Shown piece by piece: positions 1 to 64,000 of a stretch of 64,000 bases of DNA (positions are counted from its first letter, which is position 1; every line of letters starts with the position of its first letter). The translations under genes were made by a program, and so were the position numbers. The notes under the pieces are model-generated. The model was not told the origin of the DNA. It was given only the letters and a program-made list of their open reading frames with translations, and did no database searches. This DNA comes from Epichloe hybrida (lineage: Eukaryota > Ascomycota > Sordariomycetes > Hypocreales > Clavicipitaceae), in contig JAFEKR010000041.1 in assembly GCA_019022495.1 (NCBI GenBank), positions 248,001 to 312,000 on the forward strand. Reading direction: 5' to 3'.

Positions 1-1381
1 TCCGACATCCCGAGGAGAGCTTCCGGGTCGCTGGATATCCGTTGAGTGTCTTCTGCTGTGTCGACCATCGCCTGGGCTGCCCAATGGTGGCGACCGCGGC
101 GCCGCTTCGCGTGAGCAAGACCCAATCGATCCAGCATCTCTTGGGGCAACTGAACTTGGGTGACGAGTCTGGACAGCTCCAGGAGACGGTGGATACTCCT
201 CTCCCTGAGGGATGGGCTGTAACTCTCTCTTGGGTTGTTTCGGAACATCGTCCTCAACAAGACCTGGGATGTCGCGTGTAACAACAGGATGAGCGAAGAA
301 GTTCTCAAAACTAAGACGCTCGACGGGGCTTCGTTTCAACAGACTGCGGACAAGACTTTTAATCTCGGAGCTGATGGTGACTTCCCTGGGAAACTTGATG
401 ACGTCCTCGGCAGCCTCTATCTTGCGCAGGAGTTCAACATGGTTTCGTGCTCGGAAGGGCGGGCGGCCCGTCACCATCTCGTACAGAACAGTCCCTACCG
501 ACCACAAATCGGCCTTGGCATCATATCGCTCATAACGAAGAATCTCCGGCGCCATGTACAAAGGTGAGCCACAGAGCGTATCAGCCAGCGAGGTGGAAGG
601 CAAGACTCTTGCGAATCCAAAATCGGCGAGCTTGAGCATGGGCAATGACACCAGACCAGCGACGGGTATCAGAGAGTCTTGACTGGCTGACATTATGGGC
701 AGATTTTTGTGGTCCCTGAAGGCCTGGGATGGGAGAAGGAGAAGATTTTGGGGCTTCACGTCTCTGTGAACATAATTTTTGCTCCGTAAGAATTCCAAGG
801 CACTCGCCAGCTGCTTCAAAAAATGGCGTATGACCACTTCATGAAGACCGGAATTCGGCGCACTGGGATACTTGCGAGCCATGTCGTGGGTAGCGGGGTG
901 TGTCGATAGCTTGTCTCTTTTTTTAATGAAAAAGGACAAATCACCCAGCTCACAATATTCCATAATCAGATTGATGTGAGTGGATGATTCGAGACAGTCG
1001 TGCAGTGCAACAATGTGAGGATGTCGCAGTGTCTTCAAGATCTGGATCTCTCCGTAGAGGTTCTCTCTTAGCTTCTTGTTTAGCCGCTCGAGTTCGACAG
1101 ATTTAACGGCCACGGCTGCTTTTGACTCCTGCATTCACACAGACAAAGACATTAGCATCCGTAGCACTCAAGTCCACAACACAACGCGTTGACGTGTTCA
1201 TCGAATGGACATGCGGCATAATTCAGGGCCATGAAGAGCCATGGCAACGCACCTTGTGCCAGCCCATGTATACTTGGGCGAAGCTGCCTTTGCCAATTTC
1301 CTTATCGACGATAAATTGGCCGATAGCCCGTCCGTTGGATCGCCTCGAGCCGGAAGACGGCCCATCTTGACGGCTCGCCAT
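1..1381 (-). CDS. ATG1: Autophagy serine/threonine kinase ATG1 (N-terminal part; C-terminus off the left edge)
   Basis: ATG1 (ULK family) starts autophagy by phosphorylating the ATG13/ATG17 scaffold complex at the phagophore assembly site. The start codon is at 1381-1379. Exon 1 is 1381-1253, an intron runs 1252-1129 (GTGCGT...CAG, phase 0), and exon 2 runs from 1128 open to base 1. The visible 419 residues hold a complete kinase domain: glycine loop GKGSFAQV at about residues 30-37, VAVK lysine at 52, HRDVKPQN with catalytic Asp at 166, DFG at about 212-214, and a [10 protein letters not shown] activation segment. The insert after the HRD loop ([14 protein letters not shown]) is typical of fungal ATG1. 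After about residue 330 the sequence becomes Ser/Pro-rich, as in the ATG1 linker. The C-terminal ATG13-binding region lies outside the window. Family identity is secure. Confidence 0.95.
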
Positions 1382-3048
1382 GGCTTCCCGATGAGCTTGT
1401 CGATGACAGGAAGCTATAGCTGATGACGGGGTGAGCCCGTGGGCCTACAAGAGACGAGGATCGGATCGAGCGGTTGGAGTCGTCATGTAGACAGTTTGAC
1501 TTTCACTTGGGACAAGACGATTCAAGAATTGAGGTGAGAAAATTGATGAGGGGAACGGCCTAGGAGATGGGAGAAGGATTCGAATGACAGGAAGGCAGAG
1601 ACAGGACGTGCTGAAGGCAACAGGGTGAGCAAGCCGGCGTGATGGGGGGCGTGATGGGGTGTGATAGGGCGTGGCCGGGGGGGGATGTTGAAGATGCTCT
1701 TAAGTGGCGGCAGATTTCCGATAGGCCAAACAAAGACCAGGGCTGCTAGACAGGCAGGCTGTTAGTGCACGGCGAAAGAGGTGTGCTGATATCCGAGAAA
1801 GGATAATGGCGTCTGAGTAAAAAGACTAGATGCTCAATTCCCAGAGGAGAAATCCCAGAGGGTTTCCAGAGGGAAACCCAGAGGGCCAGAGGGAAAAACG
1901 AGAGATGAGGCGGCAATTTTGCTCTCGGTAAGACTGGGCAGCTTGGGTCTGGGTCTCGGGGTGACCAAGACGTCGACGCCGACGATTTCGTGAAGGCAAA
2001 GTCGAGCTTTGTGCAAGTGGTCTGTCTGGTCTGTCTGTCTGTCTGTATTGCCGAGCAGGGATCTCGTCTTCCTGGACGTCGTACTAAAGGCACATGTTGA
2101 TGAAGCGGCAGACGATGTTGAAGCAGCAATCGTTTGTCGAGAGACGGAGACACAAGATGACAAGATGAAATGCCGCCGGCGATGTCGCGGGTGAGAGCAA
2201 GATAAGAACGAGATAGTGGGCGCGTGAAGGGGACAACAGGCAGCGATCCACTTTTTGGGACCATGTACATATGTACATGTATGTGATAAAAGTGGCTGAC
2301 TGACTGACTGACTGACTGACTGACTGGCTGACTGGCTGACTGGGTGGGCGGACGAGAGCTTGTTTGTTGAATGAATGGCGAAAAGTACAAGCACGAGCAC
2401 GAGCACGAGCACGAGCAGAAAACTGGAGACTGGAGGCTGGAGATGGAACTGGAAGGATGGGGTGGATACGGGGGCTGGTGGTGCGAATCGGACGACTCGT
2501 ATCGGATACTTTTGACTTGTCAGGATGCAGGATACCCACACCATCTATCTATGTACAACGGATTATAGTAATAGTGGCAGGCAAAGCAGTTTGAATCATG
2601 ATCACAGGTATACAGGAAGGGGAAGAGAGAAGAAGAGAGCTGTGCGACTTGACGGGCGGAGGGACAAGAAGCCATTGCTGTGAGGGGACGAGCCCGGTCA
2701 ACGAGCCTTGGCCTGGGTGGTCAGGTCATTCTGCTCGGTACTTGGTTGGGTTGGGGGCATTTGGAGACAAGACAACGGGGCCAACCAGAATGCGCTCGTG
2801 ACAAGGTTGCGGCTCCATGGAATCAATCAATCACATTATTAATAGCCGCCCCATTCTTGTTGTCCACCAGTTGTCGTCGGCAGAGCGCAAGTCGGGCAGC
2901 AAAACGTGGCACGTCGAGGCCCTTCTCCAGAAATCTGGCGCCATCCCGCCCCGTGCTGACATCACCACATCACCAACTTGGCATCATCTCCCCCCCGCCA
3001 CAGCTTGCCCAGAAGACGTCTTGACGAGTCACGAGGCGTCCCAAAAAA
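1382..3048. other. Divergent intergenic region ATG1/CAB5 with microsatellites
   Basis: This 1.67-kb spacer separates the divergently transcribed ATG1 and dephospho-CoA kinase genes and presumably holds both promoters. I found no convincing gene. The frames here are short and low in complexity. It contains CTGT repeats near 2020-2047, a CTGA tetranucleotide array at about 2295-2341, and a GAGCAC hexamer array at about 2391-2417. There is also a TACATATGTACATGTATG-like palindromic stretch near 2264-2284. Confidence 0.7.
2295..2341. repeat. CTGA tetranucleotide microsatellite
   Basis: A run of CTGA units, with CTGG interruptions towards its right end, lies in the ATG1/CAB5 intergenic region. 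A separate hexamer run (GAGCAC, about four units) follows at 2391-2417. Both are simple slippage repeats. Confidence 0.85.
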
Positions 3049-3873
3049 ATGCTCCTGATAGGCCTGACCGGGTCCATCGCGACTGGAAAGTCCACCATAT
3101 CCTCTCTGCTCCAATGCCCGCCCTACCAGCTCCCCATTGTCGACGCCGACGTCATCGCACGTGAGGTCGTCGCGCCCGGCACAGCAGGCTACGCCGCCGT
3201 CGTGAAATACTTTGCGCCAACGACGCCAGATCTCCTCGTCGAGCCGTCAGACTCGATGCCCGAGGACGGACCCGACGGCAGGGGACGGCCCCTGAACAGA
3301 CCTGCGCTGGGGAGGCGCGTCTTCGGCGACAGCCCTGCGCTGCAAAGGGACAGGGCGGTGCTGAACAGCATCGTGCACCCTGCTGTGCGGAAGGAGTTGT
3401 TAAAGAGGGTCGTCGGGTGCTATCTACGCGGTCACTGGGCCGTCGTGCTGGACGTCCCGCTGCTGTTCGAGAGCAAGCTCGACCGGTTCTGCGGGACGAC
3501 CATGGTCGTGGCCGTGAGCGATCCCGAGATCCAGATGAGGCGGTTGATGGAGAGGGACGGGCACCTGAGCAGGGAGGATGCCGAGAACAGGGTCAAGAGC
3601 CAGACGGACGTGAGGATCAAGGCACAGAGGTGTGCTGAGCGAGGGGAGGGAAACGGCGTCGTCTTGTGGAACGATGGGTCTAGGGACGAGCTGGCGGCCA
3701 GTTTGGACGAGGCTATGCGGAAGCTGAGGAAGTCGAGTCCCGGTTGGTGGTCGTGGGTGTTGTTGGCGTGTCCGCCGTTGGCCGTCGTGGTTTCGGCGTG
3801 GAGAATTTGGCAGAATACGAGGATGAGCAGGCGATGGGAGAAGTCACGGATGGATGCGAAGGCCAAGTTGTGA
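3049..3873 (+). CDS. CAB5: Dephospho-CoA kinase (CoaE/Cab5 family)
   Basis: This single-exon gene encodes 274 aa. The enzyme phosphorylates the 3'-hydroxyl of dephospho-CoA, the last step of coenzyme A synthesis. The N-terminus carries a P-loop (GLTGSIATGKST, residues 5-16), then the DADVIAREVV segment and the LDVPLLFES motif (about residue 140), followed by the lid region RLMERDGHLSREDAENR. These are diagnostic of the CoaE family. A hydrophobic, tryptophan-rich segment near residues 231-256 looks like a C-terminal membrane anchor, which fungal and animal homologues often have and bacterial CoaE lacks. The start was chosen because the P-loop begins only five residues in and the ATG follows an A-rich context. 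The gene is divergent from ATG1 and convergent with the aminotransferase. Confidence 0.95.
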   Translation: MLLIGLTGSIATGKSTISSLLQCPPYQLPIVDADVIAREVVAPGTAGYAAVVKYFAPTTPDLLVEPSDSMPEDGPDGRGRPLNRPALGRRVFGDSPALQRDRAVLNSIVHPAVRKELLKRVVGCYLRGHWAVVLDVPLLFESKLDRFCGTTMVVAVSDPEIQMRRLMERDGHLSREDAENRVKSQTDVRIKAQRCAERGEGNGVVLWNDGSRDELAASLDEAMRKLRKSSPGWWSWVLLACPPLAVVVSAWRIWQNTRMSRRWEKSRMDAKAKL

Positions 3874-4895
3874 ATGGCTGTGAATGGCTGTGAATGGCTA
3901 GGGCTTGTGTTTTATTTTGCCATCTCAATCAAGTCAGGAGAGGTTGTGCTGGTCTAACCCGTCTATACGAATTATTTATAATCCCAAGGTACTTCCTGAT
4001 CCTAGCCTCTATTTCCTTCATTTCCAGGCTAATAACTACGTCCGTAACTAGCTCAACTCCCTGTCATGCAGATTTGTAAAACAATTCAGGTCGTTACTCC
4101 GTATTGTAGGACCCAGAAGGGGTCCGCCTCGGCCTGCCACACCCAACACCACGTGGGACAATCCAGCCTAAAGATGACCATCCCAAGGTCAGGTCTTCGT
4201 ATCCACATCGTACACCGTACGGAAAACAGTCTGGAAATACTCCGTACGTGGCCGCTTGTCAGGTCGGAGAGGGGAGTCGGGTGGCCGGCCACGGATCATT
4301 AAGAAGACTGCCCTGAATGTGTTTGCATGTCAATTACGTGCAACTTTTGTTTTCACTCCTTCTCCTTTGATGCAGCGTGCTGTAACTGACTGTTTGTTTC
4401 TGCTCATTCCCTGGATATGTCTGGAAGCAACCTCACTGTCCAATATCTTCCTCCAATACGCTACATCACGAGGTCACAATACCACGCCTCCCCCCCCAAA
4501 AAAAACAGATAGATGTTCAACGCCGTCGCGCCAGTCTAGAGACACCTCGATTACTTCGCCGACGCTTCTAATTCGGTAGTACATGTCGATGCTCCATCCA
4601 GGACTGGTCATTTCCCCGTTTTCCCATTGCGTCCTTCACGATGCCACATAGCCGTCGCCGGCAATCTATGAAGGCCACGACCCCTGTCCTGTTTTCAGGC
4701 CAGAGGGGGTATCTGTGGTATGACAAAAAAAAAAAAAGGACAAAAAAAAATCGACAAAGGGGGAAAAGAAAAAGCCATCATCATAATCATGTTATCCAGG
4801 TCCGCCTCTTTCTTTTGCTGACATGCTCATCAAATGCTATAATTTGCTCTCTTGCGCCACTGGGTACGCATTTTCTTGCTGAAAGTAGTCATCGT
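3874..4895. other. Convergent intergenic region, no gene seen
   Basis: About 1 kb lies between the 3' ends of the dephospho-CoA kinase and ornithine aminotransferase genes. It presumably holds both 3' UTRs. It contains homopolymer A runs near 4724-4750 and short CCGTACG-type motifs near 4218-4246. No frame resembles a protein I recognise. Confidence 0.6.
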
Positions 4896-6432
4896 TTAAT
4901 GACCTCCGGACTTCTCAACAGTGGGAAGCTCCTGGATGGCTGCCGTGATGATGTTCAGACCCTTCCGGAGCTCAGCCTCGGTAATGACCAGAGGAGGGGC
5001 AAATCGAATGATATCGCCGTGGGTAGGTTTGGCCTGCCACAAGACGCGCTGGTTAGATCCTTATCGTGACGCTGTACTAAGCACGTTGAAACTTGTTGGC
5101 ACTTGAACTTACTAAAAGACCCTTCTTCTTTAGGAGCATGCAGAGATCCCACGCAGTACGACCAGAGGCTGCGGACTCATCAATGACGATGGCATTGAGA
5201 AGACCTTTGCCACGAATAGTCTTGATGATGGGAGACTTGAGAGCCGCAAGACTGTCCCGGAACAGGTTGCCCAGACGTTCAGCGTTGGCAATCATGTTCT
5301 CCTCCTCAATGAGCTCCAGAGCTCGGATGGAAACGGCACAGCCCAGAGGGTTACCTCCGTAGGTTGATCCGTGAGTGCCGGGCTCTACAACCAACATGAC
5401 CTCCTTGCTGCCCATGACAGCACTGACGGGGTACATGCCACCGGAAATAGCTTTGCCCAAGGTAACCATGTCGGGCTTGATGCCGGACCATTCGGATGCG
5501 AGCATTCGTCCAGTTCGTCCAATGCCCGTCTGAATCTCGTCGCAAATGAGGAGCACATTGTGCTTCTTGCAGAGAGCATGGACCCTGGCGAGGTAGTCCT
5601 CGTCTGGTACGACCACACCAGCCTCTCCCTGGATGGGCTCGACAAGAAAGGCGGCAGTGTTCTTGCCATGGGCCTCGAGAACCTCGTCAAGGTCGGCGAC
5701 GTTGTTGAAGCGAATTGGCTTGCCCGTTGTAGGGCTGGTGGCGCCAATGTTGGGAATGTAAGGACCGTAGTTATCCTTGGACTCGGGGTCGGTGGATAGA
5801 GTGATGGCCGTCATCTACCAAGGCACGCAACGTATCAGCTTGCAGTTGTAGAGAGTGATGGGTTTTGGGGGTTGCGTCATGCGCAGCGACAACGAAAACC
5901 GTGAAGAGCACTACGAGGACAGGTGAGAGACTCTTACCGATCGACCGTGGAAGTTGTCGGTGACACAGAAGACGAGGGCCTTGTCCTTCTCAACGCCCTT
6001 GACCTTGTAAGCCCACTTTCGGGCAATCTTGACGGCGGTTTCGGTGGCTTCGACGCCGGTGTTCATGGGCAAAACCATGTCGTAGCCAAAGACGTGGCGA
6101 ATCTTCTCGGCCCACTTGGGGAAGACATCGTTGTAGAAAGCACGGGAGGACAGCGTCAAGCGGCTGGCCTGCTCCGTCAGGGCTCTGACAAGTTCGGGGT
6201 GGCAGTGGCCCTGATTGACAGCGCTGTAGGCAGAGAGGAAGTCAAGGTACTGACGGCCCTCGGGGTCCCAGACATTGACGCCCTTTGCCTTGGAAAAGAC
6301 GACGGGAAGAGGGTGGTAGTTGTGAGCGGCGTACTCGTTTTCGGCCTTGATGGCCGCGTCTGTGGAAGTGGCGTGGTACCGGGAGTTGGCACCGGCGACC
6401 TTGGGAGCGTCGGCCTCTGCGTGGGGAGCCAT
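4896..6432 (-). CDS. CAR2: Ornithine aminotransferase
   Basis: This PLP enzyme converts L-ornithine and 2-oxoglutarate to glutamate-5-semialdehyde and glutamate, in arginine catabolism and proline formation. There are three exons: 6432-5938, 5814-5113 and 5033-4896, with introns of 123 and 79 nt, both phase 0. They give 444 aa, the usual length for cytosolic fungal enzymes. Visible signatures are [12 protein letters not shown], the [11 protein letters not shown] phosphate-binding turn, the NFHGR motif running across intron 1, [15 protein letters not shown], and [10 protein letters not shown] with the Schiff-base lysine at about residue 286. Exon 3 continues with [15 protein letters not shown]. 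There is no obvious mitochondrial presequence. The gene is divergent from GPI10. Confidence 0.97.
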
Positions 6433-6863
6433 GTTGAGAGCAAAGGGGAATCCAGTTGAAGGCTTTGATTGTTTGAGGATGGGCCGTTGTTCTCTTTCCG
6501 ATCTTCACGGCAGAGATGTCAAAATGCTGCCAAAAAATATATATATGGTGATATGGTGGTTACTGAAGAGATGATGTCCAGAATGCGAAAGACGACGGGC
6601 GGGGGGGATCAAGTGGCCACGAGTCTTGCTTGGCTTGGTCTGAGCTGGGCCGCAGAGGGGTACCTGCTGTCCACACTCGTAACCGCCCATGCGCCAAGTA
6701 TTGTTCGGCGCTCTGTCTGCGACTTGTCTGCGACTTGTTTGCGACGGTGCCACGCGACCCACACCTGGGCGGGCACGGGACTTCGATCCTGGCACCAATG
6801 CCTGGCACCCCAAACCACGCACCTGCACTCACGGCGGTCACATGGCCATTTGAGTGAAGCATC
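6433..6863. promoter_or_regulatory. Shared divergent promoter region CAR2/GPI10
   Basis: 431 bp separate the two start codons, so both promoters must lie here or overlap the neighbouring gene. It holds an AATATATATATGG stretch near 6537-6548 and a repeated TGTCTGCGACTTGT motif near 6714-6740. I cannot assign a specific factor site. Confidence 0.5.
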
Positions 6864-8867
6864 ATGGCAAACCCCACATCTGATATTCTTCGCAACCAGC
6901 GCAATCGACCGACTTTTCTCCAGAATCTCATCATCATTCGCCTCGTCAACGCCTGGTGGATCAACACCTTCTTCCAGCCTGATGAGTATTTTCAGTCCCT
7001 CGAGCCCGCGTGGCAGCTTGCCTTTGGCTCCAACAGCGGCGCCTGGCTTACCTGGGTATGTACACCTCAGCACCCATTGTACACGATCCGTATCGAATTG
7101 GGGGAGAAAAAAAAGGAAACAAAGGAATTCTTTTTTTATAACAACAGCTAACAACGACCAACAGGAATGGCATCATCAACTGAGGTCCTCGCTTCACCCA
7201 GTCCTCTTCTCGGCAGGCTACCTCATCGCAGACTGGACGTCCAAGCTGCTGCCAACCGGCAACACACTGCGGGCTGCCATCGTCGTCGGGTCGCCCAAAG
7301 TACTGCAAGCTCTATGTGCTGGTCTCTGCGACTGGTTCACATGGCAGCTTGCCGTCAAGATCTTTGGGCCAAATAGCAACACGTCCTTCTTCGCCGTACG
7401 TCCACTGCACATCCCGACCATCTGTCAGTGCCAGATACTGACAAGCAAACCCCCTTCCTGCAGCTATTTCTTCAACTCTTCAACCCATGGCAGTGGTACT
7501 GCTCCACACGTACCTTTTCAAACTCCTTGGAAACAACTCTCACTGTCATGGCACTGTACTACTGGCCCTGGGCCATCTTCAGCACCACGACGCCGACCAA
7601 GGAGAATCCGAAGCCGGTCAATGTCTTGGGCAATATAGGCAGTCTTCGTCGCTCTCTCTGTCTGGCCGCCTTGGCAATCATTCTCCGACCCACCAACGTC
7701 CTCATCTGGGCCACCATAGCTGGCATGGCTTTGACCAGAGTCTCGTTGAAAGGCACCTCGCCCATGACATGGTCCACGGTGTTCGTTCTCGCTCGGGAAG
7801 CCATCCTGTGCGGCTCCCTTGTTCTCGGCATATCAGCTGTATCAGATTACTTCTTCTTTGGCTTCTGGACTTTCCCGCCCTACAACTGGCTTAATTTCAA
7901 CCTGTCCAAATCCCTCGCGGTGTTTTACGGCCGAAACCCATGGCATTACTACCTGTCTCAGGGGTTGCCTCTCCTCTGCACCACCAGCCTCCCATTTGCC
8001 CTATGGGGGCTCTACAGGCCCGGCACGGCCGCATCGTCCATCGACGAGACAAACATGCTACGAGTTCTCTCCTCGGCCGTATTCACAACCATCGCCGCCC
8101 TGTCCCTCATCTCCCACAAAGAAGTCCGCTTCATCTATCCCCTCCTTCCCATCCTCAGCATTCTCGCCGCCCCATCCGCGGCGTCCTTCTTCACCTCCCC
8201 TCCTGCGAAACCTCTCAAGGCCCCCAGCTCTCGCCATCGAATCCGCAACAAGCCATGGCTCCTCGCAGCGCTGACCATCAACTTCGTCCTGGCCGGCTAC
8301 CTTTCCTTCCTTCATCAGCCGGCTCCTCTGAACGTCGTCTCCTACCTGCGTAAAGAGTACGAGCGCATCCATCCCGCATCCGCCCTTCCAGCACACGCCG
8401 CTCATCAGGCACCAACGAAACAAGACGAGCTATTCGCCTTGTTCCTCATGCCATGCCATTCTACGCCCTGGCGATCCCATCTCCACCATCCCGGCCTAGA
8501 TGCCTACGCGCTGACCTGTGAGCCCCCGCTGCACACACAGCCCAACACCCCTGAGCGGGAGAATTACCGAGACGAAGCAGATCGGTTCTACGACAACCCC
8601 GTAGAGTTTCTGAAGACTGAGCTGTTTGCGCCGGAGCGTGGGATGCGCATCCCCCGATATATCGTCGGTTTTCAAGGCATCGAGCCCTGGCTACTTGAGT
8701 TCCTGGACAGCAAAGAGGGCAAGGCGCTTGGCATGAAATTGCGTCGTGTATGGGGGGGATTCAACGGCTTCTTCAACGAGGACTGGCGAAGATCAGGCCG
8801 AATGCTCGTTTGGAACACGGGTGTCTATGACGATGCGCCGCCGCCGGAGAAGAAGAAGACGGAATAG
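6864..8867 (+). CDS. GPI10: GPI mannosyltransferase III (PIG-B/Gpi10, GT22 family)
   Basis: This ER membrane enzyme adds the third mannose to the GPI anchor precursor from dolichol-phosphate mannose. The exons are 6864-7055, 7165-7395 and 7464-8867 (introns of 109 and 68 nt, phase 0), giving 608 aa. The first loop carries the GT22 signature [15 protein letters not shown] (residues about 36-50). Exons 2 and 3 join as [16 protein letters not shown], followed by the family segment [23 protein letters not shown]. Many hydrophobic segments follow, and [14 protein letters not shown] is the conserved late luminal motif. The C-terminus is hydrophilic and lysine-rich. The start places the signature at the usual distance from the N-terminus. 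Confidence 0.95.
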
Positions 8868-9608
8868 GGAACAAGAACAAGGGCGGCATCGAACATGGTA
8901 ACACGAGTGCACAGATGTTCAGTGTCGAGATTTCGTGACATGTAATTGTACATATGGTTGACTATATCCAGGGGTCACGGATTTACATATCATAGGTTAG
9001 AAAAGGCAGCTCACTCACTTTCCCACTATACCCCCCCCCCCCTTCCGTTTTCCCAGCATAAATAAGCGGCGGATACTACAGGAAATAAGAAACTGGGGCC
9101 CCTGGGGAGCGGAGGAATCCGACAAGTTGATAAATTAAGATTAAATAAAAACAAAATGACAATCAAACCAGCAGCAACCTCCATTCCGACTCTTTTTAGA
9201 ACCTCTCTCCCCTTCCTCTAGGGTCCTTGTATGAAGCATGCCCGTCATGACAAACCTTTTTCCGTCCACCACCTAGTTCGTTTCGTTTCAGAAATGCCGG
9301 GCTCGGGCTCGCATAGACTGGGCAAAAAAATAAAAAATAACACCAAGTCGGTGTTGCCACGAGTAGGTACCCGAGGCGAGGCAAGATACGTGATGCGAAC
9401 ACGCGCGATATCCAAGCACAAATACCGGATAACAAGCAAGGGGAGGCATAACAAAAAAAATAGAAAAATAAACACTGTTCAAAGAGCAACCATCGCTCCG
9501 TGAGCAGCTGGTTTGGGTATTGCGATAGGCAAAATTTCAATATCCAAAGAAAAGAAAAAAAAACGCCCAAGTCATCATCACACGATGTATCTCGTCTTGT
9601 ACTTGCAT
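8868..9608. other. Convergent intergenic region, no gene seen
   Basis: This spacer lies between the 3' ends of GPI10 and the RhoGAP gene and is probably their 3' UTRs. It contains poly-C near 9031-9042 and several short A-runs. The frames crossing it are low-complexity and have no recognisable product. Confidence 0.6.
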
Positions 9609-12320
9609 CTACTTGATAGTTCCGGGGTTCGATTCCGTAGCCACAATCTCTGGTGACGCGGGGGCTGGCTTCGATTCCGCATTTTGAGGCTGTGCTATTG
9701 ACTCGTTCGCCGCTCGCTGAATCTTCTCGGTAGGTAAAGTTTCCTTGGGCATTTCTGGAACAGTGTCGAGCTGGCTTTCGGTGGCAGATGGCTTCGTCTC
9801 CTCAACGATTTTAGCCCCTTCTTGCGGTGCACCATGAGCGTCATGTGAAGAGGCCACAGGGGCAGCAGCCGCCGAGTTCACAACCGACTCTGAGGCTTCA
9901 CCTGGCCCTTCCCTTGATGTCTCGTCGTCGTTTGCTTCTCTTTTCATGTCCAAGCTCTTTCCACGAGAGACTAGGGCAGCGCCTAGTGCCTGTCGGTCAG
10001 CATGTCGATCCGCAGGCGGTGACTTATTACGGCGCTGTTCTGCGTTTTCTTTGGCCTCCCGATACTTATTCTTGATCCAGCCAATGGGACCTTTGGGGTC
10101 GTCTTTGCCATTGTCTCTGTCGCCGTCGTGGCTGCTTGCGATATCGATGGGATGCGATTCTGACCCGCCGTCCTGTGTGAGGCTTTTACATGGTCTACTG
10201 CCCCCGCTGCCGATGGTCGTCGTGCTCGTCTCAGCACCAGCGTTTGACCAGATGTTGGTTGGAGGCACGGCTCCCGAAGATCCAGAGGAGCCACTGTTCT
10301 CATCTTTTCTGGTCCTGGACAGTCTCCAGCGCTTCTTCTTCTCCGTATCAGGATTTTCCGATTGAATGGCCGAGTGACCCTCCGTCATCTGATCCAAGTC
10401 AGAACCCTCATTGAAGGAAGAGTGGATCGACGCAGGCGGTGATCTTGTCCCTCGCGCACTGTTGTCAGGATGTAGGCTGTGAGAGATATTTGATGATGCG
10501 CGAGGAGTGGCTTCGGATGAAACCTCGTCCTGTTGATATAGAAGCGAAGGTTTTACCACCGGTGCATGCCGTGGAACTGTAGATTGCACCATCGGGTTTG
10601 TCGGCGCCGGGGGGACCATCTGCTCCGACATGTATTGAATAGACTCCATCGGGTTGGATGACTCGAAAGCTGGCGAGGCAGCATTCGAGTGCGGCAAAGA
10701 AGCGTTGGAGCTGTGGGCGCTAATGTTTACGCTGCCCGGTATCCTCTTCTTCTTCAACTTGTTCGGCTGTCTCTTCTCGCTACCTTCGGCGGATGACCGC
10801 TGAAACAAGCTTTGGAGGTGTCTCTCCTTGGCAGGGGCCGGAGCCGACTCGCGAGGAACATCCAGCAATCTCTCTTGACTTGGGCCTGCCGCTGGGGCTG
10901 TTCTACTGGCCAGCAGCACAGGTGAAACCGTCGCAGAGATGGGGGCTGTGGCTTGCGATTCTGGTATAGCCATGACTGGTCTTACTGGAGTCATGGGCTC
11001 CAAGCGGGCGGGGGAGTGGTGACCAGGACTATCGGCTTTCCTGAACTTGCCTCCTGCCAAGGCCGGCGACTTTTTGGAGGGCACAGTGTTTCTTCTGCCA
11101 AGCCCGCCGGTGGTAGGAGTGGCGTGAGATGGGCTGTGAGATCCAACGCTTCCTTCGCCTCTCGAGTGCTTGGAGGACACAGATCGGTTTCGGCGAATCT
11201 GGCCCTCTTTCCTGACACTGTTTGCGCCGGCACTAGCATTGGAGGCGGTCCTGGTGACACCTCTGACGTCTGGAGTTGTGGGCGTCCCTGATTCGACTTC
11301 CTTCTTTGTATTCTCATCGGCAGCGGTGCCTTGCATTCCAATCAGAAAATGGTCTTGGTTCTCTATCAAGAAAATCAGGACACATTGGTTCAGACGGTAC
11401 TCTTCAGGCGCCATGGCGTGATTAGGGTGTGAGAGCATGCCCGGCTGGAAGATTGCAGCCAAGTTTTGAGAGTTCATTCGATTCTCGTCCGATTTTGCAG
11501 CGAACACGGCGAGCAGGTCGAGAATGTAAAGGAGAAGCTGTCTATGCAGGGGCGGCAGCTCCGTAATTAGCTGTTGGTATTTCTTGATGGCAGCTAGTTC
11601 GTCAAAGTTGTCCACGAATTGGGGGCCTTCGGCATCCCCTGAGGGTTGCTTCGTAGCGCCTCGAAGAGGATCGCGGAATTTCTCATATAGGCTCAGAGGC
11701 ACCACCGGCTCAGGAAGATCATTAAGATAGCGGCGGAGGACGTTCGCGGCGTCGTGTACCGTATAGCCCTCCCAGACGAGGCCTTTGCCGTATCGATCAG
11801 GTGAGTTGAACACATGTTTCAATTCTTTGATGCGTTTCTCTGAGCCGCTGAGTCGAAAGATACCTTCAACGCCAGTCGCTGTGAGAAGTTAGTAGATGGA
11901 GACGCAAGTTGTCGCGCTCTTGGCAGGTTAGAGATTACCCTTCTCTTTAAGGAATACGCCGCATTTAGCGACTACAATGGGAACATAGCCATATATATAG
12001 CTTTGGCCGTTCTCGTCAATGAGGGAGATTGCGACATTGGCATACGTGATGCTCTGACGCAATGGGACTCCGAAAATGCCGGGGGCTCGACTCGTTTCTG
12101 CTACGCGTGTTGTCAGCACATAGTCTCGCATGGAAGAATAGTCAAGAGGTTCAATGTTCTTCTTACCTGGAGGCTGTTCGTGCTGCTTGGACGGTAGCTT
12201 GAATACTTTCCACCACGATTTCAGGTCCCGTTTGTTCGGCGGCGAAGCTGGGGTAGCTCCAGCTGGTGACGGACGATGCGACGAGCTCGCTTGATTGGCG
12301 GTGGGAATCGGAGAGGCCAT
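9609..12320 (-). CDS. Rho GTPase-activating protein, SAC7/BAG7-like
   Basis: RhoGAPs switch off Rho-family GTPases and tune cell-wall and actin signalling. There are three exons: 12320-12167, 12100-11939 and 11878-9609 (introns of 66 and 60 nt, both phase 1), giving 861 aa. The N-terminus has SWWKVFKLPS. The RhoGAP domain starts near residue 61 with FGVPLRQSITYANVAI and contains the arginine finger in GVEGIFRLSGSEKRIKEL (Arg about 114). It also has LRRYLNDLPEPVVPLSLYEKF and NLAAIFQPG. The C-terminal roughly 550 residues are Ser/Pro-rich and look disordered. The start is the ATG at 12320; an upstream in-frame TTG at 12374 was rejected. Resemblance to yeast Sac7/Bag7 rests on the FGVPL and YGYVPIVVAKCG segments. 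The exact orthologue is not settled. Confidence 0.9.
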
Positions 12321-13444
12321 TGTGAAGAGACTGCGCAGGAGGCCAGAACGCGAAGCCGGGGACGCTGAGATCAATCACGTTGGCCGAAGATGGCTGCAGA
12401 GGGCTGCAGAGGGCTGGGCGACTACGTCAGCAGCCGGCTCGAGTCCAGCTTCCGGCTCCTCGACGCCCTCCAGACCGACCGTGCGACGGATGGCGGAGTG
12501 GTATCCCTGCAGCGAAGGCTGCGTAGAGCGTGGGTGGGTGATGAGGAGGATGTCGGTCGATTTAGGTTGGAACCAAGTCAAGCAAGTGCTCACTCGTCTT
12601 GGGTTGATGATGGTCGGTGATGGCTGATGATGCGCGACGATGCTTGGAGCCAGCGCTTCGGTTTCGCGATGATGACGGCCAGCGATGACTCGGGGAACTG
12701 GAAGCGACGAACTTGTGGGCGCAGGCAAAGGTAAGGTGGGCACTTTGTGTGTGGTAATAATGGGTTGGTGTGGGAGTTGGTGGGAGCGGGTGGGAGCGGG
12801 AGCAGGAGAGCGGGATGGAAATGAAAGCGGAAGCCTTGCGTTGCGTTGCGTTGCGTTGCGGGCGCTGCGGGTCAGTTGGTTTCCGGCCTGCAGGTGGTGG
12901 GCGTGGTGGGCGTGGTGGGCGTGGTGGGCAGGCAGGGCACTGAACAATGCCTAATAATAGCCTGTAGGACTACGGACTACGGACTATGTACGTACATATG
13001 TATGTACGCGCGGACTAATGCATGTACACGTACATGTACATTCCCGTCACATTTCTTCGCCCCAAACTCACCTCGACACCCCAATAAGCTGGCAATCTAA
13101 AGTACCTTGATTGATTGCATGCCAGCAGCACTCCATATGCCCTCCCAGTCCATCTGAACCACTTCCACGAATCAGTCGGCGTCGTATCAACACAAAGATG
13201 CATCAAACCAACTACAAACTCCCTGCTAATACCAAGCAAGAACGATGATGCGGACCCACAACCCGATAAAACCATCACCACCCAAAATTTCCATCGTCAT
13301 CAGCAAGCCAAGCCCCATCGATCCCCCTTCAAAAACCACAACCAACCACCCAAATTTAGCTCCCCCAACGCACCCTCCACCCTGGACAATTCCGTCTGCC
13401 CATCCCGAATCTCGAATACACAGCAGCTAATTCAATTCCACCAG
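12321..13444. other. Divergent intergenic region RhoGAP/TIM9
   Basis: About 1.1 kb holds the RhoGAP promoter and the 5' UTR and first exon of TIM9. Features seen are a TTGCG pentamer array at about 12836-12860, a 9-bp GTGGTGGGC array at about 12896-12930, and TACATATGTATGTACG-type palindromic repeats at about 12985-13040. From about 13050 the plus strand becomes CA/CT-rich, as in fungal 5' UTRs. No other gene is supported. Confidence 0.6.
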
Positions 13445-13759
13445 GTTAACACAAACCGAGCAGCGCACGCTAGAGCAGCGCATGCAAAAGCGCCAAGTAA
13501 AGGAGTTCATGGGCGTACGTATCCCCCCCCCCCCTCCCCCAATCCTAAGCTAACGTATTTCCTCCCAAAGGCCTTTGGCGGCCTCGTAGAACACTGCTTC
13601 ACCTCGTGCGTCGACGACTTCACTTCCAAGGCTGTATCGACCCGCGAAAACGGCTGCATCAACCGCTGCGTGCTCAAGTGGATGGCTACGCAGCAGCGCG
13701 TGAGCGATCGCTTCCAGGAACACAATGCGCAGCTCACGCAGCAGATGCAGAATAAGTGA
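13445..13759 (+). CDS. TIM9: Mitochondrial small Tim chaperone TIM9 (first exon unresolved)
   Basis: Tim9 forms the Tim9-Tim10 hexamer that escorts hydrophobic precursors across the intermembrane space. Two exons are supported: 13445-13514 and 13571-13759 (intron 56 nt, branch CTAAC). The first reads LTQTEQRTLEQRMQKRQ. The second carries the twin CX3C motif CFTSC...CINRC, which forms the two disulfides, within EHCFTSCVDDFTSKA. The protein ends MQNK. A branch-like CTAAT and CAG acceptor just before 13445, and an in-frame stop upstream, mean that the initiator codon sits in a short upstream exon ending in phase 2. I could not find it with confidence. ATGTACAC at about 13020-13030 before a GTACAT donor is one weak candidate. 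The visible part is 85 residues. Confidence 0.9.
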   Translation, partial: VNTNRAAHARAAHAKAPSKGVHGRTYPPPPSPNPKLTYFLPKAFGGLVEHCFTSCVDDFTSKAVSTRENGCINRCVLKWMATQQRVSDRFQEHNAQLTQQMQNK

Positions 13760-14434
13760 TGTGCCTCGATGGGACGGAACCGCGTGTGAACTGGGGTTGA
13801 GAAGCACCGAAGACTTGGGAAGCGTTGGGACCGTGAAGAGGAGGATTTTTCTTCTGCTGGAACAGCCCGTAGGTGTAGGGCATGTATGATAACAGCGAGG
13901 AGCGCAACATTGTTCCTGGGACATGGGACACATGGGCGCTGGGATAAGCATCTGTTTCGATTAGATGGGCTGTACTTGTATGGAAGCAATGGGATAAGTC
14001 GCACAATCGGGGCGGGATCTAGCAGTGTCATACTGTCATAGTGCGTGGTCCTGCCTTGTTGAAAATCCGCCGAGAAAATCTCCATCTCTTGCATGACGCA
14101 AGCCCTTTCTCATTGCAATCACTGGTTCCGCGCGCGTCAGCTGACTGACTGCACGTCTTGTCAACATCTTGGTTTAATATGCCATGTATATATATCAGAC
14201 TCGCCACACTTGTCTCGAATTTTACAAGAAATTACTCTTATATAATGCGGCCCATTTTATTCCAACGCCTGGTCCCAGTACGTCCCGTCATGTATCAAAA
14301 TGCTCCTCTTCACTGCCCAATAACGTCATCTTTGCTTCTCTCTGAATTCCCCGGTGCCAGAATAAAAGAAACAACAACGATGATCCACCCACGCCGATAC
14401 TTGGGCCAACCACCAGTCCAATTCGGGTTCTGCT
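13760..14434. other. Convergent intergenic region, no gene seen
   Basis: This is the 3' flank of TIM9 and of NUP188. It presumably holds both 3' UTRs. Frames across it are shadows without similarity that I recognise. Confidence 0.6.
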
Positions 14435-17400
14435 TCAACTCTCAAGCTCTTCACTCAGAACGTCTCTTACCGTCTCGAGCTGCGAGACCACCTTTTCCTC
14501 CAGTATGTTCTCACTGCCACCCGCCGACCCCGGTTCTCTGCGAGTATTTTTCCAGTCTGTTTCGCGGGTTCCCAACGGCAACAGCCGCTCTTTGAGTAAC
14601 CTCTTACTCGACAGCCAGAATTCGACATTCTCCAGGACACTGGTTGTGTCCCATTCAATGTTTGGGATGTCTCTGTTATTGTTTGCTCGCAATGCCGAGA
14701 TGACTCTGGTGAGCAGCGCCAAGGAGTGTATCTCAGAAGCCGCTAGCAGAGTGAGATATTGCGGTGAAGAGTTTGATCTCGTTCGAGATGCCCCGGGTGC
14801 CTCGAAGCGATCCGCACTGGCATCTAGCAGGTGAGAGAACTGATTCAGCACATAGGTGATTTCAGGGGCGAGAGTGGCGCCAAGAGCTGCGAGCAGGTTG
14901 AGCATCAGCGGCAAGAACCCCTTTACCCAGATGGCATAGCATCTTTGTGCGACGGGCGTGTCTGCCAAAGGGGAGACTGTGGATCTGAGCATGTACTTGG
15001 CCAGATTTGCGGACAGTAAACTGCTGAGAACACCATCACAGGCCAATTGCTCAGCGACCAGGGGCAGGGTCGAGAGCTCCAGCAGGAAAAGGACGCTTAG
15101 TTCGCCATAAACCGGGTCGCCTTGATGTGCCAATCTGTCGGCCCACGAGAACAAAGAAGTGGCTGCATTGACCACGTCGTGTGCTGCCATGATGTTCAAA
15201 ATCTGTGTTTGGGACTGATCCATGTTCGGTAGGCTCAGACAGGCTTGCAGGATAGCCGTCAACAAAGCCAGATCCTCTGGGGAAATCTCAGAGTCATTGT
15301 CGTGAACAAGGCTCACGAGCATGCGGAATCCCTTTCCAACCACATGATCCAGGAGGTTGAGCACAGTCTGTGTCACTGTGACCGTTGAGCCGCCTAGATC
15401 CACCGCTGAATTGGAAACACCCTTGTTTGCGGAATGGTGATATGATCTGAGAGTGACAAACAAGGATTTCAGCAGCGTGCGATAGTAAGCGATGGATTCT
15501 TTGCCAAATGGTTCTTGAACGCCGTGAATTGTTCCAACAAGGGTGCCGAGCAATTGGTTGATGTCCTGTACAGCAACCGACAGCTTGGCAAGCCTCTGGA
15601 CCAAGACCAAGGCCAAGCTTGCCCGTGCGTCAATTAATTTGACAAATATACTCTCAGATCCAGGCACGCCTTGGTTCGCGTTCAAGCACTGTTGCGCAAC
15701 TTGGAGCATTTGCTTCGCCACAGTTTCGTTGTCTGGTAGGCTGGTGCTTAATTCAACCAACAAGAATTCCCAGGCATGGAATAAGGCCTGGAAAGATATT
15801 GATTAGGGGGCGCGACGCGGCAGATGAGGCATGGAAGGGGCAAGAAAGAAACTTACGATCTGAGCATCCACCAACGACAGGTTTGCATTTGCTAGCTCCA
15901 TCTCGTATTTGAACCCATTATCCTTTCGCCCAAGCCAACCAGGATCATACCTCAGCATGTGGTCAGCTCGCTCTACGTCATAGTAGTAGTTTTTGCCCAA
16001 TTCTCGAGGTTCCAGCAGTGTTCGCTTGAAGTTGTCTAGTGAGCAGCCCGCGTATTTGTTGGAAAAGTTTTTGGCAAAATTATTGTGCAGAGATTTGTTG
16101 TACCCTGCCACCTCCACTCCATCACGCAGGTAGTAATCCAGGTCTGCAACAAGGCTCTTTGCCAATGCATCTGGCCCGCCCTGATGTCTTGAATGATACA
16201 GTTGCATGGCTAAAGTCTCAGCAACATAGGCCGCAATCCTGGCGTCAATGCTCGTCCGGATGGCATCGGTTTTGACTGTCAAGTGCGATGGTTTGAGATC
16301 GCGAACATAAGCCCGCAGTCCATCAACGTAGGAGGTGTCTTTGAGAAGGGTAAATATCGTCCAGGGCCAGTAGTTCTGGGCTGAGGCGACAAAGTCCAAT
16401 ATGGCCAAGGATTCTTTCGCTTCAAGTTCTTTCAGCTTCTTCAGCTTCCTGAGCGCTGTTGCAAAGACCGAGTCCGCCGAGAGCTCGCTCTTTTTATTGT
16501 CTTGCTTCATAGCTTCCCGCGGGGTTTGCCCGGTTAACAGACAGTTTGACATCCATTGCTGCTTGTTGCGGAGAATGGAAGAGAAGAATCTCCATATTGT
16601 GCCAACCTCCAAAGCCAGATTGAAAGGCCGGCCGAGATACGCTAGAACTTGGAGGAAGGACTTGGAGACTTGAGGTCCCAGATATCCAAGAAGTGATGGG
16701 GGATCTGACGCGTCAGAGGCTGCATTGACCACGAGCGCTTCAAGCAGATTAATAGACGCAGCTCTGAACATGTCAGATGCAGCACACAAGCGGGCCAAAA
16801 GAGTAGAACTTTTGAAGAGATATGTCTCAATCATGGCCGACGACTTTTCCAAGTATTTCGCGGCCCGTAGGAGGGTGCTTGAGAAGCGCAGCATGGAGTT
16901 TGTCTGACGCAAGGCAATCGAGTTGCGGGTAGGGTAAATTGTTGTGTCGGCCCTTGTGAAGGCTGTGATGAGCGAGGAGAGTATGGGCTGGAATCGAAGT
17001 GTGCCGCTTGCTGGCGTCATAAAACAGTCGATGATGTAGGAGGCCGCTGGGCGTAGGCAGGAAACAAGGCAGTCAGAATTCGGTGACTCGCCCATGCTGT
17101 AGCTATATACCACCAGTTTGTCCAGAACAGGAACAACGCTATCCAGTAACGACGTGCGACTGTTTTCTGTATCGAAGCGCCAAGTGGATGTGCTCTCGAA
17201 CACGTCTACCGAAGCGTGTGCGATGGCCATGCCAACTTTAGCCAGCACCTTGTCTGCTGTGCCCAGCCAAGGATTCAACTCTGTCTTTTGTCTGGAGGCA
17301 AGTTTGTTTCCTGCCCGACGCTGGACAGCTGAGGTCATGGCAGTGTCAATTAGCTCGGAAAATAGCAGGAGTGTTGACTTTAAGAACTCGAATCTCTCCG

Positions 17401-20118
17401 AAACGAGGTCGAGATTGCCCGTGATCTTGGCCAACTTGCCTGCTCTCGACTCGGAGTTGAGCATTTCACTTCGTGCCAAGTAGGACCATACCCGACTCGG
17501 CTGGGAGGGCAGAATTGAATGCAGAAACTTGACACATGCAGTCAATACATTGATGGCAGCCTCCTCGCTCAAGGCGAGTTCATCTTGCATAAAGTAGTCC
17601 ATGGTTTCACATATGACAGTAACGACATCCTTACCGCCGCTGATGTGTTTGCTCATTTCGGCCAAGAGGTCACTCTCCTCGAGGACAAGACTCAGACTGG
17701 ACCGTGGGCCCGAGCGCAGATACTCCATTCGAAAGAGCGTGGCAAAAAGTGAAATGACTTCAGCAATCTCTTCTGGCTGGAGCATGCCCAATTCACATCT
17801 GTAACCCTCCTTGGCGAGGTTGATCTCGAGCTGTCGTCCAAGTAAAGACAACGATGAGTGAGGGTAATCCATGAGAACCACTCTGCCAGTATCAGTGATG
17901 AATCTCCCATAACTTCCGATAGGAAGTCTGTAAGCATCGTCCTCGATGTACCGTCTACTCCACGAGGAAGACAAGGCTATGAGCGGGACTTCCTCCAAAA
18001 GGACGAATGCATTGGTGTTCTCGTCTTCTTGGACCAGTTCATATGCCTGGAAAGAATCTGGAAGCGTGAAGGTTATTGTCGGAGTGGCTCTCAGCAAAGA
18101 TAGGATGAAGTCGGATCTATTTTGGTCGGATGAGTCGCTAGCGGCAGTACAGAGAGCTCTGCACATGCCGATGAATGGAAGAAATTCGTATGGGTATCGA
18201 TCGAGTGCCTGCTGAAAATAAAATTCCATGGTGTATTCATCTTGTAGCATGCTTGTCAGGACATCTTGTGACACAGCCAGTTCCTGTTCTGGCAGCAGTT
18301 GCCAATAGTCCCGGCCTTGAGATAACTGGGCAAGAAGAGAGCTGACAGGCTCTGATTGGTATCCCACGAGAGGGTACGAGACCTTGAGAAGTTCGAGGAA
18401 AGTGTGTCTCAGGCGGGCACTTAGCAACGGAGTCATGCTTCCCTCCGCCGATGGTCCCAGACTAGCTGCCATGTTAGCCATGATGTCGAAAACTCTTCCA
18501 TGTGCCGTGGCTCCCGATGCAAGCTGTTCAACAACTTGCTGATCTTTTGCCGACGTCATATTCTCGAGAAAGCCATCAAACTTGGAAGATTCGATTGAGA
18601 ATATACTCCCAGCAGAGTTTCGCCGTGCCATTGGTCGAATTGCACCACCAGATTCAAACGTCTCGCGGGCATTCTGTTGCAGAAGATTGTCTCTCTTTTC
18701 GGTTCGGCTCTGATACGACACGTTCATGCGATGAAGGAGAAGCGTCCATGCGAATATTACCGGCGTCGCACTTTCGCAGTCCATACTTGCCGCATTGATC
18801 ACACTCTTGTGTACTTGTTCTAGCACATCCGACAAAATCAGATAGGAATCATACATGTCATCGGACGGAACTGGGTCCTCTTCCCTTTCAGCCAAGAACG
18901 TCAAGGATCGAGCTGGCTTGAGAAGGCTTATAGAGACGCCCACCGCCAACGTTTTCAAAGGCATCGTCAATTCCCCAATAGCTTCATTAATCTGTGAGAA
19001 AATGTAATCAGTTTTCATTTTTGTCCCCCCCCTCTGGCCCAACGTTGAGGGAGGATACGAACAGGTTGAATGGTGTCAAAAAAGTTGTACATGTCCATGA
19101 GCGAAAACCACTGATTGATCACGCTCGACGGTGGAAAATCAGTACCCAGACTGTCCACTATTTGAAATACGACCGAGAGCGAATGTATAACTTCAGTGAG
19201 CAAAGTCCTTAGCCAATTGAGCTCGATGTCGTCCTGGAGTATTAGTTTGTCGTCGGTGATTGATCTCAGGCCAGCTTCCAAGCTCGTCATGCTCGAGGTA
19301 ACCGTCCTGAGGTAGGCCGAGAGAAACGAAACGCTTTCATCCTTGACGTTTGTTGATGTTTGCAGCTTATAAAGCGGCACCAACTTTTCGCAACCAAGTG
19401 CAAAAATCGGCAATCTCCCGTACAGCCTGATGGATTGCACGTAGTCCATTGTCATCATGTAGTATCGTCGTTCGCTCAGAAAAACGTCAAATAGCCGGCG
19501 CTTTCTGGAGTCGGCCTTTTCGAAGTCGGTGGATATCTCATCAGCATCGAGAGCTGCTCCGGCGCCCAGGTCGTTCATGAAAGACGCCCTGTGACCATTT
19601 TGAATGCCAGCCGCTTCCTGTAGATTCGTCGCATCTTGGGATGACAGCGGCCCGATGAGGTGTAAAGAGGGTCGAGATTGGAGCTCAAGTACAGCAATGC
19701 GCAATGCAGCAACCAAATTAAGTTTTGCGCTCCTGCTCAGCCATTCGACGTCGTCTTGGAGGGACTTGGTGTCGTGTCGCTCAGTCGCTGCCGAGATCAA
19801 GTTGGCCGGAGCTATTCTGGTTTCGAAGTCTTTCTTGGTAGCTTCATTCGGCGGCGCGAAGACAATGGCTGGATCTTTCAAGAGAGTGTGAAAATATTCG
19901 TCGGATAGAAAATCGATTACTTCTGCGCTCCCTTGTCTCCTTCCAGAATCATCAGAAAGCGCCGTAGCGACATGTTCCCAAGACCTGGAGAGTCAAATGT
20001 TAGCAAGAGACTTGACCTAGCAAAGGTGTTTGAGTTGGGAAGCTCACAAAAGCACCCGCTCTCCCGAGAAACAATCTCCCAAGGAGGGAAAGTATTTACT
20101 ATCAGACACCGGCGCCAT
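14435..20118 (-). CDS. NUP188: Nucleoporin NUP188
   Basis: Nup188 is a large alpha-helical scaffold nucleoporin of the inner ring of the nuclear pore. There are four exons: 20118-20048, 19984-19063, 18991-15857 and 15787-14435 (introns of 63, 71 and 69 nt), giving 1826 aa, near the length of other fungal Nup188 proteins. The N-terminus MAPVSDSKYFPSLGDCFSG, the VLLSW junction over intron 1, and segments such as SWRDF-free ALSDDSGRRQG, DEYFHTL and ATPVIFAWTLLLHRMNVSYQ match the Nup188 family rather than Nup192. The rest is continuous helical solenoid with no repeats of FG type. Intron 2 uses a less common GTTCGT donor, which gives a clean phase-0 join QP/INEAIGELTMP. The gene is divergent from the tryptophan gene. 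Confidence 0.9.
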
Positions 20119-20864
20119 TGCCACGAGCGTCAATGAGGTGGCAGTGGCACGCGATGCATCACCTTGGGAAAGATGGGTGACGGGGAGAATGTGATGATGT
20201 TGACGCGCTCCAAGCCACGAACCCAACAATCAACGACCTGCCAATAATAATAGCAGAGAGAAGCAAGCTCATGAACTTTTTTTTGGCTGGAGCTCCAGGG
20301 AGCCGACCACCCCGAAGTTCAGCCGGCTTCCCCCCCCCCCCTCCCCCCCCTGGCAGTGACTTGCAGTGACTTGCAGCGACTTGCGCCAGTAGGAACGGCA
20401 GGACCGGACAGATTTGCGCACTGTGTCCATCGACAACCCTTGCGAGCGGATAAAACCCAACTAACTACATCACTTTAAAAGCGGTAAGTTTCAAGTTCCC
20501 TTGCGGAAACTGCGGTAAAGTCGAATTCATCCATCATGCAGGCACTCACGGATCCGTACTCAATCCTGCGGACTTTAGGCACATGTGGAACGAATAACTC
20601 ACCATTATGCTACTCTGGCCACTTACAGAAATACAGTGCATACAATTGTCGCCAGACTGTGATCTGCGACTTTTTCTCCCATCACTAATGGTCGAGCAGC
20701 GCTCAAAAGCTGGCCCTCGCCGTCATCCGACTGACTCACTTTATCATCGAGCTCAATAACCATCGTTGCCAGCCATACGACTTGGAGCGTGTTGGCGATA
20801 TTTGAGCTTTCTTCAAAAAACAACACAGCCCAGTACAGCTGGCTCTGAAGTCCTCTTTATAAAG
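20119..20864. promoter_or_regulatory. Divergent promoter region NUP188/trpC
   Basis: 746 bp separate the two start codons. It includes C-rich runs near 20330-20350, a direct repeat of the type CAGTGACTTG near 20354-20383, and a perfect TGACTCA motif at 20732-20738. No gene is supported here. Confidence 0.55.
20732..20738 (+). promoter_or_regulatory. Candidate CPC1/CpcA (Gcn4-type) binding site
   Basis: A perfect TGACTCA palindrome core lies 127 bp upstream of the trpC start codon. This is the recognition sequence of the bZIP activator of cross-pathway control (Gcn4 in yeast, CPC1/CpcA in filamentous fungi), which is known to activate tryptophan genes on amino-acid starvation. Assignment is by motif and context only. 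Confidence 0.6.
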
Positions 20865-23226
20865 ATGTCGACTCCCTCTCTGATTGATCATTCACCCCAC
20901 CAGCCTGAGCCGTCACCTCGGGTGGCAACAGCATCAAACGTCATCCTTATCGACAATTACGATTCTTTCACTTGGAACATCTACCAATATCTCGTTCTCG
21001 AGGGAGCTACGGTTCACGTCTTCAGAAATGACGAGATCACTGTGGAGGAATTGGTCAAGAAAAACCCAACACAGCTCATTATTAGTCCCGGGCCAGGCCA
21101 TCCTGCCACCGATTCCGGCGTGAGCAGGGATGCTATCCGACATTTTGCCGGCAAGGTTCCCATCTTTGGTGTATGCATGGGACTGTAAGTGATGGCAAAT
21201 CTCCCGCAGCATCAGCTAGAAACAAAGAAAAATTCACAAATACTAATAGCAGGTAATCAGCCAATGCATATTCGACGTATATGGAGGTAAAGTTGTATCC
21301 GCCGGAGAGTGGTTGCACGGCAAGACTTCGCCACTTACTCACGACTCCAAGGGCGTCTTTGCCGGCTTGGATCAAGGCCTTCCTGTGACTCGATATCACT
21401 CTTTGGCAGGAGCTCATGTGACGCTTCCCGACTGTTTGGAGGTGACGTCTTGGGTGGCCAAGGATGACGGCTCGCCAGGCATCATTCAAGGTGTGCGTCA
21501 CAAGAAATTCGCCGTGGAAGGAGTGCAATTCCATCCTGAGAGCATCCTCACCGCTCATGGGCGCAAAATCATCAAGAACTTTCTGCATATGCAGGGCGGC
21601 ACCTGGGAGGAAAATGAGCAGCCCCAACAGTCGGCATCTTCCAACGGCGCTGCTGTTGCTGCTGAGCCGAAAAAGAGCAACATATTGCAGAGAATTTACA
21701 CACATCGCAAAGCTGCCGTTGCATCTCAAAAGGAGATTCATTCTCAAAAGATGTCCGACCTTCAAGCCGCGTATGACTTGAATTGTGCTCCTCCACAGGT
21801 CCCTTTTGTTGCCCGACTCAAGCAATCGCCGTTCGATGTAGCTCTCATGGCCGAGATCAAGCGAGCATCACCATCCAAGGGCGCATTCGCTCTTGAGATC
21901 AATGCGCCACTGCAAGCGCGAAAGTACGCACTAGCTGGCGCCAGTGTAATTTCAGTCCTGACCGAGCCCGAATGGTTCAAGGGTAGCATCGAGGACCTGC
22001 GTGCCGTCAGACAAGTGCTAGATGGCATGCCAAACAGACCAGCTATCTTGCGAAAAGAGTTCATCTTTGAAGAATACCAAATTCTGGAAGCAAGACTGGC
22101 AGGAGCGGACACAGTCTTGCTGATAGTAAAGATGCTCGACACTGAAGTGCTCGAGCGACTGTACAAGTACTCTCAATCGCTGGGAATGGAACCGTTGGTT
22201 GAGGTGCAAACAGCCGAGGAAATGGAAACCGCAGTGAAGCTTGGTTCAAAGGTGATTGGAGTGAACAACAGGAACTTGGAGAGTTTCGAAGTAGACTTGG
22301 GCACGACTGGCCGATTGCGGAAATTGGTACCCGACAATACGTTGATATGCGCCCTCAGTGGTATCAATAGCCACAAGGATGTGTTGATGTGCAAGAATGA
22401 CGGTGTCAATGCAATCCTTGTTGGCGAGTCAATCATGCGAGCACCAGATGCCAGCGCTTTCATCACAGAGCTTTGCACGGGCTCCAAACCTTCAGAACAG
22501 AAGAAGACACAAGCAAAGCCTCTATTCGTCAAGATTTGCGGGACTCGAAGTGCCGAAGCGGCAAAGCAGGCCGTTGAGTCCAAAGCCGACTTTGTCGGAG
22601 TCTGTCTAGTCCCTGGAACCAAGCGATGCATCTCTCATGAGACAGCACTGGCCATTGCCGACGCTGTACATGCTTCTGGCAACAATCTTGGTGACAGAAT
22701 CGAAGATTCTATCCCAGAGACCAGTGCCACTGATTACTTTGTCACGGCAGCGAACAGGCTCCAAGGCCCAAGAACGCGTCTCGTTGGTGTCTTCCAAAAC
22801 CAGCCGCTGAGTGAGGTCTTGGAGAAGCAGAGACTGTACAATCTTGATCTGGTGCAGCTCCACGGCGACGAGCCCATCGAATGGTCCAAGGTCATTCCCG
22901 TCCCAGTCATTCGAGCTTTCAAGCCTGGTGACGTGGGCATCGGATTGCGCGGTTATCACACAGTACCCTTACTTGACTCTGGTGCCGGTTCTGGGAAGCT
23001 GCTGGACCTATCTGACGTGAAGGCTGCCTTGGAAATAGACGCTGATTTGAGGATCTTCCTGGCCGGGGGCTTGAGCCCAGACAACGTCGCGGAAGCAGTG
23101 AATGCTCTCGGGGAGCTCAGTGGCCGTGTCATTGGTGTCGATGTCAGCAGTGGTGTCGAGGAGGATGGGAAGCAAAGTTTGGCCAAGATTGCTGCTTTCG
23201 TCCAGGCCGCGAAAGCGATTCGATGA
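20865..23226 (+). CDS. trpC: Trifunctional tryptophan biosynthesis protein (GATase / IGPS / PRAI)
   Basis: This fused enzyme supplies the glutamine amidotransferase of anthranilate synthase, indole-3-glycerol-phosphate synthase, and phosphoribosylanthranilate isomerase. The exons are 20865-21184 and 21261-23226 (intron 76 nt with TACTAATA branch, phase 2), giving 761 aa, the length of Neurospora trp-1. The GATase has [23 protein letters not shown], the nucleophile in GVCMGLQCIF (Cys about 104) and [15 protein letters not shown] begins near residue 250 and shows [13 protein letters not shown], a catalytic-lysine motif, and [15 protein letters not shown] sequence. PRAI begins with [13 protein letters not shown] and has LVQLHGDEP and [14 protein letters not shown]. 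The first acceptor-like CAG at 21252 was rejected because it would create an immediate stop. The acceptor at 21260 keeps the frame. Confidence 0.96.
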
Positions 23227-23534
23227 ATATAGAACATGTGTATCTCTAGTTCTCACTCCCCACGGGCAAGACCTTTGCTCCTCACAACCCTTTTCTGCTG
23301 TCGCCCGTAAACCTGTTTCCCGCCAACCGCTCAGCAACTGTCTACACAAATTCCGTCTCTCACCTCCAGCTCTCACAGCACAACCAGCAACAAGTTTCGC
23401 AATCTTCTTGCCCCCCCCCCAAAAATGTCCTCATCTTTATCCCAGTGACGGACCTATCCCTCTTCTCCGTTCAGCATTCCATTTTTCCACCGTCATAAAA
23501 AAGCGGTTTTCAAAGCCTGTCAATCAAGCCAAAC
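23227..23534. other. Intergenic spacer, no gene seen
   Basis: This 308-bp spacer holds the trpC 3' UTR and the promoter of the BRCT-WGR gene. It is pyrimidine-rich near the downstream start, with a C-run at 23410-23419. No specific sites were assigned. Confidence 0.55.
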
Positions 23535-24954
23535 ATGGCCTCCCAGAAATTCAAGCACAAAGTCATCGCCATAGCTGGCCCGCCTCCCGACGGACTAACC
23601 ATAGAAAAACTCAAGCACTGGACCGAGATTCGCAAAGGAAGATTCGCGCACGAGCTGGACGAGCATGTCACGCATTTGCTTTGCACAAAGGAGCAGTTCA
23701 AGCAACGAGTTCCACGAGGTTCGTCGGCCCCCAAAAGAAACCCTTCTCATTTCATAAACTGACCGACTTCTTACCTTTCCATGAATAGTGAGAGAAGGCC
23801 TCAAGCGCAAGAGATTGAAGATTGTCGACTTTGACTGGTTCGAATTATCTGCCGGCCCAGGAAGAGTCGAAAAGGTCGCAAAGTACTGCCACCGACACGC
23901 GCTCAAGAAAGAAGAGGCCACGAGGCGAGAGAGGGAACGCATCGAGAGAGGCAAGTGCCTGGCAGAGAGATTTGTAAACCCGAGTACGTGGAAAGGGAAA
24001 CCCCCCATCGCCAAGTTTTCTCGCCGAGGGGCTCGCTCACAAGAACGTATGTGTAGATCTCTACCGCGTGCACTGCGATGATTACCATTTTCGCTACCAA
24101 GTCAGCTTGGTTCGTGAGAATCATCTCGAGTCGGGACATCGGGAGCGGCATGTTCTCTACGTAAGTGCAAGGTTTCCCCCACATCCATGAAAGCAGCAGA
24201 GTGGTGGAAAAAAAATTAAAAAATTCCGAGGGCGAACCGAGGGCTGATGGGGGGGGGCAAAATCAAGCTCTTTGAATCTACAGCCAGACCGCCTCTGTTC
24301 TTGTTCGCGGCCAAGTACTTCCGCCGCAACGGCGACGCGCACCCCGCCTACTTTCGACCGAGTGACTGCTCGGGACTGTTCGACGACGAGTTCGGGCACT
24401 TTAGGCGCTTCTTCCACGCCAAGACGGGCATTCAATGGGAGGACCGGGTCGTTCTGCACGGCACGATGCCCGCGTCGTTCTTTTCGTACACGCCGCCGGT
24501 TTGTTGATGCTCCCCCCCTTCCCTTCCCTTCCCTCCGCTGCTTGGCTTGGCCCTGACTTGTCGCAAAAATCCCGACTGACGCGGCATTTGGTGAATGTTT
24601 GAAAAGAATCGCGGCAAGCCTGTTGGGCGTAACGCCTTGTTCTCCGCATCCATGAGCCGGGAATTGAATGCCGCGCTGCGAGGACTACCTGCTCTTGCTC
24701 TGGCGGACGGGGAGCAATTGGGTCAGGACGATGGGGAGATTGGGACCGAGGCAGTTGGTGATGCGATGCTCCAGGCGGAGGAGGAGGAGGACGACGACGA
24801 CGACCAGGGTGATGGCGTCGACTGGTCTTTGATCGATGGCAAAGATGCTAGTGGCTTGGAGGAGTCGGGTGGTGTCGAGATGGAATTGGGCGACAGTGAA
24901 GATCAGGACGACCTCGAGATCCTTGGAGATTTCTCCCAACACGAGCTCGTCTGA
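23535..24954 (+). CDS. BRCT-WGR domain protein lacking a PARP catalytic domain
   Basis: There are five exons: 23535-23718, 23789-23983, 24057-24160, 24268-24498 and 24607-24954 (introns of 70, 73, 107 and 108 nt), giving 353 aa. Residues about 8-90 look like a BRCT domain (FKHKVIAIAGPPPDGLTIEKL, THLLCT, LKIVDFDWFE). Residues about 127-225 resemble a WGR domain (YRVHCDDYHFRYQVSLVREN, PPLFLFAAKYFRRNG, FHAKTGIQWEDR). The last exon is acidic (EEEEDDDDDQ) and shows no PARP regulatory or catalytic motif before the stop. BRCT plus WGR is the N-terminal layout of fungal poly(ADP-ribose) polymerases, so a DNA-break-binding role is an inference. Exon 4 uses the acceptor at 24267, chosen for phase. Domain calls are by eye. 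Confidence 0.78.
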
Positions 24955-25313
24955 CGGGGAGGACAACAAGGGACCGTGTTTTGAACTGTCGTCTGATGAT
25001 GACGATAATCATGTTTGCATGGGCGATATAGCGGCGCGGCCTCGGATGAGGATTGAGACAAGGGCTAGCTTCAACATGGCATTTTCCTCATCATGGGACC
25101 AAAACGACGGCGCATGCTCGCGTCGAAATGGGACCGCATCGGTTCCATCACATAAACATGGTAGGTTAGATTTCGGGAATTTTTCAAAAATGTCTAGTAC
25201 GATTAGTACAAAAGGAAAACTATAATCGTTATTCGTTAATGAACACAATATACCTCCTCCGACGTGATATCGTACAATAGTCAAATCGATAATTTGCCCA
25301 AATCGCCCCATCG
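24955..25313. other. Convergent intergenic spacer
   Basis: 359 bp lie between the stop codons of the BRCT-WGR gene and USE1. No gene is supported. It is presumably 3' UTR sequence for both. Confidence 0.55.
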
Positions 25314-26487
25314 TCAGAACCTCAATTTAGGCATCGCGAAAACCAGCAACAGCAGCCCAGCCATAAGGCCATACACCCACGCGAACAGCATCATTCGCCC
25401 CCACCAGCCCTTGCCCTCCGTCATCCTTCTCAACGTGCCCATTCTCCCTCTTGCCGTCTCCATGCTCTGTTCCGTTCTGGAGATTCCCTCTCCCGCTTTT
25501 TCAACAACGTCCTTGTCGGCGTCCAGGGTTGAAGAGAACTTCTGGGAGCTCGCTTTCAGCGCGCTGGCCATTCTGAGAATCGACTCGGAGAGCGAGTCTT
25601 GCTCTGCTCTCTGCTGGTCGAGTATTGCTTCGGCTGTGGCTGTGGACGTCTGTGGCTCGGCGGGCCTGCGGCGGCTGGCGAACAGGGCGGCGCGAGCACT
25701 AGTATGTGCTGGCGGCGATGTCCATGCCGATTTCGATGATGTGCTGGGCTGCGCAGACGAGCGAGACCGGAGTTGCTGCGTGGTTTGCGTGACTGGCGAG
25801 GAGGACGGTGGTGGTGCAGCTGGTTGAGCAGAGTGTGATGATGATCGAGGGGACTCATGCGTGGGCGTGGGTTCGCGAGAAACAGAATCAGAGGGAGTAT
25901 CGACTATTTGAGGCACGTCTCTCGTCGCATCTGAGGACAGAGAGTCCATGCTTTCGCTGGGTGTCTGAATTATGCCTGCCAGGAGGTCCTCCTCGTCTGA
26001 GCTATCATCTTCGTCATTTGCCATCTGTGCTCCCATGTCAGCGAAATGGCCGAAAATACTCGTGGAATTCGTCGCCGTCGCCGTCTCACTTGTCTCAAAT
26101 CTTGCAATCGGTCCAACAGCGTCTCCAGCCTGTCCCGGTTGATGTTCAGGATGTTTTGCGTTTCGATTCTTTTCGTTGGCGCCTTGACCTGCAGGGCATC
26201 TTGCTCGAGCTCGGTCAAAACGGAGCGCGCATGACCCAGATTCTATGCCATATGTGTTAGTCCCTTCATGCACAAGCATGCGTCTCGGGCGACCTTCAGG
26301 CAGGCCGTACCGATTCTACTCTGCTTCTCTCGTACTCGCTTGTTCTGAGTCGTCGCTCGCGCTCGGGCGTGGGATGGAGGACGTTTTGCTCCAATCTCAA
26401 GATCAGTTGTGTCAATTCTGCCAGAGCCGCCTCAGGAGATGATGCAGCCGTTTCTGAGATAGGCGAGGGTCGAGACACGCGGGCCAT
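25314..26487 (-). CDS. USE1: Vesicle transport SNARE USE1
   Basis: Use1 is the ER-resident SNARE that acts in retrograde Golgi-to-ER fusion with Ufe1, Sec20 and Sec22. The exons are 26487-26311, 26242-26090 and 26024-25314 (introns of 68 and 65 nt, phase 0; branches ACTAAC and CTGAC), giving 346 aa. The N-terminal helical region contains LTQLILRLEQNVL and NLGHARSVLTELEQDA. A Ser/Pro-rich linker follows, then the SNARE helix (AEAILDQQRAEQDSLSESIL, ASSQKFSSTLDADKDVV) with an Asp near the zero layer, as in Use1. A tail anchor spans about residues 321-341 (LFAWVYGLMAGLLLLVFAM). The start codon is only about 90 bp from the edge of the AT-rich transposon block. Confidence 0.9.
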
Positions 26488-26579
26488 CTTTTCGAGTAGA
26501 CAAGTAAAGGGTCACGACACAGTGCATGAGGAGGAATTCAGAGGTGAAGCAGTACCAAAATTAAGTGGGATAATGTAGG

Positions 26580-27608
26580 TTGTATTGTTTAGTTATCTAG
26601 CTACTACGTTCCCTATAATAATACTACTAATAATTACCTAAGCTATTCTTTACCTTAATAAGCTAGTAAGGTCTAAGATAGTATTAACTATAATATTATA
26701 AGCTAGTAATTATTCTTAGTAATCCTTTAAGTTATTTCTCCCTTTAATTATTGTTCTTTATTTTCTAATAATTTTATATCTCTCTTTTTAAATCCTAATT
26801 AACTGTATCCTAAGTATTTAACCTAGGTAGTGATAATCTTTCCTAGTATAAGATATTACAAGTAAGTAAAAGGCTTAAATTACATTAGAAATTAAGCTAA
26901 ATCTGTAAGGGCTTAGGCTTTGCCTAAGTATTTTCCGTATAGTAGGAAGGGTAGGGACAAGCAGGAAGAGGTAAGGTAAGGAAAGGGGGGCTTATATAAG
27001 AAGCTAAGGGGGTATAAGGGGCACTACTAGGGATAGCCTCTTTTCCTTTCCCTTTCTTCTCCTTAAGTCTCTTAATACTATATTAATACCTTATTATAGC
27101 TACCTAGGGGCTAGTCTATAATAATTAAGAGACTTCCTTTAGTCTAAAGAGAAAGCTACTAAAAGAAATAAAGAAAATAATAATAGACCTAATAGATATG
27201 CTTTAGCCTTATAACTAACTTTTGAATTGTAAGGAGCTAGTTGCCAGCTAGCAACAGCTGTACAGGTGCAAGCTCTACGGTCAGGGACTAATAGGGCCGT
27301 AACGTTAAATTAATTAACGCAACGTAACGGAAGGTTATAGTAGTTATTAACTAATAGAATTTAATCTAGATGACTTTTACAATATCTTATAAAGCAATAG
27401 AATTAATTTTAGATATGTTATATAGGCAATGCGGCTATTATTAGTTAAGAGGACTAGCTATCTAGCTAGTTAAAAAGATCTTCTTTCTCTCATAGACTTA
27501 CTAACTATATTAGTGAATTTAGGCCGCTAATAGGGTCTTACAGGCTACTTTTAATTTTTTACAAAATCTATTTATATGTAAAAATCAAAAAATTAACTTA
27601 CTACTATA
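26580..27608. other. AT-rich flank, no recognised element
   Basis: This is decayed AT-rich DNA between the USE1 promoter edge and the first hAT-like element. A slightly less AT-rich stretch at about 27230-27330 (GCTAGTTGCCAGCTAGCAAC, AACGTAACGG) may be part of an older element, but I cannot name it. Confidence 0.5.
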
Positions 27609-28067
27609 CTAGCTAGCAGAGCATTGTTTGTAGTGTAGTTAGTGTAGTTTTTGGGAAAAATTTGTATTTATAGTGTAGTTTTTTTTTTTTTGTAGTTAGT
27701 GTAGTTACTAACTACACTAACTACACTACACTACAAAAACTACAAATGTAGTGTTAGGTAAATAAAAAGTGGGTCTTTTTATATAGTAGTATTAATATAC
27801 TAATGAGAAGAAAGCTATTATTCGTATACTTATATTATTAGCTATTTTATTAAATTAGTTATTTAAGTTATAAGATTATAACCTTTTATAGATTTTATTA
27901 TAACTAGGGTTATAAGTACTATTATAAGTTTTTTATAAGACTATTATTCTTAATACTTTTCTTTACTAATATAACTTTAAGAAAACCCTTTTTATTATTT
28001 TATTTACTATTACTAAGAGTTATTTTCTATTATTATTATTATTATTATTATTTCTAATTGTAATAAT

Positions 28068-28375
28068 TGTTAGAACAAAGATGATATCAATCGCGCGTCG
28101 CTGCCGCAATTACCCGGCAGAAGCTTGGGCCGCGCGCGGACCCCACACGTGACCCACAACCCGGCACGTTAATTGGCTAGGAAATGTAGGGATATAAACG
28201 CGTAACCCCTTTTTCCCTTTATGTATTATAACTTCTAGCTTTTTACCTCTCTTTTCCTACAACTTAATTAATGATAATAACAGATAACGTAGCCTAGAAT
28301 AGATAATCAATGACGATACTATTCTTCGGGCTCACGACTGTATTACATTGAATTCAATACCCTGTGAATCTAACA
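28068..28375 (+). mobile_element. Solo LTR (copia-type) nested in hAT-like element 1
   Basis: This 308-bp sequence begins TGTTAGAACAAAG and ends GTGAATCTAACA, with the 5-bp target duplication ATAAT directly on both sides (28063-28067, 28376-28380). It is GC-rich inside (CGCGCGTCGCTGCCGC) and keeps CpG, unlike its surroundings. A diverged copy in the opposite orientation lies at 29835-30124. The intact duplication shows insertion followed by LTR-LTR recombination. Confidence 0.85.
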
Positions 28376-28740
28376 ATAATACCCTAAACTAATATAATAA
28401 AATTAATTAGTAACTTAGAAGAAATAACTAGAAGTTAATAAAGTATATACTTAGTACTTATATATTATAATTAATAGGATAAAAACTTAAAAAAAGCTTA
28501 AATAATTTATTTACTATTTAAACTAATCAAACATTACTTTTAGCTTTATAATTCTAAAGCTTTAAGAAGTTATATATACTAACTTTATATATCTCCTTAC
28601 TATAATATATAAAGAAAGTATAAAAGATAGTAATATTTATAAAGTATTTATATATAACTAATAGTATTAATTAAATTAGGCTATATAACTAAATTAAGTT
28701 ATTAAAAAAATTAAAACTTATTTTTAGTTATAATACTAGG

Positions 28741-29175
28741 ACTCACTTTTATTTTATATACTATAACTACTTTAATAACTATATTAACTTTAATAAGCTT
28801 TATTATAGCTAGTTAAACCTATTTTAAGATATAATAATAAGACCCACTTTTATTTTATATATTATAACTACTTTAATAACTATAATAACTCCAATAAGCT
28901 TTATTATAGTTAGTTAAACTTATTTTAAGATATAATACTAAGACCCACTTTTATTTTATATATTATAACTATTTTAATAACTATAATAACTCTAATAAGC
29001 TTTATTATAACTATAATAACCTATTTTAAGATATAATACTAAGACTTACTTTTATTTTATATACTATAATTACTTTAATAACTATATTAACTTTAATAAG
29101 CTTTATTATAGTTAGTTAACCCTATTTTAAGATATATTACTAGGACTTACTTTTATTTTATATACTATAATTACT
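28741..29175. repeat. 101-bp tandem repeats in hAT-like element 1
   Basis: Units start at 28741, 28842, 28943, 29044 and 29145 (last one partial), an exact 101-bp period. Each begins with ACCCACTTTTATTTTATA or a one- or two-base variant. The GACCCACTTTT core also recurs in the internal repeats of the other two hAT-like elements. Confidence 0.9.
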
Positions 29176-29400
29176 TTTATTATAATATTTAAAAATATAA
29201 AAAAGAAAGTTATTTTATTTTATTAATATTTTAAAAAACCTTAAAATACTAAATAATTAAAAAGTCTAGCTTTTCTTATAGTAATTTACTTATTTATACT
29301 TATACTTATATTTTATTAATTTATTACTTATTTATTTTTAATTAAACTTTAACACTAATAATATTTTAAGTTATATAAAGAATATAAGATATATATATAT

Positions 29401-29585
29401 AAGCTATTATAAGCTATTATAAGCTATTATAAGCTATTATAAGCTATTATAAGCTATTATAAGCTATTATAAGCTATTATATGCTATTATAAGCTATTAT
29501 AAGCTATTATAAGCTATTATAAGCTATTATAAGCTATTATAAGCTATTATAAGCTATTATAAGCTATTATAAGCTATTATAAGCT
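29401..29585. repeat. 10-bp minisatellite AAGCTATTAT, about 18 units
   Basis: About 18 near-perfect head-to-tail copies of AAGCTATTAT lie in the right half of hAT-like element 1. The same minisatellite occurs at the matching place in element 3 (50642-50815), preceded in both by a TTATATAAGNAATA-like leader and a TTAAAAAACCTT block. Confidence 0.95.
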
Positions 29586-30207
29586 AAGATAAATATTTTT
29601 ACTAATACTACAAATGTAGTATTTGTAGTTAGTGTAGTTTATGAAAATAAATTTGTAGTGTAGTGTAGTGTAGTTTTTTTCCCCTTGTAGTTAGTGTAGT
29701 TTGTAGTGTAGTAACTACACTACACTACAAAAACTACACTACAATACACATTGTAGTGCAATGCTCTGCTAGCTAGTAACCTATATGCACTAACTTTTGG
29801 TTTAAAAAATAACCTTATATAAAAAGAAAGCCTTTGTTAGTATCACAGGGTATTGAATTCAATGCAATAAGGTTATGAGCCCGAAGAATAGTATTATTAT
29901 TGATTATCTATTCTAGGCTATGTTATATGTTATGTAAAAAAGAGAACTTAAAAGCTAGGATTCGTAATAAAAGAAGAGAAAGGGGGCCGCGCGTTTATAG
30001 CCCTATATTTCCTAGCTAATTAATAGGCCTAGTTATAGGTTACGTATAAGGCCTGCGCGTAGCCTAAGCTTTTGCTAGGTAATTATAGCTATAATGCGTA
30101 ATTAATATTACCTTTGTTCTAACACTAGAACCTCTCTCTTTTAATATAATTATTAATGCGCGTATAAGGCGCTGTGTACGGGGCCCGATAGAGACTGAGG
30201 CCCTAGG

Positions 30208-31901
30208 CAGAGCATTACATTACATTACATTACATTGTGTAATGTTTGTAATGTAATGTAATTATTACACATTACATTACATTACACATTACATTACATT
30301 ACATTACACCCCCCTTTCACACATTATATTACATTATATGTAATTATTTGTAATTAAATGTAATTATTTATTATTTTTTAATATTTAGGTTAAGTAATTA
30401 GAAATTAATAGTAAGAAATAACTTAAATAATTAGAAAAGTATATATTAGGTTTCTAAAAATATAGATTAAGGTTAAATTACTATATAAATCTTAATTATA
30501 ACTTATAAAACTAATAAAACTTACTTTTTAAGCTTATTTCTTAGAAAAATATTAAAAACTTACTTTTAAGTATACTTTTTTAATAGAAAATCATATATAT
30601 TTAAGTAAATAAGCTATAAAGAAGTTAATACTATTATTAGTTAGACTCACTTTAGACCTAGTTTTAAGTATACTATCTTTTTAAGAGAAAATCATATATA
30701 TCTAAGCTAATAAGCTATAAAGAAGTTAATAGTATTATTAGTAAGACCCACTTTAGACCCACTTTTATATATACTTTCTTTTTAAGAGAAAATCATAAAT
30801 ATTTAAGCTAATAAGCTATAAAGAAGTTAATACTATTATAAGTAAGACCCACTTTTATATGTACTTGCTTTTTAAGAGAAAATCATAAATATTTAAGCTA
30901 ATAAGCTATAAAGAAGTTAATACTATTATTAGTAAGACCCACTTCAGACCCACTTTTATATATACTTTCTTTTTAAGAGAAAATCATATATATCTAAGTA
31001 AATAAGCTATTAAGAAGTTAGTACTATAATTAGTAAGACTTACTTTAGACTTACTTTTAAACTTACTCTAGAAAATACCTTTTATTTAAAATAAAATTAT
31101 ATATAACTAGGTAAATAAGCTATAAAAAAGTTAATTATATTATAAATAAACCTTATTATATACTTAATTTTTATTTATACTTTAAATAAACTATATTATT
31201 ATTTTATAGCTTTAAATTCTTATAAACCTATATTACTTATAAGCTTTTTTAATTCCTTTACTAAAAAGAAATAAACTTTTATTTTAAAAAGTATAATATT
31301 TATTTATTAACTTTATAAAATTAGATTTTAGATTTTATCTTAAATTAATTTACTTTTAATAATATAGGCTTTTTAAAGATTTCCTTATTAGTTCTTAATA
31401 TAATTATTTAGACTTATAATATATTATTTTATATTAAATTTTAAAGTATATATAGGGTATGATTTAGTAAAATAAATACTTAGGTTAAATAATATAATAT
31501 TAAATCTTAGAAATTAGATTTATTAGTATTTTAAAATCGTATAATATAAAACAAAATTCAAGGATTTCTATTATACTCTTAAACCTATATAGTATACCCT
31601 ACACCCTAATATATAACTAAGAATCTAAAACTAAGGAAACTTTAATAATTTATAGTAAATAAACTAAAATAGTTATTAAATTAACACTAATATTAACTTA
31701 ATAAAGAAAAATCCATATAATATTATAAGATCTTAATATACCCCACTTTTATTTTCCCCTAACATTACATTTGTAATGTTTGTAATGTAATGTAATGTAA
31801 TGTAATATGTAATAATTACACATTACATTACATTACATTACATTACACATTACATCCAAACCCCAAATATTACATTACATTACATTACATTACATGCTCT
31901 G
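30208..31901. mobile_element. Non-autonomous hAT-like element 2 (TGTAA arrays)
   Basis: This 1694-bp element starts CAGAGCAT and ends ATGCTCTG, flanked by the 8-bp target duplication GCCCTAGG at 30200-30207 and 31902-31909. Arrays of TGTAA (read as TTACA on the other strand) occupy both ends, about 30215-30312 and 31764-31895. The conserved inner motif TGTTAGGGGAAAATAAAAGTGGGG is at the right end on the minus strand (about 31741-31764), so this copy is inverted relative to elements 1 and 3. There is no transposase frame. Confidence 0.88.
30583..31075. repeat. About 95-bp internal tandem repeats of hAT-like element 2
   Basis: Roughly five units share AAGAGAAAATCATA, AATAAGCTATAAAGAAGTTA and AGTAAGACCCACTTTTATAT. 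The unit length varies by partial duplication of the GACCCACTTT core. It is equivalent in position and core motif to the repeats of elements 1 and 3, but otherwise different in sequence. Confidence 0.85.
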
Positions 31902-33114
31902 GCCCTAGGTGACAGGCCTTATAACCGATTGTAAGGTGCAATGTTAGCAACGGCTAGCATTGGCGGATCTTTTGGTCTATTGGGATTCCTAGCACACCTT
32001 CTAGGTCTCTTACAGCGCGATATTAATCGTAGAAATAAAAAAGAAAGGTAGATTAATAATTTAATTAATAAGGGATATAAGGAAAAGAACTTATAGCTTA
32101 TCTTAGCGTGTGGTAACTAATAAAAAGGAAATAATAATCTTACTTAGCCTATAAGCCTATATAAGAATAAGTAAATCCTTTCTAAATCCTTTCTTTTCCT
32201 TAAATTAATATATATCCCACGCTATAGCGCATATATAATATCTTCCCCTTTCTAATATAATACTTTCCTTCTCTTATATATTACTACTAATTTCTATAGT
32301 TTACTAGGAGAGCCTAGTAAGCTAGTATAGCTATAGTTACTAGGGATATTAACTATAAGGGTGTAAATCCCTTATATATTACTATCTTATCCCTATAGCT
32401 ACCCTCCTAGAGAATTACCTTTTCTCTTACTATATATATATTATATATAAGTAACCTATCCCTTTATCTAGATAGTTATTTAGTTAGTGAAGATAAAGCT
32501 TTTAAGAGCCTTATTAAGTAATACCTTTATAAAGGTATTAGCTAGGTTATCCTCCTTATTAATCTATTAAATCTTATAGAGTTCTTAGTGTTTATATAAT
32601 TATTAAAGAGCTATAATATTAATTATTAAGCGTTTCTCTTTTATTATACTAAGCTTAATAAGGCACTTATATAAGGAGTATAAATCTATATATATAATAA
32701 CTAGGATCTTTAGGAGCTTTAGTTATTTAGTAACTAGGTTTAGGGTTATTATAATTACGTAAGCTATATTAATACTAGCTACTATACTATAAACCTCTAA
32801 GGTAAGCATACTTTATATAACTTTTTTACTCTTTATTAAGCTAAAGTATATAATATTACCTTTAATAGTAAATTTGCTATTAGTGTAGTTCTTATTAGCT
32901 AGGATAAGTATATATCCTAGTTAGGAGGATAGGTCCTAGTTATTAGCAAATAATCTATTTATAAAGGTAAAGAGCTTTGCCTTCTTAAGGTTAATTAGAA
33001 TAAACATTAGGCCTCTTTCTAAGGAATTTATCTACTACTTTAGGTAGTAATTAAAGGCTTTTATATTCTCTAGGGTTAGGTCTTAGTATTATATAGTAAT
33101 AGATAAATTAAAGT

Positions 33115-33403
33115 TTATGCTGTGAGTAAAACTCGAATGGATTTGAGTTTGACTACGGTCGCGAATTATGACTGTATCTTGCGCAATCGCAGCCACAAAG
33201 TTTATCGCAAACTTTGTATTAACTTTTCAGCCCCCAAATTTGTGGCTTAAAGCTTATTCCTTAATGTTTTACCTAACACTACGGTGATTATTAAATTTAG
33301 TTGTTACATGTGGCACTAGCTAGGTATTGCTAGTAATTTTTTTGGTTCCTTGAAAATTAGATGCATTGGCCACAGCCAATGACCCCAAAAAAAATTAAAA
33401 ATC
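33115..33403. mobile_element. SINE-like insert with 17-bp target duplication
   Basis: A 289-bp insert is bounded by the 17-bp direct repeat AATAGATAAATTAAAGT (33098-33114 and 33404-33420). The uninterrupted site can be read in the right arm of the inverted repeat near 40815-40850, which confirms the insertion. The insert ends in an A-rich tail (CCCCAAAAAAAATTAAAAATC). It contains CpG/CpA-bearing sequence that is much less decayed than the flanks. A long duplication plus A-rich 3' end indicates target-primed retroposition. Pol III boxes are not clear, so SINE is the likeliest but not the only reading. Confidence 0.72.
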
Positions 33404-33891
33404 AATAGATAAATTAAAGTAAGCCTCTAGTTAGTATATTAAGGCCATGTAAGCGCCTTAGGCCCTTTGCTTAATATATTTATACTTTAAATTAATTATT
33501 AGAACTAATTCTAACTTATTACTTTATCCCTTTTACTATATCTTAATAGTATTATTCTCTAGCGTAATAATACCTTTATTAAACATAAGGGGATTATCCT
33601 AGGTTAGGAATTACTTTAGCTTTACATTAAAGCCTATAGTAACTAGTTAAGTCTTTTCCTTCTTAGAGAACTTCTTATCTAATAGGCTAAGAGTATTATT
33701 AGTTTATATTCTAATATATATAAACTAATGATACTCTTAGCCTATTAGATATAACTATAAAGGAAAGCCTTAACTTTATATATATTAGAATATAAACTAA
33801 TAATACTCTTAGCCTATTAGATAAGAAGTTCTTTAAGAAGGAAGAGACTTAACTAGTTACTATAGGCTTTAATATAAAGCTAAAGTAATTC

Positions 33892-36800
33892 TATTGATTC
33901 CTTCGGATCTTCATCAGTTCAATCGTGGCCAAAGACCGGACCAAATTGTAGGTCTAGCGCAATGCATGCAATGCGATTAGCTACATTAATTCGCCACCCC
34001 CTCTTTTACCTTATATACAGGTTTCGCTTACTTTCCTAGTATCTAGACTTTCCCTCTTTTTTTTCTCTTTCCTTCCTAGCTAATTTAATTAACTATTATT
34101 AACTTTAATTATATAGGATTACCCTTATACTTACATAGGACCTTAGTATAACTAACACTAATTAGTAGTTAACTTTATAACTATAGATAAGCTAGGTATT
34201 ATAAGAAAAGACATTTCTATAGACGCTACTACCACTACCCCTTATTATACTATAATAGTTATTATAATAGAGAGGCATAACTATATAAGTATACTAAAGG
34301 AAGAGACTAGAATCCTAGTTATAGGCTTGTTAGGCTTCTAAGGAATTAATTTATTAACCCTTAGGCTAAGGGATATAACTTTATTATATCTATCTAGGAT
34401 ATTATTATTAATTGTTAATTTCATTATCTATTATAAGAAAACTAACTAACTAACCGAATCTATCGCCGTGAGGTATTTATTTCGAACCTAATGTTAAATA
34501 AACCTTAGCTAAGCTAGCTAATATACCTATAAATTCCCTTTAACACATTACTTTCTAATAAACCTTTAATCTCTCCTTATAAGTATTTACTACTTATTTT
34601 TTACCCCCTTTACTCTTAGTACTATTTACCCTATGCTTATTAGTAAGAGAGAGAGATTACCTCCTTCCCTTCTTTTTATAAAAAATAGGAAGTAGTAATT
34701 TCTATTATTCCCTTATTACTTTTCCTATTATTTTCTAGTTACTTTTAGAACTTCTATTACTTTCTTTATCTCTATTAATTTATTCCTATTACTACTTTTA
34801 CTACTTTTTCTTTTATTTTTCCTGTTTTTATAATCTTCTAATTTTATTAGAGTAATAACGCTCCTAAAATACAAAAGAAAAACCTTATAATAGTAATAGG
34901 TAAATATAGGAGCTTAATTAGTAGTAAAAATAATAAATTAGTAATATTTCTTTTATAGTTAAAGATAGTAAAGGAATCTAGACTTTCTATAAGAGTAAAG
35001 GCTACTAGTAATAGTAAGGCTTTAACTATTACCCTTAAAAGACCCTAAGAGTATAAGTTACCCTTATATCTTTAATAGCTTACTTATAACTTCTCTAGTA
35101 ATTAGAAAGAATTTATTAAGCTAGATCTAGAGACTGCTATATAGCTTAAGCTTAATAACTAGATTATAAGATTTATTAACCTTAGTAAGCATTAAGGTTA
35201 GAGAGATAATAACCTATAGGAATTATTCTAAGAAGATTTTAAAGGCTAGTCTAAAGATACCTTTAAAAGGGCTATAAAGGAAGTTATTAGAGAATTATAT
35301 AATTCTCTATGAGATCATAGCGTTCTTATTAAGCAAGGCCTAGGATATTTAATCCTAGTATCCCTTAAAGAAGTGCTTTATTAAACTTTAATACCTCTTT
35401 AGTTATAGGAGAGATTATAAGAGAGACTATAATCTTCTAAACCCCTAGAGCCTTAATACTAATAGCCCTAATAACTTACCCTAGAAATCCACCTTCCCTA
35501 ACCCTAAAGACTACGTAAACCTTTATAAGAGCCCCTATAATAATTGCTATTAAATTAATAGCTTTATCCTAATAATTATTATTAATAATAACTAGGGGAC
35601 TATTATTTATAATATAATATGCCTTTATAGTAATTCGCCTCTGAAGATTAGATTATAAAGAAAATCTCAGAGCTTATAAAAATATATAAGGATAGTAACT
35701 ACTATAGTAGGAAGCTATATAACTTCTTAACGCTAAAGATTACGCTCTTTAAAAATAAGTATAATAGAATTAACCTTCCTTAAACATATTATTAGAAGGC
35801 TTTCCTTATTATATTAATAAGTAATACTAAATAATACTTCCTTAATTACCTCTTTAGAAATAACTATTCCTATAAAGAGATAATTACTTATATTTATTAA
35901 CACTTTAAGATAAAAAGTAACTAGTAATTCTATTACTACTAATAGAGTAGTATAATATTAAAAAATATAATTAAGAAAAACCCTAATAAAAGTAAGCTTA
36001 ATTACCTTAAGATTATATTATTAACCCTTAAGAAAATCCATAGAGAACTATACCTTACTAAAATAGTAAATACTAAGCTCTATAAGTAAGCCTTAAATAC
36101 TATAGCTAGTGTGCCTAAATATTAGATAGTGGAATATATATACTCCCTAGGCTTTAAAAGTCTTACTAGAGACCTCTATAAGGTAATTACTATTATAAAA
36201 TTAAATAAGAGGTTTTTCTAATACCTTTAGTACTAATAAGAAGACCCTCTAGAGGCTATATTTACTAATTATTAGTATAGATAGTAATTATCCCCCCGCA
36301 GCGGAGGAAGCTATTATAGATAGAGCCCTAGGCTAAGCACTAAGCACTACTTTATATATAGTAAGAGTAGTTACTAGTTCTCTAATTACTTTACTAAAGA
36401 ATATTAAAAGAAAAAGGACTAATAGTAAGCTAGTAAAATATATTATATACCCCCTTTAGAGAAAAGATTCTAGGTATTCCTTACCTCCTATAAAGGGTAG
36501 GATAATAATAAGCCTAATAAAGGCTTAGGTTAGAATTAGGAATTATATCTTTTAGCCTACATAGAAGCTAAAGATAATAATAATATAGAGGAGCTACTAT
36601 TAATAGTATACCTAAGCATTATATAATTCTTTTACTCTAGATTATAGACTAACTATAACGCTACTAAAATTAATATTCTTATGACCCTAAATAATCAAGC
36701 TTTCTAACACATATTCCTTAGGTAGGAGCTCTATAAGCCATAAGAGTGTAATAAAGGCTTAATTTACTATATCTCTAAAAAATACTATTTTAAAGAGGTC

Positions 36801-39800
36801 TTTAAAGAGATTATACCTAATACTAGTGCTATAGGAAAGTTAACTATAGGAGAGGCATAAGTAAAGGCTTTATTAAGATTAATGCCTTTATTAAAGGTAA
36901 CCCCCTATAAACCCTAAATTATTATATTTAGCGCTAGATTAGTAGTTATAAGAGAAATCCTTTATATGCCTATAGAACTTAGAGAGCTTAAATTCTATAT
37001 TCTTAATATAGCTACCCCCTTTCTCTTCTTAATTACTAATATAGATAAAATATAAGTTAAGATTAATAACCTTACTAATATACTTATCTAAGGTAATAAG
37101 ACTATACCTATTATGTAATAATAGGGCTATCCTTAGTAGTTACTAGAGGCAAGAGAAATAGTTACCTTCTACCTTTTAGAAGGAGATATCTATTAATTAG
37201 ATTATTAACTTAGTTACCTTTCTATTTAATAACTTATAAAGATCCTTTACTAAGCTAGTTATAAAGTTAAACGCTAGGCAATTAAGGAATTAACTAAAGT
37301 CTACTACTATTACTAGATATATAGAAAGGCCCCTAGTTAATTTAAGTTTATAATTAAAGATAACTATAAATTTAACTAGAAGATTATTATTAATATTATG
37401 TAGATTAATAGCTAACTAGTACTTTATATTATTAATTTAGTAATATTATTCTAGGTAGCCTAATTTCTTAATCTAAGGAAGTAAAAAGCTTAAGATATCT
37501 AGGATACTATCTGCGAATGTTAGATTAACACTTATCTTAGACCTCTAGAATGGATTATATATAATGCTAGTAATAACTTTACTTTTACTAAGTTTAAGTA
37601 CTATACTTAACTAATATTAATTAAGACGAATAAGATACTAATTAAAGCCTATAATAGTATTAGAAAGGTTAAGAGATATTATAGACCTCTACGCTAAGCT
37701 TATAATATTATTATAGACTTAATTAGGATAGAACTTACGCTAGAGTAATGCCTTTAAATAGCTATTAAAGTAATTAATAACTCTATAGGCCTAAATAGTA
37801 TTATCCTAACCCTACTAGTCTTTAGAGGCTACCTATAAATAATAAATAAGTTACTACTAAGTATCTTTATTATTTAATATACTAAAGTAATTTATAAAGC
37901 TACTAATAAAGTCTACTACTATCTAGCTTTATAGTAGGTCTATAATACCCTTAAAGTCTAGAATAGCCCTAATATAGTACCATATATTAGCTACCCCTAT
38001 AGGCTAATATATATATATAAAGAGAGAAGGGTAACTAGTATAGCCCTTATAAGCTACTTACTACTAATAGAGAGACCTATATAGTTAATATGCCTTATAG
38101 CCTAGCGAAGTTCCGCTCTATAGTAATAAAGCCTTATTATAAAGACTTATATATTATAGAGGGACTAGAGTAGTAAGAGATAGAGCCTAATAATATAAAG
38201 GAAGAAGTAACTATATAACTAACTACTACTACTAGAAGAGATTCCCTAATAAAAGAAAGTAAAGAGCTATAGGCACTAGCTAAGAGAAAATAAGGGAGAC
38301 TAAGAAAGGCCCTTATAGTCTAATTTATAAGCGTAAAAGAGTCTAAAAAAAAGTCTTATAAAGCCTAGAAGGCCCTAAAGGGAAGCTATTAAGTTAAAGA
38401 CTTACTACCTTACCCTAAAGGAATAAAAGTAAGGAAAAGAAAACCTTATAGCCCTAAGAAAAATATTAGCCTAATTTAGCTTTATATACTTATAAATAAA
38501 GATTAGGAGGAGGCCTTTATTTAAGAAGCTATAGCTAGAGGGATGCTAAATATAGTATTCCTTATAGTAAAGGAAAAGGCTAATTAAAACCTTACTCTTT
38601 AACTCCGCTAAGAAAGGAAGATTATAACCCTAGGAAAACCCTTTAAGTAATCTAATTAAGCTAAGATTAACGCTTTATAAGCTTATAATATATTTAAATT
38701 TATTAAGTATAACTTAGCGAAGCATAGAGGTTATAGAATCTTTAATTCTTATATAGTTAGAGAGATTAAAGGTAAAGGAATAGACTTACTATATAAGAAA
38801 TCCTACCTTATTATATAAGGCTATAATAACAAAGGAAAGGAATTTATCCTAATGTAATTACTAACGATTTAACGAGCAAGCTAATAACTTATTATAGCTA
38901 TTGCTTTATTATTAAGAAAAAGAGGTATTTACCTTTGGATTTACGATATTACATAAGCCTATACTTAATCGCACATAGTGCTAACAAGGCTAATTATTAT
39001 AAGATTACCGAAGTAAATTACATATCTCTTTCTAGAAGGGACTATAATTAAATTAATTAAACCTCTTTATGGGATTACAGAGGCTAGAACCTACTAGTAG
39101 GTAACGTACTTCCGTTACTATAAGGATAACCTTAATATAATAACCTTAACCTATAATCCCTGCTTGTTAATTATAGCCCTAAATAATAAGAATCTCTTTA
39201 GTATTATTAGAATGCAAACCAATGATATATTAGGCCTAAGTAATAATAACTTCTTTTAAAAAGAAAAGAAAGAGCTCTAGAAGGCTAATTTTATAGCTAA
39301 AGAAAAGTAATAATTAACCGCTAAGAATCCCCTTATCTTTAATAGTTATATCTTAACCTAGAACACTAATAACTTGCTAATATTAACCTAGAAAGGCTAG
39401 AGTTAGAAGATTAAGGAAGTTAATCCTTAATCCCTAATAGTAAAGCAAGACTATATAGAATAATAAGCCTAAGGAAGCTATATTATAACTATATATTAAC
39501 TAGAAGCTTCCTATAACCTATTAATTATAGCTTAATACTAAGAACCCTTAGGGGAAGATATTATATACCTTAATAAACACCTTAAGTAGTAGATTAAGAA
39601 TTAATAACGTAAACTATAATACATTCCTTTAGTTCTTAAGGAGGCGAAGCTCTTTATGTTTATAGATAGATTGCTTGCTAATAACAAGGATCTAAGCTTA
39701 TAGATTAAATATGTGATTATGATTAGCAATAAGATAATATAAGATAATAATACCTTTATTATAAAAGGTAATATTATTATGTATAGCTTAATAAAGAGCA

Positions 39801-40632
39801 AGAGAGTTACTTATAGCGCGCTTACCTCCGAGTTATATAGTATGGTTTAAGGCGTAGATATTGCTTACGTGATTTCCATAACTTTACATTAGATTATAGA
39901 TTAATTAAAGATACCTTAAATTCCTATGATTCTCTATACTAATTCTTTTTTATTATATAAATATCTTATAAAGCTAGGAACTATAAAGGAGAAGAGACTA
40001 ATAATTAATATTATAGCTCTTTATTAATTATATAAGAGGCATAAGATCTACGAAGTTAGGTGGATTAATGGTAATAATAATCCGGCGAATATAATAACAA
40101 AAGCATTACTAAATTTATTACTTTCCTCTTTAATTAATTCAAATGAATTAATAATTTGTGTTAAAGGATAGGTAAAGAGACCTATGATATTAGGAGACGG
40201 GAGCTTAGGCAAGGACTAATAGATTAATTCAATTAACTAATGCCGTAATAGCTAATTAAAGCAGCGGATTCCTATTAAGGAATTTACTTATGTATACTTT
40301 CCTTTAATTTGCTTTTTATTGCGTTTTTAAGCTCTTTAGCTATAAAGGAAAAAGAGAGACTACTAGTGTTAATTCCTTTAGATCTTCATTAGTTTAATTA
40401 TAGCTAAAGACTAGACTAAATTATAGGTCTAGCGCGATGCATGTAATGCGATTAGCTATATTAATTTGCTACCCCCTCTTTTGCCCTATATACGGGTTTT
40501 GCCTACTTTCCTAGTATCTAGACTTTCCCTCTCTTTTTCCTCTTTCCTTCCTAGCTAATTCAATTAACTATCATCGACTTCAATCATACGGGATTACCCT
40601 TATACCTGCGCAGGACCTTGGTGTAACCAACA
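33892..40632 (+). mobile_element. Full-length Ty1/copia retrotransposon, RIP-inactivated
   Basis: The LTRs are 33892-34157 and 40367-40632 (266 bp each), with the 5-bp target duplication AATTC at 33887-33891 and 40633-40637. The 3' LTR begins TGTTAATTCC and ends ACCAACA, and is preceded by the polypurine tract AAGGAAAAAGAGAGAC. In the interior the plus strand shows decayed copia reverse transcriptase sequence (MQTNDILGLSNNNF near 39210), RNase H (KLFMFIDRLLANNKDL near 39650) and the C-terminal EVRWINGNNNPANIITKA (near 40060). Upstream parts, 34.2-38.6 kb, are presumably gag and integrase but too eroded to align by eye. Stops are frequent and no frame is intact. Confidence 0.88.
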
Positions 40633-41870
40633 AATTCCTAACCTAGGATAATCCCCTTATGTTTAATAAAGGCATTATTACGCTAGAGAATAATACTATT
40701 AAGATATAGTAAAAGAGATAAAGTAATAAGTTACAATTAGTTTTAATAATTAATTTAAAGCGTAAATATATTAAGTAAAGGGCCTAAGGCGCTTATATTA
40801 CCTTAATATACTAACTAGAGGCTTACTTTCATTTATTTATTACTATATAGCACTAAGAGCTAACCCTAGAGGATATAAAAGCCCTTAATTACTACCTAAA
40901 GTAGTAGATAGATTACCTAGAAAGAGGCCTAATATTTATCCTAATTAACCTTAAGAAAGTAAAGCTCTTTACCTTTATAGATAGATTATTTACTAATAAC
41001 TAGGACCTATTCTCCTAACTAGGATATATACTTATCCTAGCTAATAAGGACTACACTAATAGTAAGTTTACTATTAAAGGTAATATTATACACTTTAGCT
41101 TAATAAAGAGTAAAAGAGTTATATAAAGTATGCTTACCTTAGAGGTTTATAGTATAGTAGCTAGTGTTAATATAGCTTATATAATTATAATAACCTTAAA
41201 CCTAGTTACTAAATAACTAAAGCTCCTAAAGATCCTAGTTATTATATATATAGATTTATACTTCTTATATAAGTGCCTTATTAAGCTTAGTATAATAAAA
41301 GAGAAACACCTAATAATTAATATTATAGCTTTTTAATAATTATATAAATGCTAAGAACTTTATAAGATCTAATAGATTAATAAGGAGAATAACCTAGCTA
41401 ATACCTTTATAAAGGTATTACTTAATAAGGCCATTAAAAGCTTTATCTTAACTAACTAGATAACTATTTAGATAGAGGGATAGGTTACCTATATATAATA
41501 TATATATAGTAAGAGGAAAGGTAATTCTCTAGGAGAGTAGCTATAGGGATAAGATAGTAATATATAAGGGATTTATACTCTTATAGTTAATATCCCTAGT
41601 AGCTATAGCTATACTAGCTTACTAGGCCCTCCTAGTAAACTATAGAAATTAGTAATAGTATGTAGGAGAAGGAAGGTGTTATATTAGAAAGGGGAAGACA
41701 TTATGTACATGCTATAGCGTGGGATATATATTATTTTAAGGAAAGAAAGGATTTAGAAGGGATTTACTTATCCTTATATAGGCTTATAGGCTAAGCAAGA
41801 TTATTATTTCCCTTTTATTAGCTACTATATACTAAGATAGGCTATAAGTTCTTTTCCTTATATCCCCTAT

Positions 41871-42480
41871 TGTTGGTATCTACAGGATACCATTAACCTA
41901 CGCGTAAGGTTTTCAGGGTAAACTAAAGTACACGTAATTATTATATATTCTAGTCTATCTTAGTAAGCAAAAGAGGGATTAAATAGAAGTAAAGAGAGTG
42001 TGCTATTTATTATAGGAAAAGGGGCCTTAATTAGGGTTACTAGCGAAGAGGCCACATATGCTAATACTAACCACGGCGCGGTTAGGGCAGATATGTAGGT
42101 TCGCAATACAACGCGCCTAGCTAATCAGAGGCGCGTAGCCTTATTAATATTATACTTATTCTAACACTAGAAACTCTCTCTTTTTAATATAACTATTAAC
42201 GTATAATATTAATAAGATAATTAAAAAAGAATTAATAAATAAGTAGGATTAAATAATTATAGATAATATTATAAGAAAAGAGTAGGGGAAAGGGGCGTAA
42301 TAAAAGATAATATTTAATCTATAAGCCTATATAAGGATAAGTCAGCCTAATCTTAATACCTTTATATATTTATATATTATTTACGCTAGTTAGCTTTATA
42401 GATAGCTATCACTAGTACTCCTACTACTAAGTCAAAAGGGAAAACCCTATACTAGGAAGAAAAACCCCCTTATGTCTATT
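41871..42480 (-). mobile_element. Diverged copia LTR with adjoining polypurine tract and 3' sequence
   Basis: The sequence 41871-42166 (TGTTGGTATC...TTCTAACA) has the same ends as the LTR at 29835-30124. It is followed at 42167-42200 by the same CTAGAAACTCTCTCTTTTTAA stretch, which is a polypurine tract on the minus strand. Up to about 42400 it resembles the region at 32030-32170 (CTATAAGCCTATATAAG). It is therefore the 3' end of another minus-strand copy. The plus-strand arm ending at 41868 abuts it directly. Confidence 0.6.
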
Positions 42481-42499
42481 TACAGGCTGGCGCCAGCCC

Positions 42500-45400
42500 T
42501 GTGATAGGTCTGCGCTGCTTAGTATGTTTCCTGTTGTAAGTGTTTATTACTAGCTTATACTAGCCTTATCCTATTAAAAAGAAAAGAAAGGAAAAATATA
42601 TAGAATAAGTGTTTATAAGCCCCTTCTAGTCCTATTCTAGTGTAATAACATGCTTATCCTAAGTCTCTTTACTTTAGGCTAGGGTAAAGTAAATCTAGAT
42701 TTATAGTATTAATTCACTTCTTATTTACTCTTATGCTAACTCTTCTATAGCCTTACTTTTTAGCTATCTCTAGCTTGCCTTTACCTTATATGTCTAGTAA
42801 AGTCTAAGCACCTAGTTTTATTTAATTAGTATAGGGGGAGGGTAGTTATAGCCCTAGACTAGGTTAGTCCTAGGTTAAGATTACTTATGTGTTATTAGAT
42901 TTATTAATCGCGTTATGCTTTATTTTTAAGCAAGTTATTTAAATTAGCCCCCCCCCCTTTATAAGTATAAAAAAGAGCTCTCCCCCCCTTAGGTCCTAGT
43001 CTCTTTCTTCTCTTTATATTAAACTTCCTATAGGTTTTTCTTTTCTTTCTAGCTATTTAAGGCTATCCTAAGCTAGGGTTAGGTTATTTACTAACGTTTA
43101 CTATAAATTTAAACTAAATCTAGTATAATAGCGCTAAATACTATAAGTACTTTAGTGTTACTACTTATCTAGCTTTAATTTACCTAGGAATCCTATAAGT
43201 ATAAGAACTTCCTAAGGAAGTCTATAACTAAGAAGTAATACATATAGGTTATAAAGAAGGGTCTATCTATAAGTTATATTTACCTTTACTCTAGCCCTAG
43301 TCCATTACTAATTTGCTTTAGCTTAGTAAACTAAGAGAAGTCTAATATATTTCCTATAAATTTTATTTAGTTTAGGACCTTAAGTATTAGTGCTATCTTA
43401 TTATTAGTAAGTTAGTCCTGCTCTAGCTTAGTAATAGGGCTAAGTTGCTAAATAGGGGCGGCTACTAACGCGTGTTTTAACTATTAGGTTTAGAACTATT
43501 AATACCACTAGGTAATAATTGCCCTTACTCTAGCTTAGTTCTATGTCTAATCTACTATTTAGCTAAATTTATCTAGTAATTAAAATAAGCACTAGTAGTT
43601 AGTTAAGACCTAGGCTTCTATAGCTAATAGGGGTAAGGTAAGTCTACTCTAGCTTAGTAGTAGGTCTATTCTAGCTCTAATATCTTCCTTAATAAACCCT
43701 AGAAAGCTTCTAGGACTAGGTTAAGAAGCTTTATGCTAGTAATTAGGTAAAGAAAAAATAAAGCGCCTTAGTAGTAAGCCTAGACTAGGCTAGTTTCTCT
43801 AAGGAATAATATACTAAGCTTATCTTTTAGCTTACACGCCTTAATGTGTATATAGCGAAGATAAACTATCTCTTACTTACTATTATACTTACAAAAAGTT
43901 ATAACTAGGTAGCTATAGGTGTAATTCCTATCCTAGAGAAAGAATAAGGTAGTAGCTTAATTTTAATTTAGAGTAAGGGTAGTAATAGGCTAGTAGGACT
44001 TATAATACCTAGAGTTTATAGTTAAAATTAATCTAATAATAGTTCTAGACCTAAGTGTTCTTTATTATAATTATAAGTTATAAAATTAGTCCCTTCCCTA
44101 GCTTACCTCTATAACTATACTATCTATTCTATCCCTTATACTAGATTTATAATTAGGAGGTTTTCTATTTATTAATAGAGTTAGCCTAGGTCTAGTAGTA
44201 TTCTAAGCTATCTTATAGCTAGCTCTTATACTAATAAGTAATATTAGAGTTATCTTATGCTAAGGAACTATTGAGCTAAATGTTTTGCTCTTTAGGGTTT
44301 ATTTAGGGCTAGCCTTGCCTCCTATATGTTAGCAGGCTATTACTACTAAGGTCGCCTGTAGTTATACTTGCTATAATTAACTAGTATATAGTATTAGTCT
44401 TTTATAGCTTAACTATAGCTATATAAAGGTAAAATCACCCTAGGAACTTTTCTTTAGAATAGAAACTTATTTAAGCCTATCTTTCCTATATATAGTTAAA
44501 TAATTATTAAAGAGATATGCTTATCTATATTAGTATAGAATTCCTAGATTTCCTTTAGGTTATAAAAGGGTGGTTAGTCTTTAGTTAGTTCTTTAATATA
44601 TTTACTCTAGGCTAGCCTCTCCTTATTATACTAGTCCTCCTAATATTTCTTCTATTCCTTATCTAGGTCTATATCTAGCTTATTATTAATAGGTAGGGGT
44701 CTTCTCCTATAGTATAGTACTATTCTAACTAAGTTAGCTATAGCTTAGATTATCCTTACTATCCTACTATTAATAATTCTATTTTTAAACCCTTGCTTTA
44801 TTTTACTTAGGTAAAGGTTAAGGGGGGGGACACAGGTCTTAACCTCTAGTTATACAATAGGTGTAGCCTTAAACGCCCTTATAATAATCTAGAGGTAAGC
44901 TAATTAATTTACTATAAAGCTTTTTACTACTTCTCTTAGTTTTCCTCCCTTCTTAGTAAGGGTATAGTAAGCGCTTACTCTATAGGTAAGGATAGGCTAG
45001 ACTACTTATATATATAGGAGTCTAGTATCTCTAAAGCTATATCCCTAGGCTAATACTACTAGCTTAGAGAGTATAAGCTACTACTAGGCTAACTTACCCC
45101 TAAGGATATTTCTATAAGCACTCTAGTTAAGTTTTCTATTAACCTATACTCCTAGAAATCTATATAATTCTATAAGCACTATTTCCTTTACTTTAAGTTA
45201 GACTCTAGCCTAGGGAGGTCTATAGGACTTACTAAAGTATATAAGTTTAGTTTTAGCTAGGTTAAACTTAACTTTTACTTACTTTATCTATTTCTTATAG
45301 ATTTTTTATATAGCTTTAAGTCTCCTTTAGGTCTATACTATATTCTTACTAAAGGCTACTATATTTATATTATTTACAAATCCTATAGCTACTATACCTA

Positions 45401-46700
45401 GAATAGCCTAGAGGTAAATATAAAGCTTTACTAAGTAAAGTAAGAAGAGAATTAGGAAGAGGGGTAAACCTTATAAGGTGCTAGCCTTAATTATAAATAG
45501 TCTAGAAAGTCCTTTATTAAAGCTAAGCTAGCTTATTCTATTTATAAGGAAGCTTTATATTACTACTATTAGCTATTATAGGACTCCTATCTTTATAAAT
45601 AAGTGTATTAGGTATAGGTAGCTAACTCTATTAAATACTAAAGATATATTTATTTATACTAGTAAGGTAATACTACCCCTTCCTTAGGCCTCCCTAACGT
45701 ATTTAATAAGGACTCTTATTATAGTTTCTATTAATTTATTTATCCTATTACCTATTTAGAGTTTAGGGAGTAGCCCCTTTACCTTAGTAAAGGCTATAAG
45801 TTACTTTACTATTACTACTTCTATAATCTTTCCTACTATATTAAGTAGTAAGATTAGTCTTTATATATTAGCTCTCCTTATTTCCTTAGTGGTTTTACTA
45901 GGTTTCCTAATTATTACTACCCTTATAGTTTAGAAGCAAGCTAGGAAGTATCCTATTTCTAGGACTATATTTAGGAGCCTAGCTATAGTATCTTTAGCTA
46001 GGTTATTATAGGCTTTAATAAGGCCTACTAGGAGTTTATTATCTCCTAGCGCCTTCTAGCTAGCTATATTTACTAGGATATTATTAATCTTCTCTTACCT
46101 AAATTATTCTTTATTTAGTAATAGTGTGTTTTCTAGCTCTAGGAAGGAGAGGTCTAGTATATATAAGAGGTCCGCTATTAGCTTAGGGAAAAATCTTTAT
46201 GCTAGTACGCTAGCCTTATTATTATATATAGTGGCTAGGTTAGGGTTGTTTTTGCTTTTTTCTAGCTTAGGGAGTCTAGGGAGCTCTAGGAGGGCCTAGC
46301 TTTAAAGCTAGGCCTATCTCTTAAGCCTTTAGACCCCTTTATCTTTTTCCTATATATTAGCCTTTTATAATACCTCCCTCTATATATTTCTTTTCTCTTC
46401 CCTTATAATATATTCTTAGTCCTTATTTGCCTTAGTATAGGCTTACTAGTTTGCGTTAGTCCTCTAGTATCTCTATTATCTCTTAGCTTACTTTACTTTA
46501 CTAATCACTCTTAGGCTTTCCTTAACTACTATACCTCTAGGCTAGGGAGTCCTGAGGCCTTCTTTAGGACTACCTTATTTGTAATCTATTATAGGCTTAT
46601 AATAAGCTATATTATATAGTTATCTATTCCCTCTTTATTACATAGGTCTAGCGCGTTTTTAGGCTAGAGTTTAATCGTAGCCTTTGCCTTTACATGTAGT
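42500..46700 (-). mobile_element. LINE-like (Tad1-type) retrotransposon remnant
   Basis: On the minus strand the region 46120-45180 reads as a decayed non-LTR reverse transcriptase. KALGDNKLLVGLIKAYNN (near 46050) corresponds to the usual KAPGPDGI...LK segment, and GFVNNINIVAFSKN (near 45370) to the GFADDTNLLA active site, with the Asp pair turned to Asn by G-to-A change. It continues with VKVKFNLAKTKLIYFS (near 45240). Further on, PANI-EARLALNKP (near 44300) fits the linker before the C-terminal region. Outer limits are uncertain. A GC-rich palindrome GGCTGGCGCCAGCC at about 42493-42506 marks the low-coordinate side. Confidence 0.7.
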
Positions 46701-47720
46701 TAGTTTATAGCTCCCTATATATATTGTGTGCCTTAAGATACGCGCCTAAAAACGCGATTACGATGATAAGTGCTAAGGCTCAAGGATGGGGATATTATAA
46801 CAAGGGGATGACAATATTAGTCATCTTAGCAAGAGGATTAATTAATCTATAAAGGGACCATATATAGCTAGATTTTACGAGAGCTACTACGCACCACTAA
46901 ATTCTTACTTTTGCCCTACCCTTTTACTTTAGCTAATATTAATAGCTTTGGCTAATATTAACTCTTGCTTTGGCTAATATTAGATCTAATATTGTGAAAT
47001 ATGTATTAAGAAGAACCCCCCCTCCCTTCTCTAATTCAAACGCCGCTTCTAATCTAACAGACTATTTAATCTAGGATATCTCTATATAATAAGATAGTCC
47101 TAGCTGTTATTGTGATTAATATTTTGTCGGGGCAAAACAACCACCCCAAAACAACGGAAAAGAGGGATCTGACGATAATGATGATGCCGATGAAGATGAC
47201 GAAATTGACGAAATTGACGGTATTGACGAATTCAACGATATCAGAAATTGAACCTAGATATCGGGATCTAGGTCTGCGATATTTGCGATCCATCGCGAGG
47301 ATCGAAGCTAGGAAAAGCTGCCTAGCTAGGCAGCTAGATAATCTCAAATAATCTCAAATAATCTCAAATAAGCTCATATTCATCTTAGGAAAACACAGGT
47401 AAAATCTCGATTTGAACAATCCAAGCCAAAGGCAACAAAGGGAGAGTTGATTTTCTATGAAAAGGGAGGGAATCTAGGGCTTTTATCTAGCTAGGGGGTC
47501 AGGGGCTAGGCCGGATCCAATGTGGTTGAATTGATCCGACAATCCGATAGATCCGAGGTCGAAGGGGCTAGAGGTCTCGAGGGATCCGATAGATCCGAGG
47601 TCCAAGGGGCTAGAGGTCTCGAGGGATCCGATAGATCCGAGGTCCAAGGGGCTAGAGGTCTTGTGAGAGAGGTCTCTAGGGGTCATATTCCTAGCCACAC
47701 AATATTATTAAGTTGATCAA
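46700..47720. other. Less decayed island with acidic reading frame and 42-bp repeats
   Basis: CpG and CpA are retained here. A plus-strand stretch at about 47125-47250 reads between stops as an acidic peptide tail (SDDNDDADEDDEIDEIDGID), ending at a TGA. I do not recognise the protein, and it may be the end of a dead transposon gene. A TAATCTCAAA decamer is repeated at about 47338-47368. A 42-bp tandem repeat follows at 47541-47661. No other feature could be named. Confidence 0.45.
47541..47661. repeat. 42-bp tandem repeat, three units
   Basis: Units start at 47541, 47583 and 47625, the last truncated after 37 bp. The core is ATCCGATAGATCCGAGGTC followed by AAGGGGCTAGAGGTCT. Copies are nearly identical and CpG-containing, so they are younger than, or were spared by, the mutation process around them. 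Confidence 0.92.
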
Positions 47721-48819
47721 CCCCTCTATTATGTGTAGGCTCTAGAGCTACTCGCGATTATAGGCTAGCATTATGTCTTTTAGGGTGTTATTTTCTACTT
47801 AATAAAACTAGTGGAGAAATATAGTCTTAAACCCCTAGGACTTCCGCTTTCTGTTTAATTTGCTACGGACTAAGATTAATTAAAAGCATGCTTTTTTAGC
47901 TATAACCTATAGCTAATACTAAACCGTTTATGCAAAGACCCCCTTATTTTATTATTTCCTATAACGTAATATAGACTAGAAGCCTAGCCCTAGACTATAT
48001 AAGGGCTAAGGCGCTAGCTTTAGACTAGTTAATCTAGAAAAGCTAAGCTAGATTAAGGATAGGAGACTACGTTCTATAGAGGCGTTGAAAGGGAGGCTAG
48101 CTAGCTTAGGAAAGTATATTATAAATACTAGCCGAACCGTTACCCCCTTGCTAAGAACCTTTAAATATAAAAATACAGAATAGGAACCACTGTCTAGTGT
48201 TATAAACCATTTAATCTTAGGACCTATAGCTAATTTCGTAATAATTTAGCTATGCATTAGGGTCTTATAGTTAACCATAAAGAGCTATGTAATTACACTC
48301 CTAATTTTCGCTTATAAACTATTTATAACTACAAATATTACCCCCCTAAAAGATTTCTTTTAAAAGATTCTTTTAATTACTAAAGTTTTTATTTAAGCAC
48401 TTATCTATTTATAAGATTAATTATAAGTACTATCACTAGACTCTATATCTAATTGTTTATTTTCATATTCCCGCTAGCTAAGCAAAGTAAGGTTAATTAA
48501 GTAGCTAAGCTATCTAAGGGATACTTAGGATTTATTAATACTAGAACCCCTAGTTACTAGCAAGGAACTATCTAATCTTAAAATAGTTTCTATGCTAACT
48601 TATTCCTACTCTAATAATTAATTAGGGAAGGACCCTAATAATAAAGGAAAATCTTTAGGACCTCTTAATAGGCTTAATGCTAAATCTTTCATAAAAATCC
48701 TTAGAGAAATAATAGCTTGCTAAACTTCCTTTATTATAATATTGTGAGAATAGAGGGATAGCTAGGCAAGAGGTATGGGGGCGTTCGTATATTAACTAAA
48801 GCTTGCTAGGTCTAAGTGT
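47721..48819. other. AT-rich stretch without recognised features
   Basis: Decayed sequence up to the target duplication of hAT-like element 3. I see no reading frame, LTR or repeat that I can support. Confidence 0.5.
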
Positions 48820-49964
48820 GTTATACGCAGAGCATTGTTGTATTGTATTGTATTGTATTTTTTGGCCCTTCGATGTATTGTATTGTATTGTATTGCCCTA
48901 TGTATTGTATTGTGTATTGTATTGTATTAAAAATACAATACAATACATACAATACAATGTATTGTTAGGGAAAAATATAAGTGGGGTATTATATAAATTC
49001 ATTATATAGTAGATTTTTGAAATAATCTAATTATAGTATTCTTATTTTTATATATAATTTAGTTATTTACTTAAAAATCTATTAAGTTTTAGCTTATTTA
49101 GAAAAGTAAGCTTATTTTAAATATATAATATCTTAGTAATATTCTTTTATATCTATTTTAAAAAATGATTTTTTCTTAATATATTAAGGGTCTTTTTATT
49201 CTTATATCTATTTTCTATGATTTATTATAATTATTTATTATATAAAAATACATTATAATACAATACAATACAATACATTACAATACATTACAATACAATA
49301 CAATGTATTATTAAAAAGGTAAGGTAGTATATATACTTATTATATAGTAGATTTTTAATATAATCTAAATAAGATATCCTTAAATTTTATACTATTTAGG
49401 TATTTAGTTATAGAATTATAAAGTTTTAGCTAATTTAGACTATTAGGCTATATATATATATAGGGTAGCTATAAATAGTATTATCTAAACTTAACTTATA
49501 GTATAATTTATTCTTTATATTTTAAAGGTTATCCTATCTTTCTAGCTTTTGTTTAGGATTTACTATGCATTTTAATATAGTATTTTTGCTTTAAATATAA
49601 TATTTACCCTAAAGAAATAATTTATAATTCTAAATAAATAAGATTAAAACTCTAATAAAAATATACTTATATATATAAGGAATTTATTATAAAGAGAAAA
49701 TTAAAATTTATTTAATAAATGCTTCTTTTACTATTAAGCTATTTTATTATAATTATAATAAATTATATTAGCTTTGAACCTTTTTTAAACTAAAAGAAAA
49801 GGAAAAAACCTAGGAAAAGCTTATAAAGAAAAGTTAAAATATTATATAAAGAATAATCATAATATATATACTATTTTTTTAATATTAAGTAAATAAATAA
49901 ATAAGCTTTAAAAGTAAGTTTAATTATTTATACTACTTTTAGCTTACTTACTTAGTTATATAGT

Positions 49965-50390
49965 GTTTCTTAAAGTAGGTCTAAAAGTGGGTCTTGTTAA
50001 ACACTAAAAACCAAGTATAATCCCTTTTTATAGTTATATAACTTTAGCTAAGAAGAGGAGGATATATAAAAGTAGGTCTAACAGTGGGTCTTGTTAAACA
50101 CTAAAAACCAAGTATAATCCCTTTCTATAGTTATATAACTTTAGCTAAGAAGAGGAGGATATATAAAAGTGGATCTAAAAGTGGGTCCTATTAGTTATAC
50201 TATAAACCTAGTATTATCTCTTTACTTAGTTATATAATTCTAGCTAAAAAGAAATATATATACAAAAGTGGGTCTAAAAGTGGGTCCTATTAGTTATACT
50301 ATAAACATAATAATCTCTTTACTTAGTTATGTAATTTTAGTTAAAAAGAGAGAAATATACTAAAGTAAGTCTTATAGTTATATTAGGACT
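49965..50390. repeat. About 105-bp internal tandem repeats of hAT-like element 3
   Basis: Four units share AAAAGTGGGTC, TATAGTTATATAACTTTAGCTA and an A-rich tail. The first two and the last two form closer pairs. The AAAGTGGGTC core is the reverse complement of the GACCCACTTT core of the repeats in elements 1 and 2. Confidence 0.85.
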
Positions 50391-50641
50391 TACTTTCTAT
50401 TAGTATAAAATTATAAATAGTATAATATTAAAAACATAAAAAAGAAAGGAATTTTATTTTATTAATATTTTAAAAAACCTTTAAATACTAAATAATTAAT
50501 AAGTCTAGCTTTTTCTATAGTAATTTACTTATAAATACTTATATTTATATTATATTAATTTATTACTTATTTATTTTTAATTAAACTTTAACACCAATAA
50601 TATTTTAAGTTATATAAGTAATAGAAGTAATATATATATAT

Positions 50642-50815
50642 AAGCTATTATAAGCTATTATAAGCTATTATAAGCTATTATAAGCTATTATAAGCTATTA
50701 TAAGCTATTATAAGCTATTATAAGCTATTATAAGCTATTATAAGCTATTATAAGCTATTATATTAGCTATTATAAGCTATTATAAGCTATTATAAGCTAT
50801 TATAAGCTATTATAT
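50642..50815. repeat. 10-bp minisatellite AAGCTATTAT in hAT-like element 3
   Basis: About 17-18 units, with one TATTAGCTAT interruption near 50761. Same unit and position as in element 1 (29401-29585). Confidence 0.95.
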
Positions 50816-51299
50816 TAACTATATATACCTTATAATTAAGGAATTTACTTAAAACTAAAAAAAAAGAAAAAAAATACAAAACAATACAAATAATACATGT
50901 ATTGTATTGTATTGTAAAATTTTGGATGTATTGTATTGTGTAATGTATTGTGTTGTATTGTATTGTCAATACAATACAATACAATACACAATACATCAAA
51001 TGTATTGTATTGTATTGCAATGCTCTGGTTATACGTGCGAGTTGCTAACTTATAGCTAGTGACTTACTAGTATTACGTGGACCTAGCCCTAGGGCATAGT
51101 ATGCCTACCTAGTAATATACTAGCACACTAGTGTTATAAGTAAGGCCTTATAATTACCTCCTTACTTTTAGCTAGGCTCCTAAATAGCTTTTAGTAGGTA
51201 CTATATAGCTATTCGCTAAGTAGTAGCTATACTAAAATAATAATAAATAATATTAGTATTTAAGTATAAATTTACTTATAACTCCCTTTTATATTACTA

Positions 51300-52995
51300 A
51301 CTTTTCCCTTTCTTATTTATAGTAAACTTTTCCCTAGATACTATTATATTATTAGTTACTATAACTTTACCTTTACTACTTACCTTATTATTAGAATAAA
51401 ATTAGATAGGGAAAGCGTTAAGAGCATTATTATTATAGCTATCCCTAATATCTATTTAAGAGGATATTTCTATATATATTATTTACGTATAGGTTACGTA
51501 AACTTTAAGAAAAATCCTCTAGCTAAGCCTAATATCCCTTAGATTAACTATTAATTCCCTAGCGCGCTAACTACTATTATTAAAAGGAAATATTTAAAGT
51601 ATTATATCTAGTGTGTTAAATATAGTAATACTTATAAGATAGTAAGTATATTATATTCTCTGCTCTTTTAGTCCCTAATTACCTATATCTCTCTAGGTAA
51701 TACTAACTATATAAGGGGATTTTTTAGATTTTCTTACTACCTTTAATTAGGTAAAAACTTTAATAGATGCCCTAAGTAATTAGAACCCTAATAACCCTAA
51801 TAATTATATGTTTTCTAAGGTAACTTACTACTATTTTAGTACCTATTATCTAAACCTTATTTTAGGGTTTAATTACGCTAATATAGCTTATTATGTTTCC
51901 TTTGGTTTAACTAAGGCTACTAAGGTCTATTAGGTATATTTTATTATATATTCTCTAGACCTTTGCTTACTCCCTAGGTAAGCTACTTTAGCTATATATA
52001 ATTAGTATATTATTTTATGCTAGTAACTTTTAGTTACTATATATCCTACCCCTACCCTAGGGATTATAAGTTATTACTCCTTCTTTACTACCTATTTACT
52101 AACTTTTATAGCTAAACTATACTATATATTATAATTCCTAGAAGAGAAAAATAACTTTATAGCTATAATATTATAATCTAGGATTTATACCCTAGGGGGT
52201 AGTAAAGCACTAGTTTTTCTAGGTAATAGAGGTAGTGGTTTAGGAGAATAAGAGTAAGGGCACTAAGTATCTTCTTTATAATAGTGTTATTTTAATGTAT
52301 AAGGGGGTAACTATAAAAGGGTTTCCTATAAGACTTCCCTCCTTATAGGTATCTTTTCTTTTATTATTTAGTAAATAGTTTAATAAGGGTTTTAATTAGA
52401 GTGTAATAGTAGCTAATAAGGCTAGGCCTTTTTTATAATTACCTTATCCCTTATTACTTATAACTTACTTATATCTTACTATGCTTTTTACTTATTTTAC
52501 TTTAATAGAAAGCTTAAATTATATATTAAGCGCCTTCTATATCTTCTAATGCTACCTATTCATTATATTTACTTAGCTAGCCCTTCTATTTTACTAGGTA
52601 TTTATTACCTTTACGTATTTTCTTATAATCCCTAACTTCTTTAACTTTAAACTTATTATTATTATCTTTAAGGTCTAGTATTAGCATATCCTTATCTAGG
52701 GCGTCTTCCTAGTAATTCTATAGCTCTAATAGGCTAACGTAAAACACGTTATATAGTTAGCTATACTTATTAGGTAGCGCTAGTTAGTACGCTTGTTTAC
52801 TTATAGTGTTAAGTATTTAAAATAGCCTAATAAATCTTAGGTTTAGCTTCTATTTCGTGTCCTTAAGCCTAATATTCTTTACTAATAGTAATACTAAGTC
52901 TCCTTTTTTTAAGGTTATTAGCTAATATCTCTAGTTATAGTACTTTGCCTGCGCTTTAGTAGCCCTTGCCTAGTTATATACTAGTTTCTCCCTAA
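51300..52995 (-). mobile_element. Chromodomain Ty3/Gypsy 3' fragment
   Basis: On the minus strand about 52960-52560 reads LKKGDLVLLLVKNIRLKDTK, LPNKYS then NVFYVSLLE, matching the GDKVLLS...NVFHVSLLEP end of chromoviral integrases. It is followed by FKVKEVRDYKKIRKGNKYLV and K-KG, the start of a chromodomain. Stops interrupt it, and the 5' (right) side ends abruptly near 53000. The region 51040-52500 is eroded and presumed to be its 3' part. Confidence 0.72.
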
Positions 52996-53002
52996 CTATT
53001 AG

Positions 53003-53085
53003 GAGCACGGAGGCCAAGGGGCCATGGACAGGACAGTCACATAATAAAGCCCTTAGATAAGCCTCGGGTTCCGTGGATAACTAAG
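53003..53085. other. GC-rich junction segment between two Gypsy remnants
   Basis: About 80 bp (AGCACGGAGGCCAAGGGGCC, CAGGACAGTCACATAATAAAG) keep normal base composition between the minus-strand chromo-Gypsy and the plus-strand Gypsy. It may be part of an LTR or a short insertion. I cannot define its ends. Confidence 0.4.
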
Positions 53086-53199
53086 TAGCTATAAGATAGC
53101 TATATGCATATAGTAAGGTATTTAGATAAGGACTGCCTATAAGAGATATAGGAGATTAGAGTTTAAGACCTTTATATACCTACCCCTAAGTAGTAGCTC

Positions 53200-56100
53200 T
53201 CTAGCTATAACTAAGAACCTTAGCCTTTACTTTATTTATATCTTCTTAAATATAGTTATAATAAGTTAAACTCTTAAACCCTTTAGGGAAAATAGACTAT
53301 TAGCTAGATTTAAATATAAAGGAGCTACAGAATATTTACCTAAAACACACCTATACTACCTAGTAAGGAAGCCCTAACTCTATAGTAACTAGGTAGTAAC
53401 TAGAATACCCTAACTATAAAATATAAGAGAGTATAGTAGACACTACCTAACTAAAGTAATAACACTAAATCTAGTAATAATAATAATCTAAATAAGCTAT
53501 AGAGGTAACATAAGGTTATATAAGCTAAGCTATAAAATACTTATATAAGAAAGAAAATCTTAGATATAGAAGCGTAGCTTAAGGAAATAGAAGTAGACTT
53601 ATAATTAGCTAGATTAGGTAGAGGACTTATAATTACCCCTTAGATAAACATATAGAGAATTCCCTTATTCCTGGATTTCCTACCTAATACTAAGTTTATA
53701 GTAAACACATACCTATAAAGCTTTGTTAAGATATAGTATAAGGTACTTATATATAAAGGTAATACTTATAAGAATTTATAAGCGTACCTAGTAGATTTAA
53801 ATATGCTATTTAAGCTAGACCTAAGAACCTTTTAGGATAATAAAATAAAGGTAGTATATACTAGTAGCTACTTAGCTAATAATATAAAGCAATAGTAAAT
53901 ATATTATATAATAGTAAATAGGTTAGTTAACTACTTAGCTTACACCTAGGATAGATTTATATCCTAGCTAAATACTAGAGTAATAGATAAAGATATATAG
54001 TGCTTAGAAGCTACTAGGACACTACTAAATCTTAGGTAAAAGAGTAATTAGTCTTTTTAATCTTTCCTAAGACTTTAGATAAAGGTAAAAGCGAAATTAC
54101 CTAACTAAATCCCTATATACTTAAGAATAATAATTTTTCTAAATAGCTTAAATAACACTATAAGAAAGCATATAGTTAGCTAAGAGTTCCTAATATCTTA
54201 GAGTTACCTATAGGGTTAAGGAAAAAAGGCTAAAGTTATAATAATATCTATATTAAGTAATTATAATAAAAACTATAATAAGAAAGGTAGGAGTAATAAA
54301 AGATAATGCTCTAGCTCCCCTATAGATAACTTATAGCAAAGCTTATAGTAACCTAGCATAGGCTAGAGACTATTTAAGTGCTATAAATATAGTAGCCCTA
54401 GATATAGTGTAAATAAATATAATATAGTAAACTACTTAATTTATAAAAGTAATAGGTATACTACTAAGAAGTATAAGAATAGTAGTAATAAAACCTTAGA
54501 CCTAAATAAGATTCTAATTAGTTTAGCTTAGGCCTAGGATAATAGTCTTACTATAAAAAAACCTATAAATAAGAGAATAAGAATATAGGTGTCCTTATAG
54601 TAAGATAATCACTAGTTAGTAGTGCTAGTACTATTTAATATAGGCATGGAATATTTAATAATCTACCCTAAATTATTATTAAAATAGAATTAGAAAAACA
54701 TAGAGAAAATAGAGATAACACTAGAAAGCGTAAGCAAGGATAAGATCTTACACTAGGGAATCCTACGCAAACTAGTTAAGGTAAAAGATAGCATAGGCTA
54801 TATAAAGGTCTGCTAAGTTAGCTACTATATTACTAATATAGGAGAGGGAATGCTCCTAGGGATAAACTAGACTCTAGAGTATAAACCTATAGTAATAGAC
54901 TAGAAGTAAGGTTTCTAGAGGTTTCTAATAACCTAGAATTATATTACTTTTACTATAGGTAAGTAATAACTATATAAGGTAGTAAAGCAGTCTTCTATTA
55001 CACTATTACTAGCGTTACTAAAGATTAAGGTAGTTAACCTAGAGGTAATAGAAGAAAATACTAATAAAAATTTATTAATAAGTAATATAGTAAGTAATAA
55101 CCTAAGTTATAGTGTAGTTATAGTAATAGTAATAAAATATACCTATGTATTAAAGAAGAAAAAACTAAGAAGCATAATAGTACTCTAGGCAGTGTTTCGT
55201 AAAGAATTAGTAACGTTTATATAAGAGACAAATAGTAACACACCCCTATAGCAAATTCTAGAAGAGTACGTAGAATTTATAAATATGTTTTTAAAGGAGC
55301 TAGCTAGTAAGCTCCTAGAATTAGGTAATTATACTTATATAATTAAATTAGAAGAGGGAAAATAACCACCCTAGGGACTTATATATAACCTAGCTAAAAA
55401 AGAGCTAGAAGTGCTTAGGGAGTACCTAGTAAGTGTATAGGAGAAAGGGTGGATTAGAAGATTAAAAAGCCTAGTAGGAGCCCTGATTTTATTTATTCTA
55501 AAAAAATCAGGGAAATTAAGGCTTTATGTAGATTATAAGGGCCTTAATAGGATTACTATTAAAAATAAGGCCCCTTTACTACTAATATCTAAAATCCTTA
55601 ATTAATTAGCAAGTGCAAAGATTTTTATATTACTAAATCTTTAAGAGGCATACTACTAGCTATATATCCGTAAGGGTAATAAGTAAAAGATAGCATTCCG
55701 TTACTACTATAGGCACTTTAAATATCTTATAATACTATTTAGGTTAGTAAATACGCTAGCTACTTTTTAGGAATATATTAATAATGCTCTTAAGGGGCTT
55801 ATAGATAAATTTTATATTATTTACCTTAATAACACCTTAATATATAGTAGTAACCTTATAAGACACATAGAGTATGTTAAAAGGGTGCTAGAGTAACTTT
55901 AGGATATAGACCTCTATATTAACCTTAAAAAGTGCTAATTTTTAGTTATAAAGGTAAAGTTCCTAGGTTTTATTATATCTAAGAAGGGCATTAAGATAGA
56001 ACCATTATAGGTTAAAGCTATTACAACCTAGCTAATACCTAGTAGCATGTTTAATATTCAATTATTCCTAAGGTTTATAGGGTTTTACTAATACTTTATA

Positions 56101-57730
56101 AAATAGTATAGTAAGGTAGTAGTCCTGCTAACAAACTATCTAAAAGGTATTTAACTAGTGGAGTTTAAGCTAGAGCCTAGTAAACTTATAGTATTTAGAG
56201 AACTCTAGAAGAAGTTCTAGGAGGCACTAATTTTAGTGCACTTTAACTTACTTTATTTACTAAGAGTAAAGACAGATATATCTAGTTATATAATTAGAGC
56301 TATACTTATAATATTAGTGCTAGGTAGCTAGCACCTAGTAGCGTATTTTTTAAGGAAATTAACTAATATTAAACTTTGCTACTTAACCCTAGACACTAAG
56401 TTATTAGTAATCTAAGAGGCATTTTAAGCCTAGAGATATTACCTTATGTATTTAACTTATTAGATTATAGTTATAATAAACTATCTAAATTATAAGTACC
56501 TAGCCATAAAGCTAAAGCTAACTAGCAGGTAGGTAATGGTATTAGATAAGCTCTATTTATTTAATTTTAGAATTAAATATTATGTAAGTAAGTTAAATCC
56601 TACTAATGCCTTGTTAAGAAGAGTAAATTATATTAGCAAGAAGCATAGGGCAGAGGCTATATTCTCATAGCTACCTAGCTTCTTATCTAAGTTTATAAAT
56701 ACTAAGCAGCAGGGATACTATATAAGTAATAGTGTAGTTATAAGTCCTAAGATTATATTACTTAGCGTAGCTAATAGTTTATTATAAGAATACTATAAGA
56801 GCCACACTAGCCTCTAGGGTTTTAAGAAGATATAACTTAATTATATTATTAAGAAACCTAATAGTCCTACAAAGCCTATAAGTAGTACGCTAACTAGGTC
56901 CGCTAATTATAAGTAGTAAGGTTATGCCTTATCTATATTTATTAATATTTCTATAAGTCTAGTAAGCCTATAGGTTAGGAGTCTAGCTAGGTTAGTAGTT
57001 AGTAAGCGGCATAGGCGCCCCCTTAAAACACTACTTAGCTATAATTTATCTATAAGTCTAAAAGCACACTATAAGCTAGCTACTTATAGCAGTATTATAG
57101 CAAGAATATAAATAGTCTAGCAAACCTCTTCTAAGTTCACACATAACACATATCCTATGTACGTAGAATTAAAGACTTTAATTTAAGTTACGTTATTTTA
57201 AGTATAGTAAGGTAATAACTTTACTATAGGTTATAGGAAGCTGCTTAAGAGTAGTAACCTTAAAGCATTAAAGACATAGTTTATTAGGCCCTCTAAGCTA
57301 TTAATATTTTAAAATAGAGTTTTTATTCTAGTAAGTATAAGAAAGGAAATTTTACTACTTACTTATAATAACCTAGTAGTAAGCTATTAGGGAGTTAGCA
57401 AGACCCTTTATTAGATTATAAGTTAGTATTACTAACTAATAATAAAGAAAGATACTAAGTTATATATATAAACTTATATAAGCTATTAGACTTTAAAGCT
57501 AAGGCACTATAAACCTTATAGTAAGCTAGCTATACTACTAGTGCCTAATTAGCCTTTTTAAGAATTATTAATGGATTTTATTATAGGGCTACTACCTATA
57601 AAAAACATAAATCAGACTTATAATATAATCTTAGTCATTATAGACTGTTCCTAAGAGAGAGCTCTTATACTTTTCTTAGGAAAAGAGTAGTTTACTAAAG
57701 TAATAAAAACCCTTTTACTTAATCTAAACA
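53200..57730 (+). mobile_element. Ty3/Gypsy retrotransposon remnant
   Basis: The plus strand shows, in order, a decayed CCHC knuckle (FKCYKYSSPRYS near 54375) and reverse transcriptase at 55480-56030 (ILFILKKSGKLRLYVDYKGL; YLNN in place of YLDD; NLKKC then VKFLGFIIS). RNase H follows (LLRVKTDISSYIIRAIL near 56260), then integrase (LLMDFIIGLLPIKN near 57570). Gag and protease should lie at 53.2-55.2 kb. The integrase stops matching near 57730. Stops occur every few dozen codons, and Asp-to-Asn changes fit G-to-A mutation. Confidence 0.82.
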
Positions 57731-58250
57731 CTATTAATTCTAATAACTCTCCTTACTTAGTAATAAATATACCTCCTCCCTTCCTAAATTATTTATAAAT
57801 AATAGAGAAAATTAAAGAAAATAAATTTAGTTTATAGTATAGGATTTTAAGGAAATAAAAGAAAAGAGGAAAGGGGTAAGTAGTCCTATAGTTAATAGAC
57901 TTATACCTTAATTACTTAATCTTTAGTATTAGAATAAAACTTTACTTAGTTCCTAAAATAAAAATAACGGAAAATAATATTTAATCTTATACACTCCTTA
58001 GTATATTAGAGAATATACTTTATATTCTTTCTTTTATTCTTCTATTAAGTAAGGTAGCTATACCTTGATCCTATAATATAGGCTCCTTTAAGGTAGGAGC
58101 TTAACCTTTTCCTTAAGATATAAACTTATCCCTCCTTTATTAACTATTTAATTAAATATGTTATATTAAGCTACTAAAGGTATAATTATAGTAACTTCTT
58201 AATTATAGTTATTAGTGGTCTCCTCCCTTGCCTAGTATTATTAAGGAGCA
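57731..58250. other. AT-rich stretch between Gypsy remnants
   Basis: No domain, LTR or repeat is recognisable here. It probably contains the eroded 3' end of one or both flanking Gypsy elements. Confidence 0.45.
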
Positions 58251-61200
58251 TGTAACTACGCATCTGCTATTAAAGTCCACTAACCTTCTATATCTAGGAT
58301 AAACTTCTTAATATAGTCCCCTAAAATGGTTTTTATAAGGTAAACCCTATCTAGTGTTTTTAGATAATAGGCTCTAGAAATTAGCACTTACTTATAGATT
58401 CGGAAAGGTCTATTCTATTTTATTATAAGTTTCTTTATAGTAAATATATTAATATTCCTTCTAATATTATATACTAGAATAAGATCCCCTAGTTTTAATT
58501 AATTCTTCCTAAGAGAGGTAGCTTAGTTCTTATTAGTTTAGTTTATAAGTTACTTCCTAAAGTTAAACACCCTTTTCCTTACTTTCCTAATATTCTTTAC
58601 CTTCCTTTTAAGTATTTAGACTTAAGCTTTAAATAAGTCCTAACTAGTAGTAACTACTTCCTAGTTAATTAGCCTCTAGGTTAGAAACTTAACTTCTAAT
58701 AGTAAGATTAGTTCCTATCTATAGATTAAATAGAAAGCGGATTTCCTATATAATTTATAAATAGTAGTATAGTCTATAAGAAGGGCTTTATTAAGGTGCT
58801 TTACCTATTAGCTATTTAACCCTCCTAATTTTACTAAAGCGAACGTAAGGGACTAGTGTCTAGCTTTAATAGGAGAATTTGCCTTTGGGTTATACCTAGA
58901 TATTTGGATTCCTTTAATACTAATATTTATAAGTGCTTCCTTAAGATTTCCTTATATCTTAAGACCTTTATTATAGACTACGAATTAAAAAAGTCTAAAC
59001 CTACTAATTAAGGATAATAGGAATTTTCTAATTACTAGTACTATTGTATTCCTAACTAGTGTAGCCTTTACTTACCCTATTAAGTTACACCTAGCTTCTA
59101 AGAGATACTTATATCCGTGATTAATTAAAAGGTACTAAGTGTTAATATAGATCTTACTTATTAGGTTCCTTAGCGTAACTAGTATAGATAGTTCTTAAGG
59201 TTACTAAGGCGCGAACTTTTAATATATCTTATAATAAGTTAGTATCTCTTAAGTTATATTCTAGAGTCCCTTTTACTAGTACTACTATTTTATTACTTAG
59301 AATACTACCTTAATGCCTTTATAACTAAGTTCTTCATGAATAGCTTTAACTATTACGCGTTACTACTTAGGAATATTAATAACTAACGCTAGTCCTTTTA
59401 TAATTCCTATTAGCCTTTTCTATAGGTATCTATTTTCTAGGTAAAACTTCTTTACTCTATTACAAAGCTTCCTATAGTCCCTAGCACTAAGATTAATTAG
59501 TCTTTTGTGAGGCGCTGTACGTAGGATTGTAGGGCGCGAGGCCCACAGGGCAGCCCACAGGGTGCGCAAGCAACAGTACAGGTCTTAAGTAATTGTAAGG
59601 TGTAATGTTAGTAATGGCTAGCATTGGCAGATCTTTTAGTCTATTAGGATTCCTAGCATACCTTCTAGGTCTCTTATAATTATGCTAGCTATTACAGGTC
59701 TTCTAGCTAGGCTAGTCCTAGGTTCGAATCCCATGGGGTGCAGGATTAGCTAGGCTAGGTAGCTTATGTTAGGCTTATAGGGCAGGCATATAAGTGCTAG
59801 GCCTTAGGGGTTCGCAATTACTAATTATTCGTAGCCACGGGTGCTAGGCTAATCCCTGACTAGACGGTGGCGGCGCGCTAGCTTAGGATAAGCCCTAGGG
59901 AAGGGAAGGATAATTATGAGGCGCTGTACGTAGGATTATAGGGCGCGAGGCCCACAGGGCAGCCCATAGGGTACGTAAGCAACAGTACAGGTCTTAAGTA
60001 ATTGTAAGGTGTAATGTTAGTAACGGCTAGCATTGGCGGATCTTTTAGTCTATTAGGATTCCTAGCACACCTTCTAGGTCTCTTACATCTTTAGAGAGTG
60101 AATAAGAAATTAATTACTTATTATATCTCCTACAAATAGTCCTTCTTACTATCCTCTTTTATCTTAACACTATTAAGATATAGGTTAATAAAGTCTTTAA
60201 TATTTCCTTTAACTTCTTAATCTAATTAATCTAATAGTCTAAGGCCTTTTCTAGACAAGGTATTAGTAATTCTATTTTTCTTACTAGGGACATGTTACAC
60301 TAAAAAATCAAATAGTAGTATATAGCTTATTTATTACATAATAAGAGCTCTAGGTATATTATTAATAGCTCCGTTAAGCTAGTGTACTAGGACTTATAAA
60401 TTTATTTCTAACATAAAGGAAACTTTATAAAGGTAAATTTATAGTCTTCTTAATATATAAACAACTACTTAGCATTCTCTTTTAGTTGCGTTATACTTAG
60501 CCTTAGTAATAGTCTAAATACTACTCTTATATTAAATAGGATAGTGTTTACTATTAATAATTTATAGTAATGCTACTCCCTATCCTAGTAAGCTTGCGTT
60601 TACTATAAAAATAATTTCCCTAAAGCCTAGTCTAAGATTAAGTAAAATAAGAACTAGGGCTATAGTTATTACTTTCTTTAAAATATCTATAGCTTCTTAT
60701 TACTCTAGTCCCTATTCCTACTCCATTATTTTCCATAGTAAAATTACTAGTAGTCTTGCCTTCTATATGTAGTGTTTAACCTAAATATAGTAAACTCCTA
60801 TTAATCTAATAAAAGATTACACTTCTAATAGATCTTAGCAAACTTTCTAGTCTAGAATCTTTATAATCTTTGCCTTAGTTAGTTTTTGTCTATTTATCCT
60901 GTATATAAATCCTATGATTTTAGCTAACTTCTAGTAAAATTTTAACTTAGCTACTAAAGCTATATAACTAGAGAGTTTAATATTAACTAAAACTTTATTA
61001 ATATTAATCAAATACTCCATCACATATTTACGTACTCTAGGCATGATTTCTTCTTTATTATATATTATAGTTAGCCCCTTAATAGCAATATTATCTAGAA
61101 AGGGTGCGTAAATCTTAGGGATTAAGTTAAATAGGATTTAGCTAATAATCCTAATAAATTAGGCTACTAAGTTAGTAGCTCCCTATAGTAAGCAGCAAAG

Positions 61201-63480
61201 TTATAAAAGGCTAATCGTAGTAGAAATCATAGTTATATCTTTACTTCTCTTTACTAATTCTACTTAATTATATCCTAATAAGAGATTAATAATAGATAAG
61301 ATCTTATATATTATAAAGCTCTTACTAAATACCTCCGCTCCTTAAGGGATTAGCGCGTTACATATTATAACTTTATTATACTTAGTGGCTAATAGGATTA
61401 GGTAAATCCCTTTATTCTTCTTTATAATAAGAAAGTAAGGGTTCCTATAAGAACTATAGCTTTCTTCTAGATACCTATACTTTAACTTCTTCTTTAACAA
61501 ATTAACTAGTTTCCCTTATAACCTAAGAGGTATTAGGATAGAACTAGCTTACCACACCTTATACTTAATAACCTTAATGACTTATAGTAGTGCTACTAGT
61601 AAGTTAACTTTTTCACACTTAGATAAGTCCTATACTAGCGCTACTTCTTAGTTATAAAGGATTTCCTTAAAAATATTAACTTCTTCTTATATTAAATATT
61701 CTTATACCCCCTTAACTATCTAATCTAGCTATTCCTAGGTTATTCTAAAACCTTGCGGGTTCTTACTAAATCTCCTAGTAATATACTTATTATATTTCCT
61801 AGATGTATTTAAATACGATTTTGCTTCTTCCTATTTCTTTGTCTTCCATTTAGGGTCTCCTTCTAGGGTTAACCTATTAGAAGGCATATTATTATATAGA
61901 TAAATCTTATTAGCTTTGCGTTTGTATATTATATTTATTATAAGATTAGGTGGTTTTAGCTACCTTAGGGGTTAGAAATCCTCCGCAACTACTTTAAGTT
62001 ATTAGTTATAGTTTACTATTATATCCTTAATAACTTCTTAGAAGATATTAGTCCCTTCTCTAGTTATAATAGGGATTAGTACTTTATCGTCGCTTATTTT
62101 TACTTCTAACCCTTTATAAACCATTTAATCTTTCTCTTCCTTTACTTTAGAATAGCTAAATATAATAATATTAATAGTAAGTTACTAGGCTAGTTACGTG
62201 TTAGTATATTACTATTAGATACTTCCTGTAACTCTTAAGATAATAATAACATTACTAAAGTAGCACTAAATAAAGAGTTTACTACTTCTTAAATAGTTAA
62301 ACTATATCTATAATAGCCTTAAAAATAGCATTCCTAGAATTAGGCTTATGTTAACAAAGTCTAGGCTAATGTAGAAGTTAGTAGGTATTTAGAAATTTCC
62401 TAGATATAGCTTTATCTAAACCTCCCTAATTATCTTAATCCTATATAAGGAGAATAAAGTAATGTTTGTTATATCTATAGGATAGATTTTCAGACCTAAG
62501 CGTCTAGCTATGCTTTTAGTAATTATATTTCCTTATAAGCCTATATTAATAAGCCCTAGGAGAAGCTCTCCTTCTAGGTTATCTAAAGAAACTTATAAGT
62601 ATAGTAAATCCTATTACTAGTTAACTATAGCTTATAGTTTTATAATCACGTTAAGCATAAAGATTACTTTAGGTGAATTAATTAGATTCTATTAAGGTTT
62701 ATCCTATTACACTTAAGTTCTAAGCCTTTCCTAGATTCTTTCCTATAGGGTAGCGTTAATTTCTAGTGGGGGCGTTAGGGCTATCTTTAGTAGATTTACC
62801 TTAGCCTTTGCTTTATTTCTCTTATCCTCTTTAAGAGCATCCTTTATTATCTAGATAATAGAATTAATTTAGTTCTCTAGATTAATTAGTCTTAGAGTTG
62901 TTTTAACCCTAAATATTCTTAAAGGTAGCATAGGCCCTAGTGTATCCCTATTATAATAATAAATATCTTTAATGCCTTTTGCTCGTAAGAGACACTTATT
63001 ACTAACTGCTTCTGCTAGTGTTAGTATAATATAGTAAATATCTTAAAAGAGTGCTCTAAGCTTCTTCTAGAAGACCTTATTATATAGTTAATCCAAAATC
63101 CTTTACCTAACCTTACCTAGTGAATCTTTCTTTCCCTTATTTAAGGCATTATCGCCTTATCTAGGTTATTCGTAGCCTTAATAATCTTATTTATCTTCTT
63201 CTATAATATCTTTAACTCGTAAGTGCTTTACTACTTATTCCCTAATAGCTATAATCTTTTTATTATAGTCCTTTACTTCCTCTTCTTCTATATATGCCTT
63301 CTTAAATATAATAGCTAAGACTATGCCTAAGGGCTCCCTTTGTAAGATTAATATTACCTAAACCTCCCTTTCTAAATAGTATTTAGCAAGGTTAAACTAG
63401 CTTTTTATTTAATTAAATATTTCTTGTTTATCTAATAACATATCCTAGCTTTTACCTCTATAAGGACTATATTCCTTAAT
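58250..63480 (-). mobile_element. Second Ty3/Gypsy lineage remnant, interrupted by a TRIM
   Basis: On the minus strand the reverse transcriptase starts near 61500 (YRNPYFLIIKKNKGIYLILL, ATKYNKV). The active-site region near 61110 reads YAPFLDNIAIKGL, where FLDD has become FLDN. RNase H at about 60680-60480 reads AIDILKKVITIALVLILLN, then IIFIVNASLLG and NATKREC. The integrase C-terminus near 58410 reads RPFRIYK with a following KTLDRVYL. The FLDD-IGVKG type differs from the plus-strand Gypsy. The TRIM at 59506-60087 sits in the integrase region. The right end is cut by the LTR starting at 63506. Confidence 0.8.
59506..60087 (+). mobile_element. TRIM-like miniature LTR element
   Basis: Two direct repeats of exactly 173 bp, 59506-59678 and 59915-60087 (TGTGAGGCGCTG...TCTTACA), flank a 236-bp interior. 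The 5-bp target duplication TCTTT is present at 59501-59505 and 60088-60092. Just before the right repeat is a polypurine tract (AGGGAAGGGAAGGA). The interior has no coding capacity, but includes GGTTCGAATCCC (near 59731), which resembles a tRNA T-arm. These are the parts expected of a terminal-repeat retrotransposon in miniature. A clear TGG primer-binding site was not seen next to the left repeat. It keeps CpG and is little decayed. Confidence 0.85.
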
Positions 63481-63505
63481 CCTAGGGATTATATAAGTAA
63501 CCTTA

Positions 63506-63738
63506 TGTTGGAATCCCGCCGCAAGCGTTCAACCGCATGCAGGCAACTTGGACACTAGGACCCACCTGACTAGTTACTTTTCCGGACCTTCAGTAGATGC
63601 ATATTATAGTTTATATAGGCAGATTACACACCCCATAGTACAGGTACTTAGTTATTTAAACCATAGTCCGCGCCCTCTTATAGGGTTAGGTAACTTAATC
63701 TAGACCTTCATTTCTAATCCTAGCTGCTTGGTCTAACA
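63506..63738 (+). mobile_element. 5' LTR and primer-binding site of a retrotransposon running off the right edge
   Basis: This 233-bp segment begins TGTTGGAATCCCGCCGC and ends GGTCTAACA. It is followed at once by TGGTAGCAATTG, a typical TGG-initial primer-binding site. The sequence keeps CpG and CpA through 63750, in contrast to its surroundings. The internal region continues to base 64000, where AT-rich decay is again visible. Confidence 0.72.
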
Positions 63739-64000
63739 TGGTAGCAATTGTTTAGTGTTTATAATACGAAGACCTTTCTTTCTAATTAATACCTTTATTA
63801 AGTCAATTCTAATTAATTAATCGTTAAATTCAGTACATCCTAGTAAGAGAACAGGGTTCAATTACAATCATTAACATCATAATTAGGTAACCCCTAGTAG
63901 CAAGGAAGATTTACGTGGGTTAAAGTTTAATAAATTATAATAATAATAACATAGGACATTACTAAGATATCTAAGGAAACTAACACTACTTAAGGCTATA

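Follow-up and report, generated by a model that had tools for sequence, protein, structure and literature searches.

Arrays of a TGTAN pentamer at the ends of hAT elements in Epichloe hybrida differ between lineages at the fifth base

Results

The window, a 64,000-nucleotide stretch of Epichloe hybrida contig JAFEKR010000041.1, contains three elements, E1, E2 and E3, each with a perfect 8-bp target-site duplication and with arrays of a TGTAN pentamer at both ends. E1 (TGTAG class, terminus CAGAGCATTG; 27617..29768, plus strand) is a non-autonomous hAT element recognised from its ends and its duplication, CTAGCTAG, at 27609..27616 and 29769..29776. Its arrays, the limits of which were set by eye as were those of all arrays described here, carry units in both orientations (left, 27629..27751; right, 29608..29757), and immediately internal to the right array lies a minisatellite with a 10-base unit, TATAAGCTAT (29391..29590, by eye). 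A 308-base insertion (28068-28375, TG...CA, with ATAAT flanking both sides) is nested inside E1, whose own length is therefore about 1.84 kb. E2 (TGTAA class; 30208..31901) is likewise a non-autonomous hAT element and is placed on the minus strand, as it matches a full-length TGTAA element, A_C92, in reverse at both ends; its duplication, GCCCTAGG, occupies 30200..30207 and 31902..31909, and its arrays 30215..30363 (transposase-right end) and 31763..31894 (transposase-left end). E3 (TGTAT class; 48828..51027, plus strand) is non-autonomous and a shortened relative of a TGTAT element 5.8 kb long, with the duplication GTTATACG on its left (48820..48827) and right (51028..51035) sides, arrays in both orientations at 48839..48963 and 50873..51015, and the same minisatellite as E1 at 50640..50815, placed by eye and from the match between E1 and E3 (92% over 438 bases).

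The termini are exact inverted copies over 10 bp in E1, 8 bp in E2 and 10 bp in E3, with ends CAGAGCAT. Over the outermost 300 bases at either end, counted in both orientations, the class pentamer accounts for 30 of 32 TGTAN units in E1, 40 of 40 in E2 and 38 of 40 in E3, the exceptions being two TGTAT units in E1 and two TGTAA units in E3; the window as a whole holds 130 TGTAA, 109 TGTAT, 86 TGTAG and 68 TGTAC. The first-pass annotation had described three elements with perfect duplications and element-specific arrays, which holds for all three, and arrays homogeneous within each element, which holds for their near purity but not for the stray units in E1 and E3.

It had also treated the termini as common to the three, and here the exact inverted ends stand but CAGAGCAT proves an unsafe sign of common descent for E1. 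The terminus CAGAGCATTG is a minority version of the E1 end type. Exact copies of the E1 right end, CAGAGCATTGCACTACAATG, occur 24 times in the genome, the closest being 9.4 kb from any match to PF05699, and a wider pattern of this 24-base end gave 344 matches (reversed-pattern control, 0); among about 100 matches listed for the wider pattern, five read CAGAGCATTG and the rest CAGAGTATTG. As this end type elsewhere is mostly CAGAGTATTG, the CAGAGCAT of E1 need not imply close kinship with E2 and E3. The match of the E1 tail to E3 had prompted the idea that E1 is a chimera of the TGTAT and TGTAG lineages, which was later doubted because the right end fits the commoner, 344-match type. The kinship with that type is based on 24 bases and leaves the match between the E1 tail and E3 without explanation.

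Patterns combining terminus and array gave 507 (overlapping matches counted) and 465 matches genome-wide, and none in either reversed-pattern control; the arrangement seen in E1-E3 is therefore neither a local accident nor an assembly error. E1-E3 are non-autonomous members of a large hAT group in this genome of about 80 Mb, whose trp gene shares 94% identity with that of Epichloe festucae (Clavicipitaceae), and the pentamer subfamilies first suggested are upheld. The annotation had proposed a search for the autonomous hAT, and full-length hAT elements of 5.0-5.8 kb with TGTAN arrays like those of E1-E3 were found. Perfect 8-bp duplications were found in four of the six tried: two TGTAG elements (4993 bp, GAGATATA; 5446 bp, TATATAAT), one TGTAA element (5073 bp, TATATAAA) and one TGTAT element (5763 bp, GCTACAGT). 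In the other two the left end could not be located or lay beyond the stretch examined; the left end of the element around L086 was looked for in L118 and none was seen. Elements of the hAT superfamily have short terminal inverted repeats starting CAG(A/G)G, a pattern that the termini CAGAGCATTG, CAGAGCAT and CAGAGCTTT fit; L040, L048 and L049 end in ATGCTCT with a different last base. The small elements resemble the full-length ones in layout and arrays as well as in the kind of termini and the 8-bp duplications, and the minisatellite of the E1 kind is present in full-length elements, as seen from their sequence matches to E1.

Across seven elements, 222 of 234 sites have the class base after TGTA. 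The same is true of 53 of 58 isolated sites, in which the base before TGTA is mixed. Eleven element pairs were aligned overall. Within a class the fifth base was the same at 85 of 88 aligned sites (8 end comparisons), including 30 of 30 between E3 and T_C102, both of the TGTAT class; between classes it was the same at 2 of 154 (14 end comparisons), in alignments made with the fifth base masked, although the TGTA cores nonetheless favour the alignment of unit on unit. Since 305 of 435 aligned spacer bases (~70%) are identical between classes, the layouts are homologous, and the sites, of which there are about 24-40 per element, mostly keep their order, orientation and spacing. Left and right ends were of equal class in 30 of 32 genome pairs; mixed right ends made up 3 of the first 100 listed, and A_C92 has three off-class units among 29. 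Tandem expansion of the arrays also occurs, with 17-base units repeated in several copies (by eye) and one end reaching 44 TGTAG units. A CpA/TpG contrast between arrays and interiors was seen as well and was set aside as evidence, because the ratio in an array is dictated by its word (0.5 for TGTAG, 1 for TGTAA and TGTAT).

The full-length partners encode a hAT transposase, identified by the C-terminal dimerisation domain PF05699 (71.1 bits against a cut-off of 21.4; 127 matches in the genome), and this, along with the duplications and termini, upholds the hAT identity first proposed. The PDB sequence relatives of the PF05699 region are hAT transposase chains, those of Hermes with an E value of 2.3e-10 over query residues 517-584, and homologous proteins gave two matches at 21-23% identity. 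Candidate catalytic residues D, D and E were located by eye in IQLDIWTS, FTRDNGSN and SAIES in the exon-joined reading; no Pfam domain scored above cut-off in the exons upstream of the last.

Forty hAT loci of the 127 matches were inspected, of which 28 had a scorable array of their own, assigned to class by inspection. Each transposase clade has one array class among these 28 loci, as expected if array types go with different transposases, which the annotation had also considered; the TGTAG class occurs in two clades, and a further class, a hexamer lineage, mixes TGTAAT and TGTAGT units. Mapped onto the transposase tree, the four class states require three changes, the minimum, compared with at least nine in 300 label shuffles. 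L077 was absent from the first tree and included in the second, and a one-clade test that rejected a clade was discarded, since two unscored rows within the clade had been omitted. Congruence of class and tree is also expected under shared descent alone. Apparent conflicts between transposase and array at five loci came from nested ends or the lack of a real array: at L074 and L084 the TGTAG arrays apparently belong to separate nested elements (terminus AGAGTATTG), at L076 a nested E1-type end lies next to the locus's own array, a TGTAA end just within the transposase locus at C24 is in fact a nested end in L055, and L075 has no real array. Scoring excluded L055, L074, L075 and L084, together with eight loci that had no array within the stretch examined (L054, L078, L079, L081, L082, L085, L089 and L090).

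The N-terminal region carries a pattern, Cys-x4-Cys ... QASNxVxHYxxKH, in which the Cys/His arrangement and QASN...H line up by eye with the BED finger of Hermes, and this candidate finger was detected in 22 of 26 copies searched. The region gave no match to the Pfam BED domain, and the predicted structure was unusable (mean pLDDT 48.6). S and N are invariant, as is Q save for a stop in three copies. Hermes BED-finger residues that contact the subterminal repeats, R70 being among the positions compared, are described in the available text of PMC10368747. At the position matching R70, TGTAT copies have S, TGTAG copies S, G or R, and TGTAA copies Q or Y, with a stop in two TGTAA and three hexamer-clade copies; the putative finger residues thus form no clean code, S being found with both TGTAG and TGTAT. 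In all six TGTAT copies Tyr stands in place of the finger's second Cys and its first His, and single copies in other classes show such changes. This looks like decay, but Tyr at zinc-ligand positions weakens the reading as a zinc finger.

A TGTAC subfamily, predicted in the first-pass annotation, did not materialise. No match in the genome joined the right-end terminus type to a TGTAC unit (reversed control, 1), and plain TGTAC arrays were not commoner than in the reversed control (8 versus 17). Seven of these eight loci are without CAGAGCAT and ATGCTCTG. In the remaining one, L066, a single copy of each lies 1.2 kb from the other, and it was rejected as a TGTAC element: its flanks, TCGGTGCC and GCCGAGCC, form no duplication, it has no arrays, and the TGTAC run lies outside the two ends. 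Left ends of the TGTAG-element type, the sole left-end type tested for TGTAC, were TGTAG in 77 of 77.

Discussion

The TGTAN arrays are likely to be bound by the element's own transposase, for which the ends would have been built as arrays of sites. The reading that we favour, and consider fairly probable, is that a transposase zinc finger reads TGTAN, that its specificity has shifted, and that selection for mobility has recoded the sites. Constant residues of the putative N-terminal finger would grip the TGTA core and variable ones read the fifth base; following a shift of specificity in a lineage, selection for mobilisation would recode the sites at both ends, leaving their order, orientation and spacing intact, and small elements such as E1-E3 would then follow whichever transposase matches their word.

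The sites could instead have been homogenised, one mutated pentamer having spread via slippage, unequal exchange or gene conversion so that the fifth base is functionally meaningless. Tandem growth is real, as the 17-base repeats and the end with 44 TGTAG units attest, and the motif arrays of VANDAL elements change through tandem repeat formation, according to the part of PMC5735166 available. However, the class base is found at 53 of 58 isolated sites, it agrees across opposite orientations and across ends up to 5 kb apart, and layout and spacers are mostly kept between classes. Units of five bases would generally be too short to be spread by ordinary gene conversion. Slippage alone, one of the causes put forward in the first-pass annotation, is not supported, since the class base recurs at lone sites, in either orientation and at both ends while the layout is retained, and homogenisation as a whole seems unlikely.

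Less probable still is pure descent with drift, each subfamily stemming from one founder with uniform arrays and an unselected fifth base; the coincidence of class and transposase clade is what it would predict, but it leaves unexplained how nearly all of some 24-40 sites per element have changed while the spacers are still about 70% identical. It is very improbable that the arrays bind a host DNA-binding or RNA-binding factor other than the transposase, which aids expression, replication or escape from silencing. UGUA is a known RNA motif, the TGTA cores are dense, and an earlier example of arrays with an anti-silencing role is given by the VANC proteins (from the portion of PMC5735166 at hand); a single host factor would not, however, predict a clade-specific fifth base, and the presence of both orientations at both ends speaks against a role in RNA.

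How a DNA-binding protein and its dozens of sites can change jointly is an old question. Under recoding by a shifted transposase, sister lineages with a similar layout, another fifth letter and their own transposase clade in one genome amount to a natural experiment, and as layouts and clades are so placed, specificity could be mappable by swapping a few finger residues and array letters. We tentatively suggest, as one possibility, that the genome houses mutually private hAT lineages, in which each transposase clade reads a fifth letter of its own; the change of that letter in place at about 24-40 sites per element would then set up a reproductive barrier between the lineages and divide the non-autonomous elements among them. 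This could point to mutually independent transposon vectors set apart by one base per site.

That hAT transposases read subterminal repeats is already known, as are co-evolving motif arrays in VANDAL elements; the recoding of a whole set of sites within a hAT group appears to be novel, and no description of TGTAN hAT arrays was found in the open-access literature searched, as far as its text was available. Maize Ac is a hAT element with short subterminal AAACGG repeats bound by its transposase, and resembles the present elements in this respect but is not known to have more than one motif. In Hermes, according to the available text of PMC10368747, a hAT transposase acts on numerous short subterminal repeats that face both ways at each end, with a quasi-palindromic pair and with Q, S and N of the finger ahead of a zinc histidine; Hermes has 17 + 14 scattered repeats, whereas here the arrays are dense and sister lineages carry another letter throughout. 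Kat1 of Kluyveromyces lactis is likewise a fungal hAT transposase, with six copies of a short subterminal motif (AATTCA/TGAATT) spread over the two ends, but the motif is another one in few copies, the gene is domesticated, and motif subfamilies are not described in the part of PMC4763223 consulted.

The VANDAL elements of Arabidopsis and their VANC proteins also offer a likeness in the arrays (PMC5735166, as far as available): the non-coding DNA of these transposons holds arrays of motifs, of a C-type and a T-type that differ at the last base, a related protein has other motifs, and co-evolution of arrays and protein is proposed. A VANDAL/VANC-like identity nevertheless does not fit the full-length elements, given their hAT transposase and 8-bp duplications. 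VANC is an anti-silencing protein rather than a transposase acting on the ends, VANDAL is not hAT, and its arrays run in one orientation and change through the formation of tandem repeats (PMC5735166, same portion).

Elements of the window and their full-length relatives

The three non-autonomous hAT elements of the window, E1 (27617-29768), E2 (30208-31901) and E3 (48828-51027), exist as the first-pass annotation described them, with perfect 8-bp duplications around each. Among the TGTAN units of either orientation within 300 bases of the two termini, TGTAG accounts for 30 of 32 in E1, TGTAA for all 40 in E2, and TGTAT for 38 of 40 in E3; these pentamers name the classes used here.

The genome holds 127 profile matches to PF05699, the hAT C-terminal dimerisation domain. 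The left halves of six elements were retrieved and four of these were delimited completely: two TGTAG elements (4993 and 5446 bp), a TGTAA element (5073 bp) and a TGTAT element (5763 bp), each with a perfect 8-bp duplication. All four bear arrays of their own class at both ends. The remaining two also have arrays and a transposase: one (C113) is a second TGTAA type, the other (C46) a type with mixed TGTAAT/TGTAGT hexamer arrays. Their left termini were looked for and not found. The transposase gene has approximately 10 exons in the reading of one copy, with one junction misfit, and its last exon matches PF05699 as well as Hermes chains in the PDB.

E3 and E2 are shortened relatives of the full-length TGTAT and TGTAA elements respectively. 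E3 matches at 88.6% over 554 bases of its right part and at 81.7% over 753 of its left, E2 at 88% over 173 bases of one terminus and at 96% over 67 of the other. The right end of E1 resembles the CAGAGTATTG end type, a similar form of which also terminates the locus of a distant transposase, L086. Our guess would be that E1 was moved by L086-like transposases; the 24 exact E1 right ends lie at least 9.4 kb from every PF05699 match.

E1 also carries a nested 308-base TG...CA sequence (28068-28375) with ATAAT at either side, which resembles a solo LTR. At 29835-30124 there is another sequence of similar appearance in the opposite orientation, although default blastn gave no match between the two. 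A 10-base minisatellite, TATAAGCTAT, is found just inside the right array at 29391-29590 and 50640-50815 and in L039, L044, L046 and L053, across several lineages. Positions 1-24000 of the window form a gene-rich block with a GC of 0.53 and a TpA/ApT of 0.54; the adjoining positions 24000-64000 are RIP-like, with GC down to about 0.30 and TpA/ApT up to 1.55-1.79.

Abundance and pairing of ends

Across the 79.9 Mb searched (156 contigs), CAGAGCAT followed by three TGTAN units within 25 bases gave 507 overlapping matches, the right-end pattern CAGAGNNTTGNANTACANTACA 465, and the E1-like right-end pattern CAGAGNATTGCACTANAANGTGTA 344; the reversed-pattern control gave 0 for each. The trp gene places this genome in the Clavicipitaceae close to Epichloe, at 94% identity to Epichloe festucae and 85-87% to the Claviceps species among the matches listed. 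Two units were read in the first 100 of the 465 right ends, giving 55 TGTAG, 31 TGTAT, 11 TGTAA and 3 mixed. The TGTAC subfamily that had been predicted was absent both from these 100 and from a direct search at right ends (0 matches).

Among the left ends compiled from two of the pattern searches, a facing one 0.6-8 kb away was found for 32 of the 100, some left ends being used twice. The fifth base agreed as T/T in 19 pairs, G/G in seven and A/A in four, the exceptions being one T with G and one with a mixed right end. The former probably arises because the TGTAG end sits within a longer TGTAT element, the left end of this pair also lying opposite a TGTAT end at a distance of 3975 bases. At L076, an E1-type end is nested within the TGTAG array of a different hAT element.

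The fifth base changes on a largely conserved layout

Marked-up ends of different classes are much alike in plan. Counted inward from the right terminus, A_C92 (a TGTAA element) and G_C84 (a TGTAG element) share a group of three reverse units, followed 3 bases on by a single forward unit and, after 4 more bases, by three forward ones. Beyond a gap of 3-4 bases, both continue with further reverse units, a spacer of 14-15 bases, another three reverse units and finally a set of three forward units 5 bases apart. When the ends were aligned with the fifth base masked, 20 units of the same orientation were paired, of which none (0/20) shared the fifth base, with core identity at 79/80 and spacers at 33/43. 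Over 11 of the 21 possible pairs among seven elements, the fifth base was the same at 2 of 154 positions between classes as against 85 of 88 within a class. Because TGTA is what defines a unit, identity of the core is partly built in; that of the spacers between classes (305/435) is not. On these alignments, the fifth base is best described as recoded in place between classes.

Slippage, which the first-pass annotation had offered as one of two possible causes of homogeneity, is active in tandem blocks, where 17-base units occur, but it does not set isolated, inverted and distant sites, and 53 of 58 isolated units also carry the class base 3' of TGTA. The base preceding TGTA at these units is mixed. 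The class letter thus belongs 3' of TGTA, which fixes the unit as TGTAN.

Class also follows the transposase. Forty hAT loci (the 20 best and 20 further of the 127 matches) were inspected, 28 of which had a scorable array of their own. In a tree of the transposase C-terminal region, TGTAG loci with CAGAGCTTTG ends, TGTAA, TGTAT (two scored) and hexamer loci (four scored) form separate clades, with L086 a distant TGTAG lineage. The array classes require three changes for four states, the minimum, or four for five with L086 apart, whereas 300 label shuffles required at least nine. Pure descent, with no selection on the fifth base, accounts for this tree, and the agreement of class and clade, being expected from descent alone, does not prove co-evolution; descent fails, however, on the near-complete change of letter over a preserved layout. 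Were the arrays to serve one host factor, they would not be expected to follow transposase clade.

By eye, the mixed arrays of a further hAT lineage (L057, L058, L073 and L087) read as TGTAAT/TGTAGT hexamers, and three of the four loci have the terminus CAGAGGATTG. This lineage possibly represents an intermediate or relaxed specificity.

A candidate finger and its relation to known systems

hAT transposases use a BED finger on subterminal repeats, and in Hermes the bases are contacted by Q64, S66, N67, R70 and main-chain groups, with the zinc ligand H71 adjoining (PMC10368747). Exon 1 was located in 22 of 26 transposase copies searched, the best-kept of which show Cys-x4-Cys and RFQASNxVxHYxxKH; by eye, its Q, S, N, third place after N, and H correspond to the five Hermes residues. 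S and N are invariant in the 22 copies, and three have a stop in place of Q. At the position of R70, TGTAG copies have S (four), G (one) or R (one), and TGTAA copies Q (two), a stop (two) or Y (three); the six TGTAT copies, which are identical, have S, and the three of the hexamer clade, one of them with no array found, have a stop. The two residues behind HY are KA, RI, KL and KF in the TGTAG, TGTAA, TGTAT and hexamer classes respectively, with a stop in place of R in one TGTAA copy. Both positions are candidates for specificity, and no code emerges. Two presumed zinc ligands are Tyr in 6/6 TGTAT copies, a Pfam search gave no BED match, and structure prediction gave no usable fold. The six TGTAT exon-1 copies retrieved (L110, L111, L112, L115, L116 and L067) are all identical and have two in-frame stops in common, so that they probably owe their spread to another copy acting in trans, unless the exon is misread there. 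We suggest that TGTAN is the site recognised by the candidate finger, and that each new fifth letter may have been carried across the element ends by selection for mobility.

Subterminal repeats of hAT elements and motif subfamilies differing by the last base, in VANDAL, are both already known. Ac is a hAT transposase using such repeats. The same use is described for Hermes (PMC10368747) and Kat1 (PMC4763223). The open-access literature searched yielded no hAT group described as having the TGTAN array layout. A parallel is VANDAL, for whose motif arrays co-evolution with a protein has been proposed; those arrays change through tandem repeat formation and have an anti-silencing role (PMC5735166).
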